A DNA stretch of 64,000 bases. Origin: Georgenia sp. SYP-B2076. Its GTDB lineage: Bacteria; Actinomycetota; Actinomycetes; Actinomycetales; Actinomycetaceae. Below, piece by piece: positions 1 through 64,000 of this stretch (the first letter of the stretch is position 1; every line of letters starts with the position of its first letter). The position numbers and the translations under genes are program-made. A model generated the notes under the pieces. The model saw only the letters and a program-made list of their open reading frames with translations, did no database searches and was not told the DNA's origin. The stretch spans positions 1 to 64,000 of the forward strand of contig NZ_RXOZ01000010.1 of the NCBI RefSeq assembly GCF_003991205.1, written 5' to 3'.

Positions 1-885
1 GGCAGGCGCGGGCGCCGCGGGAGCGGGCGCCGCGGGAGCGGCGGAGCCCGCCGCCGGCGCGCCGCCGGTGGTGGCCGGGACGGGGGCGGCCTGGGCCGCG
101 GCCAGCACCGCGGCGTGCGCCACCGTCTCCTGACGGGCCTGGCGCTCGGCGTCCAGGGAGTCCTGGCGTGCCCGCTCGAGCTCGACGGTCGTCTCGCGCT
201 GCGCGGCCAGCTCGGTGATGAGCTCGTCGCGTCGCTCGGCGGAGAGGGTGACCTGCGTCTGGACGGCGGAGGCGCTGCTCTCGGCCGTCTCGGCCGCCTC
301 GGCGAGCGCGGCCGTGGCGGTGGCCTGCGCGGCGAGCGCGTCGTCGGCGCGGCGCTGGAGCGTCGTTGCGACCTGCTCCATGGCCTCGAAGCGCTGCACC
401 TGGCTGTCCGTACGGGTGCCGAGCCGGTTGAGGGTGCCCGAGCGCGCCATCGCGTCGCCGAAGCTGGTGGCCGAGAGGAAGGGGGTAACCTGCCCCAGCC
501 CGGTGGAGCCGTCGCGGTACAGGGCGGCGGCGATCTGGCCGAGCTCGCGCCGGGAGGTCTCCAGCTCCGCGGCGGCGGCGTCCGCCTCCGCCTGGGTCTG
601 GGCGGCGGCGGCCGCGGCGGCGTCCAGGTCCTCCTGCGAGCGGAGGTACTCCTCGTTGGCGACCTGGGCGCGCACGGTGGCCTCGTCGGCCCGCGCGCCG
701 ACCTGGGCGAGCTCGACCTCGAGGGAGGCGATCTGGCTGGACGTCGATGCCTCGGCCGTGCGGGAGGACTCGACCTGCTCCTCGGTGGGCGCGGCGGCCG
801 CCGTCGTGGCGACCAGCGTGCCGCCGAGCGTGAGGGCCGCGAGCGACGCGAGCGCGCGCCTGCCGCGCCGGGGGGAGTCCGTCAC
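1..885 (-). CDS. Secreted coiled-coil protein, N-terminal part of a probable NlpC/P60-type cell wall hydrolase (3' end outside window)
   Basis: The 295 visible codons begin with GTG at 885-883, preceded by GGAGG at a good distance. The product opens with a basic stretch (DSPRRGRRALAS), a hydrophobic core and an A-rich cleavage region, i.e. a Sec signal peptide. It continues as a long Ala/Glu/Gln-rich helical region (about residues 35-240) typical of coiled coils, then an Ala/Pro linker running off the window. This is the N-terminal organisation of actinobacterial RipA/PcsB-like peptidoglycan endopeptidases, whose catalytic NlpC/P60 or M23 domain follows such a linker. That domain is not in the window, so the enzyme class is inferred. 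Divergent from metY; the shared upstream region carries MtrA-like boxes, which fits a wall hydrolase. Confidence 0.7.
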   Translation of the reverse strand, partial: MTDSPRRGRRALASLAALTLGGTLVATTAAAAPTEEQVESSRTAEASTSSQIASLEVELAQVGARADEATVRAQVANEEYLRSQEDLDAAAAAAAQTQAEADAAAAELETSRRELGQIAAALYRDGSTGLGQVTPFLSATSFGDAMARSGTLNRLGTRTDSQVQRFEAMEQVATTLQRRADDALAAQATATAALAEAAETAESSASAVQTQVTLSAERRDELITELAAQRETTVELERARQDSLDAERQARQETVAHAAVLAAAQAAPVPATTGGAPAAGSAAPAAPAPAAPAPA

Positions 886-1005
886 CGTTCCTCCGTGTCT
901 GCGAGAGCCACGCGCGTCAGGCGCGGCGTGTCAGGTTGACGCCGCGGGAGCGGCCCGCGCCGACCGTATCGGAACGATGACTAAAAGAAAACACCTGCCT
1001 CTTTG

Positions 1006-1032
1006 GTCACTCCAGTCACACCAGTAACATCG
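1006..1032. promoter_or_regulatory. Three tandem 9-bp MtrA-like boxes
   Basis: Three contiguous 9-mers lie head to tail: GTCACTCCA (1006-1014), GTCACACCA (1015-1023), GTAACATCG (1024-1032). MtrA of actinobacteria binds direct repeats of the GTCACAgcg/GTAAC type and controls cell wall hydrolase genes. The repeats sit about 120 bp upstream of the secreted coiled-coil protein (minus strand) and about 75 bp upstream of the metY leader. Assignment to MtrA is from recalled motif similarity only. Confidence 0.5.
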
Positions 1033-1094
1033 CCGCCGGCCCAGCGTCGGTCTCGGAAAGTGAGACACCTCTCGCGGCGCGCGAGACGGGCCCC

Positions 1095-1134
1095 TAGAGT
1101 CGCCGTCATGCTCTCCCGTCGAATGTGCCGCTGA
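1095..1134 (+). promoter_or_regulatory. Promoter -10 plus leaderless Cys-containing leader peptide upstream of metY
   Basis: TAGAGT at 1095-1100 is a good actinobacterial -10 hexamer. Seven bases later an ATG (1108) opens a nine-codon frame, MLSRRMCR then TGA (1132-1134). With initiation about 7 nt after the -10, the transcript would start at the ATG, so the peptide would be leaderless. No clear -35 is visible. Actinobacteria, notably mycobacteria, use leaderless Cys-codon uORFs as cysteine-responsive attenuators before sulfur-assimilation genes. The downstream gene is a sulfhydrylase (metY), about 170 bp away, and a GC-rich hairpin lies between. Regulation is inferred. Confidence 0.5.
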
Positions 1135-1231
1135 CGCGCACGTTCGGCATGCCCTGACGCCGGCCGCGAGGCCCGCACGCCGGTCGACCTCTCTCGGCCA
1201 GGGACGCCACACCCGACGTGCACGTCACTGC

Positions 1232-1248
1232 CAGCCCCCCGCGGGCTG
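1232..1248 (+). terminator. Candidate attenuator hairpin in the metY leader
   Basis: CAGCCC (1232-1237) pairs with GGGCTG (1243-1248) around a 5-nt loop, in the 170-bp leader between the Cys leader peptide and metY. No U-tract follows, so termination by this hairpin alone is uncertain; it could be part of an attenuator or sequester flanking sequence. Confidence 0.3.
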
Positions 1249-1306
1249 ACGGGATCGGCGCAGCCGCGACTCGTTGGCCCGCTCCACCTCATCAGGAGCC
1301 ACGATC

Positions 1307-2647
1307 ATGAGCAACGAGACCCCCGACGCGCAGCAGGCCTGGTCCTTCGAGACCCAGCAGATCCACGCCGGCCAGACTCCAGACTCGGCGACCGGCGCGC
1401 GGGCGCTGCCGATCTACCAGACCACGTCCTACGTCTTCGCGGATGCCGCCCAGGCCGCCGGGCGCTTCGCCCTCGCCGAGCCCGGGCCGATCTACACCCG
1501 CATCAACAACCCCACCCAGGAGGCCGTCGAGACGCGCATCTCGGTGCTCGAGGGCGGCGTGGGCGGCCTGCTCGTCGCGTCCGGGCAGGCGGCGGAGACC
1601 CTGACGATCCTCAACATCGCCGAGGCGGGCGACCACGTCGTCGCCAGCCCCAGCCTGTACGGCGGCACGTACAACCTCCTCCAGCACACGCTGGCCAAGT
1701 ACGGCATCACCACCACGTTCGTGGAGGACCCGGACGACCCCGAGTCCTGGCGCGCCGCGTCCCGCGAGAACACCAAGCTGTTCTTCGGCGAGTCCATCTC
1801 CAACCCCAAGTCGGACGTGCTGGACATCGCCGCCGTCGCCGCCGTCGCCCACGAGGTCGGCGTGCCGCTCGTCGTGGACAACACCATCGCGACGCCGTAC
1901 CTGATCCGCCCGCTCGAGCACGGCGCCGACATCGTGGTGCACTCGGCCACGAAGTACCTCGGCGGCCACGGCACCGCCGTGGGCGGCGTCATCGTCGACG
2001 GCGGCACGTTCGACTGGTCCGCCGACCCCGCCCGGTTCCCGAACTACAACACGCCGGACCCGAGCTACAACGGGCTGGTGTACAAGGACCTCGGCGCCCC
2101 GGCCTTCATCCTCAAGGCCCGCATCCAGCTGCTGCGCGACCTCGGGCCGGCGATCTCCCCGTTCAACGCCTTCCTCATCGGCCAGGGCCTGGAGACCCTG
2201 TCCCTGCGCATCGAGCGGCACGTGGCCAACGCGCAGCGCGTCGCCGAGTTCCTCGAGGGGCAGGAGCAGGTGACCCGGGTGGCGTACGCCGGGCTGCCGT
2301 CGTCGCCCTGGTACGACAAGGCGCAGCAGTACGCCCCCCAGGGGGCCGGCGCGGTCCTCGCCTTCGAGCTCGCCGGCGGGTACGCCGCCGGCCTGGCCTT
2401 CGTCGACGCCCTGAAGTTGCACTCCAACGTCGCCAACATCGGCGACGTGCGCTCGCTGGTGATCCACCCCGCCTCGACGACGCACTCCCAGCTCGGCCCG
2501 GCGGAGCTCGCGGCCGCCGGCGTCAACCCGGGCCTGGTGCGCCTGGCCGTGGGCATCGAGAACATCGAGGACATCCTGGCCGACATCCGGCTCGGCCTCG
2601 CCGCGGCGTCCGCCTTCACCGCCGCGCCGGCCGCGACGGGCGCCTGA
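1307..2647 (+). CDS. metY: O-acetylhomoserine sulfhydrylase (MetY)
   Basis: A 446-residue Cys/Met-metabolism PLP enzyme of the gamma family that joins O-acetylhomoserine and sulfide to give homocysteine. Visible hallmarks are QTTSYVF near the N terminus, YTRINNPTQEAVETR, the aspartate region VVDNTIATPYL and the PLP lysine in HSATKYLGGHGTA. C-terminal SLVIHPASTTHSQL is typical of MetY rather than of cystathionine lyases. ATG at 1307 is chosen because AGGAG lies just upstream and homologues start at this point; an upstream in-frame start at 1274 lacks support. It is followed one base later by metX, whose product is its substrate, so the two form an operon. Confidence 0.95.
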   Translation: MSNETPDAQQAWSFETQQIHAGQTPDSATGARALPIYQTTSYVFADAAQAAGRFALAEPGPIYTRINNPTQEAVETRISVLEGGVGGLLVASGQAAETLTILNIAEAGDHVVASPSLYGGTYNLLQHTLAKYGITTTFVEDPDDPESWRAASRENTKLFFGESISNPKSDVLDIAAVAAVAHEVGVPLVVDNTIATPYLIRPLEHGADIVVHSATKYLGGHGTAVGGVIVDGGTFDWSADPARFPNYNTPDPSYNGLVYKDLGAPAFILKARIQLLRDLGPAISPFNAFLIGQGLETLSLRIERHVANAQRVAEFLEGQEQVTRVAYAGLPSSPWYDKAQQYAPQGAGAVLAFELAGGYAAGLAFVDALKLHSNVANIGDVRSLVIHPASTTHSQLGPAELAAAGVNPGLVRLAVGIENIEDILADIRLGLAAASAFTAAPAATGA

Positions 2648-2648
2648 G

Positions 2649-3944
2649 TTGACCGAAGAGCGCTGGGGGGACCACGCGGGGGCGCCGGCCACGCCGGCCG
2701 GCGCCCCCGCCGGGCACGCCGACGACCGCCGGCACGACGGCGACCGCCGGCACGACGGCGTCCGTCGCCACGTGCGGCGCGACGTCGACCGGGCGGCCAT
2801 CACGGCCTCGGGTGCCTGGCGCGAGGGTGACGACCCCGGACCGCGCCTCTTCGCGGACCTCGGCGCCCTCCCGCTCGAGGCCGGGGGCCGCCTGCCCCAC
2901 GTGCGCCTGGCGTACGAGACGTGGGGCGAGCTGAACGAGGCCGGCGACAACGCCGTCCTCATCCTCCATGCCCTCACCGGCGACTCCCACGTCACCGGCC
3001 ACGGCCCCCCTGCCGGCGGCGCCGACGAAGGGTGGTGGGCACAGGTCGTGGGGCCCGGCCGCGCGATCGACACCGACAGGTACTTCGTCGTGGCGCCGAA
3101 CGTGCTCGGCGGGTGCCAGGGCTCGACCGGGCCGTCCTCCCCCGCGCCGGACGGGACCCCCTGGGGCTCCCGGTTCCCGGTGCTGACGGTGCGGGACCAG
3201 GTGGCCGCGGAGATCGAGCTGGCCGACCGGCTCGGCATCGGCAGGTGGTCCCTCGTCGTGGGTGCCTCCATGGGCGGGCACCGCGTGCTGGAGTGGGCGG
3301 TCATGGCGCCCGAGCGGGTGGGGGCCATCGCCGTGATCGCCTCGACGGCGCAGACCAGCGCCGAGCAGATCGCCTGGGCGCACACCCAGCTCGCGGCCAT
3401 CCGGCTGGACCCGGGCTGGCTCGGTGGCGACTACTACTCCGCCGCCCCCGGGCGCGGGCCCCACGTGGGCCTGGGCCTGGCGCGGCAGATCGCGCACACC
3501 ACCTACCGGAGCCCGGCAGAGCTGGACGCCCGTTTCGGTCGGCTGCCACAGCATGCGGAGGAGCCGCTGGCCGGCGGGCGCTACGCCGTGCAGTCCTACC
3601 TCGACCACCACGCCGGGAAGCTGGCGGTGCGCTTCGACGCCAACAGCTATCTCACGCTCACGCAGACGATGATCACCCACGACCTCGGGCGCGACCGCGG
3701 CGGGGTCGAGGCCGCGCTGGCGCAGATCGAGGCGGAGGCTCTGGTGGTGGCGGTGGACTCGGACCGGCTCTTCTTCCCGGCGGAGTCCGAGCGCATCGCC
3801 GCCGCCGTGGCCCGCAGCGGCGAGGTGGCCTACGTGCGCTCCCTCAACGGGCACGACGGCTTCCTCATCGAGCACGACCAGGTCTCGGCGCTGCTCGGCC
3901 GGTTCCTGCGCAGCGTGGCACCGGTGGCGCGCACGAGCCGGTAG
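2649..3944 (+). CDS. metX: Homoserine O-acetyltransferase (MetX)
   Basis: A 431-residue alpha/beta-hydrolase-fold acyltransferase that activates homoserine with acetyl-CoA for direct sulfhydrylation. Visible motifs include LAYETWGELN, the HALTGDSHVTG oxyanion region, NVLGGCQGSTGP, the nucleophile elbow GASMGGHRVLEWA with the catalytic Ser, and the late Asp and His (AVDSDRLFFP, GHDGFLIEH). Residues 1-60 form a low-complexity Ala/Pro/Gly and RRHDGD-type repeat extension not needed for catalysis. The TTG at 2649 sits one base after the metY stop; a later start would remove most of the extension, so the N terminus is uncertain. Confidence 0.94.
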   Translation: MTEERWGDHAGAPATPAGAPAGHADDRRHDGDRRHDGVRRHVRRDVDRAAITASGAWREGDDPGPRLFADLGALPLEAGGRLPHVRLAYETWGELNEAGDNAVLILHALTGDSHVTGHGPPAGGADEGWWAQVVGPGRAIDTDRYFVVAPNVLGGCQGSTGPSSPAPDGTPWGSRFPVLTVRDQVAAEIELADRLGIGRWSLVVGASMGGHRVLEWAVMAPERVGAIAVIASTAQTSAEQIAWAHTQLAAIRLDPGWLGGDYYSAAPGRGPHVGLGLARQIAHTTYRSPAELDARFGRLPQHAEEPLAGGRYAVQSYLDHHAGKLAVRFDANSYLTLTQTMITHDLGRDRGGVEAALAQIEAEALVVAVDSDRLFFPAESERIAAAVARSGEVAYVRSLNGHDGFLIEHDQVSALLGRFLRSVAPVARTSR

Positions 3945-4038
3945 GCCGCGCGGCGTGGGAGCCCGCGCCGCCCACCCGGGGGCGGCGTGCCCGCCCGCCC
4001 CCGCGGGGCGTGTCGGTGGGGCGGTGCATGATGGGGCC

Positions 4039-5166
4039 ATGGCCCGCAGGAGCTCCGACGTCGAGACCCCCGCCCCGCAGCACCGCCCGGACGAGACCGT
4101 CCCGGAGGACGCCGTCGTCTTCCCGCCCGCCCCGCCGGCCGACCGGTGGGCCGAGGACGTGCTCGGCGCCGGCTTCCAGGCCCGCACGCTCCCGCTGCTG
4201 GACGACGACGAGGGCGAGGTCGTCGCGACGCTCGTGCGCCACGTCCCTGCCGACGACGCCGGCGCCCTGCCCGGCACGCCGTCGTCGCCGACGTTCTCGG
4301 TGCTCTACCTGCACGGCTGGAACGACTACTTCCACCAGCGCGAGCTCGCCCGGGAGTGGTCCGCCCTCGGTGGCGCGTTCTACGCCCTGGACCTGCGCAA
4401 GTACGGCAGGTCCCTGCGGGCGCACCAGACCCGCGGGTACGTCGAGTCGCTCTCGACCTACGACGAAGACCTCCACGCCGCCCTGCGCGTGCTGCGCCAG
4501 GAGCAGGGACGCGGCACAGACCTCGTGCTCATGGGCCACTCCACCGGCGGACTGACCGCCGCGTTGTGGGCGCACCGCCACCCCGGCGCGCTGCGCGCGC
4601 TGGTGCTCAACTCCCCCTGGCTGGAGCTCCAGGGCTCGGCCATCCTGCGCGCCGTGTCCCAGCCGATCATCGGCCGGCTCGCCCGCCTGCAGCCCAAGGC
4701 GGTGATCCCGACGGCGGACCTCGGCTTCTACCAGCGGACGCTGCTCGGCTGGACCGAGGCGGACGGTCCCGTCCCGGACGGCGAGGAGGCCGACCCGTTC
4801 GTCACCGGGTGGAACCCCGAGCCGACGTGGCGGCTCTCGCCCGGCTCCGCCGTGCGGCCCGGCTGGCTCTCGGCCGTGCTGGCCGGTCACGCCCAGGTCG
4901 CCGCGGGCCTGCAGGTCAGCTGCCCGGTGCTGGTGATGACCTCGGGCCGCACGCTGCTCGGCCCGAGGTGGTCCGCGCAGATGCGCGAGGCGGACACCGT
5001 GCTCGACGTCGACCAGATCCGCCGCCGGGCGCTGCAGCTCGGGCCGCTGGTGACCGTCGCCCGCTTCGACGGCGCCATCCATGACGTCACGCTGTCCGGC
5101 CGGGAGGTCCGCGCCCGGGTCTACAGCGAGCTCCGCCGCTGGTCAGGCGCGTACGTGCAGCGGTAG
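4039..5166 (+). CDS. Alpha/beta hydrolase (serine aminopeptidase S33/lysophospholipase-like)
   Basis: A 375-residue protein with YLHGWNDYF (oxyanion region), LDLRKYGRS, the nucleophile elbow GHSTGG and a late GAIHDVTLS that supplies the catalytic His. This fits the Hydrolase_4/S33 group of small lipases and esterases. There is no signal peptide or membrane segment, so it is probably cytosolic. ATG at 4039 is chosen because the upstream in-frame sequence is GC-rich non-coding-like; the ribosome binding site is weak. It follows metX by 94 bp, and a tandem-repeat/inverted-repeat region ends the unit. The substrate cannot be told. Confidence 0.85.
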   Translation: MARRSSDVETPAPQHRPDETVPEDAVVFPPAPPADRWAEDVLGAGFQARTLPLLDDDEGEVVATLVRHVPADDAGALPGTPSSPTFSVLYLHGWNDYFHQRELAREWSALGGAFYALDLRKYGRSLRAHQTRGYVESLSTYDEDLHAALRVLRQEQGRGTDLVLMGHSTGGLTAALWAHRHPGALRALVLNSPWLELQGSAILRAVSQPIIGRLARLQPKAVIPTADLGFYQRTLLGWTEADGPVPDGEEADPFVTGWNPEPTWRLSPGSAVRPGWLSAVLAGHAQVAAGLQVSCPVLVMTSGRTLLGPRWSAQMREADTVLDVDQIRRRALQLGPLVTVARFDGAIHDVTLSGREVRARVYSELRRWSGAYVQR

Positions 5167-5174
5167 CCCCGCTG

Positions 5175-5256
5175 GTGGGCGTGAGCCCACCGGCGAGCGT
5201 GAGCCCACCTGTGGGCGTGAGCCCACCGGCGAGCGTGAGCCCACCTGTGGGCGTGA
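5175..5256. repeat. 18-bp tandem repeat array
   Basis: Four consecutive 18-bp units (5175-5192, 5193-5210, 5211-5228, 5229-5246) alternate between GTGGGCGTGAGCCCACCG and GCGAGCGTGAGCCCACCT, followed by a fifth partial unit that merges into the next inverted repeat. Each unit is itself a small hairpin (GTGGGC/GCCCAC). The array begins nine bases after the hydrolase stop codon. Confidence 0.9.
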
Positions 5257-5341
5257 GCGGTCAAGTCCTCGCAGCCGCCAGCGGGCGTGAGCGGTCGAGT
5301 CCTCGCAGCCGGCACGCCCCAGCTGCGAGTACTTGACCGCT
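5256..5341. repeat. Dispersed inverted repeat (GGTCAAGT family) between convergent genes
   Basis: The arm at 5256-5275 (core GGTCAAGTCCTCGCAGC) faces a near-complementary arm at 5321-5341 (core GCTGCGAGTACTTGACC). A further copy of the left arm with one change lies at 5291-5310. The same core recurs at 39.03-39.16 kb. Position between two convergent 3' ends suggests a transcription terminator. Confidence 0.7.
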
Positions 5342-5355
5342 CGACACCCTGCGGG

Positions 5356-6738
5356 TCAGCGCGCGTACGAGCGGCGCGCCGGGCCGCCAGCCGACGCGCG
5401 CGGCTCGGCCGGGCGGCCCGCCGCCGCCGTCAGCTCGCTGCGGGCGTCCGCCAGGCTCGGGCCGGCCTCGCCGAAACGCCACACGCGCCAGCCGTCGACG
5501 TCCACCCGGCCCGAGGCCGCGGTCGCCGCGGCGTCGGGGTCCTCGAACGTCGAGCCGTCGCCCAGCACCAGCGCGCCGGCGGCCGTGAGCGTCGCCTCGT
5601 GCCTGATCCCCCGCCGGAGCTGGGACCACAGCAGCGGCGTGTCGCCGCCGAGCGCCCGGGCGATCTGCGCCAGCCCGACGATGCGGAGCTCGTCCGAGGG
5701 CGCCGGCGCGGGCGCCTCCCCCGGGCGGGTGCCGTCCGCGTGTGCCGTCGCGTTCGGGGCGGGTGCCCCGCCGTCGGCCGGCGCCCCCTGGGTCGGGGCC
5801 GGCCGGGCCTCCGCCGACGTCACGACCACCGGGGCGTCCGCATGTGCGTGCGCCGGGGCATCCGCCGCGGCCTCGGGTGGCGCGACGGCGTCGCGGTGCC
5901 CCCGCCTCGCCACGCGTACACCCGCCGCGGGCTCGTCCGCCGCCGGCTCGTCCGCCGCGGGCTCGTCCACGTCGGGCGTGGGGGGAGGCGTGCTGTGCGC
6001 GTCGGGGTTCGTGGGCTGTGCGTCCTGCGCGCCCGAGGTCGCGGTCAGCGCCGCGTCCACGGTGCTGGCCGGCACGACCGTCATCACCTGCGTCACGGCG
6101 TCCGGGCCGCCGCCGAGCTCCGCGTGCTCGACCGTCCGGCCGGTCAGGACGGTGGCGAGCCGCAGCCGTTGCTGGGTGAGCTCGGTGACCTCGAGGAATC
6201 GGCGGCCGTTCGTCATCTGCCGCAGCGCCATCTCGTGGACCTCCACACCCGAGCCGACGAGCGCGTCGAGCGCGGGCCGGACCTCGTCGGCCACGGCGCT
6301 GGCCACCAGGATCAGCCGGGGGCCAGGCTCGGACCTGGGCGGCATGGACTCGCGGAAGATGTTCCAGTCGCGCCGGAAGGCCGCGACGCCCTGGGGGTAG
6401 AGGTCGCTCAGCTGGGTCCAGCCGAGCTCCGCGTTGCGCGCGGAGCGTGACAGCGCCGCGACGAGCGCCGCGGAGTCGAGCGTCTCGATCACCTCGACGG
6501 TGACGACCTGCCCGGAGGCGTCCATCGCCGTCAGGCGCGGCGCCGGCGCCGCGGCGTCCCGGTAGCTGCCGGGGCGACGCCCGTCACCGTGCCACGACAC
6601 GGGGAAGAGGGGATGCTGCACCACCTCGAGGACCTGGTCCCGGACGGCCTGGAAGATCTCGGGCTCGACCTCGTCGGCGACGGGTCGACCAAACTGGGCC
6701 GGGACGAGGCGCCCCTCGTCGAACTCGAAGAACGGCAT
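5356..6738 (-). CDS. Hypothetical protein with C-terminal RAMA domain
   Basis: A 460-residue cytosolic protein. Residues 60-200 (TAMDASGQVVTVEVIETLDS onward) resemble the core of endonuclease-like folds seen in NucS/RecB-type proteins, but the usual ExK lysine is not evident, so activity is doubtful. Residues 225-340 are low complexity with a PAADE repeat. The C terminus (about 345-430) reads ALGGDTPLLWSQLRRG, ALVLGDGSTFEDP and VDGWRVWRF, a good match to the RAMA winged-helix domain found with restriction-modification and DNA-modification proteins. No methylase or nuclease gene is adjacent. It lies 106 bp downstream of the FAD/Fe-S dehydrogenase on the same strand. Confidence 0.65.
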   Translation of the reverse strand: MPFFEFDEGRLVPAQFGRPVADEVEPEIFQAVRDQVLEVVQHPLFPVSWHGDGRRPGSYRDAAAPAPRLTAMDASGQVVTVEVIETLDSAALVAALSRSARNAELGWTQLSDLYPQGVAAFRRDWNIFRESMPPRSEPGPRLILVASAVADEVRPALDALVGSGVEVHEMALRQMTNGRRFLEVTELTQQRLRLATVLTGRTVEHAELGGGPDAVTQVMTVVPASTVDAALTATSGAQDAQPTNPDAHSTPPPTPDVDEPAADEPAADEPAAGVRVARRGHRDAVAPPEAAADAPAHAHADAPVVVTSAEARPAPTQGAPADGGAPAPNATAHADGTRPGEAPAPAPSDELRIVGLAQIARALGGDTPLLWSQLRRGIRHEATLTAAGALVLGDGSTFEDPDAAATAASGRVDVDGWRVWRFGEAGPSLADARSELTAAAGRPAEPRASAGGPARRSYAR

Positions 6739-6844
6739 GCGACGTTAGACCTGACTGTCTCGCTCGGTTGCGGATGGGATCTGTCCCCATCATCTCATGG
6801 TGTGGCACGGTCCTGGCCGGGCCGCCACCTGGTGGCCGGGAGGG

Positions 6845-9715
6845 TTACCGCTGGCCGGCGAGGAGCTGGGCGAGATGGACGCCGTGGCGGCCGGCGAGCT
6901 GCTCAGCCTGGGTGCGGCAGGAGAACCCGTCGGCGAGGTAGACGGTCTGCGGCCCGGCCTCGCGCAGGGCCGGGAGCAGGGCGTTCTCGGCCACGGCGAC
7001 GGAGGTGTCGTAGTGGCCGGCCTCCATGCCGAAGTTCCCGGCGAGACCGCAGCATCCGGCCAGCTGGGTGACCGTCGCCCCGGCCCGGGCGAGGAGCGCG
7101 GCGTCGGCGTCCCAGCCCATGACGGAGTGGTGGTGGCAGTGGGGCTGGGCGACGACCTCGACGCCCGCGAGGGACGGGGGCAGCCAGTCGGGGCCGGGTC
7201 CGAGCGGGGCGGGCGCGGTGAGGAGCTCGGCGAGGGTGTAGGTGTCGGCCGCGAGCATGGGCGCGCGGGGGTCGTCCGGCAGGAGGTCGACCATGTCGGA
7301 GCGCAGCACCGCCAGGCAGGACGGTTCGACGCCGACCACCGGGATGCCGTTCGCGGCGTAGGGCGCCAGGACGCCCAGCAGGTGCGTCAGCCGCTTCTTC
7401 GCGCCGTCGAGCTGGCCGGTGGAGATCCACGTCAGGCCGCAGCAGGCCTGCTCGTCGGGGACGATGACGGTGTACCCGGCGCCCTCGAGCACACGGGCGG
7501 CCGCCTTCGCGCCGGTGGTGTCCAGCGTCTCGGAGAACGTGTCCGCCCACAGCACGACGAACCGCGGCTCGCCGGCCCCGTCCGCGCCTCCCGGCCGGGC
7601 GGCGTCGTCCTTCGCCCACCAGGAGGAGAAGCGCTCCTCGGCGAAGGTCACCATCTGGCGGCGCGGGTCCATCCCACCGCCCCAGAGCACGGCCTTGGCC
7701 ACCGGCCGCACGGACAGGACCGTGTTGGCCAGCTTCGCCAGGGCCGGGACCTTGGTGACGAGGGCCGACCAGCGGGGCAGCTGGCCCAGGAGGTAGTGGT
7801 TGCGCGGGCGGACCTTGCCGGCGTAGGCGCGGTGGAGCACCTCGGACTTGTACCGGGCCATGTCGGTGCCGGTGGGGCAGTCCGCGGAGCAGGCCTTGCA
7901 GCTCAGGCACAGGTCGAGCGAGTCCAGGACGGCCGGGGAGTTCCAGTCCGTGACGAGCGAGCCGTTGGTCAGCTCCTGGAGCACCCGGGCGCGGCCGCGG
8001 GTGACGTCCTTCTCGTCCTTCGTGGCCTGGTAGCTGGGGCACATGAAGCCCCCCGCGCCGGAGTTGTCCGCGCGGCACTTGCCGACGCCGGTGCACCGGT
8101 GCACGGCGGTGGTGAAGTCCCCGCCGTCCTCGGCGAACGCGAACCCCCGCCGCGCGGGGGTGGGCAGGGCGTGCGGGCGCCGGAGGTCGGCGTCGAGCGG
8201 GCGGGGGTCGACGACGATGCCGGGGTTGAGGTGGCCCGCGGGGTCGAACAGGGCCTTGACCTGCCCGAAGAGGTCGATGACCTCGGGCGCGTACATCCGC
8301 GCGAGCAGCTCCGAGCGGGCCCGCCCGTCGCCGTGCTCGCCGGAGAGGGACCCGCCGTAGGCCACCACCAGGTCCGCGCTGGCCTCGAGGAACTCCCGGG
8401 ACGGCCCGACGCCGGCCGGTGTCTCCAGCGGCAGGTCGAGCCGCACGTGCACGCACCCGTCGCCGAAGTGCCCGTACAGCAGCCCGTCGACGCCCCGGTC
8501 GCTCATGAGGGCGGCGAAGTCACGCAGGTAGTCCCCGAGGCGCTCCGGCGGCACGGCGGCGTCCTCCCAGCCCGGCCAGGCCGGCGCACCGGCCGGGGTG
8601 CGGCCGCCCAGCCCGGCGCCGTCGGCGCGGATGCGCCACAGCGCGGCGGCCTGCTCCCCCGCCGGGACCACCCGGGCGGCGCTCGTGCCGCCGTCGGCCG
8701 CCAGCGCCCGCGCCCGCGCGAGCACGTCGGCGTCGGACTCGCCCTCGCCGGCGCCGACCTCGATCAGCAGCCAGCCCGCGCCGGCGGGCAGCTCGGGCAC
8801 CGCGCCCGGGCCCCGGTGGCGCCGGACGACGTCGACGAGCCGGGCGTCGATGCCCTCGACCGCCAGCGGGTGGTGCCTCAGCAGCGCGGGGACGGCGTCC
8901 GCGGCCGTGGGCATGTCCGGGTAGCCGAGCGCCACCAGCACCGGCGCGGTCGGCATCGGCACCAGGTTCACGGTGGCCTCGAGCAGCGTGACGAGCGTGC
9001 CCTCGGTGCCCACGAGCATCTTGGCCAGGTCCTGGCCGTGCTCGGGCAGGAGGTGCTCGAGGGAGTAGCCGGAGACCTGGCGGCCGAAGCGGCCCAGCGC
9101 CGTGCGGATCGTCGCCAGGTTCGCCTTGACCAGCCGGTCCAGGCCGGGCACGACGCCCAGCGCCCCGGTGCCCGCGCCGGCGGTGAAGCGCCGCCCGGTG
9201 CCGTCGACGACGTCGAGGGAGGTCACGTTGTCGGCCGTGCGCCCGTAGGCCACGGCGTGCGGGCCGCACGCGTTGTTGCCGATCATCCCGCCCAGCGTCG
9301 CCCGGTTCTGCGTCGACGGGTCGGGGCCGAAGCGCAGCCCGTGCGGCCGGGCCACGGCCTGCAGGCTGGACATGACCACGCCGGGCTGGACGACGGCGGT
9401 CCGCGCCTCCGGGTCCACCGAGACGATGTGGTTCATGTGCCGGGAGAAGTCGAGCACCATGCCCGTGCCCACCGCGTTGCCGGCCACCGACGTGCCGCCG
9501 CCGCGGGCGGTGACCGGCACGCCCAGGCGCCGGCCGACGTCGAGCGCCGCGAGCGCGTCGTCGGCGTCCCGGGGGGCGACGACCACGCGGGGCGGGACCC
9601 GGTAGTTCGAGGCGTCCGTGGAGTACTCCGCCCGACGCCGAGCGGAGTCGTCGACCTCGCCATCGACCGCCGCGCGAAGGGCCGCTGCGACGTCATTCCC
9701 GGTGACCGTGCTCAC
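6845..9715 (-). CDS. FAD- and Fe-S-binding D-2-hydroxyacid dehydrogenase (YdiJ-like, candidate D-2-hydroxyglutarate dehydrogenase)
   Basis: About 956 residues. The N-terminal half is a PCMH-type FAD domain (VTARGGGTSVAGNAVG, IGNNACGPHAVAYG) with an FAD-oxidase C domain (GEHGDGRARSE). Then come ferredoxin-like clusters (CTGVGKC, CLSCKACSADCPTG) and CCG cysteine-rich repeats (QACCGLTW, AGCCGLAGNFG). This architecture is that of E. coli YdiJ, reported as a D-2-hydroxyglutarate dehydrogenase, and of D-lactate dehydrogenases. An HglS-type gene in the same island, whose product would be D-2-hydroxyglutarate, favours the former. GTG at 9715 matches where homologues begin; another in-frame GTG is at 9742. 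It lies 115 bp behind MarR. Confidence 0.85.
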   Translation of the reverse strand: MSTVTGNDVAAALRAAVDGEVDDSARRRAEYSTDASNYRVPPRVVVAPRDADDALAALDVGRRLGVPVTARGGGTSVAGNAVGTGMVLDFSRHMNHIVSVDPEARTAVVQPGVVMSSLQAVARPHGLRFGPDPSTQNRATLGGMIGNNACGPHAVAYGRTADNVTSLDVVDGTGRRFTAGAGTGALGVVPGLDRLVKANLATIRTALGRFGRQVSGYSLEHLLPEHGQDLAKMLVGTEGTLVTLLEATVNLVPMPTAPVLVALGYPDMPTAADAVPALLRHHPLAVEGIDARLVDVVRRHRGPGAVPELPAGAGWLLIEVGAGEGESDADVLARARALAADGGTSAARVVPAGEQAAALWRIRADGAGLGGRTPAGAPAWPGWEDAAVPPERLGDYLRDFAALMSDRGVDGLLYGHFGDGCVHVRLDLPLETPAGVGPSREFLEASADLVVAYGGSLSGEHGDGRARSELLARMYAPEVIDLFGQVKALFDPAGHLNPGIVVDPRPLDADLRRPHALPTPARRGFAFAEDGGDFTTAVHRCTGVGKCRADNSGAGGFMCPSYQATKDEKDVTRGRARVLQELTNGSLVTDWNSPAVLDSLDLCLSCKACSADCPTGTDMARYKSEVLHRAYAGKVRPRNHYLLGQLPRWSALVTKVPALAKLANTVLSVRPVAKAVLWGGGMDPRRQMVTFAEERFSSWWAKDDAARPGGADGAGEPRFVVLWADTFSETLDTTGAKAAARVLEGAGYTVIVPDEQACCGLTWISTGQLDGAKKRLTHLLGVLAPYAANGIPVVGVEPSCLAVLRSDMVDLLPDDPRAPMLAADTYTLAELLTAPAPLGPGPDWLPPSLAGVEVVAQPHCHHHSVMGWDADAALLARAGATVTQLAGCCGLAGNFGMEAGHYDTSVAVAENALLPALREAGPQTVYLADGFSCRTQAEQLAGRHGVHLAQLLAGQR

Positions 9716-9830
9716 CGGCGGCAGTCTGGCACGGCGCGGCACGGGCGGGCGGGCCGGACCGGTGCGTGGACGTCGGACGCGCGGGCGGCCCGGCGGCCGA
9801 CGCGCAGGTCACGGCCTCGGGCGCACGCCG

Positions 9831-10325
9831 TCACGGCTTGTGCCCCAGGTGCGGGTCGTCCGCGGCGACGATCCGCTGGAGCATCTCCACCAGCATGGTG
9901 CGTTCCCCGGGGCTGAAGGGCGCCAGGATCTCCTCGCTCGACTCGCGCGAGGCGCGCACGGCCCGGCGGTAGACCGCCCGCCCCTCGTCCGTGATCGCGA
10001 TGGTCTTCATCCGCCGGTCCGTCGGGTCGTCGTGGGTCTCCACGAAGCCGCGCCGGTAGAGGCGCTCGACGATCCCCTTCGTCGTGGCGGCGTCCGACCC
10101 GACGCTGCGTCCCAGGCTGTTCTGGGAGTCGGGACCGGAGCGCACGAGGCTGGCCAGCGTGGCGAACTGGATCACGGAGAGCCCGGTGTCGTCGGCGTGC
10201 TGGAACGCCGCGGAGCCGAGCTGGTGGGCGCGGCGCAGCAGGTAGCCGATGTTCGAGTGGAGGTCGTAGTCGGCGTCGGGCCCGGCCATGTCGTGGCCGG
10301 GGTGCTGGATGTCCGTGCTGGTCAT
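9831..10325 (-). CDS. MarR family transcriptional regulator
   Basis: A 164-residue protein with a MarR winged helix: LHSNIGYLLRRAHQLGSAAF, the recognition helix region SVGSDAATTKGIVERLYRRG, and the wing THDDPTDRRMKTIAITDEG. ATG at 10325 is preceded by GAGGAAGAG and overlaps the stop of a 76-codon ORF by four bases. It closes a long run of overlapping genes carrying the molybdenum hydroxylase and transporter, so a ligand-responsive role for this island (aromatic acid ligands are common in MarR) is likely but inferred. Confidence 0.92.
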   Translation of the reverse strand: MTSTDIQHPGHDMAGPDADYDLHSNIGYLLRRAHQLGSAAFQHADDTGLSVIQFATLASLVRSGPDSQNSLGRSVGSDAATTKGIVERLYRRGFVETHDDPTDRRMKTIAITDEGRAVYRRAVRASRESSEEILAPFSPGERTMLVEMLQRIVAADDPHLGHKP

Positions 10326-10552
10326 CGGTGGCTCTTCCTCATCGAGGGTCGATTGTTGCGCGCCCACGGCACGGGCACTAGCCGGGGACGGGCACCGCGG
10401 CGTGCCAGACGGCCGACGGCGGAGCCGGGTCGCGGTGGATGGGCGAACGGCTCGCTCAGGTGATGCAGGTCGTCGAGGATGTCTTGCATGGTGCGGGCCG
10501 CCGGGCGGGGTCGGCCGGCCGGGTCTGGCAGGGTGGCCGGGGCGCGCGTCAT
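10322..10552 (-). CDS. Small hypothetical protein, coupled between FUSC-like and MarR genes
   Basis: A 76-codon frame starting at ATG 10552 with a four-base overlap with the stop of the FUSC-like gene, and ending with a four-base overlap with the MarR start. It contains MQDILDDLHHLSEPFAH followed by a basic Pro/Arg tail. The double ATGA overlap is the main argument for it being real; the sequence has no domain I recognise. It may only serve translational coupling. Confidence 0.5.
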   Translation of the reverse strand: MTRAPATLPDPAGRPRPAARTMQDILDDLHHLSEPFAHPPRPGSAVGRLARRGARPRLVPVPWARNNRPSMRKSHR

Positions 10553-11562
10553 GCCGGCCGCACCCGCCGCACCCACCCCGGGCGCGGCCGCGCGGCGTAG
10601 CAGACGATCAGCACGATGACGGCGCCCACGACGTTGAGGCCCACCCGGACCATGCCCTCGTACCAGTCGTGCGTGAGCGGGAAGTCCCCGGCGATGAGCA
10701 GCACGGGCGGCGCGGTCACGGCCCACCACAGGTAGCTCAGGGGCCGCAGCGCGAACGCCAGGAACACCAGGCCGGCCGCCACGAGGGCCATCGCGGCGGG
10801 CCCCGGGACGGCCGCCATGAGCAGCGCGACCAGCAGCGCCGCGACGGTGTTCCCGAGCAGCCGCTGGGCCAGCCTGACCCGCGTCGCGGAGGGCGTGGGC
10901 CGGACCGAGAGCAGCACGGCCGTGACGAGCCAGTGCCCGCCGTAGATCCCCAGCGGCGAGACCAGTGCCAGGGCCACGGCCACACCGACGGACGCGACCC
11001 GCCGCGCCGTCCACGAGGGCCCGGGCGCCCCTGCCGGGGGCGCCGGGGCCGCAGCCGCGGGAGAGCGCCGGATCCTGGTCGCGAACGTCGCCAGCGCGAC
11101 GACGAGCGCGCCGGTCAGCTCCCAGAGGGCCGGGAGGCTCGTCGAGCCGGAGGTCATGTCCGTCCGCAGGCCGAGCAGCAGGAGCGCCAGGGCGGCGGTC
11201 GTGCCGATCGACGGCACGGTGAACCCCAGCAGGGCCGCGGCCACCACGGCGATCGCCACGGCCAGCTGGTCGCCGCCGAGCGCGGTGACCGCGAGGGACG
11301 AGGCCGTCACGGCCGAGGTCCGCACCAGGAGCGCACGCGTCGCGGCGGCGGGAGCCTCGGGGATGCTCGGCAGCGCCACGAGGATCATCGACAGCACCAC
11401 CCGCGCCGCCTCGTCCGCACGCCCGGTGCGGGCGCCCACCAGCAGCGCGCCACCCACCGCGACGGCCAGCGCGGCGCTCAGGCCCCACGTGGGCGCACCG
11501 GCGGGCCGGGTCAGGCTGTGGCGGTTGAGCGCGGCCCGCAGCCGCGCTGCGACGTTGCGCAC
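10549..11562 (-). CDS. FUSC-like integral membrane protein
   Basis: A 337-residue membrane protein with two blocks of hydrophobic helices (about residues 28-155 and 195-330) separated by an Ala/Pro hydrophilic linker, the duplicated layout of FUSC/aromatic acid exporter proteins. RLAQRLLGNTVAALLVALL in the second half resembles the conserved FUSC motif. GTG at 11562 lies 18 bp behind the molybdenum hydroxylase small subunit. In an aromatic-heterocycle operon it could export surplus substrate or intermediates (inference). Confidence 0.75.
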   Translation of the reverse strand: MRNVAARLRAALNRHSLTRPAGAPTWGLSAALAVAVGGALLVGARTGRADEAARVVLSMILVALPSIPEAPAAATRALLVRTSAVTASSLAVTALGGDQLAVAIAVVAAALLGFTVPSIGTTAALALLLLGLRTDMTSGSTSLPALWELTGALVVALATFATRIRRSPAAAAPAPPAGAPGPSWTARRVASVGVAVALALVSPLGIYGGHWLVTAVLLSVRPTPSATRVRLAQRLLGNTVAALLVALLMAAVPGPAAMALVAAGLVFLAFALRPLSYLWWAVTAPPVLLIAGDFPLTHDWYEGMVRVGLNVVGAVIVLIVCYAARPRPGWVRRVRPA

Positions 11563-11580
11563 AGGTCGTCTTCACGCCGC

Positions 11581-12075
11581 TCAGGAGCCCACGCTCTGCC
11601 CGGCCTCGAGCACCGCGTCCACGATGCCGGTGTACCCGGTGCAGCGGCAGATGTTGCCCGAGAGGGTCTCGCGGACCTCGTCCTCGGCGGGTGGCTGGGT
11701 GCACCGCCCGAGCAGCTCGCAGGCCGCCACGACGATCCCCGGGGTGCAGAACCCGCACTGCAGCCCGTGGTGCCGGCTGAGCGCGCCGCGCAGCCGGGCG
11801 GCGTGCTCGTTGTCCTCGAGGCCCTCGACCGTGGTGACCTCGCTGCCGTCCGCCTGCGCGGCCAGCATCAGGCACGCGCGCACGGACCTGCCGTCGACCA
11901 TGACGGTGCAGGCCCCGCAGACCCCCTGCTCGCAGCCCAGGTGCGTCCCGGTCAGGCGCAGGTGGTCCCGCAGGAAGTCGGCCAGGCTCAGCCGCGCCGG
12001 GACCGTGCGGTGCACGGCCGCGCCGTTGACCGTCGCCCGGACGTCGACCTCGCTACCGCCAGGAATCTCGTTCAT
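11581..12075 (-). CDS. Molybdenum hydroxylase small subunit, two [2Fe-2S] clusters (CoxS/XdhC-type)
   Basis: A 164-residue protein with the plant-type ferredoxin cluster motif GCEQGVCGACTV (Cys48, 53, 56) plus Cys68, then the all-helical domain with LQCGFCTPG (Cys107, 110) and NICRCTGYTG (Cys143, 145). All eight cluster ligands of the xanthine oxidase family are present. It passes electrons from the Mo centre to the FAD subunit. ATG at 12075 overlaps the stop of the FAD subunit by four bases. Confidence 0.95.
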   Translation of the reverse strand: MNEIPGGSEVDVRATVNGAAVHRTVPARLSLADFLRDHLRLTGTHLGCEQGVCGACTVMVDGRSVRACLMLAAQADGSEVTTVEGLEDNEHAARLRGALSRHHGLQCGFCTPGIVVAACELLGRCTQPPAEDEVRETLSGNICRCTGYTGIVDAVLEAGQSVGS

Positions 12076-12932
12076 GACTGCTCCTTCAGCTCTGCGAGCG
12101 CGCGGGCGTGGGCCTGCGCGGCGGCCTGTGCGAGCGCACCGGCGGCCACATCTCGTACGTGGTCGACGTCGTCGACGCCGGGCTCGAGGTCCGCCGTCAC
12201 CGAACGCGCCCACGGCTCCCAGTCGCGGTCCGGGAGGTCGCGTCCGGTCGCCTCCACGAGGACGGGGGTCTCCCCCGCGCTCAGGAGGCTGGCGCGCACG
12301 CTCTGGGCGCGGCCGTCCGCGTCGGTGCCGACGAGGACGGCGGCGCCCGCGATGGCGTAGTCGCCGTGGCGGTGCGCGTGCTCGACGAACCCCCAGCCCT
12401 GCCGGGGGCCGCGGTCCGGCACGCTGACCCAGGTGATGAGCTCGTCGTGCTCCAGCACCGTCTCGTAGTGCGCCTCGAAGAGGTCCTCCGCCGGGATCGT
12501 CCGGCGTCCGCGCTCCAGCGAGTCGGCGTGGACCTGGGCCCCGAGCAGCACCATCGCGGACGGCAGCTCGCCCGCCGGGTCGGCGTGCGCGAGGGCGCCG
12601 CCGAGGGTCCCCCGGTTCCGGATGGCGACGTGCCCGATGTGCGAGGCCATCTCCGGCAGGACGGGATGACGGTCCGCGAGGGTGGGGTGCTCGATGAGGT
12701 CGCGGTGGGTCAGGAGCGCCCCGAGGATCACCTGGCCGTCGTCGTCGAACGAGCGGCGCAGCTCGCGCAGCCCGCCGAGGTCGACCACGAGCTCCGGCCG
12801 CGCGAGCCGCATGTTCATGAGCGTGAGGAGGTTCTGGCCCCCGGCGAGCGCCTTCGCGCCCGGGTCCTGGAGCGCCTCGAGGGCCTCCTCGACGGTCCGT
12901 GCCCGCAGGTAGCGGAACGGTGCCGGCTTCAT
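12072..12932 (-). CDS. Molybdenum hydroxylase medium subunit, FAD-binding (CoxM-type)
   Basis: A 286-residue PCMH-type flavoprotein. KALAGGQNLLTLMNMRLARP and IRNRGTLGGALAHADPAGELP are the two conserved FAD loops (AGGQS and TxGG types), followed by the CO_deh_flav_C-like domain (SLLSAGETPVL). It starts with ATG 12932, overlapping the large subunit stop (ATGA), and ends overlapping the small subunit start, so the three subunits are translationally coupled. Confidence 0.95.
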   Translation of the reverse strand: MKPAPFRYLRARTVEEALEALQDPGAKALAGGQNLLTLMNMRLARPELVVDLGGLRELRRSFDDDGQVILGALLTHRDLIEHPTLADRHPVLPEMASHIGHVAIRNRGTLGGALAHADPAGELPSAMVLLGAQVHADSLERGRRTIPAEDLFEAHYETVLEHDELITWVSVPDRGPRQGWGFVEHAHRHGDYAIAGAAVLVGTDADGRAQSVRASLLSAGETPVLVEATGRDLPDRDWEPWARSVTADLEPGVDDVDHVRDVAAGALAQAAAQAHARALAELKEQS

Positions 12933-15253
12933 GCCCGGCTCCGTGCGCGCACGGCCCGGCGGACGTCCGCCGTCGCCACGGGGGTCGACCGGACGTGGAA
13001 CCCGTCGCCGACCGCGTCGTCGACGGCGGAGGCGACGGCGGCGTACGCCGCGATGGTGCCGCTCTCGCCCGCCCCCCGGACGCCGATGGGGTTCTCGGGC
13101 GTCTCCACCGCGAGATGCCGGATGCGCACCCGCGGCACCTCGCCCATGGCGGGGACCTGGTAGGAGAGGAACGTCGTCGACAGGGGCTGGCCGTCGGGCC
13201 CGTAGGCGAACTCCTCCGTCAGCGCGCCCCCGATGCCCTGGGCGACCCCGCCGGACACCTGACCGGCGACCACGACGGGGTTGATCTCCGCCCCGCCCTC
13301 GTGGGCGACCGCGTAGTCCAGGACGCGCACGACGCCGCTCGCGGGCTGGATCCCGACGACGGCGGCGTGGACCCCCATGGTCCAGGTCACGGTCCGGGGC
13401 CGGAAGACGTGGGTGACGTCGAGCTGCGTCGCGAGCCGCTCGCCGGCCCCGCCGGGCCCGAGGGCGGCCGCGAGCTCCGCCCACGTGTACTCCCGGTCGG
13501 GCGCCTGGAACGTGCCGGCCGCGTAGGTCACGGACTCCGCCGGCGCGCCGGTCAGCAGCGCGACGACGCCGGCCGCGCGGGTGAGGAGCTCGCGGCCCGC
13601 GAGGTGCACGGCCGACCCGGCCAGGACGGCCGACCTGCTCGCGAAGGAGCCGACGCCGAACTCGAGGAGGTCGGTGTCGGCGCGGGCGTAGCGCACCTGC
13701 CCGAAGGGCACCTCGAGCGCGTCCGCGGCGACCTGGGCGAAGGAGGTCTCGTGCGACATCCCGGCCGAGGCGGCGCCGGTGACGACGACGAACCCTCCGC
13801 CTGGGTCCAGCCGCACGCGGGCGGCCTCCCACGGCCCCCGGCCGGTGGCCTCGATGTAGGAGGCGAGGCCGTAGCCGATCTCGAGGTCGGGGTGGGCGGC
13901 GGCGTACGCCGCGACCTGCGCGCGCGGGAGCAGCTCCAGGACGGCGTCCAGGCAGGCGACGTAGTCCCCGCCGTCGTAGGCGATCGGGACCCCGTCGCGG
14001 TAGGGCAGCGGGCGCTCGTACGGCATGTCCTCGGCGCGCAGCAGGTTGCGCCGCCGGATCTCCTCGGGCGTGAGGCCGACGGCGGCGGCGGCCGCGTCGA
14101 GGCTGCGCTCGAGGGCGAAGGAGGCCTCCGGGCGGCCGGCGCCCCGGTACTGGGCGACGATGCACTTGTTCGTCATCGCGGCCCGGCCCCGGATCCGGGC
14201 GGCCGGCACGCGGTAGGGCCCGAGGAGGTGGATCCCGGTGTTGGCCACGATCCCGCCCACCCACAGGCTGCCGGAACCGATGTCGACGACGAAGTCGTCC
14301 TCCCACCGCAGGATCCGCCCCTGAGGGTCGACGCTGAGCCGGGCGTCGTGGACCTGGTCGCGTCCCTGGGCCGCCGCGGTGAGGTTCTCCTGGCGGTCCT
14401 CGATCCAGGCGACCGGGTGCCCGGTGGCGCGGGCGAGCGCCGCCAGCACCACCTCCTCGGCGTAGACGTTCGCCTTGGACCCGAACCCGCCGCCCACGTC
14501 GGGGACCGCCACGCGGACCGTGTCGGCGCCGACGCCGAGGGCCCCGCACACGGCCTGGCGCACCATGTGGGGGATCTGCGTGGAGGTGCGCACCTCGAGC
14601 CGGTCACGCTGCGGGTCGTACCAGGCGTGGACCCCGCGGGTCTCCATCGGGACCGCGCCGTGCCGGCCCATCCGGTACCGGCCCTCGACCGTGACCGCGT
14701 CCGGCGGCAGCTCGGCGGGGCCGAACTCGATGGCGATGCGCCCCGCCTCGTTGTCGGCGGTCCCCGGGTGGACCCGGGGGCTGCCCGGCGTCAGCGCCGC
14801 CTCGGGGTCGACCACGGCCGGGCGGGCCGCGTAGCGCACGTGCACGAGCTCGGCGCCGTCCTCGGCGGTGTACCGGTCCTGCGCGATGACCGCGGCGATC
14901 GGCTGGCCCACGTAGGTGACGTGGTCCTCGGCGAGCACGTAGATCTCCTGCGGGAACATCTCGAAGCCGGCGGCCTCGGCGAACTCGGGCGAGGGGCGGG
15001 TGAGGACCTCGATCCGGTTCATGGCGAGCCCCAGGTCGGCGGCCGTGTACACCCCGACGACGCCGGGCACCGCGAGCGCCTGGTCGGCGTCGATGCCGAG
15101 GATCTCGGCGGCCGCCTCCCGGGACCGCACGAAGGCCACGTGGTACGCCCCCGCCGTCCCGTCCGCGACGTAGCTGCCCTGTCCCGTGAGGAAGCGTGCG
15201 TCCTCCCGGCGCGGGAGCGAACGACCGACGAGCGAGGCCTCCGGCTCGTTCAC
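12929..15253 (-). CDS. Molybdenum hydroxylase large subunit (MCD-binding, form-II CoxL-like)
   Basis: A 774-residue xanthine-oxidase-family catalytic subunit. Visible are the N-terminal domain (RREDARFLTGQGSYV), the Mo-cofactor region VPDVGGGFGSK, the active-site loop QYRGAGRPEA near 368-377 and the catalytic Glu in VRGAGESGTI near 730. True aerobic CO dehydrogenases carry AYRCSFR in the active-site loop; here YRGAGR marks a form-II hydroxylase acting on some other carbon centre such as an N-heteroaromatic ring. GTG at 15253 overlaps the preceding permease stop. No cofactor-maturation gene of the CoxF/XdhC type is in the window, but a CoxG-like gene lies in the divergent arm. Confidence 0.93.
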   Translation of the reverse strand: MNEPEASLVGRSLPRREDARFLTGQGSYVADGTAGAYHVAFVRSREAAAEILGIDADQALAVPGVVGVYTAADLGLAMNRIEVLTRPSPEFAEAAGFEMFPQEIYVLAEDHVTYVGQPIAAVIAQDRYTAEDGAELVHVRYAARPAVVDPEAALTPGSPRVHPGTADNEAGRIAIEFGPAELPPDAVTVEGRYRMGRHGAVPMETRGVHAWYDPQRDRLEVRTSTQIPHMVRQAVCGALGVGADTVRVAVPDVGGGFGSKANVYAEEVVLAALARATGHPVAWIEDRQENLTAAAQGRDQVHDARLSVDPQGRILRWEDDFVVDIGSGSLWVGGIVANTGIHLLGPYRVPAARIRGRAAMTNKCIVAQYRGAGRPEASFALERSLDAAAAAVGLTPEEIRRRNLLRAEDMPYERPLPYRDGVPIAYDGGDYVACLDAVLELLPRAQVAAYAAAHPDLEIGYGLASYIEATGRGPWEAARVRLDPGGGFVVVTGAASAGMSHETSFAQVAADALEVPFGQVRYARADTDLLEFGVGSFASRSAVLAGSAVHLAGRELLTRAAGVVALLTGAPAESVTYAAGTFQAPDREYTWAELAAALGPGGAGERLATQLDVTHVFRPRTVTWTMGVHAAVVGIQPASGVVRVLDYAVAHEGGAEINPVVVAGQVSGGVAQGIGGALTEEFAYGPDGQPLSTTFLSYQVPAMGEVPRVRIRHLAVETPENPIGVRGAGESGTIAAYAAVASAVDDAVGDGFHVRSTPVATADVRRAVRARSRA

Positions 15254-16029
15254 CGGACCTTCTTCTCCAGGTTCCACAGCCCGACCGAGATGACGAAGGA
15301 GGTGACGACCAGCAGCAGCAGCGTGGCGACCATGGTCGCGTACTCGGCGTGGCTGAACGCCTGCAGCACCACCCGGCCCAGGCCGCGGTCGGTGGCGAAG
15401 AACTCGGAGAGCACCACGCCGGACATCGCGAGGCTGACGGACAGCCGCACCCCCGTCAGCAGGGGCTTGCGGATGCCGGGCAGGACGATGTGGACGAGCC
15501 GCTGCCACCGCGACGCCCGGGTCGAGAGGGCGAGCTTCCAGTAGACCCGGGGCAGCTCCCGCACGCCGGTCGCGACGTTGACGAACACCGGGAAGAGGGC
15601 GAAGAGGATGCCCATCGCGATCTTGCCGCCGCTGAGGCTGAACAGCTGCAGGAGGACCGGGTACAGGACGATCTTCGGGATGCCGTTGAACGCGACCAGC
15701 AGCGGCTCGAACAGGGCCTTGGCCCAGTCGGAGAACCCGAGGAGGAGACCGAGCACGAACCCGATGCCGGCGCCGATCACGAAGGCCTGCACCGTCGCGA
15801 GGGCCGTGACGGCGAGGTCCGTGCGGTACCGCGGGTCCGAGATGTTCTCGACCAGGCGCCCCACGGTCGCGGCGGGTGAGGGGATGACGAAGACGAGGCC
15901 GGAGGAGATCTGCCACAGGACGAGGACGGCGACGGCGAGCAGCACCGGCCCGACGGTGTTCCTGGACAGCCGGATCTTCGGCAGCGACGTGGTCCGCGAA
16001 CGGGTCATCGCCAGGTCTGGAGTGCTCAT
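15250..16029 (-). CDS. ABC transporter permease (NitT/TauT family), second permease
   Basis: A 259-residue inner-membrane protein with about six hydrophobic segments. The EAA loop region reads ELPRVYWKLALSTRASRWQRLVHIVLPG, typical of SsuC/TauC-type permeases. ATG at 16029 overlaps the upstream permease stop by four bases, and the stop overlaps the Mo-enzyme large subunit start. Tight coupling to the hydroxylase suggests it imports the hydroxylase substrate. Confidence 0.92.
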   Translation of the reverse strand: MSTPDLAMTRSRTTSLPKIRLSRNTVGPVLLAVAVLVLWQISSGLVFVIPSPAATVGRLVENISDPRYRTDLAVTALATVQAFVIGAGIGFVLGLLLGFSDWAKALFEPLLVAFNGIPKIVLYPVLLQLFSLSGGKIAMGILFALFPVFVNVATGVRELPRVYWKLALSTRASRWQRLVHIVLPGIRKPLLTGVRLSVSLAMSGVVLSEFFATDRGLGRVVLQAFSHAEYATMVATLLLLVVTSFVISVGLWNLEKKVR

Positions 16030-16820
16030 CGTGTAATCCGTCCACGCAGGATCAGCCGCTCGACCAGGCCGAGCAGGACCGTCAGGGCCACCGAGATCAG
16101 CAGGACCACGACGATGTACGCATACATCCCGTTGTCGTCGAAGATCTCGTAGAGATACCGGATGCGATAGCCGAGGCCGGCCTGCGCCGTCACGAACTCC
16201 ATGGCGACGCACCCGATGAGGGCGTACACGAGCGCCATGCGCAGCCCGGCGACGATGAAGGGGCCCGCCGCGGGAAGCGCCACCGCCCACAGCATCTGGC
16301 GCGGGCTGAGGTTCAGGGACCGGCCCAGCTTGGTGTAGACCGGGCGCATCGTGGACAGGCCCACGCCCGTGTTGAGCGCCATCGGGATCGCCGCCATGAG
16401 GGTGGCCAGGATGATCACCGACCACACGTTGATCCCGACCAGGACGATCATGAACGGGTAGAACAGCGCCAGCGGCACCGCGTACAGCGCGACCAGGTAG
16501 GGCTCGAAGGCGCGGCCCACCGCCGGGAGCTTCCAGAACGTGATGCCCGCCAGCAGCCCGAGGACGGCGCCGAGCACGAGCGAGACGGCGACCTCGAGAC
16601 CGGTGCGGGAGGCGTCGCTCCAGAACTGCGCCTCCCCGAGGAGCTCGCCCACCCGCTGGAACATGGTCGAGATCGGCGGGACCACGTCCCACCAGCGCGC
16701 CCGGCCGCCGATCTCGAGGAGCACGCCCAGGAGCACGACGACGGCGGCCGTGCCCGTGGCGCTGACGCCGGGGTGGCGTGGGTCGAGGCGCAGGCGCGGC
16801 GCCGTGGTGCTCGCGCTCAC
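16026..16820 (-). CDS. ABC transporter permease (NitT/TauT family), first permease
   Basis: A 264-residue membrane protein with about six transmembrane segments and an EAA-like loop (KLGRSLNLSPRQMLWAVALPAAGPFI). Two different permease genes imply a heterodimeric channel. GTG at 16820 overlaps the ATPase stop by four bases. No binding residues can be assigned. Confidence 0.92.
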   Translation of the reverse strand: MSASTTAPRLRLDPRHPGVSATGTAAVVVLLGVLLEIGGRARWWDVVPPISTMFQRVGELLGEAQFWSDASRTGLEVAVSLVLGAVLGLLAGITFWKLPAVGRAFEPYLVALYAVPLALFYPFMIVLVGINVWSVIILATLMAAIPMALNTGVGLSTMRPVYTKLGRSLNLSPRQMLWAVALPAAGPFIVAGLRMALVYALIGCVAMEFVTAQAGLGYRIRYLYEIFDDNGMYAYIVVVLLISVALTVLLGLVERLILRGRITR

Positions 16821-17614
16821 GCCGACCTCTCCTCCTGCTGGAAGCCGCGCATCGACTCCGCCTGCAGCGAGGTCCAGATCCGGTTGTGCAGCTCGTTGAA
16901 CTCGTGCGTGGAGACGATCGAGGCGTCCCGCTCCGCCGGCAGGTCCACGTCGATGACGTCGATGATGGTGCCGGGACGGTAGGACATCACCCAGACCTGC
17001 TGGGAGAGCAGGATCGCCTCGCCGATGTCGTGGGTGACGAACACGACGGTCTGCTGGGTGCGCGACCAGATCTGGCGCACCTCCGCACCGAGGAAGATGC
17101 GGGTCTGCTGGTCGAGCGCGGCGAACGGCTCGTCCATGAGGACGACGTTGGGCTCGAGCGCCAGGGTCCGGGCCAGGGCGACGCGCTGGCGCATGCCGCC
17201 CGAGAGCATCGAGGGGTACGAGTGCTCGAAGCCGCTGAGGCCGACGAGGTCGATGGCCTCCTGCGCCCGGCGCTTCTGCTCCTGACGGGGCACGCCGCCC
17301 ATCTGCATGGCGAAGCGCACGTTCTCCTCGACGTTGCGCCAGGGCAGGGTCGAGTCCTCCTGGAACACGAACCCGATGTGCCGGTCGGGGCCCGTGACCT
17401 GGCGGCCGTGGACCTCCACGCCGCCGGACGTGGGCTTCTGCAGCCCCGCGATCACCGCGAGCAGGGTGGACTTCCCGCAGCCGCTGGGGCCGACGATGGA
17501 GACGAAGCTGCCTCCGGGGATGTGCTGGGTCACGTTCTCGACGGCTGTGACGGTGCCCTTGGGTGACGGGAACCTCACCCCGACATCGGTGATCCGAATT
17601 CCGGTGTCGTTCAT
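16817..17614 (-). CDS. ABC transporter ATP-binding protein (NitT/TauT family)
   Basis: A 265-residue nucleotide-binding protein with Walker [11 protein letters not shown]-loop FVFQEDSTLPW, signature LSGGMRQRVALAR, Walker B VVLMDEPFAALD and the switch His in VTHDIGEA. The C-terminal part resembles SsuB/TauB-type ATPases. ATG at 17614 lies 50 bp after the binding-protein gene, and the stop overlaps the first permease start. Confidence 0.95.
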   Translation of the reverse strand: MNDTGIRITDVGVRFPSPKGTVTAVENVTQHIPGGSFVSIVGPSGCGKSTLLAVIAGLQKPTSGGVEVHGRQVTGPDRHIGFVFQEDSTLPWRNVEENVRFAMQMGGVPRQEQKRRAQEAIDLVGLSGFEHSYPSMLSGGMRQRVALARTLALEPNVVLMDEPFAALDQQTRIFLGAEVRQIWSRTQQTVVFVTHDIGEAILLSQQVWVMSYRPGTIIDVIDVDLPAERDASIVSTHEFNELHNRIWTSLQAESMRGFQQEERSA

Positions 17615-17664
17615 GTGTCGGCCTTCCGCAGTGTTCGGTGGTCGTTCCGCAGGTTCGGTGGTCG

Positions 17665-18663
17665 TTACAGGTCCGTCTGGGCGTCCTCGGGCAGGTACTG
17701 CTGGTCCAGCTCCGTGGACCAGTCGATCGGCTCCGTGATCTGACCGGCCGTCATCATGAGCTCGGAGAGGTTCTCGAGCGTCGCCGGGTCGACGGCCAGC
17801 GAGTAGGCCTTCGCGAGGTCGGGAGTCTGCGCCATGGCCTCGACCATGACGTCCTCGGAGACGTCGAGCAGCGGCGCCAGCTCGGCCGCGGCGGCCTCCG
17901 GCTCGCTCACGATCCACTCGTTGAGCCGCTCGACGGCCCGGAAGAACGCCTTGAGGTTCTCGGGGTTCGCCTCGGCATAGTCGTCGTTGACGGCGACGAG
18001 GTCGGCCGGCATGTCCCCGATGACGTCGCGGGAGTTCAGCACCACCTCGGCGCCCTCGTTCATGACCTTGTCGGCGATGAACGGCTGCATCGCCCAGCCG
18101 GCCGTGATCTGCTTCGCCTGGGCGGCCGTCCAGTTGTCGCCCGCTCCACCCACCGCCTGGGTGGTGATCCCGTCGAGCTTCGCCTCGAGGTTCTTCGTGA
18201 TGAGCTCCGTCGAGGAGCCGGCGGAGCTGAAGCCGAGCACCGCCCCGTCCTCCAGCTTGGTGCCGGCGGGCGCGATCCAGGAGAAGTCGTTGACCTGGAA
18301 CCACGGCGCGATGATCGTGAGGTGGGAGTCCTCCTGCTTCGCCGCGAGCACGATGGACGTGTTGCCGGCGATGGCCATGTCGGCGTCGCCGCTCGTGACC
18401 ACGCGGAGCGTGTTGCCGCCGCCGCTGGCCGAGTAGAGCGAGACGTCGATGCCCTCCTCCTCGAACCAGCCCTTGTCGATGCCGGCCTGGAGCATGGCCA
18501 TGAAGGGCAGGCTGTCGACGCCGGTGGCGGAGATGGTGAGCTTGTCGGTCGCCTCACCACCGGCGGCGTCTTCGGCGCCGCCGGCCGAGCAGGCCGCCAG
18601 GGTCAGCGCGAGAGCACCGAGAGTGGCGACGATGGACATGGTGCGTCGTGGGGTGCGCGTCAT
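17665..18663 (-). CDS. ABC transporter substrate-binding lipoprotein (NitT/TauT, SsuA/THI5-like)
   Basis: A 332-residue lipoprotein. The signal peptide ends in the lipobox LTLAACSAGG, so the mature protein would be anchored through Cys. The mature part opens with LTISATGVDSLPFMAMLQAGIDKGWFEEEGI, the start of NMT1/SsuA-type binding proteins for sulfonates, nitrate or pyrimidine-like rings. GGAGG lies eight bases before ATG 18663. It leads the transporter-hydroxylase run. The 254 bp upstream (18664-18917) hold no gene; a TTGACA (complement of 18763-18768) is present but no good -10 is spaced to it. Confidence 0.92.
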   Translation of the reverse strand: MTRTPRRTMSIVATLGALALTLAACSAGGAEDAAGGEATDKLTISATGVDSLPFMAMLQAGIDKGWFEEEGIDVSLYSASGGGNTLRVVTSGDADMAIAGNTSIVLAAKQEDSHLTIIAPWFQVNDFSWIAPAGTKLEDGAVLGFSSAGSSTELITKNLEAKLDGITTQAVGGAGDNWTAAQAKQITAGWAMQPFIADKVMNEGAEVVLNSRDVIGDMPADLVAVNDDYAEANPENLKAFFRAVERLNEWIVSEPEAAAAELAPLLDVSEDVMVEAMAQTPDLAKAYSLAVDPATLENLSELMMTAGQITEPIDWSTELDQQYLPEDAQTDL

Positions 18664-18917
18664 TGCGATTTCCTCCGTTGGACGATCAGCTGGCGGCGGG
18701 ATGCACGCCCTCGGACTGTACGTATAGAAATGACTTCGAAGGCTGCCGTGAACTCTTCGCCGTGTCAAGGGCCGGTGTCGCAATCGTCTGGAACCGGCAC
18801 CAACGGCGTTGTTGGCGGTGTGGGCGGCTCCGGCGCCACGCACACTACCGGCCGGCTGCGGTTGTGGAAAGAAGGTACACGAACAAGTTTTGCGGCGATT
18901 GCCGCGGGAGCCGAGCG

Positions 18918-19301
18918 TCAGTCGGCCACCACGGCGACGGCGTCGATCTCGACCTTGTTGCCGGGGTTCAGCCCGCAGTAGATCGTCGTCCGGGCCGGGT
19001 AGGGCTCCACCATCGCCGCATCATAGACAGCGTTCATCGCCGCGTAGTCGCCCCGGTCCACGAGGTAGACACGCACCGAGACCACGTCCGACCAGGACGA
19101 GCCCGCCGCCTCCAGGACGGAGCCGAGGTTGTCCAGCGTCTGGCGGGTCTGGTCGCCGACGTCGTCGCCGACCAGCCGGCCCGTCCGCGGGTCGGTGCCG
19201 ACCTGGCCCGAGAGGACCAGGAGCGGGCCCCGCCGCACGGCCTGGGAGTACGCGGCGCGCGGGGTGGGCGCGTCGCTCGTCGAGACGGCCTCGGACCTCA
19301 T
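18918..19301 (-). CDS. RidA/YjgF-type enamine/imine deaminase
   Basis: A 127-residue RidA fold protein with YSQAVRRGPLLVLSGQVGTDP, VYLVDRGDYAAMN, the conserved substrate-carboxylate Arg in YPARTTIYCGL and the C-terminal VEIDAVAVV. RidA proteins hydrolyse reactive enamines/imines to keto acids and ammonia. ATG at 19301 overlaps the stop of the upstream small membrane protein, so this start is preferred over an in-frame GTG at 19310. In this island it could act on the 2-imino acid released by the enamidase-like enzyme (inference). Confidence 0.93.
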   Translation of the reverse strand: MRSEAVSTSDAPTPRAAYSQAVRRGPLLVLSGQVGTDPRTGRLVGDDVGDQTRQTLDNLGSVLEAAGSSWSDVVSVRVYLVDRGDYAAMNAVYDAAMVEPYPARTTIYCGLNPGNKVEIDAVAVVAD

Positions 19302-19546
19302 CGCCCCCACCTCCGCTGCAGCGCGAGGCCGGCCGCCGCGCCCAGCAGCGCGGCCACCAGGGCGCCGGCCGACGTCCGGTCGGCCGGCGCCGCGGGCGGG
19401 CGGGGAGCGGGCTCCACGGTCACCGGGTCCTCCGCGTGCCGCGCGGCCGGCGGGTGCTCGGCCGGAGCCGGCGGGCCCTGCCGGCGCAGGGCCGGCGGCG
19501 CCCCGAGCGCCGCGCTGCCGGGCTGCGGGTAGGGCGGCGCGCTCAT
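19298..19546 (-). CDS. Small Pro/Ala-rich protein with one C-terminal membrane helix
   Basis: An 82-residue protein: 60 residues of Pro/Ala-rich linker, then a predicted membrane helix (TSAGALVAALLGAAAGLAL) and a basic end (QRRWGR). ATG at 19546 overlaps the LLM stop and its stop overlaps the RidA start, so it is translated as part of the unit. The CoxG-like protein of the divergent arm ends in a very similar tail-anchor (LAGAVFGWSLGRSLQ), which may mean both are membrane tethers for the pathway. No family recognised. Confidence 0.7.
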   Translation of the reverse strand: MSAPPYPQPGSAALGAPPALRRQGPPAPAEHPPAARHAEDPVTVEPAPRPPAAPADRTSAGALVAALLGAAAGLALQRRWGR

Positions 19547-20538
19547 GACAGGCTGTCCGCGATCTCGGCGAAGGTGCGGATCGTGGCCTCCTTGCTCTGC
19601 CCGGGGCGCACGAACGGCACGATCGAGACCTGGTCCACGCCCAGCCCCTTGATGTCCCGGAGCCGCTCGGCGCACTCGTCGGGCGTCCCGGCCAGGGCGA
19701 AGAGGTCCACCAGGCCGTCCGGCACGAGATCGGCGTGGGCGGCCTCGGTGTTCATGTGCTCGTAGTAGTTGTAGGTCTCCTTGATCCGGTCCACCGCCGC
19801 CTGGAGCGAGGGGTCGATGGGCGCCGGGAGGGGGCGGATCGCGACCCGGGAGACGTGGGCGCGAACCAGGTCGCGGGCCTCGGTGCGGTCGTCGTTGATG
19901 GCCGTGGGGGTCCACAGGACGATGTGCACGTCGGAGAGCGACTTGCCCACCTCCTTGGCGCCGGACTCGATGGTCTTCAGCGCCGCCTCGATGAACTCGG
20001 GCGCGGTGCCCACGAGCACGATGACCCCGTCGGCGATCCGGCCGGAGAGCTTGAGGATCTTGGGGGCGGAGGCCGCGATGTAGATGGGCACCTCCTGCGG
20101 CTCGGGGAGCCACCCGAGGCGGAACGTCGCCCCGCTCGTCCCCTCCTTGACCTCCCCGCCCCGGAAGAGGGTCCGCAGGTCGTCGACGGACTCCTCGAGC
20201 TCGGCGAGCTTCTGCGGCTTGAGACCCATCGTGCGCAGCGAGGAGTCGCCGGTGCCGATGCCGAGGCGCGCGCGCCCGCCGGTGTACTCGTGGAGGGACG
20301 CCCAGAACGAGGCGAGGACGGAGAGGTGCCGCGTCGACGCGTTCGTCACGCCGGTGCCGAACGTGATCCGCTCGGTGCCGACCGCCGCGGCCCCCATCGT
20401 CAGCGAGGACTCCCGCCAGATGTTCTGGGAGTCGCCGAACCACACGCTCTCGTACCCCAGCGACTCGCACAGCTGCACGTACTCGCGCATGTCGTCGATC
20501 GGCTCGGTCGGGAAGAGGCCAATACCCTTGCTCAGCAC
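19543..20538 (-). CDS. LLM-class (Mer-like) oxidoreductase, probably F420-dependent
   Basis: A 331-residue bacterial-luciferase-like TIM barrel. IGLFPTEPIDDMREYVQLC, the non-prolyl cis-peptide region GTGVTN and RARLGIGTGDSSLRTMG align well with methylene-H4MPT reductase (Mer) and F420-dependent relatives rather than with FMN-dependent monooxygenases of the RutA type. GTG at 20538 is preceded by AAAGGGG; longer in-frame extensions lack a binding site. It is the first gene of the minus-strand arm and is divergent from the CoxG-like gene. A reductive (F420H2-consuming) role is inferred from family and from the F420-dependent G6P dehydrogenase homologue nearby; a flavin monooxygenase role cannot be excluded. 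Confidence 0.85.
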   Translation of the reverse strand: MLSKGIGLFPTEPIDDMREYVQLCESLGYESVWFGDSQNIWRESSLTMGAAAVGTERITFGTGVTNASTRHLSVLASFWASLHEYTGGRARLGIGTGDSSLRTMGLKPQKLAELEESVDDLRTLFRGGEVKEGTSGATFRLGWLPEPQEVPIYIAASAPKILKLSGRIADGVIVLVGTAPEFIEAALKTIESGAKEVGKSLSDVHIVLWTPTAINDDRTEARDLVRAHVSRVAIRPLPAPIDPSLQAAVDRIKETYNYYEHMNTEAAHADLVPDGLVDLFALAGTPDECAERLRDIKGLGVDQVSIVPFVRPGQSKEATIRTFAEIADSLS

Positions 20539-20607
20539 AGTCGTTACCCCTTTGTCGTCGTTGCGCCGGGCACCGGACGCTAGCCGAGGCTGCGTGCCTC
20601 GAGCAAC

Positions 20608-20623
20608 TGTAGGTGCACTTACA
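20608..20623. promoter_or_regulatory. Operator-like palindrome in the divergent promoter region of the catabolic island
   Basis: TGTAGGTGCACTTACA is a 16-bp palindrome with one mismatch, centred in the 295-bp region (20539-20833) between the Mer-like gene and the CoxG-like gene. It is a good candidate binding site for the MarR protein of the island or another dimeric regulator controlling both arms. No other gene or clear promoter hexamers were found in this region. Confidence 0.5.
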
Positions 20624-20833
20624 AACGTGACCCTCTCATTGCGGACCGTCTGAACGCAACGGGCGGGCCGCTTCCCACGGGTTCTCGTTCGACACGGTTC
20701 CCAAGAACGGCGGCCTGCGGTACGTTGACCGCCACGGAGCGGCACTGCGTCGCTCCGGGCGGCACCCACGAGGTCGAGCAGACGCCGATGTCAAGACCGT
20801 TCGTGTTCCCATGACTTTCCCGAAAGGTTCGCG

Positions 20834-21454
20834 ATGGAGCTCACCAACACCTTCGACGTGGCGGCCACGCCGGACGTCGTCTGGCAGACGGTCGGCGACA
20901 TGCGCCAGGTCGCGCTCTGCCTGCCGGGCGCGGTCATCGAGTCGCAGGACGGCGACACGTACCGCGGCCGCGTCCAGGTCAAGGTCGGCCCCATCTCCAT
21001 GGGGCTCGGCGGGACGGCCACCGTCGTCAGCCGCGACGACGCGGAGCGCCGCATGGAGGTGCGCATCCTCGCGGAGGACCTGCACGGGCAGGGCACGGTC
21101 GAGGCGACCATGGTGGTTTCCGCCGTCCCCGCGGGGGCGGCCACGACGGTCACGATCGTCACGGCCATGCAGCTCGGCGGCAAGGTCGCCCAGTTCGGGT
21201 CCGGCCTCGTCACGCAGGTCTCCGGCCGGATCGTGCGGCAGGTCGCGAAGCGGATGGGCGCGCTCGTCGAGGCGGCCCAGACCACGGCGCCGATGGGCGA
21301 CCGCGCGCCCGCACCACCCACCCCCGGCCGCACCTCCGCGGGGCGCACCGCTGCACGCCCCCGGACCGCCGCGGCCGCCCACCTGGCCGCCGTCGCCCTC
21401 GCCGGCGCGGTCTTCGGCTGGTCCCTGGGCCGGTCGCTGCAGCCCGCCCGCTAG
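20834..21454 (+). CDS. CoxG-like SRPBCC protein with C-terminal membrane anchor
   Basis: A 206-residue protein. Residues 1-150 are a CoxG/SRPBCC domain (MELTNTFDVAATPDVVWQTV, CLPGAVIES, VKVGPISMGLGGTATV). After a Pro/Ala linker, residues 180-203 form a hydrophobic segment followed by RSLQPAR. CoxG proteins recruit molybdenum CO dehydrogenases to the membrane or aid their function. Here the Mo enzyme is encoded in the divergent arm, so it probably serves that hydroxylase. Start ATG has AAAGG upstream. First gene of the plus arm, 62 bp before the amidohydrolase. Confidence 0.88.
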   Translation: MELTNTFDVAATPDVVWQTVGDMRQVALCLPGAVIESQDGDTYRGRVQVKVGPISMGLGGTATVVSRDDAERRMEVRILAEDLHGQGTVEATMVVSAVPAGAATTVTIVTAMQLGGKVAQFGSGLVTQVSGRIVRQVAKRMGALVEAAQTTAPMGDRAPAPPTPGRTSAGRTAARPRTAAAAHLAAVALAGAVFGWSLGRSLQPAR

Positions 21455-21516
21455 CCGCGCACCTCCGGGACAGGGCCGTCACGCGGCCGTCCCGATACAC
21501 AACCACGGGAGAGACC

Positions 21517-22707
21517 ATGAAGACGCTCATCGACTCCATCGGGGTCCTCGCCACCGGGGAGGTCGGGGCGCCGCCGCTGCGCGACACCAACCTGCTCATC
21601 GAGGACGGGGTGGTGACGGGCGTCGGCGTCGACGTCTCCTCGCCCGACCGCGTGCTCGACGCCGGGGGCCTCACCGTCATCCCGGGGCTCGTCGACGGCC
21701 ACGTGCACCCGACCTTCGGGGAGTGGACGCCCGCCCAGAACGCGATCGGGTGGGTCCGCAACTACCTGCACGGCGGCACGACGACGATGGTCTCGGCCGG
21801 CGAGCTGCACATCCCCGGCCTCGACTTCACCGCCCTGACCCCCGAGCTCGTCGTGTCGATCGCCACCGTGTCCCGGCACACCACGGCCCGGATGCGCCCC
21901 TCGGGCGTCAAGTCCGTCGCCGGCACGGTCCTGCTCGTCCCGGGGATGACCGAGGGCCACTTCGACCGGCTGCAGGCGGAGGGCGTGACCCAGGCGAAGT
22001 TCATCTTCTACGACTGGAACCTGCTCCACACGGGTGAGCCGGCCCAGTACATGACGTGGTGCCACGAGCGCGGCATCACCGTGAAGATGCACTCCGGCGG
22101 GGTGTCGCGGTCGGGCTCCAGCCGGGTCGCCGGGTTCGACATCGTCGCCGCCGTGGGCCCGGACATCGTCGGCCACATCTCCGGCGGTCCCATCCCCATG
22201 CCGGACGACGACATCGCGCAGGTCGTCGACCAGCTCCCGGGCACCGCGCTCGAGGTCTGCAGCTCGATGAACTACCGGGCCACCGCCTTCGTCGTCGAGC
22301 AGCTCATCGAGCAGGACTCCCTGGCCCGGCTGACCCTGGGCACGGACACGCCCGGCGGCACCGGCGTCATCCCCCGCGGGATGCTCCGCAACATCTGCAT
22401 GCTCGCCTCGATGTGCGGCGTGGCCCCCGCCGACGCCGTCGCCGCGGCGACCGGCACCACCGCGCGCGCCCACGGCCTCGACGTCGGCGTGCTGGCTCCC
22501 GGCCGCCCGGCGGACCTCGTCGTCCTCGGGCCCATCACCGGCTCCCTCGGCGCGGACGCGCTCGAGTGCTTCGCGCTGGGCGACCTTCCCGGCATCGCCG
22601 CCGTGTTCGTCGACGGCGAGCCGCTGGTCGACGGCCGCAGCGAGCAGACCCCGCCCCCGCGTCAGTCGATCACGTGGCGCGTCCCGAGCGCCGCCCTCAC
22701 CTACTAG
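21517..22707 (+). CDS. Enamidase-like amidohydrolase (metal-dependent, cyclic enamide/lactam hydrolase)
   Basis: A 396-residue amidohydrolase. Zinc-ligand candidates are His62 and His64 (GHVHP), His192 (VKMHSGG), His220 (VGHISGG) and Asp277 (LGTDTPGG). Blocks YLHGGTTTMVSAGELH, RPSGVKSVAGTVLL, GVIPRGMLRNICMLASM and LGDLPGIAAVFVDGEPLV match, in order and at similar spacing, enamidase of Eubacterium barkeri, which hydrolyses 1,4,5,6-tetrahydro-6-oxonicotinate in nicotinate fermentation. The bridging Glu recalled for that enzyme is not obvious; Lys161 (QAKFIF) lies next to the equivalent place. It lies between CoxG-like and F420-dependent genes, so a ring-opening role is likely; substrate inferred. 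Confidence 0.82.
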   Translation: MKTLIDSIGVLATGEVGAPPLRDTNLLIEDGVVTGVGVDVSSPDRVLDAGGLTVIPGLVDGHVHPTFGEWTPAQNAIGWVRNYLHGGTTTMVSAGELHIPGLDFTALTPELVVSIATVSRHTTARMRPSGVKSVAGTVLLVPGMTEGHFDRLQAEGVTQAKFIFYDWNLLHTGEPAQYMTWCHERGITVKMHSGGVSRSGSSRVAGFDIVAAVGPDIVGHISGGPIPMPDDDIAQVVDQLPGTALEVCSSMNYRATAFVVEQLIEQDSLARLTLGTDTPGGTGVIPRGMLRNICMLASMCGVAPADAVAAATGTTARAHGLDVGVLAPGRPADLVVLGPITGSLGADALECFALGDLPGIAAVFVDGEPLVDGRSEQTPPPRQSITWRVPSAALTY

Positions 22708-22718
22708 GACGGATCTCC

Positions 22719-23723
22719 ATGCCACTTCGCCTGGGCTACAAGGCCTCCGCCGAGCAGTTCGGTCCCGCGGACCTCATCCGGTTCGGCGTCGCCGCCGAGG
22801 ACGCCGGCTTCGACTCGGTGTTCATCTCCGACCACCTGCAGCCGTGGCGGCACGACGGCGGGCACGCGCCCGCCGCGCTGCCGTGGCTCGGCGCGCTGGG
22901 GGCGAGCACCGAGCGGATCGTCATGGGCACGTCGGTGCTGACCCCCACGCTGCGCTACCACCCCGCCGTGGTCGCCCAGGCGTTCTCCACGCTCGGGCAG
23001 CTGTTCCCCGGGCGCATCGTGCTCGGCATCGGCTCCGGGGAGTCCCTCAACGAGGTGCCGCTAGGTATCGAGTGGCCGGACGGCAAGGAGCGGTTCGCCC
23101 GGCTGAAGGAGGCCCTGCTGCTCATGCGGCAGCTGATGACGCAGGAGCGGGTCACCTTCGAGGGCACCTACTACCGCACCAAGCTGGTCACCATCTACGA
23201 CCGTCCCGAGACGCCCGTGCCGATCTACGTCGGGGCCTCCGGGCCGTCGGCGACCCGGCTCGCCGGCCGCCTGGCCGACGGGTTCATCACGACGTCGGGC
23301 AAGCCCGACACCCTCTACCGCGACACCCTGCTGCCGGCGCTGGCCGAGGGCGCCACCAAGGCCGGGCGCGCCCTGGACGACCTCGACCTGCTCATCGAGA
23401 TGAAGGTCTCCTTCGACCCCGACGCGGACCGCGCCCTGCAGGACACCGCGCACTGGGCGGCGCTGGCGCTCAAGCCGGAGGAGAAGACCGGGATCGAGGA
23501 CCCGATCGAGATGCAGCGCCTCGCGGACGCCCTGCCCCTCGAGCGGGCCGCGTCACGCTGGATCGTGTCCAGCGACCCGGACGAGCACGTCGCCCGGATC
23601 CGGACGTACCTGGACCTGGGCTTCCGTCACCTCGTGTTCCACGCGCCCGGCACGGACCAGGAGCGCTTCCTGCGCATCTACGGGTCCGAGGTGCTGCCCC
23701 GGCTGCGGGCGCTCGGCTACTAG
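22719..23723 (+). CDS. F420-dependent glucose-6-phosphate dehydrogenase homologue (FGD family)
   Basis: A 334-residue LLM-family protein close to M. tuberculosis Fgd1 throughout: LGYKASAEQFGP, SDHLQPWRH, GTSVLTPTLRYHPAV, GIGSGESLNE. Active-site equivalents Asp38, His39, Trp43 and Glu108 are in place, and the residues that in Fgd1 hold the sugar phosphate (Lys198, Lys259, Arg283) correspond to Lys195, Lys256 and Arg280. It should therefore reduce F420 with glucose 6-phosphate and supply F420H2. ATG 22719 lies 11 bp after the amidohydrolase stop. Such a housekeeping-type enzyme inside a catabolic operon suggests a local need for F420H2. Confidence 0.88.
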   Translation: MPLRLGYKASAEQFGPADLIRFGVAAEDAGFDSVFISDHLQPWRHDGGHAPAALPWLGALGASTERIVMGTSVLTPTLRYHPAVVAQAFSTLGQLFPGRIVLGIGSGESLNEVPLGIEWPDGKERFARLKEALLLMRQLMTQERVTFEGTYYRTKLVTIYDRPETPVPIYVGASGPSATRLAGRLADGFITTSGKPDTLYRDTLLPALAEGATKAGRALDDLDLLIEMKVSFDPDADRALQDTAHWAALALKPEEKTGIEDPIEMQRLADALPLERAASRWIVSSDPDEHVARIRTYLDLGFRHLVFHAPGTDQERFLRIYGSEVLPRLRALGY

Positions 23724-23819
23724 CCCGGCGCGCCGGACCCCGCCCCATCCACCACGCACCAGCGACCACCACCCGCCCCGCGAACCCGATCGATCCGACA
23801 CACAGAAGGAAGTCGAACG

Positions 23820-25181
23820 ATGTCTGAAGTCCTTCCCTGGCAGCTCCGGGCCGCCTTCGCGCGCAGCCTCTCCGACATGTACGGCACGGAGGTGCCCGCC
23901 TACACCACCCTCCTCGAGGTCTCCCACGAGGTGAACGCCGACGTCGTCGCGCGCCTCGGCGCCGGGGCGGAGCGGCTCGGCAGCATCGACCGCGTCACCG
24001 CCGAGCGGCACGGCGCCATCCGCCTGGGCACCCCGACGGAGATGGCCCAGGCGGCCAGGATCTTCGGGGCCATGGGCATGCACCCGGTCGGGTTCTACGA
24101 CCTGCGCGAGGCCGCCACGAGCGCGGCGGTCCCCGTCATCTCCACCGCGTTCCGGCCGATCGCCGCGGACGAGCTGGCCCGCAACCCGTTCCGCGTGTTC
24201 ACCTCCATGCTCACCCCCTCCGACCGGCGGTTCTTCCATGCCGACCTCCAGCAGCGGCTGGAGACCTTCCTGGGCGCCCGGGAGATCTTCCCGCCCGAGC
24301 TCCTCGCGCTGGCCGACCGCGCCGAGGCCGACGGCGGCCTGTCCGAGGCGGACGCCGCCCGCTTCCTCGAGCTCGCCACCGCCTCCTTCGAGCTGTCCCG
24401 GGAGCCCGTGGACCGGGCCTGGTACGACGAGCTGGAGGCCGTCTCCGCCGTCGCCGCGGACATCGGCGGCGTGGCCAGCACCCACATCAACCACCTGACC
24501 CCGCGAGTCCTCGACATCGACGACCTCTACCAGCGGATGGAGGCGCGCGGCATCACGATGATCGACGACATCCAGGGCCCGCCCCGCTGGGAGGGCCCGG
24601 ACGTCCTGCTGCGCCAGACCTCCTTCCGCGCCCTCGCCGAGCCGCGCGCCTTCCGCATGCCCGACGGGTCGATCGAGAGCTCGTCGCTGCGGGTGCGCTT
24701 CGGCGAGGTCGAGGCCCGGGGCATCGCCCTGACGCGGGAGGGACGGGCCATCTACGACCGCGCCGTCGCCGAGGTCGACGAGCGCTCCGCCGGTCTCACG
24801 GCGCAGGAGCGGCAGGACATCAACCGCGAGGTCTGGCGCCGCGAGTTCCCCGCATCGGAGTCCGACCTCGCGGCGAGGGACCTCGCGTACTTCACCTACG
24901 CCGTCGCCGACGGCGAGGTGGTGCGCGAGCCGATCGTCTACGAGGACTTCCTCCCGAGGTCGGCCGCCGGGATCTTCCAGTCGAACCTCACCGACGAGGG
25001 GTCCAAGGACGTCACGCAGGAGGGCGTCGCACGGGACGCCGACTGGATGGCCGGTGCGCTGGGACGCGAGCTCCACGACCCGTTCGACCTGTACGCGCGC
25101 CAACGCGAGGAGTCCCGGCGCGCGGCGGCCGCCCAGCTCGGCGTCCGGCCGGGCGAGCTGGAGGCCGTGACCGGCGCGTAA
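23820..25181 (+). CDS. 2-oxoadipate dioxygenase/decarboxylase family protein (HglS/YdcJ, DUF1338)
   Basis: A 453-residue protein with the family hallmarks RHGAIRLG (His64), STAFRPIAADELARNPFRVF, STHINHLTPRVLDIDD (His222 or 225), PDVLLRQTSF and RFGEVEARGIALT (Glu296). The two His and the Glu match the Fe(II) ligands of HglS, which converts 2-oxoadipate and O2 to D-2-hydroxyglutarate and CO2 in Pseudomonas lysine catabolism. AAGGAAG lies before ATG 23820. It ends the plus arm. No lysine-catabolic genes are nearby; instead the island has enamidase-like and hydroxylase genes, which suggests 2-oxoadipate arises from a ring (inference). Confidence 0.88.
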   Translation: MSEVLPWQLRAAFARSLSDMYGTEVPAYTTLLEVSHEVNADVVARLGAGAERLGSIDRVTAERHGAIRLGTPTEMAQAARIFGAMGMHPVGFYDLREAATSAAVPVISTAFRPIAADELARNPFRVFTSMLTPSDRRFFHADLQQRLETFLGAREIFPPELLALADRAEADGGLSEADAARFLELATASFELSREPVDRAWYDELEAVSAVAADIGGVASTHINHLTPRVLDIDDLYQRMEARGITMIDDIQGPPRWEGPDVLLRQTSFRALAEPRAFRMPDGSIESSSLRVRFGEVEARGIALTREGRAIYDRAVAEVDERSAGLTAQERQDINREVWRREFPASESDLAARDLAYFTYAVADGEVVREPIVYEDFLPRSAAGIFQSNLTDEGSKDVTQEGVARDADWMAGALGRELHDPFDLYARQREESRRAAAAQLGVRPGELEAVTGA

Positions 25182-25236
25182 CCGGTGGTCTGGCCGGCGC
25201 GGACCCGCGCCGGCCAGGCCGCCCGCCGGGAGCGCG

Positions 25237-25482
25237 TCAGGAGGCCTGCCTGGCGCGGGCGACGACCGGCCGCACGCCGATGCGCCGCGCGGTGGCGGCG
25301 TCGAGCACCACCCGGACGCCGCCGACCGCGACCATCACCCGGCCGAAGTCTCCCCGCCCGGTCACCCGCAGGACCGCGCCCGGCCGCACGCCGAGCGCGG
25401 CGATCGAGGGCGCGCCCGCCGCCCCGTCCGCCACCTCGACGACTCGGACGCGGGCACACTCACGACACTGCGAGAGCCTCAT
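25237..25482 (-). CDS. FeoA-domain protein
   Basis: An 81-residue protein with a FeoA SH3-like domain (IAALGVRPGAVLRVTGRGDFGRVMVAVGG). The N terminus carries a CRECARVRVV segment. No feoB is in the window, so a direct ferrous transport role is unproven. It is convergent with the HglS-type gene; an iron link to that Fe(II) enzyme is only suggestive. Confidence 0.8.
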   Translation of the reverse strand: MRLSQCRECARVRVVEVADGAAGAPSIAALGVRPGAVLRVTGRGDFGRVMVAVGGVRVVLDAATARRIGVRPVVARARQAS

Positions 25483-25691
25483 GGCCCGAGGCTAGACGTG
25501 ACCGCTCCGAAATTTGGTGGGATCAAGGTCCCGACGTCCGTGGTCCGGCCCCCGATGGCGACGGCTGGGACCAATATCCCGGGCACGGCGGGCGAGAATG
25601 CGTAGTCTGCAGGTGACGCCCGAGAGCACGGCTCCATTGATGCAGCCGGCGGCACACGTTCGAGTTTTCCGACCGACCGTCAGGAGAAGCA

Positions 25692-26087
25692 GTGTCCATC
25701 ATCGTGGGTTACATCCCGACACCGGAGGGCCGGGCGGCCCTGCACCGCGCGGCGGAGGAGGCCAAGCTCCGCCACACCAAGCTGGTCGTCGTCAACTCCC
25801 ACCGCGGGTCCGACTTCGACGCCGAGGAGGCGCGCACGCTCGAGCGCGAGTTCGAGGACGTGGTGCGTGACCTGCGGGCCGCAGGCATCGAGCACGAGGT
25901 CCGCACCCTGGTGCGCGGCAACGAGCCCGCGGACGACCTGGTGAAGGTGGCCGCCGAGTCCGACGCCGACTTCATCGTCATCGGGCTGCGCCGGCGCAGC
26001 CCGGTGGGCAAGCTCATCCTGGGCTCCAACGCGCAGACGATCCTGCTCGAGGCGGACTGCCCCGTGCTCGCCGTCAAGGCGCGCTGA
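25692..26087 (+). CDS. Universal stress protein (UspA family)
   Basis: A 131-residue single Usp domain. The end contains VIGLRRRSPVGKLILGSNAQTILLEADCPVLAVK, with the GxxxxG...G(S/T) nucleotide-binding pattern seen in ATP-binding Usp proteins. GTG at 25692 follows AGGAGA. Monocistronic, followed by a strong hairpin. The 209 bp upstream (25483-25691), shared with feoA-like, hold no other gene. Confidence 0.93.
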   Translation: MSIIVGYIPTPEGRAALHRAAEEAKLRHTKLVVVNSHRGSDFDAEEARTLEREFEDVVRDLRAAGIEHEVRTLVRGNEPADDLVKVAAESDADFIVIGLRRRSPVGKLILGSNAQTILLEADCPVLAVKAR

Positions 26088-26100
26088 GCGCATCCGGCCG

Positions 26101-26130
26101 CGTCGCCCCGGGGCGTGCCCCGGGGCGACG
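26101..26130. terminator. Bidirectional terminator hairpin
   Basis: A perfect 14-bp inverted repeat (CGTCGCCCCGGGGC) with a two-base centre lies between the converging 3' ends of the universal stress protein gene and ppdK. Confidence 0.8.
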
Positions 26131-26146
26131 GCGCCGCCCGCCCGGG

Positions 26147-28855
26147 TCAGGCGGTGGCGTCCTCCCCCGCCATCGCGGCGGCCCGGCCGGCCTCGAGCCG
26201 GGCGATGGGCACCCGGAACGGGGAGCAGGAGACGTAGTCGAGCCCGGCGTTGTGGAAGAAGTGGATGGACTCGGGGTCGCCGCCGTGCTCGCCGCACACG
26301 CCCATGTGCAGGTGCGGCTTGGTCGAGCGGCCGCCCTCGACCCCGGCCCGCACCAGCGCGCCCACCCCGTCGGCGTCGAGGGTCTCGAACGGGGAGATGG
26401 TCAGCACGCCGTTCTCGAGGTAGTCGGCGAAGAACGCGCCCTCGACGTCGTCGCGGGAGAAGCCCCACGTGGTTTGTGTCAGGTCGTTGGTGCCGAAGGA
26501 GAAGAAGTCGGCCTCCTCGGCGATGCGGTGCGCGGTCAGGGCCGCGCGGGGCAGCTCGATCATGCAGCCGATCGGCAGGTCGAGGGTGATGCCGTGCTCG
26601 CGCCCGACCTCGGCGAGGATGCCCTCGGCCTCCTCGCGGACGATCTGAAGCTCTCGGACCGAGCCGACGAGGGGGACCATGATCTCCGGGAGCGGGTTCC
26701 CGCCCGCCTCCCGGCGCGCGGCCGTGGCCTCGGCGATGGCGCGGATCTGCAGGGCGAACAGGCCGGGCACCTTCAGGCCTAGGCGCACGCCGCGCAGGCC
26801 GAGCATGGGGTTCTGCTCGTGCATGCGCTGCACCGCCGCCAGCAGGGCGACGTCGTGCTCGTCGACCTGTCCCTTCTCCTCGGCGACCGCGACTTTCACG
26901 GCCAGCTCGGTCAGGTCCGGGAGGAACTCGTGCAGCGGCGGGTCGATGAGCCGGATCGTGGTCGGCAGGCCGTCCATGGCGCCCAGGAGGTCGGTGAAGT
27001 CCTGGCGCTGCAGCGGCAGGAGGTCGGTCAGGGCGGCGTCGCGGTCCTCGGGTGTCTGGGCGAGGACGACGTGCTCGATGTACTCGCGCCGCATGCCGAG
27101 GAACTGGTGCTCGGTCCGGCACAGGCCGATGCCCTCGGCGCCGCGCTGACGCGCCCGGCGGGCGTCCTCCGCGGTGTCGGCGTTGGCGCGCACCTTCATC
27201 CGGCGTACGTCGTCCGCGTGGGTCAGGACCCGGTCGACGGCCTCGACGAGCTCCCGGGTGGCGTCGTCGTTGGACGCGGCGAGGCCCGCCTCGAGCCCGT
27301 CGGAGATGTAGGTCATGACCGGGGAGTCCATCACCGGGACCTCGCCGAGGAACACCTCGCCCGTAGTGCCGTCCAGGGCGATGACGTCGCCGGGGTGGAG
27401 CACCTTCCCCGCCACGCGCACCTCCTTCTTGGTGACGTCGACGTCGATCGCGTCGGCGCCGACCACGGCGGTGGTGCCCATGCCGCGGGCGACGACGGCC
27501 GCGTGGGAGGTCTTCCCGCCCCGGGAGGTCAGGACGCCGTCGGCGACGATCATGCCCTGGAGGTCGTCGGGGTTGGTCTCCCGGCGCACGAGGATGACCT
27601 TCGCCCCGGCCGCGGTGCGCTCGAGAGCCTGGGCGTTGTCGAGCACGATCTCGCCCACGGCCGCGCCCGGCGACGCGGCCATCGCCCTGGTGAGCAGCTC
27701 CTTCTCGGCCCCGCCGTCGAACTGCGGGAACAGCAGCTGGGAGAGCTGGGCGCCGCTGACCCGGCCCAGGGCCTCGTCCATCGTGATGAGGTTCTCGTCG
27801 ACCAGCTGGGTCGCGATCCGGAAGGCCGCGCCCGCGGTGCGCTTCCCCACCCGGGTCTGCAGCATCCACAGCTTGCCGCGCTCGATCGTGAACTCGATGT
27901 CGCACAGGTCCCGGTAGTGCGTCTCCAGCCGGCGCATGGCCTGGCGCAGCTCCGCGGAGGAGGCCGGGTCCAGCTGCTCGAGGTCGGCCAGCGACAGGGT
28001 GTTGCGGATGCCGGAGACGACGTCCTCGCCCTGGGCGTTGGCCAGGTAGTCGCCGTAGACGCCGGAGTGCCCGGTGGAGGGATCCCGGGTGAACGCGACG
28101 CCGGTGCCCGAGGTCTCCCCGAGGTTCCCGAAGACCATGGTCACGACGTTGACGGCGGTGCCCAGGTCGTTGGGGATGCGCTCGCGGCGGCGGTACAGGC
28201 GGGCGCGCTCGGTGTTCCAGGAGCCGAAGACGGCCTCGATCGCCATGTCCAGCTGCTCGCGCGGGTGCTGGGGGAACTCCCGGCCCGTCTCGTCCTGCAC
28301 GATCCCCTTGAAGACCGCGACCAGGTCCCTCAGGTCCTCGGCGCTCAGGTCCACGTCCGTGGCGGCGCCGACCGCCGTCTTCTTCTCGTCCAGCGCCCGG
28401 GCGAACAGGTCGCCGTCGATGTCCAGGACCGTCTTGCCGAACATCTGGATGAGGCGGCGGTAGGAGTCCCACGCGAAGCGCTCGTCGCCGGAGAACTCGG
28501 CCAGGCCCTTGACGGAGGCGTCGTTGAGGCCGACGTTCAGGACGGTCTCCATCATGCCCGGCATGGAGAACTTCGCGCCCGAGCGCACCGAGACGAGCAA
28601 CGGCTCGTGGAAGTCACCGAGCCGGCGTCCGATCGCGTCCTCGATCTCGCGCACCGCCATCGTGACCTCGACCCGCAGCTCGGGCGGGACGTGCCCGTCG
28701 CGCATGTAGGCCCGGCAGGCCTCGGTGGTGATGGTGAACCCCGGTGGGACCGGCAGGCCGATCTTCGTCATCTCGGCGAGGTTCGCGCCCTTGCCGCCGA
28801 GCAGGTCCTTCTGGTCCTTGTTGCCCTCGCTGAACCGGTACACGTACTTCGCCAT
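26147..28855 (-). CDS. ppdK: Pyruvate, phosphate dikinase
   Basis: A 902-residue enzyme interconverting pyruvate, ATP and Pi with PEP, AMP and PPi. The N-terminal ATP-grasp domain opens with LLGGKGANLAEMTKIGLPVPPGFTI; the swivelling domain has the phospho-His in GGKTSHAAVVARGMG; the PEP barrel shows GCMIELPRAAL, FFSFGTNDLTQ and the catalytic Cys in MGVCGEHGGDP. Length is that of bacterial PPDKs. Two adjacent ATGs occur; the second (28855) gives the usual MAKYVYRF start. Confidence 0.96.
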   Translation of the reverse strand: MAKYVYRFSEGNKDQKDLLGGKGANLAEMTKIGLPVPPGFTITTEACRAYMRDGHVPPELRVEVTMAVREIEDAIGRRLGDFHEPLLVSVRSGAKFSMPGMMETVLNVGLNDASVKGLAEFSGDERFAWDSYRRLIQMFGKTVLDIDGDLFARALDEKKTAVGAATDVDLSAEDLRDLVAVFKGIVQDETGREFPQHPREQLDMAIEAVFGSWNTERARLYRRRERIPNDLGTAVNVVTMVFGNLGETSGTGVAFTRDPSTGHSGVYGDYLANAQGEDVVSGIRNTLSLADLEQLDPASSAELRQAMRRLETHYRDLCDIEFTIERGKLWMLQTRVGKRTAGAAFRIATQLVDENLITMDEALGRVSGAQLSQLLFPQFDGGAEKELLTRAMAASPGAAVGEIVLDNAQALERTAAGAKVILVRRETNPDDLQGMIVADGVLTSRGGKTSHAAVVARGMGTTAVVGADAIDVDVTKKEVRVAGKVLHPGDVIALDGTTGEVFLGEVPVMDSPVMTYISDGLEAGLAASNDDATRELVEAVDRVLTHADDVRRMKVRANADTAEDARRARQRGAEGIGLCRTEHQFLGMRREYIEHVVLAQTPEDRDAALTDLLPLQRQDFTDLLGAMDGLPTTIRLIDPPLHEFLPDLTELAVKVAVAEEKGQVDEHDVALLAAVQRMHEQNPMLGLRGVRLGLKVPGLFALQIRAIAEATAARREAGGNPLPEIMVPLVGSVRELQIVREEAEGILAEVGREHGITLDLPIGCMIELPRAALTAHRIAEEADFFSFGTNDLTQTTWGFSRDDVEGAFFADYLENGVLTISPFETLDADGVGALVRAGVEGGRSTKPHLHMGVCGEHGGDPESIHFFHNAGLDYVSCSPFRVPIARLEAGRAAAMAGEDATA

Positions 28856-28980
28856 CACAAGCCTCCCCAGGCTGCGGCCCGCGCAGCCGATCTCCCACTT
28901 GTCGTGACCTCGATCACCCTAGTCACCCTAGGGCGTGGCCCAGGCCGCATCGGTGACCTACGACCCTGTCCGACGCCGGA

Positions 28981-29020
28981 CCGCGGGCCCCGCGGTGGCG
29001 CCTCGCCGCGGGCCCCGCGG
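28981..29020. terminator. Twin palindromes after prpC
   Basis: The 15-bp palindrome CCGCGGGCCCCGCGG occurs twice (28981-28995 and 29006-29020) just beyond the prpC stop. The copies can fold singly or with each other, a likely terminator of the methylcitrate operon. Confidence 0.6.
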
Positions 29021-29033
29021 CGACGCCGGGCCG

Positions 29034-30155
29034 TCACAGGTGCCGCTCGTCCGGCCCGGAGTAGGCGCTGAGCGGCCGGATGAGCGAGTTCGACTCGAGC
29101 TGCTCCATGATGTGCGCGGTCCACCCCGTCACCCGGCTCGCGACGAACAGCGGCGTGAAGGTGGCGGTGTCGAAGCCCATGAGGTGGTACGCGGGCCCGG
29201 ACGGGTAGTCCAGGTTCGGCTGGATGTTCTTCCGCTCCGTCATGGCGCCCTCGAGGGCGTCGTACAGCGCGGCCAGGTCGGGCCGGTCGTAATGCGCGAC
29301 GAGCGTGTCGAGCGCCGTCTTCATGGTCGGGACCCGGGAGTCCCCGTGCTTGTAGACCCGGTGCCCGAAGCCCATGATCTTGCGCTTCTCGGCCAGCGCC
29401 TGGTCCAGCCACGCCTCGGCGCGGGACGCGTCGCCGATCTCTTCGAAGACGTGCATGACGGCCTCGTTGGCGCCGCCGTGCAGCGGCCCCTTGAGCGCGC
29501 CGATCGCGCCGACCACCGCGGAGTACAGGTCCGAGAGCGTCGAGGTGATCACCCGCGCGGTGAAGGTGGAGGCGTTGAAGGAGTGCTCCGCGTAGAGCAC
29601 GAGGGAGACGCGGAAGGCGTCGACGACGGCGGGGTCCGGGACCTCACCGAAGGTCATGTGCAGGAAGTTCTCGGAGTAGTCCAGGTCGTCCCGCGGCGGG
29701 ACGAGCCGCTGCCCGCGGCGGCGCCGCTGGTCGTACGCGACGACGGCGGGCACCTGCGCGAACAGGCGCACCGACTTGGCCAGGTTGGACTCCCGGGACG
29801 CGTCCGGCGTCGTCGGGTCGTTGGCGCCGATGACGCTGACCGCGGTGCGGACCACGTCCATCGGGTGCGCGGTGGTGGGCAGTGAGTCGATCACGGCCTT
29901 GACGTTCGCGGCGAGCTCGCGCTGGGCCCGCTCGTCCCGCTGGAAGCCGGCGAGCTGCTCCACCGTCGGCAGCTCGCCGTGCCAGAGCAGCCAGGCGACC
30001 TCCTCGAAGGAGCACCGCGCGGCGAGCTCCTGGACGGGGTAGCCGCGGTAGAGCAGCGAGTTGGTGTCGGGGTTGACCTTGGAGATGGCGGTGGTGTCCA
30101 CCACGACACCGGCCAGCCCCTTGCGGATCTCGTTCTCGTTCTGGGTCACAGTCAT
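29034..30155 (-). CDS. prpC: 2-methylcitrate synthase (PrpC)
   Basis: A 373-residue type II citrate synthase-fold enzyme condensing propionyl-CoA (or acetyl-CoA) with oxaloacetate. Signatures are LHGGANEAVMHV, MGFGHRVYKHGDSR and NLDYPSGPAYHLMG, giving the catalytic His, His and Asp. It starts with TVTQNENEIRKGLAGVVVDTT, typical of PrpC/CitZ of actinobacteria. The methylcitrate assignment rests on its place 38 bp behind prpB and prpD. Confidence 0.93.
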   Translation of the reverse strand: MTVTQNENEIRKGLAGVVVDTTAISKVNPDTNSLLYRGYPVQELAARCSFEEVAWLLWHGELPTVEQLAGFQRDERAQRELAANVKAVIDSLPTTAHPMDVVRTAVSVIGANDPTTPDASRESNLAKSVRLFAQVPAVVAYDQRRRRGQRLVPPRDDLDYSENFLHMTFGEVPDPAVVDAFRVSLVLYAEHSFNASTFTARVITSTLSDLYSAVVGAIGALKGPLHGGANEAVMHVFEEIGDASRAEAWLDQALAEKRKIMGFGHRVYKHGDSRVPTMKTALDTLVAHYDRPDLAALYDALEGAMTERKNIQPNLDYPSGPAYHLMGFDTATFTPLFVASRVTGWTAHIMEQLESNSLIRPLSAYSGPDERHL

Positions 30156-30193
30156 GATCGCTCCCTTGCGTTCGGCCTGTCGGTGGTGCGGTG

Positions 30194-31102
30194 TCAGCGC
30201 GGGTCGGCCCCGGCGGCGTAGGTGTAGATGGACGTGTCGAAGTGGTTGTAGCCCTCGTAGTCGAGGAGCTCGTAGAGCCGGGCGCGGTGCTGCATCTCGC
30301 CCAGCAGCGGTTTGAGGGTGCCCTCGCGGTTGATCGTGTCGAGGCCCCGCTCGGCCGCGCCCATGGCCAGGCGCAGGAGCGAGACGGGGTAGATGACGAT
30401 GTTGATGCCGACGTCGGCCAGCTGGGTGGTGGTGAACAGGTCCGACTTGCCGAACTCGGTCATGTTGGCCAGGACCGGGACGTCGACGGCGCGGCGGACG
30501 GCCTCGAACTCGCCCAGGTCCCTCATGGCCTCGGGGAAGATGGCGTCCGCGCCGGCGTCGACGAGGGCCTTGGCGCGGTCGATCGCGGCGCCCAGCCCCT
30601 CGACGGCCCGGATGTCCGTGCGGGCCATGAGGAGCAGGTTCGGGTCGCGGCGGGCGTCGGCGGCGGCGCGGATCCGCTTGAGCGCGGTGTCGGTGTCGAC
30701 CACCTGCTTGCCGTCGAGGTGGCCACAGCGCTTGGGGTTGACCTGGTCCTCGATGTGCAGGCCGGCGACGCCGGCGTCCTCGAGGGACTGGACGGTGCGG
30801 GCGACGTTCATCGGCTCGCCGAAGCCGGTGTCGGCGTCGACGAGCGCGGGCAGGTCCGTGACGCGGGCGATCTGCTGGCTGCGGCCGGCCACCTCCGTCA
30901 GCGTGGTCAGGCCGATGTCGGGCAGCCCGAGGTCGGCGGAGAGGACGGCGCCGGAGATGTAGACCCCGTCGAAGCCCTTGTCCTGGATGAGCCTGGCGCT
31001 GAGCGGGTTGAACGCGCCCGGGAAGCGGAGCAGCTCACCGGTCGCGAGCCGGGCGCGCAGGGCGGCGCGCTTGTCGGCGGGCGTGGTGGTGGAGTACAGC
31101 AT
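30194..31102 (-). CDS. prpB: 2-methylisocitrate lyase (PrpB)
   Basis: A 302-residue member of the isocitrate lyase/PEP mutase superfamily that cleaves 2-methylisocitrate to pyruvate and succinate. It has FPGAFNPLSARLIQDKGFDGVYISG, the Mg-binding DADTGFGEP and the catalytic KRCGHLDGK. ATG at 31102 overlaps the prpD stop by one base (TGATG). Confidence 0.95.
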   Translation of the reverse strand: MLYSTTTPADKRAALRARLATGELLRFPGAFNPLSARLIQDKGFDGVYISGAVLSADLGLPDIGLTTLTEVAGRSQQIARVTDLPALVDADTGFGEPMNVARTVQSLEDAGVAGLHIEDQVNPKRCGHLDGKQVVDTDTALKRIRAAADARRDPNLLLMARTDIRAVEGLGAAIDRAKALVDAGADAIFPEAMRDLGEFEAVRRAVDVPVLANMTEFGKSDLFTTTQLADVGINIVIYPVSLLRLAMGAAERGLDTINREGTLKPLLGEMQHRARLYELLDYEGYNHFDTSIYTYAAGADPR

Positions 31103-32643
31103 CAGAAGATCCCCTCGGGGGTGGTGACGGAGTCGAGCAGCCCCCGCGGAGCCGTGACGGTGAGCTCCCCGAGCTCGCCCGCTTCCAGCTCGGGCAGCCG
31201 CTGCGCGGCGTCGAGGAAGCGCTCGATCTCCGCCGGCTCGAGGACGCCGTCGGCGAGGGTGCGGAACTTGTTCACGTACTGCGCGCGGGCGAAGGGGCGG
31301 GCGCCGAGCGGGTGGGCGTCGGCGACGGCGATCTCGTCGACCACCCGGGAGCCGTCCGTGAGCGTGATCTCCACGCGGCCACCGAAGGCCTTCTCCGCGG
31401 GGTCGGTCGAGTGGTACCGGCGGGTCCACTCGGGGTCCTCCGTCGTGGTGACCTTGCGCCACAGCTGGACGGTGTCCGGGCGGGCGGCGCGCCCCGGGGC
31501 GTAGGAGTCGACGTGGTGCCAGGCGCCGTCCTGCAGGGCGACGGCGAAGATGTACGGGATCGAGTGGTCGAGGGTCTCCCGCGAGGCGGTCGGGTCGTAC
31601 TTCTGCGGGTCGTTCGCGCCGGAGCCGATCACGTAGTGCGTGTGGTGGGAGGTGTGGATGACGATCGATGCGACGTTCTCGGGGTCGGCCAGCTCGGGGT
31701 GCGCGCGGTGGAGCCTGCGGGCCAGGTCGATGAGGGCCTGCGACTGGTACTCCGCCGAGTGCTCCTTGGTGTAGGTGTCAAGGATCGCGAGCTTGGCCTC
31801 GCCGGTGGCGGGGAGCGCGACGTCGTAGGCGGCGTCGGGGCCGTCGAGGAGCCAGGCGATGACGCCGTCTTCGCCCTCGTAGATCGGCGTCGGGGAGGTC
31901 TGCCCGCGCATGGCGCGGTCCACCGCCTCGATGGCGACCTTGCCGGCGAATGCCGGGGCGTACGCCTTCCACGTGGAGATCTCGCCCTTGCGGGACTGCC
32001 GGGTGGCGGTGGTGGTGTGCAGGGCCTGCCCGATCGCCTGGAAGATCACCTCCGTGGGGAGCCGGAGGAGGGTGCCGAGGCCGGCGGCGACCGAGGGGCC
32101 GAGGTGGGCGACGTGGTCGATCTTGTGCGCGTGCAGGCTGATCGCCCGGACGAGGTCGACCTGGATCTCGTAGCCGGTGGCGACGGCGCGCACGACGTCG
32201 GCGCCGTTCAGGCCGCGCCGCGCGGCGAGGTGCTGGGCGACGGCGAGGATCGGCGGGATGTTGTCGCCCGGGTGGGAGTACTCGGCGGCGAGGAAGGTGT
32301 CGTGGTAGTCGAGCTCGCGCACCGCGACCCCGTTGGCCCAGGCGGCCCACTCGGGGCTGACCCGCTGCGTGCGGAGGGCGCCGAAGACGGTGGCGCCGGG
32401 CGCGTACGGGTGGGCGAGGGCCTGGGCGCGGGCGGCGGCGGCGGGGGCCCGGGTCAGGGAGGCGGTGGCGACGGCGGCGTTGTCGATGACCCGGTTGATC
32501 ACCATCTCGGTGACCTCGTCGGCGACGGCGACCTCGTCGGCCGCGACCTCGGCGATCTTCCAGGCGAGCTGGTCCTCGCGCGGGAGGTTGTCGGCGCTGG
32601 GGTGCACGCGCACGTGGTGGGTGATCATGTCATGGGTGATCAT
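31102..32643 (-). CDS. prpD: 2-methylcitrate dehydratase (PrpD)
   Basis: A 513-residue MmgE/PrpD-family protein: [41 protein letters not shown] and [14 protein letters not shown] are conserved in the family. ATG at 32643 overlaps the GntR stop (ATGA); another in-frame ATG lies 15 bases on. In this set it dehydrates methylcitrate; hydration would need an aconitase elsewhere. Confidence 0.95.
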
Positions 32644-33329
32644 GACGCGGCTCCTTGGTTTGCGCCCGCGAGCCGGTGCTCGCCGGGGCGGACGTGCGCG
32701 AGGCTGGCGAGGATGTTCACCAGGCTGGCGCGCAGGTGTACTGCGGTCACCTGCATGGACAGGATCTCGTCGCCGTCGGCGATGGCCTCGGCGATGAGCT
32801 GGTGCTCGTGCGCCGCGCGCACGAGCCGGTCGGGGTTGTCGTGCGCGAGCCGCCGCGCCCGGGCGACGTGGCCGCGCAGCGCCGTGAGCGACCGGAGCAG
32901 GTACGGGCTGCCCATCGCGTCGTCGATGGCCGCGTCGAGCTCGGCGACGAGGCCGTAGTACGCCGCCCGGTCGGGGTCGGCGTCGGTGAGCAGCGCGGGG
33001 GCGGCGGCGAACCCCTGGGAGAGGCTTTCGAAGACGCCGGGGCGCCTGCGGCGGGCGGCGAGGCGCGCCGCCTGGCTCTCGAGCGCCTCGCGGAGCTCGA
33101 ACAGGTGACGGACGTCGTCGGCCGAGAGGTCCGTCACGACGAGGGTGCGGCCCTTGCCGACCACGGCGAGCCCATCGGACGCGAGCCGGCCGAGCGCCTC
33201 GCGCAGCGGCGTGCGGGAGACGCCGAGCCGTTCCGCCTGCTCGACCTCGCTCAGCACGTCCCCGGGCAGGAGGCGCCAGGCCAGGATGTCCTCCCTGAGC
33301 GAGGTGTAGACCCTCTCACTGGCGCGCAC
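32640..33329 (-). CDS. GntR family regulator, FCD subfamily, of the methylcitrate operon
   Basis: A 229-residue regulator with an N-terminal winged helix ([41 protein letters not shown]) and an all-helical FCD ligand domain carrying His/Asp metal-site candidates ([12 protein letters not shown]). It is the first gene of the prpDBC run and is coupled to prpD. The GTG at 33329 lies six bases downstream of TAGAGT, so its mRNA is probably leaderless. Ligand likely a methylcitrate-pathway acid (inference). Confidence 0.93.
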
Positions 33330-33335
33330 ACGGAG

Positions 33336-33367
33336 ACTCTACGCAGAAGGCTCGCTGTTTGTATACA
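33336..33367 (-). promoter_or_regulatory. Leaderless promoter of the GntR-prpDBC operon with operator over the -35
   Basis: On the minus strand TAGAGT (33341-33336) lies six bases before the GTG start. The perfect palindrome TGTATACA (33360-33367) covers the expected -35 position. A second similar half-palindrome, TGTGCATACA, lies at 33411-33420. Arrangement suits autorepression by the GntR protein. Confidence 0.55.
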
Positions 33368-33515
33368 TATTGGGGTGGATTGAGCGTTGTCGGTGCGGAA
33401 TCGGCGATCCTGTGCATACAACGAGCGGTGCCCTCACCACCGAGCGTGGCACCACCACCACGACGAGGACCCCGCAGGATTGCTCCCGCGGGGTCCGGTT
33501 GGCGTGGCGAGACGC

Positions 33516-33686
33516 CTACTTGAAGGCGTCCTTGACGTTCTCGCCGGCCTGCTTGAGGCTGCCCTTGGCCTGGTCGCCCTGTCCCTCGGCCTCCAGGCGC
33601 TCGTTGTCGGTCGCCTTGCCGGCCGCCTCCTTCGCCTTGCCCTTGGCCTTATCGGCGGCGTTGCTCATCTTGTCTCCCAGACCCAT
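33516..33686 (-). CDS. CsbD family stress protein
   Basis: A 56-residue CsbD-like protein: MGLGDKMSNAADKAKGKAKEAAG, then NERLEAEGQGDQAKGSLKQAGENVKDAFK. Charged, Lys/Ala/Gly-rich and without a fixed fold, as in the family; often induced by stress. AAGGAG precedes ATG 33686. Flanking 33330-33515 holds the GntR promoter; 33687-33905 holds nothing else recognisable. Confidence 0.9.
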   Translation of the reverse strand: MGLGDKMSNAADKAKGKAKEAAGKATDNERLEAEGQGDQAKGSLKQAGENVKDAFK

Positions 33687-33905
33687 GACGGGCTCCTTCC
33701 GTTCGACGATGACCCCAGAGGGGGTGGCACACACCACGCTAGATCGGTCGGGCCGAGGCCGCATCCCCGGTGGCCAGCTCTCGGTGGGTGCGCCCGCCGG
33801 GCGTCGAGGCCCGCGCCGTCTCAGCATCCGGCCGGCGGCCGCGCCGGGGCGCTCCGGCGTGGACAACGGCGGCGCCCCCCGCCGGTGCTGGTGTTGACTT
33901 CGGGC

Positions 33906-34649
33906 ATGCCCATCAAGCCCTTCGCGCTGCTCGCCTCGCGCAGCGACGATGTGGCGGCGGCCGAGGAGTACGCCAGCCTGCGTCGCTTCACGGGTCTCGG
34001 CCCGGATGAGCTGGTCCGGTTCCGGCTGGAGTCCGGCAGGGTCGCCCCGCTCGACCTGGACGACTACTCCGGGGTGTTCCTCGGCGGCAGCCCCTTCACG
34101 GCGTCCACCCCCGCCGCGCGCAAGGACGCGGTGCAGCGCCGGGTGGAGGCCCAGCTGGCCGGGGTGCTCACCGAGGTCCGGGACCGGGACTTCCCCTTCC
34201 TCGGGCTCTGCTACGGCGTCGGCATGATGGGCGGGCTCGCGGGCGGGGTCATCGACGGCACCTTCGCCGAGCAGACCGCGGCCGTGCGCGTCGAGCTGAC
34301 CGACGACGGCGCCCGCGACCCGCTGCTCGCCGGGATGCCCGCGGCGTTCGACGCCTACGTCGGCCACAAGGAGGCGTGCACGGTGCTCCCGCCGGGCGCG
34401 GTGCTGCTGGCCTCCTCGGCGGCATGCCCCGTCCAGATGTTCCGCCTCGGCGAGCACCAGTACGTCACCCAGTTCCACCCAGAGATGGACCGGGACGCCA
34501 TGGTCACCCGCATCAACGTCTACCGGCACTCGGGCTACTTCCCGGCCGAGGCCGTGGAGGCGGTCATCGTGCGGATCTCCCGTGCCGACGTCGGCGGCTC
34601 GCACCGCCTGCTGCGCACCTTCGCCGAGCGCTACGCCCGGGAGGAATGA
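33906..34649 (+). CDS. Class I glutamine amidotransferase domain protein
   Basis: A 247-residue stand-alone GATase. VFLGGSPFT supplies the oxyanion-like loop, FLGLCYGVGMMGG carries the nucleophilic Cys and QFHPEMD carries the catalytic His followed by Glu-like residues. No synthetase domain is fused; such proteins are often annotated as GuaA-like amidotransferases, with the true glutamine or gamma-glutamyl substrate unknown. ATG 33906; no strong ribosome binding site. Confidence 0.88.
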   Translation: MPIKPFALLASRSDDVAAAEEYASLRRFTGLGPDELVRFRLESGRVAPLDLDDYSGVFLGGSPFTASTPAARKDAVQRRVEAQLAGVLTEVRDRDFPFLGLCYGVGMMGGLAGGVIDGTFAEQTAAVRVELTDDGARDPLLAGMPAAFDAYVGHKEACTVLPPGAVLLASSAACPVQMFRLGEHQYVTQFHPEMDRDAMVTRINVYRHSGYFPAEAVEAVIVRISRADVGGSHRLLRTFAERYAREE

Positions 34650-34699
34650 GCGCGCCGGGCCGACGCCCGGACTCCCGGACCGCCGGCGCACGGCCCCCG

Positions 34700-34771
34700 G
34701 ACTGGTCGTACTCCGCCGGAGCAGGTCGCGCTCCGCAATCGACGACTTCGTCCGCGTGAGTACGACCAGTC
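34700..34771. repeat. Inverted repeat between convergent genes
   Basis: A perfect 14-bp inverted repeat (GACTGGTCGTACTC at 34700-34713, its complement at 34758-34771) with a 44-bp spacer lies after the amidotransferase gene. It resembles in layout, and partly in sequence (GAGTAC), the GGTCAAGT-family repeats elsewhere in the window. Confidence 0.7.
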
Positions 34772-34823
34772 GGCCTGGGCCGCGGTGGGCGTGCGAGGTC
34801 GGCAGGCTCCCCGGGCATGCCGA

Positions 34824-34854
34824 GGGCCCGGCAGCCTTGTCGGCTGCCGGGCCC
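34824..34854. terminator. Bidirectional terminator between amidotransferase gene and clpC
   Basis: Perfect 13-bp stem (GGGCCCGGCAGCC, 34824-34836, with 34842-34854) and a 5-nt loop, about 65 bp beyond the clpC stop. Confidence 0.85.
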
Positions 34855-34920
34855 CGCGTGGTCCTGCCAGGCGCCGCCCGGCGGCGGGCGGATCAGCCCA
34901 CCCCCGGACGGGCGCCCAGG

Positions 34921-37494
34921 CTACTCGGGCTGGAGCTGCCCGCCGCCGCCCGCGCCGCCGCCGTCGGGCGCCGTCGGCATGTCCCGCTGCTCCACCGTGG
35001 CGCCGTGGCCCACGGTCACCGGCTCGGGCTTGAGGATCTCGTCGGTGGAGACACCGGTGAAGGTGAACTCCCCGAGGAGGCCCTCGCCCTGCGCGTCCAC
35101 GAGGATCTTCTGCCCGGCCTTGAGATCGCCGAACAGGATCTTCTCGGACAGGACGTCCTCGATCTCGCGCTGGATGGCGCGGCGCAGCGGCCGGGCGCCC
35201 AGGACGGGGTCGTACCCGCGCTCGGCGAGCAGCGACTTCGCGGCCGGGGTGAGCTCGATCGTCATCGCCTGGTCACGCATCCGCGCGTCCAGCTTGGCGA
35301 TCATCAGGTCGACGATCTGGACGATCTGCTCCTCGGACAGCTGCGGGAAGACGATGACGTCGTCCACGCGGTTGAGGAACTCGGGCCGGAAGTGCTGCTT
35401 GAGCTCCTCGTTGACCTTCGTCTTCATGCGGTCGTAGCTGGTGGACAGCTCGCCCGACGCCTGGAACCCGGTGAGCAGGCCCTTGGCGATGTCCCGCGTG
35501 CCGAGGTTCGTGGTCATGATGATGACGGTGTTCTTGAAGTCGACCACGCGGCCCTGGGAGTCGGTCAGGCGGCCGTCCTCGAGGATCTGCAGGAGCGAGT
35601 TGAAGATGTCCGCGTGGGCCTTCTCCACCTCGTCGAAGAGGACGACGGAGAACGGGCGCCGGCGGACCTTCTCGGTGAGCTGGCCACCCTCCTCGTACCC
35701 GACGTACCCGGGGGGCGAGCCGAACAGGCGTGAGACGGTGTGCTTCTCGGAGTACTCCGACATGTCGAGCTGGATGAGGGCGTCCTCGTCACCGAAGAGG
35801 AACTCCGCGAGCGCCTTGGCCAGCTCGGTCTTGCCGACGCCCGTGGGGCCGGCGAAGATGAACGAACCGCCGGGCCGCTTCGGGTCCTTCAGGCCGGCGC
35901 GGGTGCGCCGGATGGCCTGCGACAGCGCCTTGATGGCCGCGTCCTGGCCGATGATGCGCTTGTGGAGCTCGTCCTCCATGTGCAGGAGCTTGGAGGACTC
36001 CTCCTGCGTCAGCTTGAACACCGGGATGCCGGTGCTCATGGCCAGCACCTCGGCGATGAGCTCCTCGTCCACCTCGGCGACGGCGTCCAGGTCGCCGTTC
36101 TTCCACGACTTCTCCCGTGCGGCACGACGCTCGCCCAGGGTCTTCTCGCTGTCGCGCAGGCGCGCGGCCTTCTCGAAGTCCTGGTCGTCGATCGCGGACT
36201 CCTTCTCGCGGCGCACCTCGGCGATCTGGTCGTCGAGCTCGCGCAGCTCCGGCGGGGCGGTCATGCGGCGGATGCGCAGGCGCGCGCCCGCCTCGTCGAT
36301 GAGGTCGATCGCCTTGTCGGGCAGGAACCGGTCGGAGACGTAGCGGTCCGCCAGGGTGGCGGCGGCCACGAGGGCCTCGTCCGTGATGGAGACGCGGTGG
36401 TGCGCCTCGTAGCGGTCGCGCAGCCCCTTGAGGATCTCGATGGTGTGCGCGAGCGTCGGCTCGGCCACCTGGATGGGCTGGAAGCGGCGCTCGAGGGCGG
36501 CGTCCTTCTCGATGTGCTTGCGGTACTCGTCCAGGGTGGTGGCACCGATGGTCTGGAGCTCGCCGCGGGCGAGCATCGGCTTGAGGATGCTCGCGGCGTC
36601 GATCGCACCCTCGGCGGCGCCGGCCCCCACGAGGGTGTGGATCTCGTCGATGAACAGGATGATGTCCCCGCGGGTGCGGATCTCCTTGAGGACCTTCTTC
36701 AGCCGCTCCTCGAAGTCGCCGCGGTAGCGGGAGCCGGCCACGAGGGAGCCGAGGTCGAGCGTGTAGAGCTGCTTGTCCTTCAGGGTCTCGGGCACGTCGC
36801 CGCGCACGATGTCCTGGGCCAGGCCCTCGACGACGGCGGTCTTGCCGACGCCGGGCTCGCCGATGAGCACGGGGTTGTTCTTGGTGCGCCGGGAGAGCAC
36901 CTGCATGACCCGCTCGATCTCCTTGGTGCGACCGATGACGGGGTCGAGCTTGCCCTCGCGGGCGGCCTGGGTGAGGTTGCGCCCGAACTGGTCGAGCACG
37001 GCCGAGCCCGCGGGCTGGCCCTCGGTGGGGCCGCCGGCGGCGACGGGCTCCTTGCCCTGGTAGCCCGACAGCAGCTGGATGACCTGCTGGCGCACGCGGT
37101 TGAGGTCGGCGCCGAGCTTGGTGAGGACCTGGGCCGCCACGCCCTCGCCCTCGCGGATGAGGCCGAGGAGGATGTGCTCCGTGCCGATGTAGTTGTGGCC
37201 GAGCTGCAGCGCCTCGCGCAGCGAGAGCTCGAGGACCTTCTTGGCGCGCGGCGTGAAGGGGATGTGGCCGGAGGGCGACTGCTGCCCCTCACCGATGATC
37301 TCGGTGACCTGGGCGCGCACGGCCTCGAGGGAGATGTCGAGCGCCTCGAGCGCCTTGGCGGCGACCCCCTCACCCTCGTGGATCAGGCCGAGGAGGATGT
37401 GCTCGGTGCCGATGTAGTTGTGGTTGAGCATCCGCGCCTCTTCCTGGGCGAGGACGACCACACGACGGGCACGGTCGGTAAATCGTTCAAACAT
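34921..37494 (-). CDS. clpC: ClpC, AAA+ unfoldase of the Clp protease
   Basis: An 857-residue Hsp100 protein. Two ClpN repeats ([20 protein letters not shown] and [21 protein letters not shown]), first AAA domain with [15 protein letters not shown], a middle domain with a UVR-like helix ([22 protein letters not shown] region), second AAA domain with [20 protein letters not shown], then the ClpB_D2 end and a Gly-rich tail. It unfolds proteins for ClpP1P2 and is essential in many actinobacteria. [11 protein letters not shown] at ATG 37494 is the standard start; an in-frame ATG two codons upstream is less likely. Confidence 0.97.
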
Positions 37495-37598
37495 GTGCAC
37501 TCCTCATGGGGCGGTTGTCTCGGCCGGAGCCCGGCGGCGACCGGTCTGGGCAACTTCATCGATGCTAACGGCGCGGGTGCGCCAACCCTGCCCGTGTT

Positions 37599-37609
37599 CG
37601 CCAGGGGCG
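37599..37609 (-). promoter_or_regulatory. ClgR-like box upstream of clpC
   Basis: CGCCAGGGGCG fits the core of the corynebacterial ClgR site (CGCY-N-A-N-RGCG as I recall it) with one mismatch, about 105 bp upstream of clpC. ClgR activates clp genes in actinobacteria. Motif evidence only. Confidence 0.35.
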
Positions 37610-37641
37610 TGATGCCCGGGAAGGGGCGTGTCAAGTTCCCG

Positions 37642-37705
37642 GTCAAGCGACCTTGACATGTCCTGGTCAAGCGCGCTTGACTGCGTGACGTCAAGCACGC
37701 TTCAC
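37642..37705. promoter_or_regulatory. Three evenly spaced palindromic operators (GTCAAG-N4-CTTGAC)
   Basis: GTCAAGCGACCTTGAC (37642-37657), GTCAAGCGCGCTTGAC (37666-37681) and GTCAAGCACGCTTCAC (37690-37705) have centres exactly 24 bp apart. A fourth half-site (GTCAAG, 37630-37635) lies on the clpC side. The array lies between divergent clpC and the membrane/XRE gene pair and ends 18 bp before the pair's first start codon, so it is best read as an operator for the XRE protein; it could also affect clpC. Confidence 0.7.
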
Positions 37706-37723
37706 ACAACCGGAGGCACCCAC

Positions 37724-38161
37724 ATGAGCGCCAGCACCGCCGGCACGAAGAAGAAGGCCCCGTTCTCCGCATACGTCCTGGCGGCGGGGTTCGGCCTCGT
37801 CCTGGCCACCGGCCTGGGGGCACTGGCGGGGACCTTCCGCCCGGAGCAGTTCTGGCTCGTCGGCGGGGTGTTCGCCCTCTGCACGTTCGCCCCGATGGCG
37901 GCGCTCGGCTGGCTGCTCTTCGTCTCCCGGCACACGGTGGAGCGAGAGCCGCACGCCGAGCAGAGCGTCGAGCGCAGCTGGCTCGAGCGGGCCCAGAGCG
38001 GCGCCTTCCTCGACGTCCTCATCGCGACCGGCGTCGGGCTGACCACCCTCGCGATCACGGACCTGGACGTCTCCGGCACAACCGTCCTCACCGCCGTCGT
38101 GCTCCTGTCCATGGTGGACGCGGCCGTGCGCTACCAGGTCCTCTCGCGCCGGGAGTCCTGA
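37724..38161 (+). CDS. Four-helix membrane protein of a membrane/XRE pair
   Basis: A 145-residue protein with four hydrophobic segments (about residues 14-36, 43-66, 93-111 and 116-135) and a short charged loop after the second. CGGAGG lies before ATG 37724. It is followed, with a one-base TGATG overlap, by a small XRE regulator. DUF2178-like membrane protein plus YozG-like regulator pairs of this layout are common in Gram-positives; I do not recognise the exact family. Confidence 0.75.
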   Translation: MSASTAGTKKKAPFSAYVLAAGFGLVLATGLGALAGTFRPEQFWLVGGVFALCTFAPMAALGWLLFVSRHTVEREPHAEQSVERSWLERAQSGAFLDVLIATGVGLTTLAITDLDVSGTTVLTAVVLLSMVDAAVRYQVLSRRES

Positions 38162-38397
38162 TGGACAACGACATCGCCGGCCGCCGGGCCCACCACGGTT
38201 GGTCGCAGGCCACCCTGGCCGAGCGCCTGGGCGTCTCCCGCCAGACGGTCATCTCCATCGAGCGCGGGCGTTTCGACCCGTCGCTGCCCCTGGCGTTCCG
38301 GATCGCCGCGGTCTTCGGCTGCCGCATCGAGGACGTCTTCACCCCCGAGCCGGCCGGGGAGGACGCCGGCGCCACGCACCAGCGCGCACGGGGCTGA
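38161..38397 (+). CDS. Small XRE family regulator
   Basis: A 78-residue protein almost entirely an HTH_3 domain: [48 protein letters not shown], close to the YozG group. It likely controls its own operon through the three palindromes upstream. Last gene of the two-gene unit. Confidence 0.92.
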   Translation: MDNDIAGRRAHHGWSQATLAERLGVSRQTVISIERGRFDPSLPLAFRIAAVFGCRIEDVFTPEPAGEDAGATHQRARG

Positions 38398-38429
38398 CAC
38401 CGCGGAACCCCGTGGGCGCGTCGACGCCG

Positions 38430-38999
38430 TCAGGACAGCGCCGCCTCGAACGCCTGGAGCACCGCCTCGTCGAACAGCACGAAGCGGACCAGCTCGACCG
38501 TCGTCTCGCCGACGTCGGTGACGCTCAGCCCGCAGACCTGCTGCCCGCACCGGGCGTCCTGCCGGGCGCCGAAGCCTAGCACCGCGTCGACGGCGACCCG
38601 GGCGACGTCCGGGGCCGCCCAGCCGTACGCGCCGGCGCTGACCGCCGGGAAGGCCACCGTGCGCGCGCCGAGGTCGGCCGCCACCTGCAGCGAGCCGGTG
38701 AAGCAGGCGGCGAGCAGGGCCGGGTCGGTCTCGCCGCGGTGGGCGTTCGGCCCGACGGTGTGGACGACCCACCGCGCGGGCAGCCGGTAGCCGCCGGTCG
38801 GCACGGCGCTGCCCACCGGGAGGCCGCCCGGGAGCTGGGTGCGGCGCAGCTGCCGGCACTCCTCGAGCAGCCCGGGGCCGGCGGCGCGGTGGATCGCCCC
38901 GTCCACCCCTCCCCCGCCGAGGAGGGACGAGTTCGCGGCGTTGACGATCGCGTCGACGTGCTCGCGGGTGAGGTCCCCCAGGACCGCCTCGATCTTCAC
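38430..38999 (-). CDS. Macrodomain protein (O-acetyl-ADP-ribose deacetylase-like)
   Basis: A 189-residue single macrodomain: GDLTREHVDAIVNAANSSLLGGGGVDGAIHRAAGP contains the ADP-ribose-binding Asp/Asn and the glycine-rich loop, followed by VVHTVGPNA and AFPAVSAGAYGW. MacroD-type enzymes hydrolyse O-acetyl-ADP-ribose or mono-ADP-ribosyl groups. GTG at 38999 gives the normal VKIEAVLGD start; an in-frame ATG at 39044 reads through intergenic repeat sequence. Confidence 0.92.
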   Translation of the reverse strand: MKIEAVLGDLTREHVDAIVNAANSSLLGGGGVDGAIHRAAGPGLLEECRQLRRTQLPGGLPVGSAVPTGGYRLPARWVVHTVGPNAHRGETDPALLAACFTGSLQVAADLGARTVAFPAVSAGAYGWAAPDVARVAVDAVLGFGARQDARCGQQVCGLSVTDVGETTVELVRFVLFDEAVLQAFEAALS

Positions 39000-39031
39000 G
39001 CCCCAATCCTCCCCCAGCCGACAACCCCGGT

Positions 39032-39163
39032 GGTGAGAGGTCAAGTCCTCACCACCTCCCGCCGCGAGAGGTCAAGTCCTAACGTGCGAGAACTTGACCT
39101 CTCACCACCCACACACCACGTGTCACCACCCGCACACCACGTGCGAGAACTTGACCTCTCACC
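39032..39163. repeat. GGTCAAGT-family inverted repeats
   Basis: GTGAGAGGTCAAGTCCTCACC at 39034-39053 is followed by GAGAGGTCAAGT (39066-39077) facing ACTTGACCTCTC (39092-39103), with another GTGCGAGAACTTGACCTCTC copy at 39141-39160. The 174-bp gap 39000-39174 between dtd and the macrodomain gene consists largely of these elements and CACCAC-rich spacers. Confidence 0.75.
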
Positions 39164-39174
39164 CTCAAATGCGG

Positions 39175-39600
39175 TTAGACCTCGACGAGCACCGTCACCG
39201 GCCCGTCACCCACGAGCTCGACGGCCATGTCCGCCCCGAAGCGGCCCGTCGCCACCTCGACGCCCTTCGCCCGCAGCGCCGCGGCGAGGTCGTCCACCAG
39301 CGGCTCGGCCACCGCCCCGGGCGCCGCCTTGTTCCAGGTGGGCCGCCGGCCCTTGCGCACGTCCGCGTACAGGGTGAACTGGGAGACGACGAGCACCGGC
39401 GCCCCGGCCTCGAGGACCGAGAGCTCCTCGCGCAGGATCCGCAGCTCGGCGATCTTCCGCGCGAGACGCTCGACCTCCGCGGCGCCGTCGTCGTGCGTCA
39501 CGCCCACCAGCGCGACGAGCCCGGGACGCGAGATCTCGCCGACGACGTCGCCGGCCACGCTCACCGAGGCCCGGGTGACCCGCTGCAGCACCGCCCTCAT
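39175..39600 (-). CDS. dtd: D-aminoacyl-tRNA deacylase (DTD)
   Basis: A 141-residue protein that clears D-amino acids and glycine mischarged on t[18 protein letters not shown], the catalytic [15 protein letters not shown] and the cis-Pro motif [10 protein letters not shown] near the C terminus are diagnostic. Normal family length. Confidence 0.96.
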
Positions 39601-39619
39601 GCGGCGGGTCCGGCCGGGG

Positions 39620-39943
39620 TCACCAGCCGCTGCCCGAGCGCGGGGGACGCCGTCCGCCGCGCCCGCCGCCGTACCCGGAGACCGCCGGGCGCACGTCGGC
39701 CAGGTACACGCCGGCGGGCACCACCGCGACGAACTGCAGGAAGCCGATCCCGCCGATCCCGATGAACCCGACGGCGGCGGCCACGCCCGTGAGGATGAGC
39801 CAGAAGTTCTTCGTGCGCTTGCCGGCGGCGAGGAAGGCCGCGGCGGGCCTGCGGGCCGCGTCGATGAGTGCCCACGCCTCGACCCCGAACAGCACGAGGG
39901 AGAGGCCGAGCATCAGGTACTGCTGCAGGGTCACGAGGAGCAC
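39620..39943 (-). CDS. DUF2516 family membrane protein
   Basis: About 107 residues. One hydrophobic segment ([21 protein letters not shown]), a basic turn ([10 protein letters not shown]), then two hydrophobic segments, with [12 protein letters not shown] before a Gly/Arg tail. This is the actinobacterial DUF2516 pattern; function unknown. GTG at 39943 is preferred, but ATG or GTG codons nearby are possible. It lies 19 bp upstream of dtd on the same strand. Confidence 0.8.
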
Positions 39944-40033
39944 CCCCTGAGCGTAACCAGCCGAGGCCGCCACCTCACCATTCCCGGCCGTGGGTCGCTA
40001 CCGGCGGGCGCCGCCCTGAGGCAGCATGGGGTG

Positions 40034-40465
40034 ATGGACATCCCTCCGGGGCTCCCCTCGCGCCGGGCGGTGCTCACCGCCGCCGGCACCGGCCTAGTCG
40101 TGACGCCCCTGCTGGCCGCGTGCGGCGGGGGCCCGGCCCCGGCGACCACCCCGGCGACGGCGGGCGGCACCGGCGGCGCCCTCGTGGCCGCCGCGGACGT
40201 CCCGGTGGGCTCCGGCGTCGTGGTGACCACCCCAGCCGGGGACCCCGTGGTGGTGGCCCAGCCCCAGTCGGGCACGATCGTGTCGTTCTCCGCGGTGTGC
40301 ACCCACCAGGGCTGCCTCGTGGCGATCGACGGTGCCGAGGCGGCGTGCCCCTGCCACGGGTCCCGCTTCGAGGCGGCCACCGGGCAGGTGGCCCAGGGCC
40401 CCGCCACGGAGCCACTGCCGCCCGTGCCCGTCACGGTCAAAGACGGCGAGGTCGTGCTGGCCTGA
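40034..40465 (+). CDS. Rieske [2Fe-2S] Tat-exported lipoprotein
   Basis: A 143-residue protein. The signal SRRAVLTAAGTGLVVTPLLAACGG has a twin-arginine start and a lipobox Cys. The mature domain has CTHQGC and CPCHGSRF, the two Cys-His pairs of the Rieske cluster. It resembles stand-alone actinobacterial Rieske proteins (QcrA-like or arsenite oxidase small-subunit-like) without a catalytic partner nearby; role unknown. Confidence 0.9.
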   Translation: MDIPPGLPSRRAVLTAAGTGLVVTPLLAACGGGPAPATTPATAGGTGGALVAAADVPVGSGVVVTTPAGDPVVVAQPQSGTIVSFSAVCTHQGCLVAIDGAEAACPCHGSRFEAATGQVAQGPATEPLPPVPVTVKDGEVVLA

Positions 40466-40473
40466 CGGGCCCG

Positions 40474-41661
40474 TCACTCCTCGGCGAGCTCCGTGCGCGC
40501 CTGCCCCTGGGACATCCCGGACATCTGCAGCGCGTCGACGGCGAGGGAGCGCAGCAGGGACACCAGGGTCTGCTTGCGCCACCCGTCCTCGGCGTAGCGC
40601 TCGGGGGCCAGCTCGTTCGCGACCGCGGAGAGCGTCGCGCGGGCGTGGTCGGGCGGGTCGCCGCGGCCCATCGCCGCGGCGAGGGAGGTCAGGCCCACGG
40701 CGAGCTGGGCGACGGCGTCGGCGATGTCCGGGGACGCGCCGTCCTCCTCGATGGCCACGATGGCGCGCCGGCTCACCACGCGCGCGTTGCGCATGGCGCG
40801 GTCCGCCAGGGTGCAGGCGCGGGAGAGCTCCGCGATGGTGGACCGCTCGGCCCGGAGCGCGGGGTTGACCCGCACGAGCTGGCTCGCGGCGCGCGTCGCC
40901 TCGAGCCAGGACTCGAGGACGGGCTGGGAGCCACGGCCGTGGGCGAGGGCGTCGGCGGCGAGCTGGGGGTCGCCGTCGCGCAGGCCGCGGGCGAGGGTGC
41001 CGAGGAGGGCGGAGAGCTCGCCGAGGGCCTCGCGGGCCAGCAGCCGCGGGCGGCGCACGATGTCGCCGGGCAGGACGGCGGTGAACACCAGTGCGAGCGC
41101 GGCGCCGACGAGGGCGTCCGACCACCGCCCGAGCGCGCCGCCGCTGAGCATCGTGGCGGGCATGGCCACGATGACGATGCTCTGGACCCCCGCCTGGGTG
41201 GTGAACAGCTGCCCGCGGTCGAGGAACCGGGCCACGAGGGCGGAGACGAGCAGCACGGCGAAGATCTGCACGGGGCCGGCCCCGAAGAGCTTCGCGAAGA
41301 TCTCCCCCATCCCCACGCCGAGCGCGACGCCGGCGCCCATCTCCGCGACGCGGCGGACCTGACGGTCGGGGTTGAACCCGAGGCACACCCAGGCGGCGAT
41401 GGGCGCGAACATGGGCAGGTTGTGCCCGAGCACCTGGCCGGAGATGAGGTAGGCGATCCCCGCCGCGAGCGCCGCGGTGAGGATCGGCACGAAGGAGTGG
41501 CGCACCCGCCGGGAGCCCTGGCGCCCCTGGACCGTGACCGCCACCCTGAGGCGGCGCAGGTCCATCGAGTTCCCGACGCCGGCAGCGATCAGGCGGGCGG
41601 CCCCGGGGGTCCGCGCGCCGCCCGATTCGGCGGGGCGGCCCTCCCGTGACCGCAGACTCAT
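40474..41661 (-). CDS. FUSC-like aromatic acid exporter family membrane protein
   Basis: A 395-residue protein with six hydrophobic segments in the first half (FVPILTAALAAGIAYLISG, MFAPIAAWVCLGFNPDRQVRR, later VALGVGMGEIFAKLFG, SIVIVAMPATMLSGG and a last helix ending VFTAVLPGD) and a long cytosolic helical C-terminal half. This is the FUSC/ArAE_1 plan. ATG at 41661 overlaps the ygfZ stop by four bases. Substrate unknown. Confidence 0.82.
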   Translation of the reverse strand: MSLRSREGRPAESGGARTPGAARLIAAGVGNSMDLRRLRVAVTVQGRQGSRRVRHSFVPILTAALAAGIAYLISGQVLGHNLPMFAPIAAWVCLGFNPDRQVRRVAEMGAGVALGVGMGEIFAKLFGAGPVQIFAVLLVSALVARFLDRGQLFTTQAGVQSIVIVAMPATMLSGGALGRWSDALVGAALALVFTAVLPGDIVRRPRLLAREALGELSALLGTLARGLRDGDPQLAADALAHGRGSQPVLESWLEATRAASQLVRVNPALRAERSTIAELSRACTLADRAMRNARVVSRRAIVAIEEDGASPDIADAVAQLAVGLTSLAAAMGRGDPPDHARATLSAVANELAPERYAEDGWRKQTLVSLLRSLAVDALQMSGMSQGQARTELAEE

Positions 41662-42815
41662 GGCCGCAGGTCGCGCCGGCGCAGCCCGGCGCCGGGACGC
41701 TCGGCCGGGCGCACGTCGGTGGTGCCCTCCAGGCCCACGATGATCTCCTGGGCGGCGGCGACCCCGCCGACGTCGAGCTGCGCGTCGCCCGGCACGGACC
41801 GCTTGACCAGCGCCAGCCCGACGGGGCCGAGCTCCTCGTGGCGGACGACGGAGGTCAGGCGCCCCACGACCTTCTCCCCCAGGCGCACCTCGGCGCCGGC
41901 GTCGGGCAGCAGGTGTTCCGAGCCGTCCAGGTGCAGCATGACCAGGCGTCGCGGGGGGCGGCCGAGGTTGACCACCCGCGCGACGGTCTCCTGGCCGCGG
42001 TAGCAGCCCTTGTTCAGGTGCACGCCGGTACGCAGCCAGTCCAGCTCGTGCGGGATGGTGCGCTCGTCGACCTCGCGGCCGAGCCGGGGCCGCCAGGCCT
42101 CCACGCGCAGCGCCTCCCACGCCCAGGTGCCGGCGAGCCGGCCCGGCCGGCCCCCGGCCTGGTCGGGCGCGCAGAACGCGTCGACCACCGAACCGAGGGC
42201 GTCGCGGCGCACGACGCTCAGGGCGCGGTGGATGTCGATGCCCGGGTGGTCGGCGTCGCGCGGGCCGTAGTGGGTCGAGCCCGGGGCGGTGCGGGGCCAG
42301 GGGTCCTGCCACGTGAGCAGGTGGGCCTCGTGCCCGGCCAGGCGGGCCCACCCGCCGGCCGCGGTCCCGAGGACGGCGACGTCGTCCGGGCGCGCCACCT
42401 CGACCCGGAGCATGAACCGCATCTTCTCGAGGTACTCCGCCAGGGGCGCGGCGTCGGCGTGCTCGGTCAGGAGCCAGGTGCGTGTCCCGTCGTCCTGCAC
42501 GGCCGGGGCGTGCTCGACGTGGCCGTTGACGTCGAGCAGCAGCAGCTCGGTGCTCGCCCCGGCCTCCAGGCCCAGGAGCAGCTGGGAGCTCAGGGTGTTG
42601 AGCCAGGTGATGCGGTCCGGGCCGGTCACGGTGACGACGCCGAGGTGGGACAGGTCCACCACGCCCTCGCCGCGGGCCAGCGCACGCTGCTCGTGGGTCG
42701 GGTCGCCGTAGTGGAGGGCGACGCCGGCGTCCGGGCCGGAGCCCTCCACGGCGCCCGGCCGCGCCATCAGCGGGCTGCGGTAGCGGAGCTCCTCGGGGGT
42801 CAGGGCGGTGCTCAT
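41658..42815 (-). CDS. ygfZ: Folate-binding protein YgfZ (GcvT-like Fe-S cluster assembly factor)
   Basis: A 385-residue GcvT-fold protein bearing the YgfZ signature KGCYRGQETVARV with its conserved Cys. YgfZ helps make or repair certain Fe-S enzymes using folate. N-terminal ALARGEGVVDLSHLGVVTVTGPDR is the GcvT-like start. It lies one base after the FABP-like gene and is coupled to the FUSC-like gene. Confidence 0.93.
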   Translation of the reverse strand: MSTALTPEELRYRSPLMARPGAVEGSGPDAGVALHYGDPTHEQRALARGEGVVDLSHLGVVTVTGPDRITWLNTLSSQLLLGLEAGASTELLLLDVNGHVEHAPAVQDDGTRTWLLTEHADAAPLAEYLEKMRFMLRVEVARPDDVAVLGTAAGGWARLAGHEAHLLTWQDPWPRTAPGSTHYGPRDADHPGIDIHRALSVVRRDALGSVVDAFCAPDQAGGRPGRLAGTWAWEALRVEAWRPRLGREVDERTIPHELDWLRTGVHLNKGCYRGQETVARVVNLGRPPRRLVMLHLDGSEHLLPDAGAEVRLGEKVVGRLTSVVRHEELGPVGLALVKRSVPGDAQLDVGGVAAAQEIIVGLEGTTDVRPAERPGAGLRRRDLRP

Positions 42816-42816
42816 C

Positions 42817-43482
42817 TCAGTCCTGTCTGCTCAGTCGGCCGGAGGCGTAGGACTGCAGCTCCTGGCCGAACGCGGCCAGGTCCATCGCCCACATGAGGTC
42901 GTGCTGGACGAGGCCGTACACCCGCCGCGCCGCCGTCATCTCGGCGGCCGTCGCGGTGCGCACGACGGCGTCCGTGGCGAGGTCGACCCGGGCGCCCCGC
43001 ACCGTGCCGAGGTAGACGCTCAGGTGGCCGGCGGGGTCGGAGACGAGCACCTCGAGCTCGGTGGCGTCGGGCAGGGGGGCGCCGGACGCCGTCCGGGCGG
43101 CCGGGCGCACGGCGGGGCCGGCGGCCTGCGCGCCGGTCGGGACGCCGTTGCCCTGCTGGGCGGGCACCGACGTGACCGACGCCGGCAGCGGCCGCCAGTA
43201 CGACGTCTCGGTGGCCCACACCTGGTCGGGGACGAGCGCGCCCGCGCCCTCGGTCCCCGTCATCTCCTGCGCGATGGCGCCGGAGCGGGCGCGGTCGGTG
43301 GTCCAGATCGTGCTGGTGGACCGCAGGTAGGGGCCGCCGTCGTGGTCGAAGACGACCTCCTGGACGAACGCCTGCTCGTCCACACCCGGGTACCCGAGCA
43401 TGCCGAACCCGCGCCAGCGGCCCAGGAGCCAGGCGAGGGGGTAGCACTCCGGCGCGAGGTCGTCGGGGATGGTGAAGGCCAT
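42817..43482 (-). CDS. FABP/nitrobindin-like beta-barrel protein
   Basis: A 221-residue protein with LLGRWRGFGMLGYPG, the GxWxGxG signature of the actinobacterial FABP-like (THAP4/nitrobindin) family, and a C-terminal ARRVYGLVQHDLMWAMDLAAFGQELQSYAS. The region around the heme-ligand His of nitrobindins reads LVSDPAGHLSVYLG, so heme binding is uncertain. A Pro/Ala insert (about residues 100-135) interrupts the barrel. Confidence 0.82.
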   Translation of the reverse strand: MAFTIPDDLAPECYPLAWLLGRWRGFGMLGYPGVDEQAFVQEVVFDHDGGPYLRSTSTIWTTDRARSGAIAQEMTGTEGAGALVPDQVWATETSYWRPLPASVTSVPAQQGNGVPTGAQAAGPAVRPAARTASGAPLPDATELEVLVSDPAGHLSVYLGTVRGARVDLATDAVVRTATAAEMTAARRVYGLVQHDLMWAMDLAAFGQELQSYASGRLSRQD

Positions 43483-43527
43483 GCACCCAGGCTAGCCGCG
43501 CTCGCCGCGCGCTGCGCCGCCCGGCCC

Positions 43528-44250
43528 TCAGACGGTCAGCAGGCGGCTGACCAGGTACACCGGCACCCCGGCGGCCAGCAGCGGGAGCATCGCGGCGGCG
43601 GCCGCGGGCCGGACCCGGCGGGAGGACGGGAACCGGCCGAAGAGCACGTGCAGCGCCGCGGTGAGGATGCCCGCCGCCAGGCCGAGGAGCAGCCCCGGCA
43701 CGGGCCCCACCTCGGCGAGCAGCTCGCCGGTGACCAGCCCGACGGCGCCCGCGGCGACGGTCGCGACGCTGGCGACCAGCCCGGTGCGCGCCGGGATCGC
43801 GGTGCAGGAGGCGGCTGCGGCGATGGCGGCCGCGGCGGTCACGACGAGGGCCTCGGTGACGAAGCCGCTCTCGACGGCGACCCAGCCGGCCGCCGAGACC
43901 ACCACGACGTTGCCGCCGACCACCCCGGAGACGGACTCGACGAGGCGCGGGCGCCCGTCCCGGCGCAGCATCTGGTGGACGAAGGCGGCCACGACCGACA
44001 GGCCCATGACGAGCGCGAGCGCCGGCAGCGAGGCCAGGAGGACGGCGGCGACGGACGCGACCGCCACGAGCGCGATCACGATCCCCGCGCCGCGCGTGGT
44101 GGGCAGGTCGATCAGCCGCGGCCACCCGGCCGCGAAGACGAGCGCGAGGAGGAGGACGAGGGCCGTGAGCACGCCGTGGGAGAGGTAGCCGGCGACCGCC
44201 ACGGCGGCCGCACCGAGCGCGGTGGCGGCGGCGCGGGACGAGGCCCCCAT
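43528..44250 (-). CDS. Hypothetical multi-pass membrane protein
   Basis: A 240-residue protein with about seven hydrophobic segments and few charges; a central loop reads HQMLRRDGRPRLVESVSGVVGGN. ATG at 44250 gives MGASSRAAATAL; upstream in-frame sequence is Pro/Arg rich and looks non-coding. I do not recognise a characterised family. Confidence 0.75.
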   Translation of the reverse strand: MGASSRAAATALGAAAVAVAGYLSHGVLTALVLLLALVFAAGWPRLIDLPTTRGAGIVIALVAVASVAAVLLASLPALALVMGLSVVAAFVHQMLRRDGRPRLVESVSGVVGGNVVVVSAAGWVAVESGFVTEALVVTAAAAIAAAASCTAIPARTGLVASVATVAAGAVGLVTGELLAEVGPVPGLLLGLAAGILTAALHVLFGRFPSSRRVRPAAAAAMLPLLAAGVPVYLVSRLLTV

Positions 44251-44503
44251 CACGACCGCCGTCCCGGGGCGCCCGGCCGACCCGCCGCCCCGCGCCGCCG
44301 GCGGGTCACCGGCCGCGGCGGCAGCGGGGAAGGGCACGGGGTCACCCGGCGATTGTCGCAGATGCGGCTCGCGCCCCCGGCCGGGCGTGCGGCCGCGGGC
44401 CACGGCGGGCGCCGCCGGGCGCCGCCGGGTACGGGATCGACCCGGTCACGAGCGCCGCCGGGCGGCCACTAAAGTGTGGGCCACCGGACCGGAGGAGCTG
44501 ATA

Positions 44504-45232
44504 GTGGCGGATCTCGTGCTGCTGACCGCGGACCCCGGTGGCGCCGCGCGGGTGCTGCCCGCCCTGACGCTCCTGGGTCACCAGGTGGTGGTCGCGCCGA
44601 TGTCGCCCTCGGCGGTGGTCGAGAACGCGGACGCCGCCGCGATCCTGCTCGACGCCCGCCGGGACCTGGTCGCCGCGCGCACGCTGTGCCGGCTCCTCAG
44701 CGGGCCGGTCGAGGCACCGCCCGTGCTGCTCGTCCTCGCCGACGGCGGGTTCACGGCGGTCTCCGCCTCGTGGGGCGCGGCCGACGTCATCCTGGAGACG
44801 GCCGGGCCCGCCGAGGTCGAGGCACGCCTGCGCATGATGGGCGAGCACGCGCGGGACGACGACGAGGCCGCCCCGCCCGAGCAGCTCGAGGCGGGCGAGC
44901 TCGTCATCGACGCCTCCGCCTACACCGCCCGGGTGCGCGGCCGGATGCTCGACCTGACCTACAAGGAGTTCGAGCTGCTCAAGCACCTGGTGCTGCACCC
45001 GGGCAGGGTCCTCACCCGCGCCCAGCTGCTGCAGGAGGTCTGGGGCTACGACTATTACGGCGGTACCCGGACGGTCGACGTCCACGTCCGGCGGCTGCGC
45101 GCCAAGCTCGGCAGCGAGCACGACCAGATGATCGGGACGGTCCGCAACGTCGGCTACCGGTTCGACCCGCGGGGCCGTGACGCCAGCCCCGCGGACGTGG
45201 CCACGGTGCCCCAGAAGGACGCCGTCGGCTGA
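44504..45232 (+). CDS. glnR: GlnR-type orphan response regulator
   Basis: A 242-residue OmpR-fold regulator. The receiver reads LVLLTADPGGAARVLPALTLLGH and ILLDARRDLVAARTLCRLL, close to actinobacterial GlnR and lacking the acidic pocket of phosphorylated receivers. The DNA-binding end (LDLTYKEFELLKHLVLHPGRVLTRAQLLQEVWGYDYYGGTRTVD region) is nearly that of Streptomyces GlnR. GlnR controls nitrogen assimilation genes without a cognate kinase. GGAGGAGC precedes GTG 44504. It precedes the phosphate-transport genes. Confidence 0.88.
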   Translation: MADLVLLTADPGGAARVLPALTLLGHQVVVAPMSPSAVVENADAAAILLDARRDLVAARTLCRLLSGPVEAPPVLLVLADGGFTAVSASWGAADVILETAGPAEVEARLRMMGEHARDDDEAAPPEQLEAGELVIDASAYTARVRGRMLDLTYKEFELLKHLVLHPGRVLTRAQLLQEVWGYDYYGGTRTVDVHVRRLRAKLGSEHDQMIGTVRNVGYRFDPRGRDASPADVATVPQKDAVG

Positions 45233-45281
45233 CGCCCCGGCGCCCTCCCGCCCTTGCGCGCGCCGGGCGCACCTGACGTAT

Positions 45282-45360
45282 TGTTGGACCCGACGCCGGG
45301 TCGCGAAAGCCCCGGGCTCCAACACAAGCCGCCTAGAGCGGCCTAAGCGCCGACTGGCGC
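45282..45360 (+). ncRNA. Candidate structured RNA between glnR and the DUF47-pit unit
   Basis: Three consecutive hairpins: TGTTGGA (45282-45288) with TCCAACA (45318-45324) enclosing a CCGGG/CCCGG inner stem and the loop GCGAAAGC; then GCCGC/GCGGC (about 45328-45342); then GCGCC/GGCGC (45348-45359). A TATTGT -10-like hexamer overlaps the start. It could be a small RNA, a leader element or the glnR terminator. The rest of 45233-45538 contains no gene; a PHO-like 11-mer (GTTCACCTCCT) is at 45500-45510. Confidence 0.35.
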
Positions 45361-45538
45361 TCTCCGGCCCGGCGTCCTCACCTCCCCCGCGGCCGACGGC
45401 GGCCGCCCCGACGCGCCGCGCGCGGCCCCTCCCCCGGTCCCCCGGTGGGCCAGGTCACGAAACGCGGCGCCCCCAACGATCTGCTCTAGCCTGAAGCCTG
45501 TTCACCTCCTGGACACGACCTCTCGACTGGAGCAATTG

Positions 45539-46159
45539 GTGCGATTCCGCCCCTCACCGCGTGACGGCACGTTCTTCGACCTCTTCGCCGCCGCCGCCGC
45601 GCACCTCGTGACGGGGGCGGGCCTGCTCGCGCAGATCCTCGGCGCCGACCGGGCGCACCGCAAGGAGCTCGCCGACCAGCTGCGGGCCGTCGAGCACGCG
45701 GCCGACGAGGCCGCGCACGCGATCTACAAGCGGCTCGCGCAGACGTTCGTGACGCCCCTGGACCGCGAGGACCTGTACCACCTCGCGTCCCGGCTCGACG
45801 ACTGCATGGACGCCATGGAGGAGGCCGGGGACCTCATCGTCCTGTACAAGGTCGGCGTCCTGCCCACCGCCGTCAGCGACCAGGTCGCCGTCCTGCAGCG
45901 GTGTGCCGAGCTGACGTGCGAGGTCATGCCGCGGCTGAAGTCGATGGAGGGGCTGCGGGAGTACTGGGTGGAGATCAACCGCCTGGAGAACCAGGCGGAC
46001 CGGGCCTACCGGCGTCTCCTCGCCGAGATCTTCGAGCAGGAGCACGACCCGATCACGGTCATCAAGCTCAAGGGGATCGTCGACGCGCTCGAGTCCGGCG
46101 CCGACGCCTTCGAGCGGCTGGCCAACGGTATCGAGACGATCGCCCTCAAGGAGTCCTGA
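45539..46159 (+). CDS. DUF47 (PhoU-like) protein, PiT partner
   Basis: A 206-residue helical protein of the DUF47/TIGR00153 family (FFDLFAAAAAHLVTGAGLLAQIL, HAADEAAHAIYKRLAQTFVTPLDREDLYHLA, ending GIVDALESGADAFERLANGIETIALK). These PhoU-like proteins sit beside PiT transporters and are thought to gate them. GTG 45539 has GGAG upstream; a TTG one codon earlier is possible. Pit follows six bases later. Confidence 0.92.
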   Translation: MRFRPSPRDGTFFDLFAAAAAHLVTGAGLLAQILGADRAHRKELADQLRAVEHAADEAAHAIYKRLAQTFVTPLDREDLYHLASRLDDCMDAMEEAGDLIVLYKVGVLPTAVSDQVAVLQRCAELTCEVMPRLKSMEGLREYWVEINRLENQADRAYRRLLAEIFEQEHDPITVIKLKGIVDALESGADAFERLANGIETIALKES

Positions 46160-46165
46160 CCCGCC

Positions 46166-47167
46166 GTGGACCTCACGCTCGTCCTCGTGCTCGTGGTGGT
46201 GGTCGTCGCTCTCGGCTTCGACTTCACCAACGGCTTCCACGACGCCGCCAACGCGATCGCGACGTCGGTGTCCACCCGCGCCCTGACGCCCCGGACGGCG
46301 CTGGTCCTGGCGGCCGTCATGAACCTCGTCGGCGCCCTGCTCGGCACCGGCGTCGCCGAGACCATCGGCTCCGGGATCATCACGCCGCCCGTCGGCGCCT
46401 CCGGCCTCGCGGTGGTCCTCGCCGGCCTCCTCGGCGCCATCGCCTGGAACCTCGTGACGTGGTGGCTGGGCCTCCCGTCGTCGTCCTCGCACGCCCTCAT
46501 CGGGGGCCTGACGGGCGCCGGCCTGGCCTCGGCCACGCAGGTGCACTGGGACGTCATCGGCGGCAGCGTGGTGGTCCCGATGGTCCTCTCGCCGCTGGTC
46601 GGGTTCGCCCTGGCGTACGCGCTCATGGTGGCGGTCCTGTGGGTCTTCCGACGCCGGCCGTTCGGCCGCACCATGCGGCGCTTCCGGATGGCGCAGACCG
46701 TCTCGGCAGCCGCCATGGCGCTGGGGCACGGGCTGCAGGACGCGCAGAAGACGATGGGCGTGATCGCGCTGGCGCTGGTGGCCGGCGGGCTGCACGAGGG
46801 CACGTCCATCCCGCTGTGGGTCAAGCTCGTCGCGGCGAGCGCGATCTCGCTGGGCACCTACGCCGGTGGGTGGCGGATCATGCGCACGCTGGGCCGGCGG
46901 GTCATCGAGCTGGACCCCGCGCGCGGCTTCGTGGCGGAGACGGTCGCCTCCGGCGTGCTCTACGCGACGGCCTTCATCTTCCACGCGCCGATCTCGACGA
47001 CGCACACCATCACCTCAGCGATCATGGGCGTCGGGGCCACGCGCCGGCTCTCCGCGGTGCGCTGGGGCGTGGCGGGCAACATCGCCGTCGCCTGGGTCCT
47101 GACCATCCCCGCATCCGCGCTGGTCGCCGCCGGGCTGTACCTCGGGGTCCACGTCCTCCTGCCGTGA
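46166..47167 (+). CDS. pit: PiT family inorganic phosphate transporter
   Basis: A 333-residue membrane protein with the duplicated PiT signatures GFDFTNGFHDAANAIATS and HAPISTTHTITSAIMGVG, plus GLPSSSSHALIGGLTG. It imports metal-phosphate by proton symport. GTG start; forms an operon with the DUF47 gene and ends at a strong terminator facing pstB. Confidence 0.94.
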   Translation: MDLTLVLVLVVVVVALGFDFTNGFHDAANAIATSVSTRALTPRTALVLAAVMNLVGALLGTGVAETIGSGIITPPVGASGLAVVLAGLLGAIAWNLVTWWLGLPSSSSHALIGGLTGAGLASATQVHWDVIGGSVVVPMVLSPLVGFALAYALMVAVLWVFRRRPFGRTMRRFRMAQTVSAAAMALGHGLQDAQKTMGVIALALVAGGLHEGTSIPLWVKLVAASAISLGTYAGGWRIMRTLGRRVIELDPARGFVAETVASGVLYATAFIFHAPISTTHTITSAIMGVGATRRLSAVRWGVAGNIAVAWVLTIPASALVAAGLYLGVHVLLP

Positions 47168-47259
47168 GCGCCGGGCCCGACGCCGGAGCGGCCCGGCCCC
47201 GGAGCGGCCCGACGCCGGCGACGGGCCGGCCCCGGAGCGGCCCAGCCCCGGGCACGGAC

Positions 47260-47289
47260 GAGCCCGGCCGGTCGGGACCGGCCGGGCTC
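47260..47289. terminator. Bidirectional terminator between pit and pstB
   Basis: Perfect 14-bp stem (GAGCCCGGCCGGTC, 47260-47273, with 47276-47289) and a two-base centre between convergent 3' ends. Confidence 0.85.
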
Positions 47290-47309
47290 CGCCGGGCCGG
47301 TGCGTCAGC

Positions 47310-48089
47310 TCACCCGAAGCGGCCGGAGATGTAGTCCTCGGTGTCCTTGACGGACGGCGAGGAGAACATCTTGTCCGTCTCGTCCATCTCGATGAGGTGG
47401 CCGGGCTTGCCGGTGCCGGCGATGTTGAAGAAGCCGGTGCGGTCGGACACGCGTGAGGCCTGCTGCATGTTGTGCGTGACGATGACGATCGTGTACTCGT
47501 CCTTCAGCTCCGCCATGAGGTCCTCGATGGCGAGCGTGGAGATCGGGTCCAGGGCCGAGCACGGCTCGTCCATGAGGAGGACGTCGGGCTTGACGGCGAT
47601 CGCCCGGGCGATGCACAGGCGCTGCTGCTGGCCGCCCGAGAGCGAGGAGCCGGGCCGGGCGAGGCGGTCCTTGACCTCGTTCCACAGGTTCGCGCCGCGC
47701 AGCGAGCGCTCCACGAGCTCCTCGGCCTCGTGCTTCTTGATCTTGCGGTTGTTCAGCCGCACGCCGGCGAGCACGTTGTCCGCGATGGACATCGTGGGGA
47801 ACGGGTTCGGCCGCTGGAAGACCATGCCGACGTGGCGTCGGACCATCACCGGGTCGACCTCGGGGGCGTAGAGGTCCTGGCCGTCCAGGATCGCCGAGCC
47901 CTCGACCCGCGCGCCGGGGATGACCTCGTGCATGCGGTTCAGGGTCCGCAGGAAGGTCGACTTCCCGCAGCCGGAGGGGCCGATGAGGGCGGTGATCGAG
48001 CGCGGCTCGATGGCCATGTTGACGTCCTCGACCGCGAGGAAGTCCCCGTAGTAGACGTTGAGGTCCTTGACGTCGATGCGCTTAGACAT
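47310..48089 (-). CDS. pstB: Phosphate ABC transporter ATPase (PstB)
   Basis: A 259-residue ATPase: Walker [26 protein letters not shown] typical of PstB, signature [13 protein letters not shown], Walker [12 protein letters not shown] and switch His in VTHNMQQA. It powers high-affinity phosphate uptake with PstSCA. Last gene of the run, 72 bp after pstA. Confidence 0.97.
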
Positions 48090-48161
48090 GGGCGTTCCTT
48101 CCGGGGGCGGGGCAGGCGGCGGGGCCGCGGGGAGTGCGGGGGCGGGGGGCGCGGGCGGCGG

Positions 48162-49208
48162 TCACGAGCGGCCCTTGGGCGCGAAGTACCGGCTGATCAG
48201 CCGGGCCCCGAGGTTGAGGAGCATGACGATGACGACGAGGGTCAGCGCCGCGGTCCAGGCGCGGTCGATGCCGACGCCGCCCTGGGAGAACTGGCGGTAC
48301 GCGAACACGGGCAGGGTCGCCATGCGGCCCTCGAGCGGGTTGTTGTTGATGCTGGCGATGATGCCGACCGTCATCAGCAGGGGCGCCGTCTCCCCGATCA
48401 CGCGGGCGATGGCGATCATCACGCCGGTCGTGATGCCGGCGATCGCGGTGCGCAGCACGACCTTGATGACCGTGAGCCACTTGGGCACGCCGAGGGCGTA
48501 GGACGCCTCGCGCAGCTCGTTGGGCACCAGACGCAGCATCTCCTCCACCGAGCGCACGACCACCGGGGTCATGAGGACGGCGAGGGCCACGGCCCCCATG
48601 AGGGCCGACCGGTAGGCGGGGCCGACGAGAATCGTGAACAGGGCGAAGGCGAAGAGGCCGGCGACGATCGAGGGGATGCCCGTCATCACGTCCACGAGGA
48701 TGGTGATCGCGCGGGCGAGCCGGCCCTTGCCGTACTCGACCAGGTAGATCGCGGTGAAGATCCCCAGCGGGATCGAGATCACGGAGGCGATGCCCGTGAC
48801 CCACAGGGTGCCGACGATCGCGTGGAGCGCGCCGCCCTCGACCATGTCCCCGAAGATGCCGGTCATGTCCGTGGTGAGGAAGTCCCAGCTGAAGAGCTTG
48901 AGGCCACGCTGCAGCACGATCCACACCAGGGAGACCAGCGGGACCATGGCCACCAGGAAGGCGCCCGTGACCAGCGACGTCGCGAGGCGGTCCTTCGAGG
49001 GCCGCTCCCCCTCGACGGCTCGCGAGAGCGCCCAGCTGGCGACGATGAACAGGATCCCGCCGAGGAACACGACCGAGACGACGGTCGGTTCGCCGACGAG
49101 GAGGAGGAGGACGTAGACGAGGGCGACGGAGGCGACCAGCACGGCCCACGGCGTCCACTTCGGCAGCCGGGGGGCGCGCGTCGCCAGCTCGGAGGTGAGG
49201 GCGGTCAT
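48162..49208 (-). CDS. pstA: Phosphate ABC transporter permease (PstA)
   Basis: A 348-residue permease. Two or three N-terminal helices beyond the usual core extend the protein, then the BPD_transp_1 core with the EAA loop EMLRLVPNELREASYALGVPKWLTVIKVVL. ATG 49208 overlaps the pstC stop by one base (TGATG). Confidence 0.95.
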   Translation of the reverse strand: MTALTSELATRAPRLPKWTPWAVLVASVALVYVLLLLVGEPTVVSVVFLGGILFIVASWALSRAVEGERPSKDRLATSLVTGAFLVAMVPLVSLVWIVLQRGLKLFSWDFLTTDMTGIFGDMVEGGALHAIVGTLWVTGIASVISIPLGIFTAIYLVEYGKGRLARAITILVDVMTGIPSIVAGLFAFALFTILVGPAYRSALMGAVALAVLMTPVVVRSVEEMLRLVPNELREASYALGVPKWLTVIKVVLRTAIAGITTGVMIAIARVIGETAPLLMTVGIIASINNNPLEGRMATLPVFAYRQFSQGGVGIDRAWTAALTLVVIVMLLNLGARLISRYFAPKGRS

Positions 49209-50191
49209 CAGTTCGCTCCAGAGAACTCGGCGCGGCGCGCGATGACCCAGCGGGCCAGCAGGTTCACGCCGAAGGTGATCACGAAGAGGGTCAGGCCCGT
49301 CGCGATGAGCACGTCGGCACCGAGGCCCGAGGCCTCGGGGAACTGGTTGGCGATGTTCGCGGCGATGGTCTGGTGCTGTCCGGGCCTGAGGACGTAGAAG
49401 TTCACGAGGAAGCCGGGCGAGAGGATCATGAGCACGGCCATGGTCTCGCCCAGCGCGCGGCCGAGGCCCAGCATCGAGGCGCTGATGATGCCGGAGCGGC
49501 CGAACGGGAAGACCGACATGCGGATCATCTCCCAGCGCGTCGCCCCGAGCGCCAGCGAGGCCTCCTCGTGCAGGCGGGGCGTCTGGAGGAACACCTCACG
49601 AATCGTCGCGGTGACGATGGGCAGGACCATCACCGCGAGGACGATCGACGCGGCCATGATGTTCCGGGCGGGCGCCTGGAAGCCGGCGAGGGGCGCGATG
49701 AACCCGAGGTTGCCGCTCAGCCAGGCGAAGAAGGGGTTGAGCACGGGGACGAGCCATGCCATGCCCCACATGCCGTAGACCACCGACGGGATCGCGGCGA
49801 GCAGGTCGACGAGGTACCCGAGGCCCTGCGCGGCGCGCCGCGGCGCGTAGTGGGAGATGAACAGGCCGATCGCGATGCTGAGCGGCACGGCGATGAGCAG
49901 CGCGATCACCGAGGACAGCAGCGTGCCGAAGACCAGGGGCGCGAGGTACGCCCCCAGGCTCTTCTCGTCCATGAACCCGATCTCGTCGTACTGCGCCTGC
50001 GAGGCGACGAGCGCGGGCCACGACCGGACGATGAGGAAGCCGGCGACGGCGGCGAGGATGACGAGGATGACGACGCCGGCGCCGGTGGAGATCCCGGCGA
50101 AGATCGGGTTGCCCAGACGCCCCGGTGGGCGGCTCAGCCGCAGCTGGGGTGTGCCCCCGGGCGGGGCTTCGGTCGTGCTGGGGGCTGCCAC
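49208..50191 (-). CDS. pstC: Phosphate ABC transporter permease (PstC)
   Basis: A 327-residue permease: N-terminal helix GVVILVILAAVAGFLIVRSWPAL, DLLAAIPSVVYGMWG, and the EAA loop REVFLQTPRLHEEASLALGATRWEMIRMSVFP. GTG 50191 has GGAGGATCC just upstream. It follows pstS1 by 44 bp. Confidence 0.95.
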   Translation of the reverse strand: MAAPSTTEAPPGGTPQLRLSRPPGRLGNPIFAGISTGAGVVILVILAAVAGFLIVRSWPALVASQAQYDEIGFMDEKSLGAYLAPLVFGTLLSSVIALLIAVPLSIAIGLFISHYAPRRAAQGLGYLVDLLAAIPSVVYGMWGMAWLVPVLNPFFAWLSGNLGFIAPLAGFQAPARNIMAASIVLAVMVLPIVTATIREVFLQTPRLHEEASLALGATRWEMIRMSVFPFGRSGIISASMLGLGRALGETMAVLMILSPGFLVNFYVLRPGQHQTIAANIANQFPEASGLGADVLIATGLTLFVITFGVNLLARWVIARRAEFSGAN

Positions 50192-50235
50192 GGATCCTCC
50201 GGGAAGATCGGTTGCTGGATGGAAGGGGTCTGAGC

Positions 50236-51270
50236 TCAGTCGGCCGAGATCTGCGCGATCGCGGCATCGACCCGCTTGCGCAGGGCGTCCGAGATGGGCG
50301 CGGAGCCGGCCACCCGGGGGTCGGCCGCGCGGGCCTGTCCCTCGGGGCTGGCGATGTAGTCGAGCAGGTCCGTGATGTTCCGGGCGTCGCGCTCGTTGTC
50401 GTACGTCGAGCAGGCCATCGTGTAGGAGACCAGCACGATCGGGTACGTCCCGGCCGCGGTGGTGTCGCGCGCCAGCTCGATGGTCAGGCGCAGGTCGCTC
50501 GCGTCCTCGGCGGGCGCGGAGGCGTCCACGACGGCGGCGGCGGCCTCCGCGGAGAACGGCACGAACTCCTCGCCCACGCCCACCGCGACGGTGCCGAGCT
50601 CGCCCGGGACCTGCGCGGCGTCGGCGTAGCCGATCGTGCCCTCCGCCGCCTGCATCGTCTGGATGACGCCCGTGGTCTGGGTGCCGGACTGCGTGCCCGA
50701 GAGCGGCCAGGACTCGCTCGGCTCGTGCGGCCAGGCGTCGCCGGCCGCGGCGGCCAGGTACTCGGTGAAGTTCTCGGTGGTGCCCGAGTCGTCGGACCGG
50801 TTCACCGGGACGATGCCGAGGTCCGGCAGCGCCACACCGGGGTTGGTCGCGACGATCGCTGGGTCGTCCCAGCGGGTGATGTCCCCGTTGAAGATCGCGG
50901 CGATCGTCCTCGGCTCGAGGTCGAGGTGCTCCGCCGCGAGGCCCGGCAGGTTGTAGGCCACGGCGATGGGCGAGATGTACAGCGGCAGCTCGACCACCTC
51001 GCCACCGAAGCACCGCTGGGTCCCCTTGGCGAGCTCGTCGGCGTCCATGGGTTCGTCGGAGCCGGCGAACAGGGTGGCCGAGTTGAGGAACATCTCCCGG
51101 CCCGAGCCCGAGCCGACCGGGTCGTAGGAGGCGATGACGTCGGGGTGGGCGTCGCCGAAGCCGGCGATCCACGCGGTCATGGCGATCTCCTGCGAGGAGG
51201 CGCCGCCTCCCGGGAGGGTGCCGCCGGTGCCGCCGCACGCCGCGAGCGTGAGCGCCAGGGCGCCGCTCAC
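50236..51270 (-). CDS. pstS: Phosphate-binding protein PstS, copy 1, with a disrupted or atypical 5' end
   Basis: About 344 residues. GTLPGGGASSQEIAMTAW, ASYDPVGSGSGREMF, VNRSDDSGTTENFTEYL and LPLYISPIAVAYNLPG show a full PstS fold with phosphate-binding Ser/Asp/Arg segments. The lipobox LTLAACGG is in frame, but no ATG, GTG or TTG precedes it in frame near the gene except GTG 51270, which leaves an 11-residue signal without basic residues. ATGs at 51314 and 51320, with a good GGGGG site, open a frame one base off that reads MHVALRASAVWRRRP and stops at the lipobox helix. A one-base indel or a frameshift near 51275-51290 would restore a normal signal. PHO boxes lie upstream. Confidence 0.85.
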   Translation of the reverse strand: MSGALALTLAACGGTGGTLPGGGASSQEIAMTAWIAGFGDAHPDVIASYDPVGSGSGREMFLNSATLFAGSDEPMDADELAKGTQRCFGGEVVELPLYISPIAVAYNLPGLAAEHLDLEPRTIAAIFNGDITRWDDPAIVATNPGVALPDLGIVPVNRSDDSGTTENFTEYLAAAAGDAWPHEPSESWPLSGTQSGTQTTGVIQTMQAAEGTIGYADAAQVPGELGTVAVGVGEEFVPFSAEAAAAVVDASAPAEDASDLRLTIELARDTTAAGTYPIVLVSYTMACSTYDNERDARNITDLLDYIASPEGQARAADPRVAGSAPISDALRKRVDAAIAQISAD

Positions 51271-51397
51271 GGCCGCCGCCGCCAGACGGCGGAGGCGCGC
51301 AGAGCCACGTGCATGACCATCCCCCGTCTCGGTGCGCCGGAAGCGGTCCGCCCGGCTGGAAGAGACGGTAGGCAGCGCTGGTGTCCAGCGGGCGGGC

Positions 51398-51419
51398 AGA
51401 AGATGAACACCAGGTGAAC
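51398..51419 (-). promoter_or_regulatory. PHO box upstream of pstS1
   Basis: Two adjoining 11-bp direct repeats on the minus strand, GTTCACCTGGT (51419-51409) and GTTCATCTTCT (51408-51398), match the actinomycete PhoP-binding direct-repeat unit. They lie about 80 bp before the pstS1 start region. The 398-bp gap 51271-51668 also holds the pstS2 terminator. Confidence 0.7.
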
Positions 51420-51562
51420 TACCCCTGTCATGTCCCTCACAGGCGCTGGAAACAGCCGGCATCGCGGGTTGGCCCTCACTCCGAGAAGAGCCTGCCGCGA
51501 GCGCGAGGGCCGGGCAGGCAGGTGCTTGTGCGTCGGGAGTGAAGATACGGGATGAGGCGATG

Positions 51563-51613
51563 GATGAGTGACCGGTGGGCCGCCCCGTCGGGGCGGCCCA
51601 CCAGTCACTCATC
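51563..51613 (-). terminator. Strong terminator hairpin after pstS2
   Basis: A 24-bp inverted repeat with one mismatch (51563-51586 with 51590-51613) and a three-base loop, about 55 bp beyond the pstS2 stop. It separates the two pstS genes. Confidence 0.85.
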
Positions 51614-51668
51614 AGGTTCAGTCAGACCGGGCTCGATCGCACGGCGCGACCGGGCCGGTTCGACCGGG

Positions 51669-52808
51669 TCAGGCGGCCGAGATCTTCTCGATGGCGGCGT
51701 CGACCTGCCCGCGCAGCGTGTCCGAGATCGGGGCGGAGCCGGCGACGCTCGGGTCGGCGGCGCGCTCCTGGCCCTCGGGGCTGGCGATGTAGCTGAGCAG
51801 GGCCTTGACGTTCGCGGCGTCCTGGTCGCTGTCGTAGGTGGAGCAGGCGATCGAGTAGGACACGAGGACGATCGGGTAGGTGCCCGACTCCTGGGTGTCG
51901 CGGGCCAGGTCGATCGTCAGGCGCAGGTCGGTGGCGTCCTCGGTGGCCGGGGAGGCGTCCACGACGGCGGCGGCGGCCTCGGCGGAGAACGGCACGAACT
52001 CCTCGCCCACCTTGACGGCCACGGTCCCGAACCCGTCGGGCACCTGGGAGGCGTCGAGGTAGGCGATGCCACCCTCGGCGCCCTCGAGCGTGGAGACGAC
52101 GCCGGAGGTGCCGTTGCCGGACTGCGTGCCCTGGACCGGCCAGTCCTCGACCGCACCGTGGGTCCACGCGCCGCCGGAGGCCGCGTCGAGGTACTCGGTG
52201 AAGTTCTCGGTGGTGCCCGAGGAGTCGGAGCGGTTGATCGGGATGATGGCCGTGTCGGGCAGCTCGACGCCCTCGTTGGTCGCGGCGATCGCCGGGTCGT
52301 TCCAGGTCTTGATCTCGCCGGCGAAGATCTTGGCGAGGGTCGCGGGGTCGAGGTTGATGTGCTCGGCGTCGAGGCCGGGCAGGTTGTAGGAGACGGCGAT
52401 CGGCGAGATGTACAGCGGCAGCTCGAGCGCCTCGCCGCCGAAGCAACGCTCCTTGGCCGCGGTGACCTCCTCCGGCTTGAGCGCGGCGTCGGAGCCCACG
52501 AAGAGCGCCGAGCCGTTGAGGAACATCTCGCGGCCGGTGCCGGACCCGGTCGGGTCGTAGGAGACCTGCACGTCGGGGTTGGCCTCGGTGAAGCCGGCCA
52601 TCCAGCCGTTCATGGCCTTCTCCTGGGACGTCGCGCCGGCGCCGGGGAGGGTGCCGGAGAGCGCCGCAGCGGTCTCGCCACCCGCGGAGCTGCCGGCGGC
52701 GGACGCGCCGTCGTCGGACGAGCTGCTGCATGCCGCGAGCGTGATCGCGAGGGCGCTGATCGTGGCGACTCCCGCCAGACGGCGGCTACCTGCAAGCTTC
52801 ACTGTCAT
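51669..52808 (-). CDS. pstS: Phosphate-binding protein PstS, copy 2
   Basis: A 379-residue lipoprotein: basic MTVKLAGSRRLAG, helix, lipobox ITLAACSSSS, then a Ser/Ala linker and the PstS domain (GTLPGAGATSQEKAMNGW, VSYDPTGSGTGREMF, INRSDSSGTTENFTEYL). The two PstS proteins are about equally long after the signal and very similar, pointing to tandem duplication. ATG 52808 has AGAGGA before it. Two PHO boxes upstream. Confidence 0.95.
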   Translation of the reverse strand: MTVKLAGSRRLAGVATISALAITLAACSSSSDDGASAAGSSAGGETAAALSGTLPGAGATSQEKAMNGWMAGFTEANPDVQVSYDPTGSGTGREMFLNGSALFVGSDAALKPEEVTAAKERCFGGEALELPLYISPIAVSYNLPGLDAEHINLDPATLAKIFAGEIKTWNDPAIAATNEGVELPDTAIIPINRSDSSGTTENFTEYLDAASGGAWTHGAVEDWPVQGTQSGNGTSGVVSTLEGAEGGIAYLDASQVPDGFGTVAVKVGEEFVPFSAEAAAAVVDASPATEDATDLRLTIDLARDTQESGTYPIVLVSYSIACSTYDSDQDAANVKALLSYIASPEGQERAADPSVAGSAPISDTLRGQVDAAIEKISAA

Positions 52809-52890
52809 TCCATCCTCTGTGTCGGTGGGGCGGCGTTGGAGGGGCCGACCAGAGGTGACGTTAGGCACCGCGGGTGTCTGCCTGGCGCTC

Positions 52891-52912
52891 AGGCGGTGAA
52901 CAACGGGTGAAC
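52891..52912 (-). promoter_or_regulatory. PHO box upstream of pstS2
   Basis: Two adjoining 11-bp direct repeats on the minus strand, GTTCACCCGTT (52912-52902) and GTTCACCGCCT (52901-52891), an excellent match to the PhoP-binding unit of actinomycetes, about 85 bp before the start codon. Confidence 0.8.
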
Positions 52913-52974
52913 TCGGGCTGACGGGTGCGTCACAGTTTCGCAACCGGGTCAGGTCGTGGCGCCCCGCAGCCGCG

Positions 52975-53967
52975 TCAGACCGTGGCCCGGTGCTTCTCCA
53001 GCGCGACGACGACACTCGCGCGGCGCGGCCGCTGGGCCACGTGGACGACCAGCATCTCCGCCGTCTTGAGCCAGGGGTCGGACTCGGGCACCTGCTTCAT
53101 GATGCGGTGCGGTGTCCGCCCCGCGATCTCCTCGACCACCGTGGGCAGCACGGGCCGGTGCGTGCACACGGCCACGGTGGTGGCGTTGCGGCGGGTCAGC
53201 TCGCGGCGCACGAGCTCGCGCACGGGCCCGGGCTTCTTCTCGTGCGCGGCCTCCGTCAGCTCGGGCCGGAGCTCCGCCCCGATGCCGGTCGCCTCCAGGT
53301 AGGGGCGCACGGTCGCGGCGCACCGCTCCCACGGCGAGGTGATGACCTCCTCGACGCCGTAGGCGCCCAGCAGCGGCACCAGGCGCTCCGCCTGGGCGCT
53401 CCCCACCGGGGTCAGCGGGCGCGTCGCCTCGCCGTCCGGCCACGCCGAGCGCTTCTTGGCCCGGGCGTGCCGGACCACGACCATCGTCCAGGTGCGCAGC
53501 CGCTCGTCCTTCCACTGGTCCTCGAGCATCCCGAGCGGCTCACGGTCGTGGGGGTAGGTCAGCATCCTCGCCGCCCTGGCGACGCTGACCCAGCGCACGT
53601 CGTCGATCTCCGTGGAGGGGGCCGGGCTGACGGCGGACCGGCAGTGGACGCTCTGCGCGTCCGGGTGCACCTCCTGCGCGGCCCAGTAGTACGCGACCTT
53701 CCGGCGCCCGTCCCTCAGGGGGTACCGGACCGTGCGCAGCGGCTGGCCCAGCGCCACGTGGACACCGGTCTCCTCGGCCACCTCGCGCACGGCGCACGCG
53801 ATCACGCTCTCGCCGTCCTCGAGCTTGCCCTTCGGCCAGCTCCAGTCGTCGTAGCGCGGGCGGTGGACCAGGAGCACCTCGAGGTGGCGGCCCCGCACGC
53901 GCCAGACGAGCGCCCCGGCCGCCTCGACCGTGCGCGTCTCGACCAGGGTGTCGGTGTCGGCGCTCAC
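52975..53967 (-). CDS. mutT1: NUDIX hydrolase fused to histidine phosphatase (MutT1-like)
   Basis: A 330-residue protein. The N-terminal NUDIX domain has the box GKLEDGESV...REVAEETGV with ideal spacing; the C-terminal half is a histidine phosphatase ([38 protein letters not shown]). The same fusion, M. tuberculosis MutT1, hydrolyses 8-oxo-(d)GTP and diadenosine polyphosphates. GTG 53967 overlaps the ppk stop (GTGA), so it is co-expressed with polyphosphate kinase, perhaps under phosphate control. Confidence 0.9.
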
Positions 53968-56405
53968 CGGCTGCCGGCCACGCGTCGTCGCGCCCGCGCC
54001 ATGAGCATCTCCTGGATGTCGTCGAGGCGCCGCCCGTCCGCCGCCAGGTAGCGTCGGTGCCAGCCGTCGAGCTCGAGGTGCCAGGAGGAGGTCGTTTCCG
54101 CGACCGAGACGTCGAGGAGCCCCACGAGGAAGTCGATCTGCGACTGGTCGGAGATCCGGATGAGCGCTTCCACGCGCCGGTCGAGGTTGCGGTGCATGAG
54201 GTCCGCCGAGCCGATCCACACCTCGGGGTCGCCGCCGTTCGCGAAGGCGAAGACCCGGGCGTGCTCGAGGAAACGACCGAGGATGGACCGGACGCGGATG
54301 TTCTCGCTGAGTCCGGGCACCCCGGCGCGCAGCGCGCAGATGCCCCGGACGATGACGTCGACGTGCACGCCGGCCTGGCTGGCGCGGTACAGCGCGTCGA
54401 TGACGGCCTCGTCGACGATGGAGTTGACCTTGATCTTCACCCAGGCGGGCTTGCCGGCCCTCTTGAGGTCGATCTCGCGCTCGATGCGCTCGATCAGCCC
54501 GGGGCGGACCGAGCGCGGCGCCACGAGCAGGCGGTGGAACCGGGTGCGCGGCGCGTAGCCGGAGAGCTGGTTGAACAGGCGGGTGAGGTCCTGGCCGACG
54601 TCGCGGTCGCAGGTCAGCAGACCGAAGTCCTCGTAGCCGCGGGCGGTCTTGGGGTGGTAGTTGCCGGTCCCCACGTGGCAGTAGCGCCGCAGGCCGTCCG
54701 CCTCCTGGCGCACCACCAGGCAGAGCTTGGCGTGGGTCTTGAGGCCGACGATCCCGTAGACGACGTGCACGCCCGCCTGCTCGAGCTTGCGGGCCCAGGA
54801 GATGTTGGCCTGCTCGTCGAAGCGGGCCTTGATCTCGACGATCGCGAGGACCTGCTTGCCGGCCTCGGCGGCGTCGATGAGGGCGTCCACGATCGGGGAG
54901 TCGCCGGAGGTGCGGTACAGCGTCTGCTTGATGGCGAGCACCCTCGGGTCGGCCGCCGCCTGGGCGATGAACTGCTGCACCGACGTGGAGAAGGAGTCGT
55001 AGGGGTGGTGCAGGAGGATGTCCTGCTCCCGGATGGCGGCGAAGAAGTCCGTGGGGTTGGCCGACTCCACCTCGGCGAGCCCCTGGGCGGTGACGGGGAC
55101 GAACTTGGGGTACTTCAGGGCCGGACGGTCCAGGTCGTGGATGACGTTGAGGCCGGTGAGGTCGAGCGGCGCCGGCAGGTGGAAGACGTCGGTGTCCTCG
55201 ACCCCGAGCTCGCGCTTGAGCAGGTCGAGCACGTGCGCGCTGATCCCCTCGGCGACCTCCAGGCGCACGGCCGGCCCGAAGCGCCGCCGGACGAGCTCCT
55301 TCTCCAGCGCCTTGAGGAGGTTCTCGGCGTCGTCCTCCTCCACCTCCACGTCCTCGTTGCGGGTGACGCGGAAGGTGTGGTTCTCGATGATCTCCATGCC
55401 TGGGAACAGGGCGTCGAGGTGGTGGGCGATGACCTCCTCGAGGGGCACGTAGGAGGTCCGGCCGCCGGCGTCGGCGGGGACGTCCTCGGGCCGGTACGGG
55501 CGCCCCTCGGAGTCCACGGCGATGAACCGGGGCAGCAGCGGCGGCACCTTCACCCGGGCGAAGTGCTCCTTGCCGGTGCCGGGGTTGCGCACCAGCACGG
55601 CGAGGTTGAGGGACAGGCCCGAGATGTACGGGAAGGGATGGGCCGGGTCCACGGCGAGGGGGGTGAGCACGGGGAAGATCTGCTTGCGGAAGAACTTGTG
55701 GAGCCGGTCGCGCTCGCTGTCGTTGAGGTCGTCCCAGTGCAGCAGGTCGATGCCCACCTCGGCGAGCTTGGGCTGGACGTCGCGGGAGAAGACGGCGGCG
55801 TGACGCGCGGTGAGCTCCTTGGCCCGGTGGCTGATGGCGTCGAGCACCTGCCGGGGGGACAGCCCCGAGGCGGCCGGGACCGCCATGCCGGTGGCGATGC
55901 GCCGCTTGAGCCCGGCGACGCGGACCATGTAGAACTCGTCGAGGTTGGAGGCGAAGATCGCGAGGAACCAGGCCCGTTCGAGGATGGGCACGTCCTGGTC
56001 CTCGGCCTGCTCGAGCACCCGCTCGTTGAACGCGAGCCAGCTGAGCTCGCGGTCCGCGAACCGGCCCTCGGGGAGCTCGGCCTCGTCAAGAGGCAGGTTC
56101 TCCTCCCGCGCCTCGGCCTCGGCCGCCTCGACCTGGCGGGTCAGGGACGCGGAGGACGTGGAGACGCCGCCGAGCGTGCGCGCCATCGCGCGGGCCTGGG
56201 CGGCGAGCTCGTCCTCGGTGTCGTCCTCGAGCAGGTCGTCGAGCTCGTCCTGGTCGACGCCCGCCTCGCCGTAGGGCGCGGGATCGTCGGTGTGGTCGAG
56301 CTCGACGGCGGTGCCAGGCCGCGACCCGCCCGTGGGCTCCTCCAGGACGCCGTCGACCGGCACACCCCTCGCCGTCGTCCCCTCAGAGCTGTTCATGGAA
56401 TCCAT
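53964..56405 (-). CDS. ppk1: Polyphosphate kinase (PPK1)
   Basis: An 813-residue enzyme making polyphosphate from ATP. The N, head and two C domains are visible: [19 protein letters not shown], then [26 protein letters not shown], the phospho-His in [14 protein letters not shown] and [13 protein letters not shown]. About 110 N-terminal residues are acidic and disordered, as in actinobacterial PPK1. ATG 56405 (MDSMNSS) or ATG 56396 are both possible. Confidence 0.95.
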
Positions 56406-56413
56406 AGTGGCAC

Positions 56414-56435
56414 CTGAAGATGACCGGCGGGTGAC
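56414..56435 (-). promoter_or_regulatory. PHO box upstream of ppk1
   Basis: GTCACCCGCCG (56435-56425) and GTCATCTTCAG (56424-56414) are adjoining 11-mers that align with the pstS PHO boxes, missing the second T. The site is only 9-18 bp before the possible start codons, so the transcript would be very short-leadered or PhoP would act close to the promoter. Confidence 0.5.
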
Positions 56436-56473
56436 GCCCTCGTCGGGCTGGTCCTGCCGGGAGCGGGGCCATG

Positions 56474-57532
56474 TCATCGGTACTGGACGTCGATGCTGAC
56501 GCACCGGAATCCCTCCTTCTGGTAGGTCCGCAGCGCCGCGGCGTTGTCGCCCTCGACGTAGAGGGTGGCGCTGCGCAGGCCGCGGCGCGCGAGCTCGGTC
56601 ATCGCGCGGTGCGTGAGCATCCCGCCCAGCCCGCGGCCCTGCGCGTCGGGGTCGACGCCGAGCGCGTAGATCTCCCCCGACGCCTCGCCAGGCAGCACCT
56701 TGACCCACATGGAGGCGATCGGGGCGGACCCCGGCCCGTCCGCGGGGAACGCCAGCCACAGCAGCGCGGGGTCGAACCAGTCCTCCGCCTCGCGGGCCCG
56801 CAGGTCGGCGACGCTCATGCGGCCCTGCTCGGGGTGGTGGGCGAAGGCGCGGGCGTTGAGCGCGACCCAGGCCTCCTCGTCGCGGCCGACCTGGAAGGGG
56901 CGCACGGTGACGCCGGGATGGCCGGGCGTCGTCGCCGCGGCGAGCGGCCCGAGCGGGGCCGCCATCTGCAGGAGCTCGCGGACCACCCGCATGCCGGCGG
57001 CGGCCGCGAGCGCCTGGGCGCCGGGGAGGTTGCCGTGTGCCCACACGGACACCCCCGGGGAGGCGGCGCGGACGGCGTCGAGCAGCTCGCGCCCCACCCC
57101 GCGGCGGCGGCGGGCGGGGTGGACCGCGAGCTCGGCGCTCGCGCCCGTCCCGTCCGGGCCGCCATCGGCCGCGCGGTCCCCGTGCCGGCCGCCGTCGGCG
57201 GCGCCGTCCCCCTGGTCCCCCGGCGTGCCCGCTACGCCCTGCTCGCCCGACGCCGCGCCCTGGTCCGCGGGCGCGCCCTGGTCCGAGGTCGTGCCCGGGT
57301 CGAGCTGCGCGTACCCCACCAGCTGGCCGTCGTCGACAGCCAGGAGGTGGAGCACCGGGTGCACCGGGGAGCGCAGCTCGAGCAACGTCTGCTCGGACAG
57401 GGCGGGGACGCCGTCCTCCTCGGCGACCGCCTCGGCGAGCGCCAGGATGTCGCCGGGCGCGACCTCCCGGTCCAGGTCAGCAGCCTTGATGATCACATTG
57501 CCCGCCTTCCGCGCCGCGACCGTCACGGGCAT
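56474..57532 (-). CDS. mshD: Mycothiol synthase (MshD)
   Basis: About 352 residues with two GNAT acetyltransferase domains: a first one with [16 protein letters not shown] and [18 protein letters not shown], and a second with [25 protein letters not shown] and [19 protein letters not shown]. It ends SIDVQYR, the usual MshD end. It acetylates Cys-GlcN-Ins in the last step of mycothiol synthesis. A Gln/Gly/Asp-rich insert (about residues 85-125) lengthens the first domain. Several in-frame ATGs; 57532 chosen. Confidence 0.92.
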
Positions 57533-57652
57533 CCCCATTCCACTCGGCATCCGGCGGCCGTGCAATTCCCGCCGCGCAGCACCACGCCCGCCCCCAGCAG
57601 CGCCGTCGAGTGCTACACGGCCGCCCGCGGGGGCCTGCGCCCGCCTCCGCCG

Positions 57653-59623
57653 TCAGCGGTGCGCGGGGAGCATGCGGCGGGCGACGCCCGGCACCCGCGC
57701 CGGTCCGGGCGCGGCGTCGGCGATCCACGGGCCGGTGCCCTCCGAGGGATCGACGATCCCGTCCTCGGCCCACAGGTGCTCCCCCGCCAGGACGGCGCGG
57801 GCCAGCTCCTCGTCCCCGTCGTCGGTGTTCACCCACAGCTCGCGGAAGAGGCGCTCGACCTGAAGCCTGGACCGCCGGCAGCACGCGTCGGCCAGCCGCT
57901 GCGCCGCACGGCCCGTCTCGGGGTCGTCCTCGAGCTGCATCTGGGCCCGCACGCACACGGCGGACATGGCGAACAGCTCGGCGCCGATGTCCACCACCCG
58001 CCCGAGGAAGCCCTGCTTCTTCTCCAGGCCGCCCTGCCAGCGGCCCATCCCGTAGAAGGTCGCGCGGGCGAGGCGCCGGGAGCTGCGCTCGACGAAGCGC
58101 AGGTGCGTGGCGAGGGGGCCGTACCGCCCGTATGCGGTGGGGACCTGCCCCGCGCCGGCCAGCAGGGGCGGGAACCAGGTGGCGTAGAAGGCTCCCGCCC
58201 GCGCGGCGGCTCGCGCCTTGCCGGCAAGGGGGACGTCGGCGTCGATGAGGTCGCCGGCCACGGCGAGGTGGGCGTCCACGGCCTCCCGGGCGATGAGCAG
58301 GTGCATGATCTCGGTGGAACCCTCGAAGATCCGGTTGATGCGCAGGTCGCGGAGCACCTGCTCGGCGGGCACGGCCCGCTCGCCCCGGGCGGCGAGGGAG
58401 TCGGCCGTCTCGTACCCGCGGCCCCCGCGGACCTGGACCAGCTCGTCGGCGACCCTCCAGGCCATCTCCGAGGTGAAGAGCTTGGCCAGGGCGGCCTCGA
58501 TGCGGATGTCCGTTCGGCCCGCGTCGGCAAGATGGCTCGCGAGCTCGAGGACCGCCTCCTGGGCGTACGTGGCGGTGGCCATGAAGGCGATCTTGTGGGC
58601 GACGGCGGCGTGCTCGCCCACCGGCCGGCCCCACTGCACGCGCTCGCGCGACCACTCCCGGGCCAGCTTGAGGGACCACTTGCTCGCCCCGACGCACAGG
58701 GCGGGGATCGACAGGCGGCCGGTGTTGAGCGTGGTCAGCGCGATCTTCAGGCCCATCCCCTCGCGGCCGAGGACGCCGGTGGCCGGCACCCGCACCTGGT
58801 GGAACCGGGTGACGCCGTTCTCCAGGCCGCGCAGCCCCATGAAGGCGTTGCGGCGCTCGACCGTGATCCCCGGCGCGTCGGCCTCGACCACGAACGCGGT
58901 GATGCCGCCGCGGTGCCCCTCGGACGCCGGCACCCGCGCCATCACGACGAGCAGCTCGGCGACCACCCCGTTGGTCGACCACAGCTTCACGCCGTCGAGC
59001 AGGTAGTCCCCCTCCGGCGTCGGGGTGGCGGAGGTGCGCAGCCGGGCCGGGTCTGAGCCGACGTCGGGCTCGGTGAGCAGGAACGCGGAGATGGCCCCCG
59101 CCGCGCAGCGCGGCAGGAAGGCCTGCTTCTGGGCGGCGGACCCGAACTGCTTGACGGGCTCGGGCACCCCGATGGACTGGTGGGCGGAGATGAGCGCGCC
59201 AATGCTGGGGCTGCTGCTGCCGAGGAGCATTAGGGCGCGGTTGTAGTGGACCTGCCCCAGGCCCAGCCCGCCGTACTCGCGTGGGATCTTGATGCCGAAG
59301 GTGCCCAGCCGGGCCAGCCCGGCGATCACCTCGTCGGGGATGCGCGCCTCGCGCTCGATGGCCCGGCCGTCGACGTGCTCGCGCAGGTAGGCGGCGAGAG
59401 CGTCGAGATACGCCCGGCCGCGCGCGTCGAGGGCGGGCTCGGGTCGTGGGTGCGGGGCGATGAGGTCGAGCCGGAACCGGCCCAGGTAGAGCTCCTTGGC
59501 GAAGGAGGGCTGGGTCCACTCGCTCTGCCTGGCCTGCTCGGCCACCTCCCGGGCGTCTCGCTCGGTGACCTCGCCCGCCCCCACGGTGCCCTGCACGCCG
59601 TCCGCGTCGACCTGTGTCGCCAT
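57653..59623 (-). CDS. Acyl-CoA dehydrogenase family protein, large form
   Basis: A 656-residue flavoprotein. The ACAD core has FGIKIPREYGGLGLGQVHYN, SAFLLTEPDVGSDPARL, KLWSTNGVVAELLVVMAR and the catalytic Glu in RIFEGSTEIMHLLIARE. About 150 C-terminal residues beyond the core (LRFVERSSRRLARATFYGMGRWQGGLEKKQGFLGR onward) form a helical extension as in VLCAD/FadE-type enzymes. It probably oxidises long or bulky acyl-CoAs. ATG 59623. No electron-transfer partners nearby. Confidence 0.92.
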   Translation of the reverse strand: MATQVDADGVQGTVGAGEVTERDAREVAEQARQSEWTQPSFAKELYLGRFRLDLIAPHPRPEPALDARGRAYLDALAAYLREHVDGRAIEREARIPDEVIAGLARLGTFGIKIPREYGGLGLGQVHYNRALMLLGSSSPSIGALISAHQSIGVPEPVKQFGSAAQKQAFLPRCAAGAISAFLLTEPDVGSDPARLRTSATPTPEGDYLLDGVKLWSTNGVVAELLVVMARVPASEGHRGGITAFVVEADAPGITVERRNAFMGLRGLENGVTRFHQVRVPATGVLGREGMGLKIALTTLNTGRLSIPALCVGASKWSLKLAREWSRERVQWGRPVGEHAAVAHKIAFMATATYAQEAVLELASHLADAGRTDIRIEAALAKLFTSEMAWRVADELVQVRGGRGYETADSLAARGERAVPAEQVLRDLRINRIFEGSTEIMHLLIAREAVDAHLAVAGDLIDADVPLAGKARAAARAGAFYATWFPPLLAGAGQVPTAYGRYGPLATHLRFVERSSRRLARATFYGMGRWQGGLEKKQGFLGRVVDIGAELFAMSAVCVRAQMQLEDDPETGRAAQRLADACCRRSRLQVERLFRELWVNTDDGDEELARAVLAGEHLWAEDGIVDPSEGTGPWIADAAPGPARVPGVARRMLPAHR

Positions 59624-59733
59624 CGAACCCACCCCGCCCTCGTTGCCGGTACCGCCAGTATCACCTATCCGGGCGCGGCCGGGAAGGGCTGGGGAGGGAC
59701 GACGGCGGACGGCCGAGCAGCGGGCGGCGGGCT

Positions 59734-60372
59734 TTAGTCCAGCCGGCCCGAGCGGTACAGGACCGCCGCCTCCTCCAGCTCCTCCGCGGTCGTCAGCAGC
59801 GCGCCGGCGCGGCGGGTGACCTCGAAGGCGAGGTCGTCGTCGTCCTGCTCGATCCAGTCGGCGTGGAGGGCGGAGCCCGTCGCGAGGACGCGGAGGAACG
59901 CGATGGCGCGGTCGAGGGCCACGGCGAGGTCGCCGTCGTAGAGGCCCGAGAGCACCTTGTCGACGACCTCCGTGACGTCGTCGGGCCCGGGCGGGGTGGC
60001 CACGCCGGCGACAGCACCGGCGACCTCCGCCCGCTGCAGGCCGAGCCGGTAACGGCTGGCGACCGTCACCGGGTCGCGGCGCACCCACTCCCGCAGAAGG
60101 TACAGCCGCCAGAGGGTCCCGGGCAGGGTGGTGTTGGGGCTGCGCGACCACAACGTGGCGATCTCGTCGAGCCCCTCACGGTCCACGAGGGTGACGAGGC
60201 GGTGGACGAGGTCTGGGTCGTCGTGGGCGCCGGCGCGGCCGCCGTGCACGAGGGCCTGGGCGGTGGTGTGGGCCACCTCCGAGCGGGTGGCGGGATCCTC
60301 GTCGCCCTCGATGAGCTCGGCCTGCGCGGGGTCGAGCATCGCCGGACGTCGTGGGTGCGGTCGCTCGCTCAT
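59734..60372 (-). CDS. Conserved actinobacterial hypothetical protein
   Basis: A 212-residue soluble, mostly helical acidic protein: RRPAMLDPAQAELIEGDEDPATRSEVAHTTAQALVHGGR, LVDREGLDEIATLWSRSPNTTLPGTLWRLYLLREWVR. Homologues are often labelled DNA-binding proteins without evidence. ATG 60372 has AGGGAGCTGGAC before it. The divergent 360-bp region (60373-60732) before the AlkD-like gene holds no further gene; TAGTGT near 60637 may be its -10. Confidence 0.75.
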   Translation of the reverse strand: MSERPHPRRPAMLDPAQAELIEGDEDPATRSEVAHTTAQALVHGGRAGAHDDPDLVHRLVTLVDREGLDEIATLWSRSPNTTLPGTLWRLYLLREWVRRDPVTVASRYRLGLQRAEVAGAVAGVATPPGPDDVTEVVDKVLSGLYDGDLAVALDRAIAFLRVLATGSALHADWIEQDDDDLAFEVTRRAGALLTTAEELEEAAVLYRSGRLD

Positions 60373-60732
60373 GTGTCCAGCTCCCTCCGCCCCGCCGTGC
60401 GGGGCCGCTCGTGTCAGCCGGCCGGGTGAGCCCGGTCGGGCGGTCTCGGCGGGCCGGCGGCCGCCGACCGTGATTGTCTCGCACCGCGCCGGGCGGTGCA
60501 GCCACGGCGACGCCGCGCCCGCGCCGTCCGGGGCGGCGTCGGGCCCACGCCGTCCGGGTCGACGCCGTTGCCCGCGGGAACGCGTGCGGCCGACGGCGGA
60601 ACGGGCGGGCCGGCCCTGTCGGGGCGTGGCCTCATAGTGTTGGGGTAGGCGCAACGTGCCTTGAGCAGGCATGACACGGGACCGGATGCTCGTGGTCGGC
60701 CGGTACCCCAACGCGATGAACAGGAGGCGGAG

Positions 60733-61419
60733 ATGGCCCAGACAGCAGTGACCGGGGCTTCGGTGGCCGAGGTGATGGCCGAGCTGGCTGAGCTCGAAGA
60801 CCCCAAGATCCGCGAGGTGAACGCCAGGCACGGTGACGACCACGGCGTGAACCTCGGCAAGCTGCGCGCGCTTGCCAAGCGGCTGAAGACCCAGCAGGAG
60901 CTTGCGCGAGAACTATGGGAGACCGAGGACACCGCGGCGCGGCTCGTCGCAATCCTGATCTGCCGCCCGAAGGCGTTCGAGCGCGACGAGCTGGACACCA
61001 TGGTGCGTCAGGCCCGGACCTCCAAGGTGCACGACTGGCTCGTGGGCTACGTGGTCAAGAAGAGCCCGCACGCCGAAGAGCTGCGCGTGGCCTGGTCCGC
61101 CGACCCGGACCCGGCGGTCGCGAGCGCCGGCTGGGCGCTGACCACCGAACGGGTGGCGAGGAAGCCCGAGGGCTTGGACCTTCCAGGACTTCTCGACGTC
61201 ATTGAGGCGGAGATGAAGGAGGCCCCGGACCGCTTGCAGTGGGCGATGAACCACTGCCTGGCCCAGATCGGGATCGAGCACGCCCAGCACCGCGCCCGAG
61301 CGCTCGACATTGGTGAGCGCCTGGAGGTGCTCAAGGACTATCCGACGCCCCCGAACTGCACGTCTCCGTTCGCGCCCATCTGGATCACCGAGATGGTGAG
61401 CCGGCAGCACGACAAGTAA
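60733..61419 (+). CDS. AlkD-like DNA alkylation repair protein (HEAT-like)
   Basis: A 228-residue all-helical protein: NARHGDDHGVNLGKLRALAKRLKTQQELARELWETE, ICRPKAFERDELDTMVRQ, VHDWLVGYVVKKSP, WALTTERVARKPEGLDL. This matches the COG4912 DNA alkylation repair family built of HEAT-like repeats that extrudes N3/N7-alkylated bases. ATG 60733 has AGGAGG eight bases upstream. Alkylated-DNA activity of this subgroup is not established. Confidence 0.85.
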   Translation: MAQTAVTGASVAEVMAELAELEDPKIREVNARHGDDHGVNLGKLRALAKRLKTQQELARELWETEDTAARLVAILICRPKAFERDELDTMVRQARTSKVHDWLVGYVVKKSPHAEELRVAWSADPDPAVASAGWALTTERVARKPEGLDLPGLLDVIEAEMKEAPDRLQWAMNHCLAQIGIEHAQHRARALDIGERLEVLKDYPTPPNCTSPFAPIWITEMVSRQHDK

Positions 61420-61474
61420 GAGGTGTCCGCAGTCGGGCGCACTGATCGGCCACGCGCGGGGCGCCCTGAGTCGG

Positions 61475-61542
61475 CTGGCAAACCTCCGTGGAGGGTTCCG
61501 TCGAGCGCTTCGTGGACTAGCGAGTGGAACCCCCGGGCCTCT
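61475..61542 (+). repeat. Left copy of tRNA-Lys 5' flank (direct repeat)
   Basis: 68 bp nearly identical to 62118-62187, the sequence just before and including the first eight bases of tRNA-Lys (GGGCCTCT). The rest of the tRNA is absent here. The two copies are 643 bp apart. Confidence 0.85.
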
Positions 61543-61600
61543 GGGGCGCCGGTAGTGTCCGGGAGGGCGCATGTGGCTGCCCGGCGAGAATGGGGGACGC

Positions 61601-61998
61601 ATGAACATCACGCCCGAAGTGCGCCACCCCGGTGGCTGGGCACAGTGGCAGGGCACGACCTATCAGGCGACCGGGGCGTGGACCGGCGCGGCCACACCGA
61701 GTTCACCCGTCTCGTCCCGGTCACTGAGGTGGACTGGTGGATCGACGTGTACGTCGACGCCACATGGGAGGACCTGAGCTTCCAGCTGATGCGCGTGGAG
61801 AGCGACGGCATGGCTTGGGGCTACATCCGCGATGACCACCGGTGCACCGGTGCCCATGCCGTCACCGCCGAGCTGCAGGGTGGCAGGCTGGAGTGGGTCG
61901 ACCGTGGCGAGATACACCTGGGCGTCCCGCTGGAGTGCCTCGCGAACGTCCGTGAGAGCGTCAGTGACCGCAAGGCGTCCGCACTGGAGGATCGCTAG
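61601..61998 (+). pseudogene. Frameshifted hypothetical gene
   Basis: ATG 61601 with GGGGGAC upstream opens MNITPEVRHPGGWAQWQGTT (then YQATGAW), after which coding character moves to another frame, RRGHTEFTRLVPVTEVDWW and on to YIRDDHRCTGAHAV and a TAG at 61998. The shift lies near 61665-61690. Either a single indel has broken the gene or the sequence has an error. No family recognised. It sits between the two direct-repeat copies. Confidence 0.55.
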
Positions 61999-62117
61999 TC
62001 GGGTACGGGGAGCTCGGACGGTGGCCGCCCGGCCGCCGTCTCCCGCCGCGGCTACCTCACACCCCGACCGTCACGGGACGTCCGGCACGCAGGGCCCGCC
62101 GGACGGCCCTCGTGAGA

Positions 62118-62187
62118 CTGGCATACTTCCGTGGAGGGTTCCGTGGAGCGTTTTTCGTGGATCAGCGAGTGGAACCCCCGGGCCTCT
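62118..62187 (+). repeat. Right copy of tRNA-Lys 5' flank (direct repeat)
   Basis: 70-bp partner of the repeat at 61475-61542, differing by a few substitutions and two extra T residues; it runs into the functional tRNA gene. The flank GTGGAGGGTTCCGT and GAGTGGAACCCCC forms an inverted repeat. Confidence 0.85.
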
Positions 62188-62252
62188 AGCTCAACTGGCA
62201 GAGCAGCGGACTTTTAATCCGCGGGTTGTGGGTTCGAGCCCCACGGGGCCCA
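62180..62252 (+). tRNA. tRNA-Lys (anticodon TTT)
   Basis: A complete 73-base cloverleaf: acceptor GGGCCTC/GGGGCCC with discriminator A, D-arm GCTC...GAGC, anticodon arm GCGGA-CTTTTAA-TCCGC with anticodon TTT at 62213-62215, T-arm GTGGG-TTCGAGC-CCCAC. CCA is not encoded. Its 5' flank and 3' half are partly duplicated nearby. Confidence 0.95.
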
Positions 62253-62371
62253 CACCGTCGCTGTATTGGTTCCGTGGGGGCCACATCTGGTCGTCGGCCA
62301 CCCGCCGTTCGGGTCACCACTCCGAAGGCGACCGATACGCTCGGGCCAGGCGCACCACCTTGGAGGACCCC

Positions 62372-62539
62372 ATGTGGCTCTGGCTCTTTGGCCTCGTGCT
62401 TCTCGTCCTCGTCGTGGTCGGGCTCTGGGCCGGCAAGAAGCGCGGCAACCGGCGCGACGGCGACGCTCAGGCACCCGAAGTCCTCCCCGACCCACGCCAC
62501 TACTACTTCGGTAGCGGGAGCAACACCGGTCCCTTCTAA
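62372..62539 (+). CDS. Small single-pass membrane protein
   Basis: A 55-residue protein: N-terminal helix LWLFGLVLLVLVVVGLWAG, a basic stop-transfer (KKRGNRRDGD), then a hydrophilic tail with PDPRHYYFGSG. GGAGGACCC lies just before ATG 62372. It lies between the tRNA and a degenerate copy of the tRNA 3' half. No family recognised. Confidence 0.65.
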   Translation: MWLWLFGLVLLVLVVVGLWAGKKRGNRRDGDAQAPEVLPDPRHYYFGSGSNTGPF

Positions 62540-62576
62540 GTCAATAGGTCCTCAGTACGACGCCGCCCTCGGCACG

Positions 62577-62617
62577 ATCCGCGGGCTGTGGGTCCGAGCC
62601 CCACGGGCCCACACCGT
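62577..62617 (+). repeat. Degenerate copy of the tRNA-Lys 3' half (att-like)
   Basis: 41 bases match tRNA positions 62217-62258 (3' anticodon strand, T-arm, acceptor and 6 bases beyond) with a few changes, including loss of one G in the acceptor. No 5' half exists, so it cannot be a tRNA. Resembles an attachment-site scar left by a tRNA-integrating element. Confidence 0.75.
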
Positions 62618-62733
62618 TGCGGGTCCTGGGTGATCCACCGGCGTGGCCGCTGGGAACGATAGGTGGCTGGTCCGCGCCGATCGGGGCGGCCGAGGTGATG
62701 GTCTGGCGCACCGCGGCACGCCTAGCGTGAGGC

Positions 62734-64000
62734 ATGCGTGCTGCACGGAGCGGCGTGGCGGTCGTCCTGGCCGCGCTCGTCGCGCTGTCCTGGGCGCCGA
62801 CGGCCGCGACCGGCCGCGTCGACACCTTCACGTCCGAGGGCGTATCGCCTGACGCCGCATCGTCCGCCGCCGTATCGCCCGACGCCGTATCGGCCGGCCC
62901 CGAATCGCCCGACGCCGGGCACGCGGCCGAGGACCTCCCCGTGCACGACGCCTCCGCCGAGCCTCGGCTCGCCGCACGCACGCGCGCGGCCACGGCGGCC
63001 GCCGCGCGGGAGGCGGCACAAGCGGTGGCGGGGCCCGAGCAGGTCGTCGGCAGCTGGGGGCCGCTGGTCGACTGGCCCGTCGTGGGCGTGCACGCCGCGC
63101 TCCTGCCCGACGGCACGGTGCTGGCCTACGACTCGGTGGGTGACCACGCCACGGAGACCTACCCCGACCAGACGTTCAGCCGCGCCACGGTGTGGGACCC
63201 GGACACCGGGAAACAGACCTCCGTGAACGTGGACACCGGGTACAACGTGTTCTGCAGCGGTGCGGCGCACCTGGTGGACGGCACCCTGTTCGTCGCGGGC
63301 GGCACCAAGGACCAGCAGCTGCACGGCATCGTCCAGACCCACCTCTTCGACCACCGGACGCAGGCGTGGAGCCTGGGCCCCGAGATGGCGGCCGGGCGGT
63401 GGTACCCGACCGTCACGCCGCTGGCAGACGGGGAGACGCTGGTCACCGAGGGCGGCCCCGACATCCCGGAGGTGCGCACGACGGCGGGCACCCTCCGGGC
63501 GCTCGGCGGGGCGTCGCTGAACCTGCCGCTGTACCCGTGGATCGACGTCGGGCCCGACGGGCGCGCGTTCTACTCCGGCCCGGACCAGACGCTGCGCAGC
63601 TTGGACACCAGCGGCGCCGGCGCGTGGGCGGGCTACGGCCAGCGCGACCCCACCGACCGCTCATACGGCGGCCACGCGCTCTACGACGTCGGCAAGATCC
63701 TCGTCGCCGGCGGCGGCGGCTCCCACGCGGACGCGGTAGTGATCGACATCAACGGCGCCGCGCCGCAGGTCTCGGCCACCGCGCCCATGGCGTTCGGGCG
63801 CCGCCAGCACAACCTCACCGTGCTCGCCGACGGCAGCGTGCTGGCCACCGGCGGCAACTCCTCCGGTGCGGCGTTCGTCGACCTGGCCGCGAACGTGTAC
63901 GCCGCCGAGCGCTGGGACCCCACCACGGGCAGGTGGACGACCCTGGCCGCCGAGACCGCGCCGCGCCAGTACCACTCGACCGCGCTGCTGCTGCCGGACG
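62734..64000 (+). CDS. Secreted copper-radical oxidase, galactose oxidase/glyoxal oxidase-like (AA5), 3' end outside window
   Basis: The 422 visible codons give a Sec signal peptide (about residues 1-26), a low-complexity linker with VSPDA-type repeats (32-65), then a kelch beta-propeller. GYNVFCSGAAHL places a Cys at 174 and RWYPTVTP a Tyr at 224, the pair that forms the Cys-Tyr radical cofactor in this family. Kelch repeats GGTKDQQLHG, GGGGSHADAV and TGGNSSGAAF follow. GlxA of Streptomyces, which acts on cell-surface glycans at hyphal tips, is a relative. The C-terminal DUF1929 domain would lie beyond the window. Confidence 0.88.
   Translation, partial: MRAARSGVAVVLAALVALSWAPTAATGRVDTFTSEGVSPDAASSAAVSPDAVSAGPESPDAGHAAEDLPVHDASAEPRLAARTRAATAAAAREAAQAVAGPEQVVGSWGPLVDWPVVGVHAALLPDGTVLAYDSVGDHATETYPDQTFSRATVWDPDTGKQTSVNVDTGYNVFCSGAAHLVDGTLFVAGGTKDQQLHGIVQTHLFDHRTQAWSLGPEMAAGRWYPTVTPLADGETLVTEGGPDIPEVRTTAGTLRALGGASLNLPLYPWIDVGPDGRAFYSGPDQTLRSLDTSGAGAWAGYGQRDPTDRSYGGHALYDVGKILVAGGGGSHADAVVIDINGAAPQVSATAPMAFGRRQHNLTVLADGSVLATGGNSSGAAFVDLAANVYAAERWDPTTGRWTTLAAETAPRQYHSTALLLPD

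Follow-up and report, generated by a model that had tools for sequence, protein, structure and literature searches.

Several described systems stand close to the gene cluster analyzed here. In the nicotinate fermentation of Eubacterium barkeri, molybdenum (Mo)-dependent hydroxylation beside the ring nitrogen is followed by two-electron reduction of the ring by 6-hydroxynicotinate reductase and by hydrolytic opening by enamidase, and the route passes from 6-hydroxynicotinate through 1,4,5,6-tetrahydro-6-oxonicotinate to 2-formylglutarate (PMC9304392, in excerpt). In Alcaligenes faecalis JQ135, the pic cluster, which includes the MarR regulator PicR, takes 6-hydroxypicolinate to fumarate by means of the monooxygenase PicB, the decarboxylase PicC and ring cleavage by a dioxygenase (PMC10142695, in excerpt). 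A further system is the lysine route of Pseudomonas putida, whose HglS (a DUF1338 protein) was active, of seven 2-oxoacids, on 2-oxoadipate only, and for which the roles of the HHE metal residues and a specificity Arg have been described (PMC7286885, in excerpt).

The locus reported here lies in a 64,000-nucleotide stretch of Georgenia sp. SYP-B2076 DNA (the window). Our analysis confirmed that positions 6845-25181 form a single coherent catabolic cluster of two arms, and all genes named in an earlier, sequence-only reading of this DNA were found in frame and where it had put them. The minus arm encodes LLM1, RidA, a transporter (TauA, TauB and two permeases), a Mo hydroxylase (MoL, MoM and MoS), FUSC_2, MarR and an FAD/Fe-S D-2-hydroxyacid dehydrogenase, and the plus arm encodes CoxG, an enamidase-like amidohydrolase, FGD (LLM2) and HglS:

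6845..9715, minus: FAD/4Fe-4S D-2-hydroxyacid dehydrogenase, YdiJ-like, predicted to convert D-2-hydroxyglutarate to 2-oxoglutarate (Pfam FAD_binding_4, FAD-oxidase_C, Fer4, CCG)
9831..10325, minus: predicted MarR-family regulator (Pfam MarR/MarR_2; start codon chosen in this analysis)
10549..11562, minus: FUSC_2 membrane protein, fusaric acid resistance-like (Pfam PF13515, 1.8e-14)
11581..12075, minus: Mo hydroxylase small subunit (MoS), two [2Fe-2S] (Pfam Fer2, Fer2_2)
12072..12932, minus: Mo hydroxylase medium subunit (MoM), FAD (Pfam FAD_binding_5, 8.3e-45)
12929..15253, minus: Mo hydroxylase large subunit (MoL), predicted ring C6 hydroxylase (Pfam MoCoBD_1, MoCoBD_2, Ald_Xan_dh_C)
15250..16029, minus: NitT/TauT-type ABC permease 2 (Pfam BPD_transp_1)
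16026..16820, minus: NitT/TauT-type ABC permease 1 (Pfam BPD_transp_1)
16817..17614, minus: NitT/TauT-type ABC ATPase (Pfam ABC_tran)
17665..18663, minus: NMT1-type substrate-binding protein (Pfam NMT1, 5.2e-21)
18918..19301, minus: RidA, Rid family imine/enamine hydrolase (TIGR00004, 112.4 bits, over the cut-off of 106.25)
19543..20538, minus: LLM1, Mer-like F420-type hydride transferase, predicted ring reductase (PDB 1f07, Mer, E 9.6e-39; model pLDDT 90.3)
20834..21454, plus: CoxG-like protein (Pfam COXG, 3.2e-15)
21517..22707, plus: enamidase-like amidohydrolase, predicted cyclic enamide hydrolase (PDB 2vun, E 8.4e-78; also the top Foldseek match)
22719..23723, plus: FGD (LLM2), F420-glucose-6-phosphate dehydrogenase (TIGR03554, 460.1 bits, over the cut-off of 420; K195, K256, R280)
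23820..25181, plus: HglS, 2-oxoadipate dioxygenase/decarboxylase (NF050083, 715.3 bits, over the cut-off of 600)

We consider it probable that a pyridine carboxylated at C2, picolinate being the likeliest, is taken up and broken down by this cluster through all four of the following steps. The gene families and the recurrence of the cluster are established by sequence comparison; each reaction, the sequence of steps, the identity of the substrate and the cofactor used by LLM1 we infer. In the first step, the three-subunit Mo hydroxylase, perhaps docked to the membrane by the CoxG-like protein (which we presume to be a possible membrane anchor), would use water to hydroxylate the picolinate ring at C6, yielding 6-hydroxypicolinate (pyridone tautomer). 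LLM1 would then reduce the unsaturated lactam with a single hydride taken from F420H2; the product would be 1,4,5,6-tetrahydro-6-oxopicolinate, and F420 would be recharged with glucose 6-phosphate by the FGD of the other arm. In the third step, the enamidase-like enzyme would open the cyclic enamide by hydrolysis to an enamine/imine, which would shed ammonia, perhaps with the aid of a Rid protein, to leave 2-oxoadipate. Finally, in the window organism, HglS (iron, O2) would convert 2-oxoadipate to D-2-hydroxyglutarate and the YdiJ-like dehydrogenase would convert the latter to 2-oxoglutarate. In relatives, the last step may instead be carried out by a thiamine diphosphate (TPP) 2-oxoacid dehydrogenase, mostly together with glutaryl-CoA dehydrogenase, or by a TPP decarboxylase and a semialdehyde-type dehydrogenase.

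The cluster looks like a new version of the hydroxylation-reduction-enamidase strategy of nicotinate fermentation. It would have in common with the E. barkeri route the Mo hydroxylation beside the nitrogen, the two-electron ring reduction and the hydrolytic opening by an enamidase homologue, but a predicted F420-type reductase stands in place of 6-hydroxynicotinate reductase, and the C2 carboxylate that we propose, 2-oxoadipate and a host among F420-making actinobacteria set it apart from the route through 2-formylglutarate. With the pic cluster it shares a MarR regulator and 6-hydroxypicolinate as predicted first intermediate; at the level of Pfam domains, no match in the window cluster pointed to the monooxygenase, the decarboxylase or the ring-cleaving dioxygenase of the pic route. 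Among open PMC papers, we found none joining picolinate or enamidase to F420, and no title among those listed matched picolinic acid degradation by such a route or homarine catabolism pathway genes.

The enamidase-like placement of the amidohydrolase in the sequence-only reading was supported by both sequence and predicted structure. Homology to E. barkeri enamidase (2vun) is full-length (phmmer, residues 2-384), and the top Foldseek match has a TM score of 0.83 at 35% identity, in a model whose likely active-site loops are weak (pLDDT <50 at residues 64-98, 197-202 and 278-284). By these comparisons the protein is a relative of enamidase, and hydrolysis of a cyclic enamide is its predicted activity. 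Residues H62, H64, H192, H220 and D277, which we take to be metal ligands, are present in all 37 enamidase sequences aligned with 2vun. At position 161, where two alignments disagree by one residue, all 37 sequences (and five distant actinobacterial homologues) have Lys where 2vun has Glu, presumably at the bridging position. In addition, all 37 have R198 and R287, where 2vun has Ile and Leu; these arginines might hold the moved carboxylate.

F420-dependent hydride transferases acting on picrate and dinitrophenol in Rhodococcus and Nocardioides are actinobacterial examples of LLM-type enzymes that add hydride from F420H2 to aromatic rings poor in electrons; their substrates are different. The closest match of LLM1 is F420-dependent methylenetetrahydromethanopterin reductase (Mer). 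Mer chains occupy Foldseek ranks 1-8 for its model, with FMN enzymes from rank 9. It passes the cut-off of no NCBIfam model. Its 11 top-scoring models are F420 families, all below cut-off, the best F420 LLM family being TIGR03842 (187 vs 295.45 bits). Unlike Mer, LLM1 misses the Mer equivalog cut-offs (169.4 vs 348.7 and 185.9 vs 276 bits) and has Gly (Gly7) for the catalytic Glu6 in 31/31 sequences; the Gly-Val motif, whose role is given in PMC11094777 (in excerpt), is retained as G63-V64 in the same 31, as read from sequence. We infer, rather than assign, F420(H2) use by LLM1, since no NCBIfam cut-off is passed, Glu6 is lost and FMN enzymes appear at fold rank 9.

These features also bear on a different reading, in which oxidative ring opening in the style of RutA/RutC would be paired with an LLM1 that acts as a flavin monooxygenase or resembles a pterin reductase independent of F420. 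RidA-type proteins co-occur with RutA, the family includes FMN monooxygenases, and the FMN-type entries 7bip and 6ket are among the PDB matches of LLM1. RutA itself is not among these matches at E <= 0.001, however, and the F420 character of the 11 best models (below cut-off), the eight leading Mer fold matches and the presence of a hydrolytic enamidase and FGD in the same cluster make the oxidative alternative improbable.

The genomic context supports the F420 link of the earlier reading: FGD in the cluster, a Mer-type LLM1 and CofD in the host genomes. LLM2 is more than a mere FGD homologue, as it exceeds the equivalog cut-off and keeps the Lys/Lys/Arg site (K195, K256 and R280) matching the residues that hold the phosphate of glucose 6-phosphate. 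PF01933 was dropped as an F420 marker, as it also matches E. coli and nine other controls, and the check was therefore redone with TIGR01819 (CofD), which is over cut-off in 37/37 cluster-bearing genomes and, in a control test, matched 6/14 controls, 3 of them over its cut-off. FGD adjoined the cluster in 0/36 related loci (10 kb flanks).

The earlier reading had proposed a search for co-occurrence of these families, and the core (Mo hydroxylase, NitT/TauT transporter, LLM1, CoxG and enamidase) indeed recurs, in synteny, in most of 36 actinobacterial loci, counts that are not independent because many of the loci are mycobacterial. LLM1 orthologues (E <= 1e-60) occur in 3/394 class genomes, and the same three have a close enamidase, at 72-100% identity. 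Relaxing the threshold to 1e-50 brings the number of genomes to eight, with 37-38% identity in the five that are added. Given this sharing and the synteny, clustering of LLM1 and close enamidase exceeds chance. LLM1 is absent from 3 of 30 loci of at least 19 kb (L059, L063 and L065). Distant enamidase-like loci (L025-L029, 36-37% identity), which lack LLM1, were treated as another type of locus and excluded. MarR, RidA and FGD of the window have a counterpart in 0/36 loci and the YdiJ-like protein in 2/36, which places these genes outside the conserved core.

HglS of the window passes NF050083 and misses the other HglS model, NF049974 (386.6 vs 550 bits). As in the P. putida enzyme, the HHE metal triad and specificity Arg are present in 4/4 HglS sequences (H64, R68, the HxNHLTPR histidines and E296, aligned with 6w1g), and a YdiJ-like dehydrogenase is nearby; unlike there, Arg380 replaces the substrate-loop Val402, and the predicted source of 2-oxoadipate is a pyridine ring, not lysine. 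For the YdiJ-like protein, the best NCBIfam model is YdiJ, with a score far under the cut-off (403.1 vs 1350 bits), and a homologue (49% identity) immediately follows HglS in L048 and L051. HglS is known from lysine breakdown (PMC7286885, in excerpt), which could suggest that another compound is degraded, e.g., a lysine- or pipecolate-derived lactam, with LLM1 acting as a dehydrogenase. The scanned proteins of the window showed no gene specific to the upper part of a lysine pathway. Glutaryl-CoA dehydrogenase, present at many related loci, is likewise known from lysine breakdown, but a lysine route requires neither a Mo hydroxylase nor an enamidase, and we regard this as the least probable of the readings considered.

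The related loci differ in the genes that would act on the ring-opened product. Glutaryl-CoA dehydrogenase (GCDH) together with the E1 component of a TPP 2-oxoacid dehydrogenase occurs in 18 of the 36 loci, E1 without GCDH in 3, HglS in 3 and a TPP decarboxylase with ALDH in 3; no exit module was seen in 9, of which 3 are incomplete and 7 have E1 elsewhere in the genome. A CoA-transferase is also present in 2 of the 3 loci with TPP decarboxylase and semialdehyde-type dehydrogenase. GCDH matches 3sf6 (E 9.3e-240) and 1siq (E 4e-116), both deposited as glutaryl-CoA dehydrogenase; GCDH and the CoA-transferases are below every NCBIfam cut-off. E1 was found in 30/37 cluster genomes vs 57/394 class genomes, the class sample not being a matched control, and at least one of E1, HglS and TPP decarboxylase in 35/37; all three are absent from the genomes that carry L030 and L058, the former a draft and the latter a MAG. 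HglS or TPP decarboxylase occurs in 5/7 genomes without E1 vs 8/30 with E1, which is not significant (Fisher p 0.07); on this basis we rejected the idea that the exit modules statistically complement one another across genomes.

Since relatives have, in place of HglS, one or the other of two unrelated modules that would likewise suit 2-oxoadipate, this compound is the simplest shared substrate; action of E1 and TPP decarboxylase on it is a prediction, as these families carry no substrate name. The swaps lend independent support to the 2-oxoadipate hub, the central inference of the sequence-only reading. Its picture of an aerobic decarboxylase coupled to ring opening in anaerobic style applies only where HglS is present (3/36 loci and the window); 21/36 loci have E1 instead, 18 of them with GCDH.

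The same observations weigh against a nicotinate route through 2-formylglutarate. Enamidase and Mo hydroxylase would be common to both pathways, and the window carries a methylcitrate (propionate) operon at 29034-33329. However, HglS, E1 and TPP decarboxylase all need a 2-oxoacid, which nicotinate does not yield; the methylcitrate genes resemble a standard prp operon and have homologues in 0/36 related loci; and genes for the lower 2-formylglutarate route were not noticed in the general scan of the proteins. Because of the three exit modules and the missing methylcitrate homologues, we rejected nicotinate as the lead reading and hold it to be very improbable.

If 2-oxoadipate is the product, the ring must have been carboxylated at C2. 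The comparative evidence points to 2-oxoadipate only, which would also suit the same chemistry on another C2-carboxylated substrate: homarine (N-methylpicolinate), from which methylamine would be released in place of ammonia, or a picolinate that is larger or bears substituents and enters at 6-hydroxypicolinate. In Amycolatopsis jejuensis (L057), the enamidase adjoins LLM1 and no Mo hydroxylase homologue lies within 10 kb; the pathway entry may therefore differ there. Mo enzymes oxidize N-methylpyridinium rings to pyridones, in keeping with homarine, but the NitT/TauT transporter type is better suited to a small acid than to a betaine, and the proteins scanned included none for demethylation or methylamine metabolism. 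A substrate of this kind is conceivable, yet unlikely.

Returning to picolinate, the evidence leans slightly towards a route not described before and widespread in actinobacteria: the hydroxylated ring would be reduced by F420H2 and opened by an enamidase, and 2-oxoadipate would be a hub with three interchangeable, unrelated exits to 2-oxoglutarate or glutaryl-CoA. Picolinate could then be degraded reductively as well as by oxygenases, and F420 would have a natural role in N-heterocycle catabolism. Such a route would also predict what a family of Mer-like LLM proteins and a clade of enamidases common to many actinobacteria do, and would provide a source of 2-oxoadipate beyond amino acid breakdown, accounting for some HglS genes outside lysine breakdown.

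Other components are less specific in their matches. MoL is below the cut-off of all 13 matched NCBIfam Mo-enzyme models, and its assignment as a CO dehydrogenase was rejected on these scores. The best NCBIfam models for the ABC ATPase are of SaoA, taurine and nitrate type, every one below cut-off. RidA of the window type was found in 0/36 related loci; a different Rid protein is present in at least 8/36, a lower bound, as many loci end beside CoxG. FUSC_2, which the earlier reading had left out, has a homologue in 22/36 related loci.

The two-armed gene cluster (window positions 6845-25181) lies in a genome of 4.28 Mb, in a window with a G+C content of 73%, and is centred near 20.7 kb. All of the genes named for its arms in the sequence-only reading were found in the window, arranged as follows.

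Minus strand, from the centre outward: LLM1 (a protein resembling Mer, the F420-dependent methylenetetrahydromethanopterin reductase), RidA, substrate-binding protein (TauA), ATPase (TauB), two permeases, molybdenum (Mo) hydroxylase subunits L, M and S
Minus strand, beyond Mo hydroxylase S: FUSC_2 membrane protein, MarR, FAD/Fe-S dehydrogenase
Plus strand: CoxG, enamidase-like amidohydrolase, FGD (F420-glucose-6-phosphate dehydrogenase), HglS (2-oxoadipate dioxygenase/decarboxylase)

Genome contigs searched with an alignment built from three enamidases yielded 38 related loci, of which 36 were kept after exclusion of L066 and L067 (weak, short matches of 39 and 51%). The FUSC_2 (fusaric acid resistance-like) protein, at 10549-11562, has homologues in 22 of the 36; fusaric acid is a derivative of picolinate. 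A RAMA-domain protein (5356-6738) adjoins the cluster. About 4 kb past HglS lies a methylcitrate operon (29034-33329; 2-methylcitrate synthase, methylisocitrate lyase, PrpD-like protein, GntR-type regulator), which is probably unrelated because homologues of its three enzymes were found in none of the 36 loci.

The genes that would carry the product of ring opening onward differ among these loci. After the enamidase gene of Mycolicibacterium wolinskyi (L046; genome G383) come genes for an acyl-CoA dehydrogenase that matches a glutaryl-CoA dehydrogenase best in the PDB (GCDH; 3sf6, E 9.3e-240) and scores under all NCBIfam cut-offs, a fused TPP-dependent 2-oxoacid dehydrogenase E1, and a class III CoA-transferase nearest to 2-methylfumaryl-CoA isomerase, under that family's cut-off. 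Nocardioides daejeonensis, Streptomyces endocoffeicus and Planosporangium thailandense instead have neighboring genes for a TPP decarboxylase and an aldehyde dehydrogenase of the semialdehyde type; the N. daejeonensis and Planosporangium loci also encode a CoA-transferase whose best family, succinate-glutarate CoA-transferase, is matched below its cut-off (366.2 vs 750 in N. daejeonensis), together with a GCDH homologue in Planosporangium and a thiolase and SDRs in N. daejeonensis. In Sphaerisporangium and Nonomuraea, the genes directly following are those for HglS and a YdiJ-like protein; in M. bacteremicum, HglS adjoins the enamidase gene.

Overall, the 36 loci comprised 18 with GCDH and E1, 3 with E1 without GCDH, 3 with HglS (the window not counted), 3 with TPP decarboxylase and 9 in which no exit module was seen (L030, L031, L032, L038, L040, L044, L057, L058 and L060; L030, L038 and L040 are incomplete). 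No locus combined any two of the three types E1, HglS and TPP decarboxylase (0/36). Complementarity tested by genome was not significant (p 0.07), and locus counts are not independent draws because the loci are phylogenetically related. E1 was present in 30 of 37 cluster-bearing genomes vs 57 of 394 genomes of the class, and at least one of the three types occurred in 35 of the 37, the genomes of L030 and L058 having none of them; seven of the nine loci lacking a nearby module are in genomes that carry E1 elsewhere.

The window HglS scores over the NF050083 cut-off; its HHE and Arg positions are kept in 4/4 sequences, and Arg380 occupies the position of Val402 in the Pseudomonas putida enzyme. 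The latter, among seven 2-oxoacids tested, was active on 2-oxoadipate only (PMC7286885). Since 34 of the 394 class genomes encode HglS, its chance occurrence within ~20 kb of a given gene is of the order of 3 in 10,000 (6 Mb genomes assumed), against the 3 of 36 loci that have it in addition to the window. 2-Oxoadipate is the one metabolite known to us that would suit all three exit types, and is the predicted substrate of E1 and the decarboxylase. The cluster architecture and the predicted 2-oxoadipate hub, the latter already put forward in the sequence-only reading, are well supported by comparison.

Working back from 2-oxoadipate, by established chemistry and inference, the six-membered cyclic enamide lactam that would hydrolyze to it is 1,4,5,6-tetrahydro-6-oxopicolinate (or an N-alkyl form). 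This compound would be one hydride from 6-hydroxypicolinate, addition at C4 being a conjugate addition to an unsaturated lactam, plausible for F420H2, and 6-hydroxypicolinate would arise from picolinate by the Mo hydroxylase. Picolinate is the predicted substrate on our best reading.

The amidohydrolase matches Eubacterium barkeri enamidase across almost its full length (E 8.4e-78), and the same enzyme is the first structural match of its predicted model. R198 and R287 are present in all 37 enamidase clade sequences, the corresponding residues being Ile and Leu in the E. barkeri structure (2vun) and in five distant actinobacterial homologues. They may reflect a moved carboxylate; this is a lead only, as model quality is low in or close to these loops. 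Residue roles used in protein identification follow PMC5352752.

Mer is closest to LLM1 both by sequence and by fold (model mean pLDDT 90.3; the top eight chains are Mer, with FMN enzymes from rank 9). LLM1 is not Mer, because it scores under the Mer cut-offs and Mer Glu6 is replaced by Gly7 in 31/31 LLM1 sequences; a Glu6 to Gln exchange left 0.4% of kcat in Mer (PMC11094777). The Gly-Val of the cis peptide beneath F420 is conserved in all 31. F420 is probably available in every genome carrying the cluster, since CofD was over its cut-off in 37/37. A second FGD elsewhere in the window's genome scores higher than the cluster copy, which is therefore probably a dedicated F420 supply; FGD was beside the cluster in 0/36 related loci. 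F420 use by LLM1 is likewise predicted, on the best available interpretation.

Among the 30 of 36 loci with at least 19 kb, at identity thresholds of 35-45%, the core was widely retained: 27 held LLM1 and 27 both permeases, TauA and TauB were each present in 26, as was the large Mo hydroxylase subunit, the medium and small subunits were each present in 25, and CoxG in 24. Of the 394 class genomes, the three with LLM1 orthologues (E <= 1e-60) are also the three with close enamidases (E 2.1e-182 or better); at 1e-50 eight matched the enamidase, the other five with 37-38% identity. At 1e-100, the enamidase occurred in 1 of 151 genomes of the window's family, its own; the cluster is therefore accessory there and may have been acquired by horizontal transfer.

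The same hydroxylation-reduction-enamidase logic operates in E. barkeri nicotinate breakdown (PMC9304392), from which the proposed route, if right, differs in its F420-type reductase, C2 carboxylate, 2-oxoadipate hub and actinobacterial setting. PMC10142695 describes the known picolinate route, which relies on monooxygenase, decarboxylase and dioxygenase enzymes, with pathway and genes studied in Alcaligenes faecalis, and names Arthrobacter, Streptomyces and Rhodococcus as Gram-positive users. Among open PMC papers, judged by title and start of abstract, none joining these parts was found.

Several loci depart from the common layout. L065 looks as though it had lost LLM1, TauA and TauB, none of which was found separating CoxG from the first permease; the rest of the cluster is retained. 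In Amycolatopsis jejuensis (L057, 7921-12185), the enamidase directly adjoins LLM1, with an isochorismatase-family hydrolase and a second amidohydrolase alongside; Mo hydroxylase homologues were not found within 10 kb of the pair, perhaps a sign that the same core is entered in another way. The N. daejeonensis locus (L059, 496-20534) has the enamidase without LLM1, another LLM ~8-9 kb off that scores 467.5 against a cut-off of 335 for the F420 subfamily TIGR03559, a distant Mo hydroxylase and an isochorismatase-family hydrolase, besides its TPP decarboxylase, aldehyde dehydrogenase, CoA-transferase and thiolase. L026, L027 and L029 represent another type of enamidase-like cluster, at 36-37% identity, which has Mo-hydroxylase-like S and M subunits, the large subunit not being found at 1e-8; L026 also encodes a TRAP transporter and enoyl-CoA hydratase-like, PF06684 and ferredoxin-reductase-like proteins.
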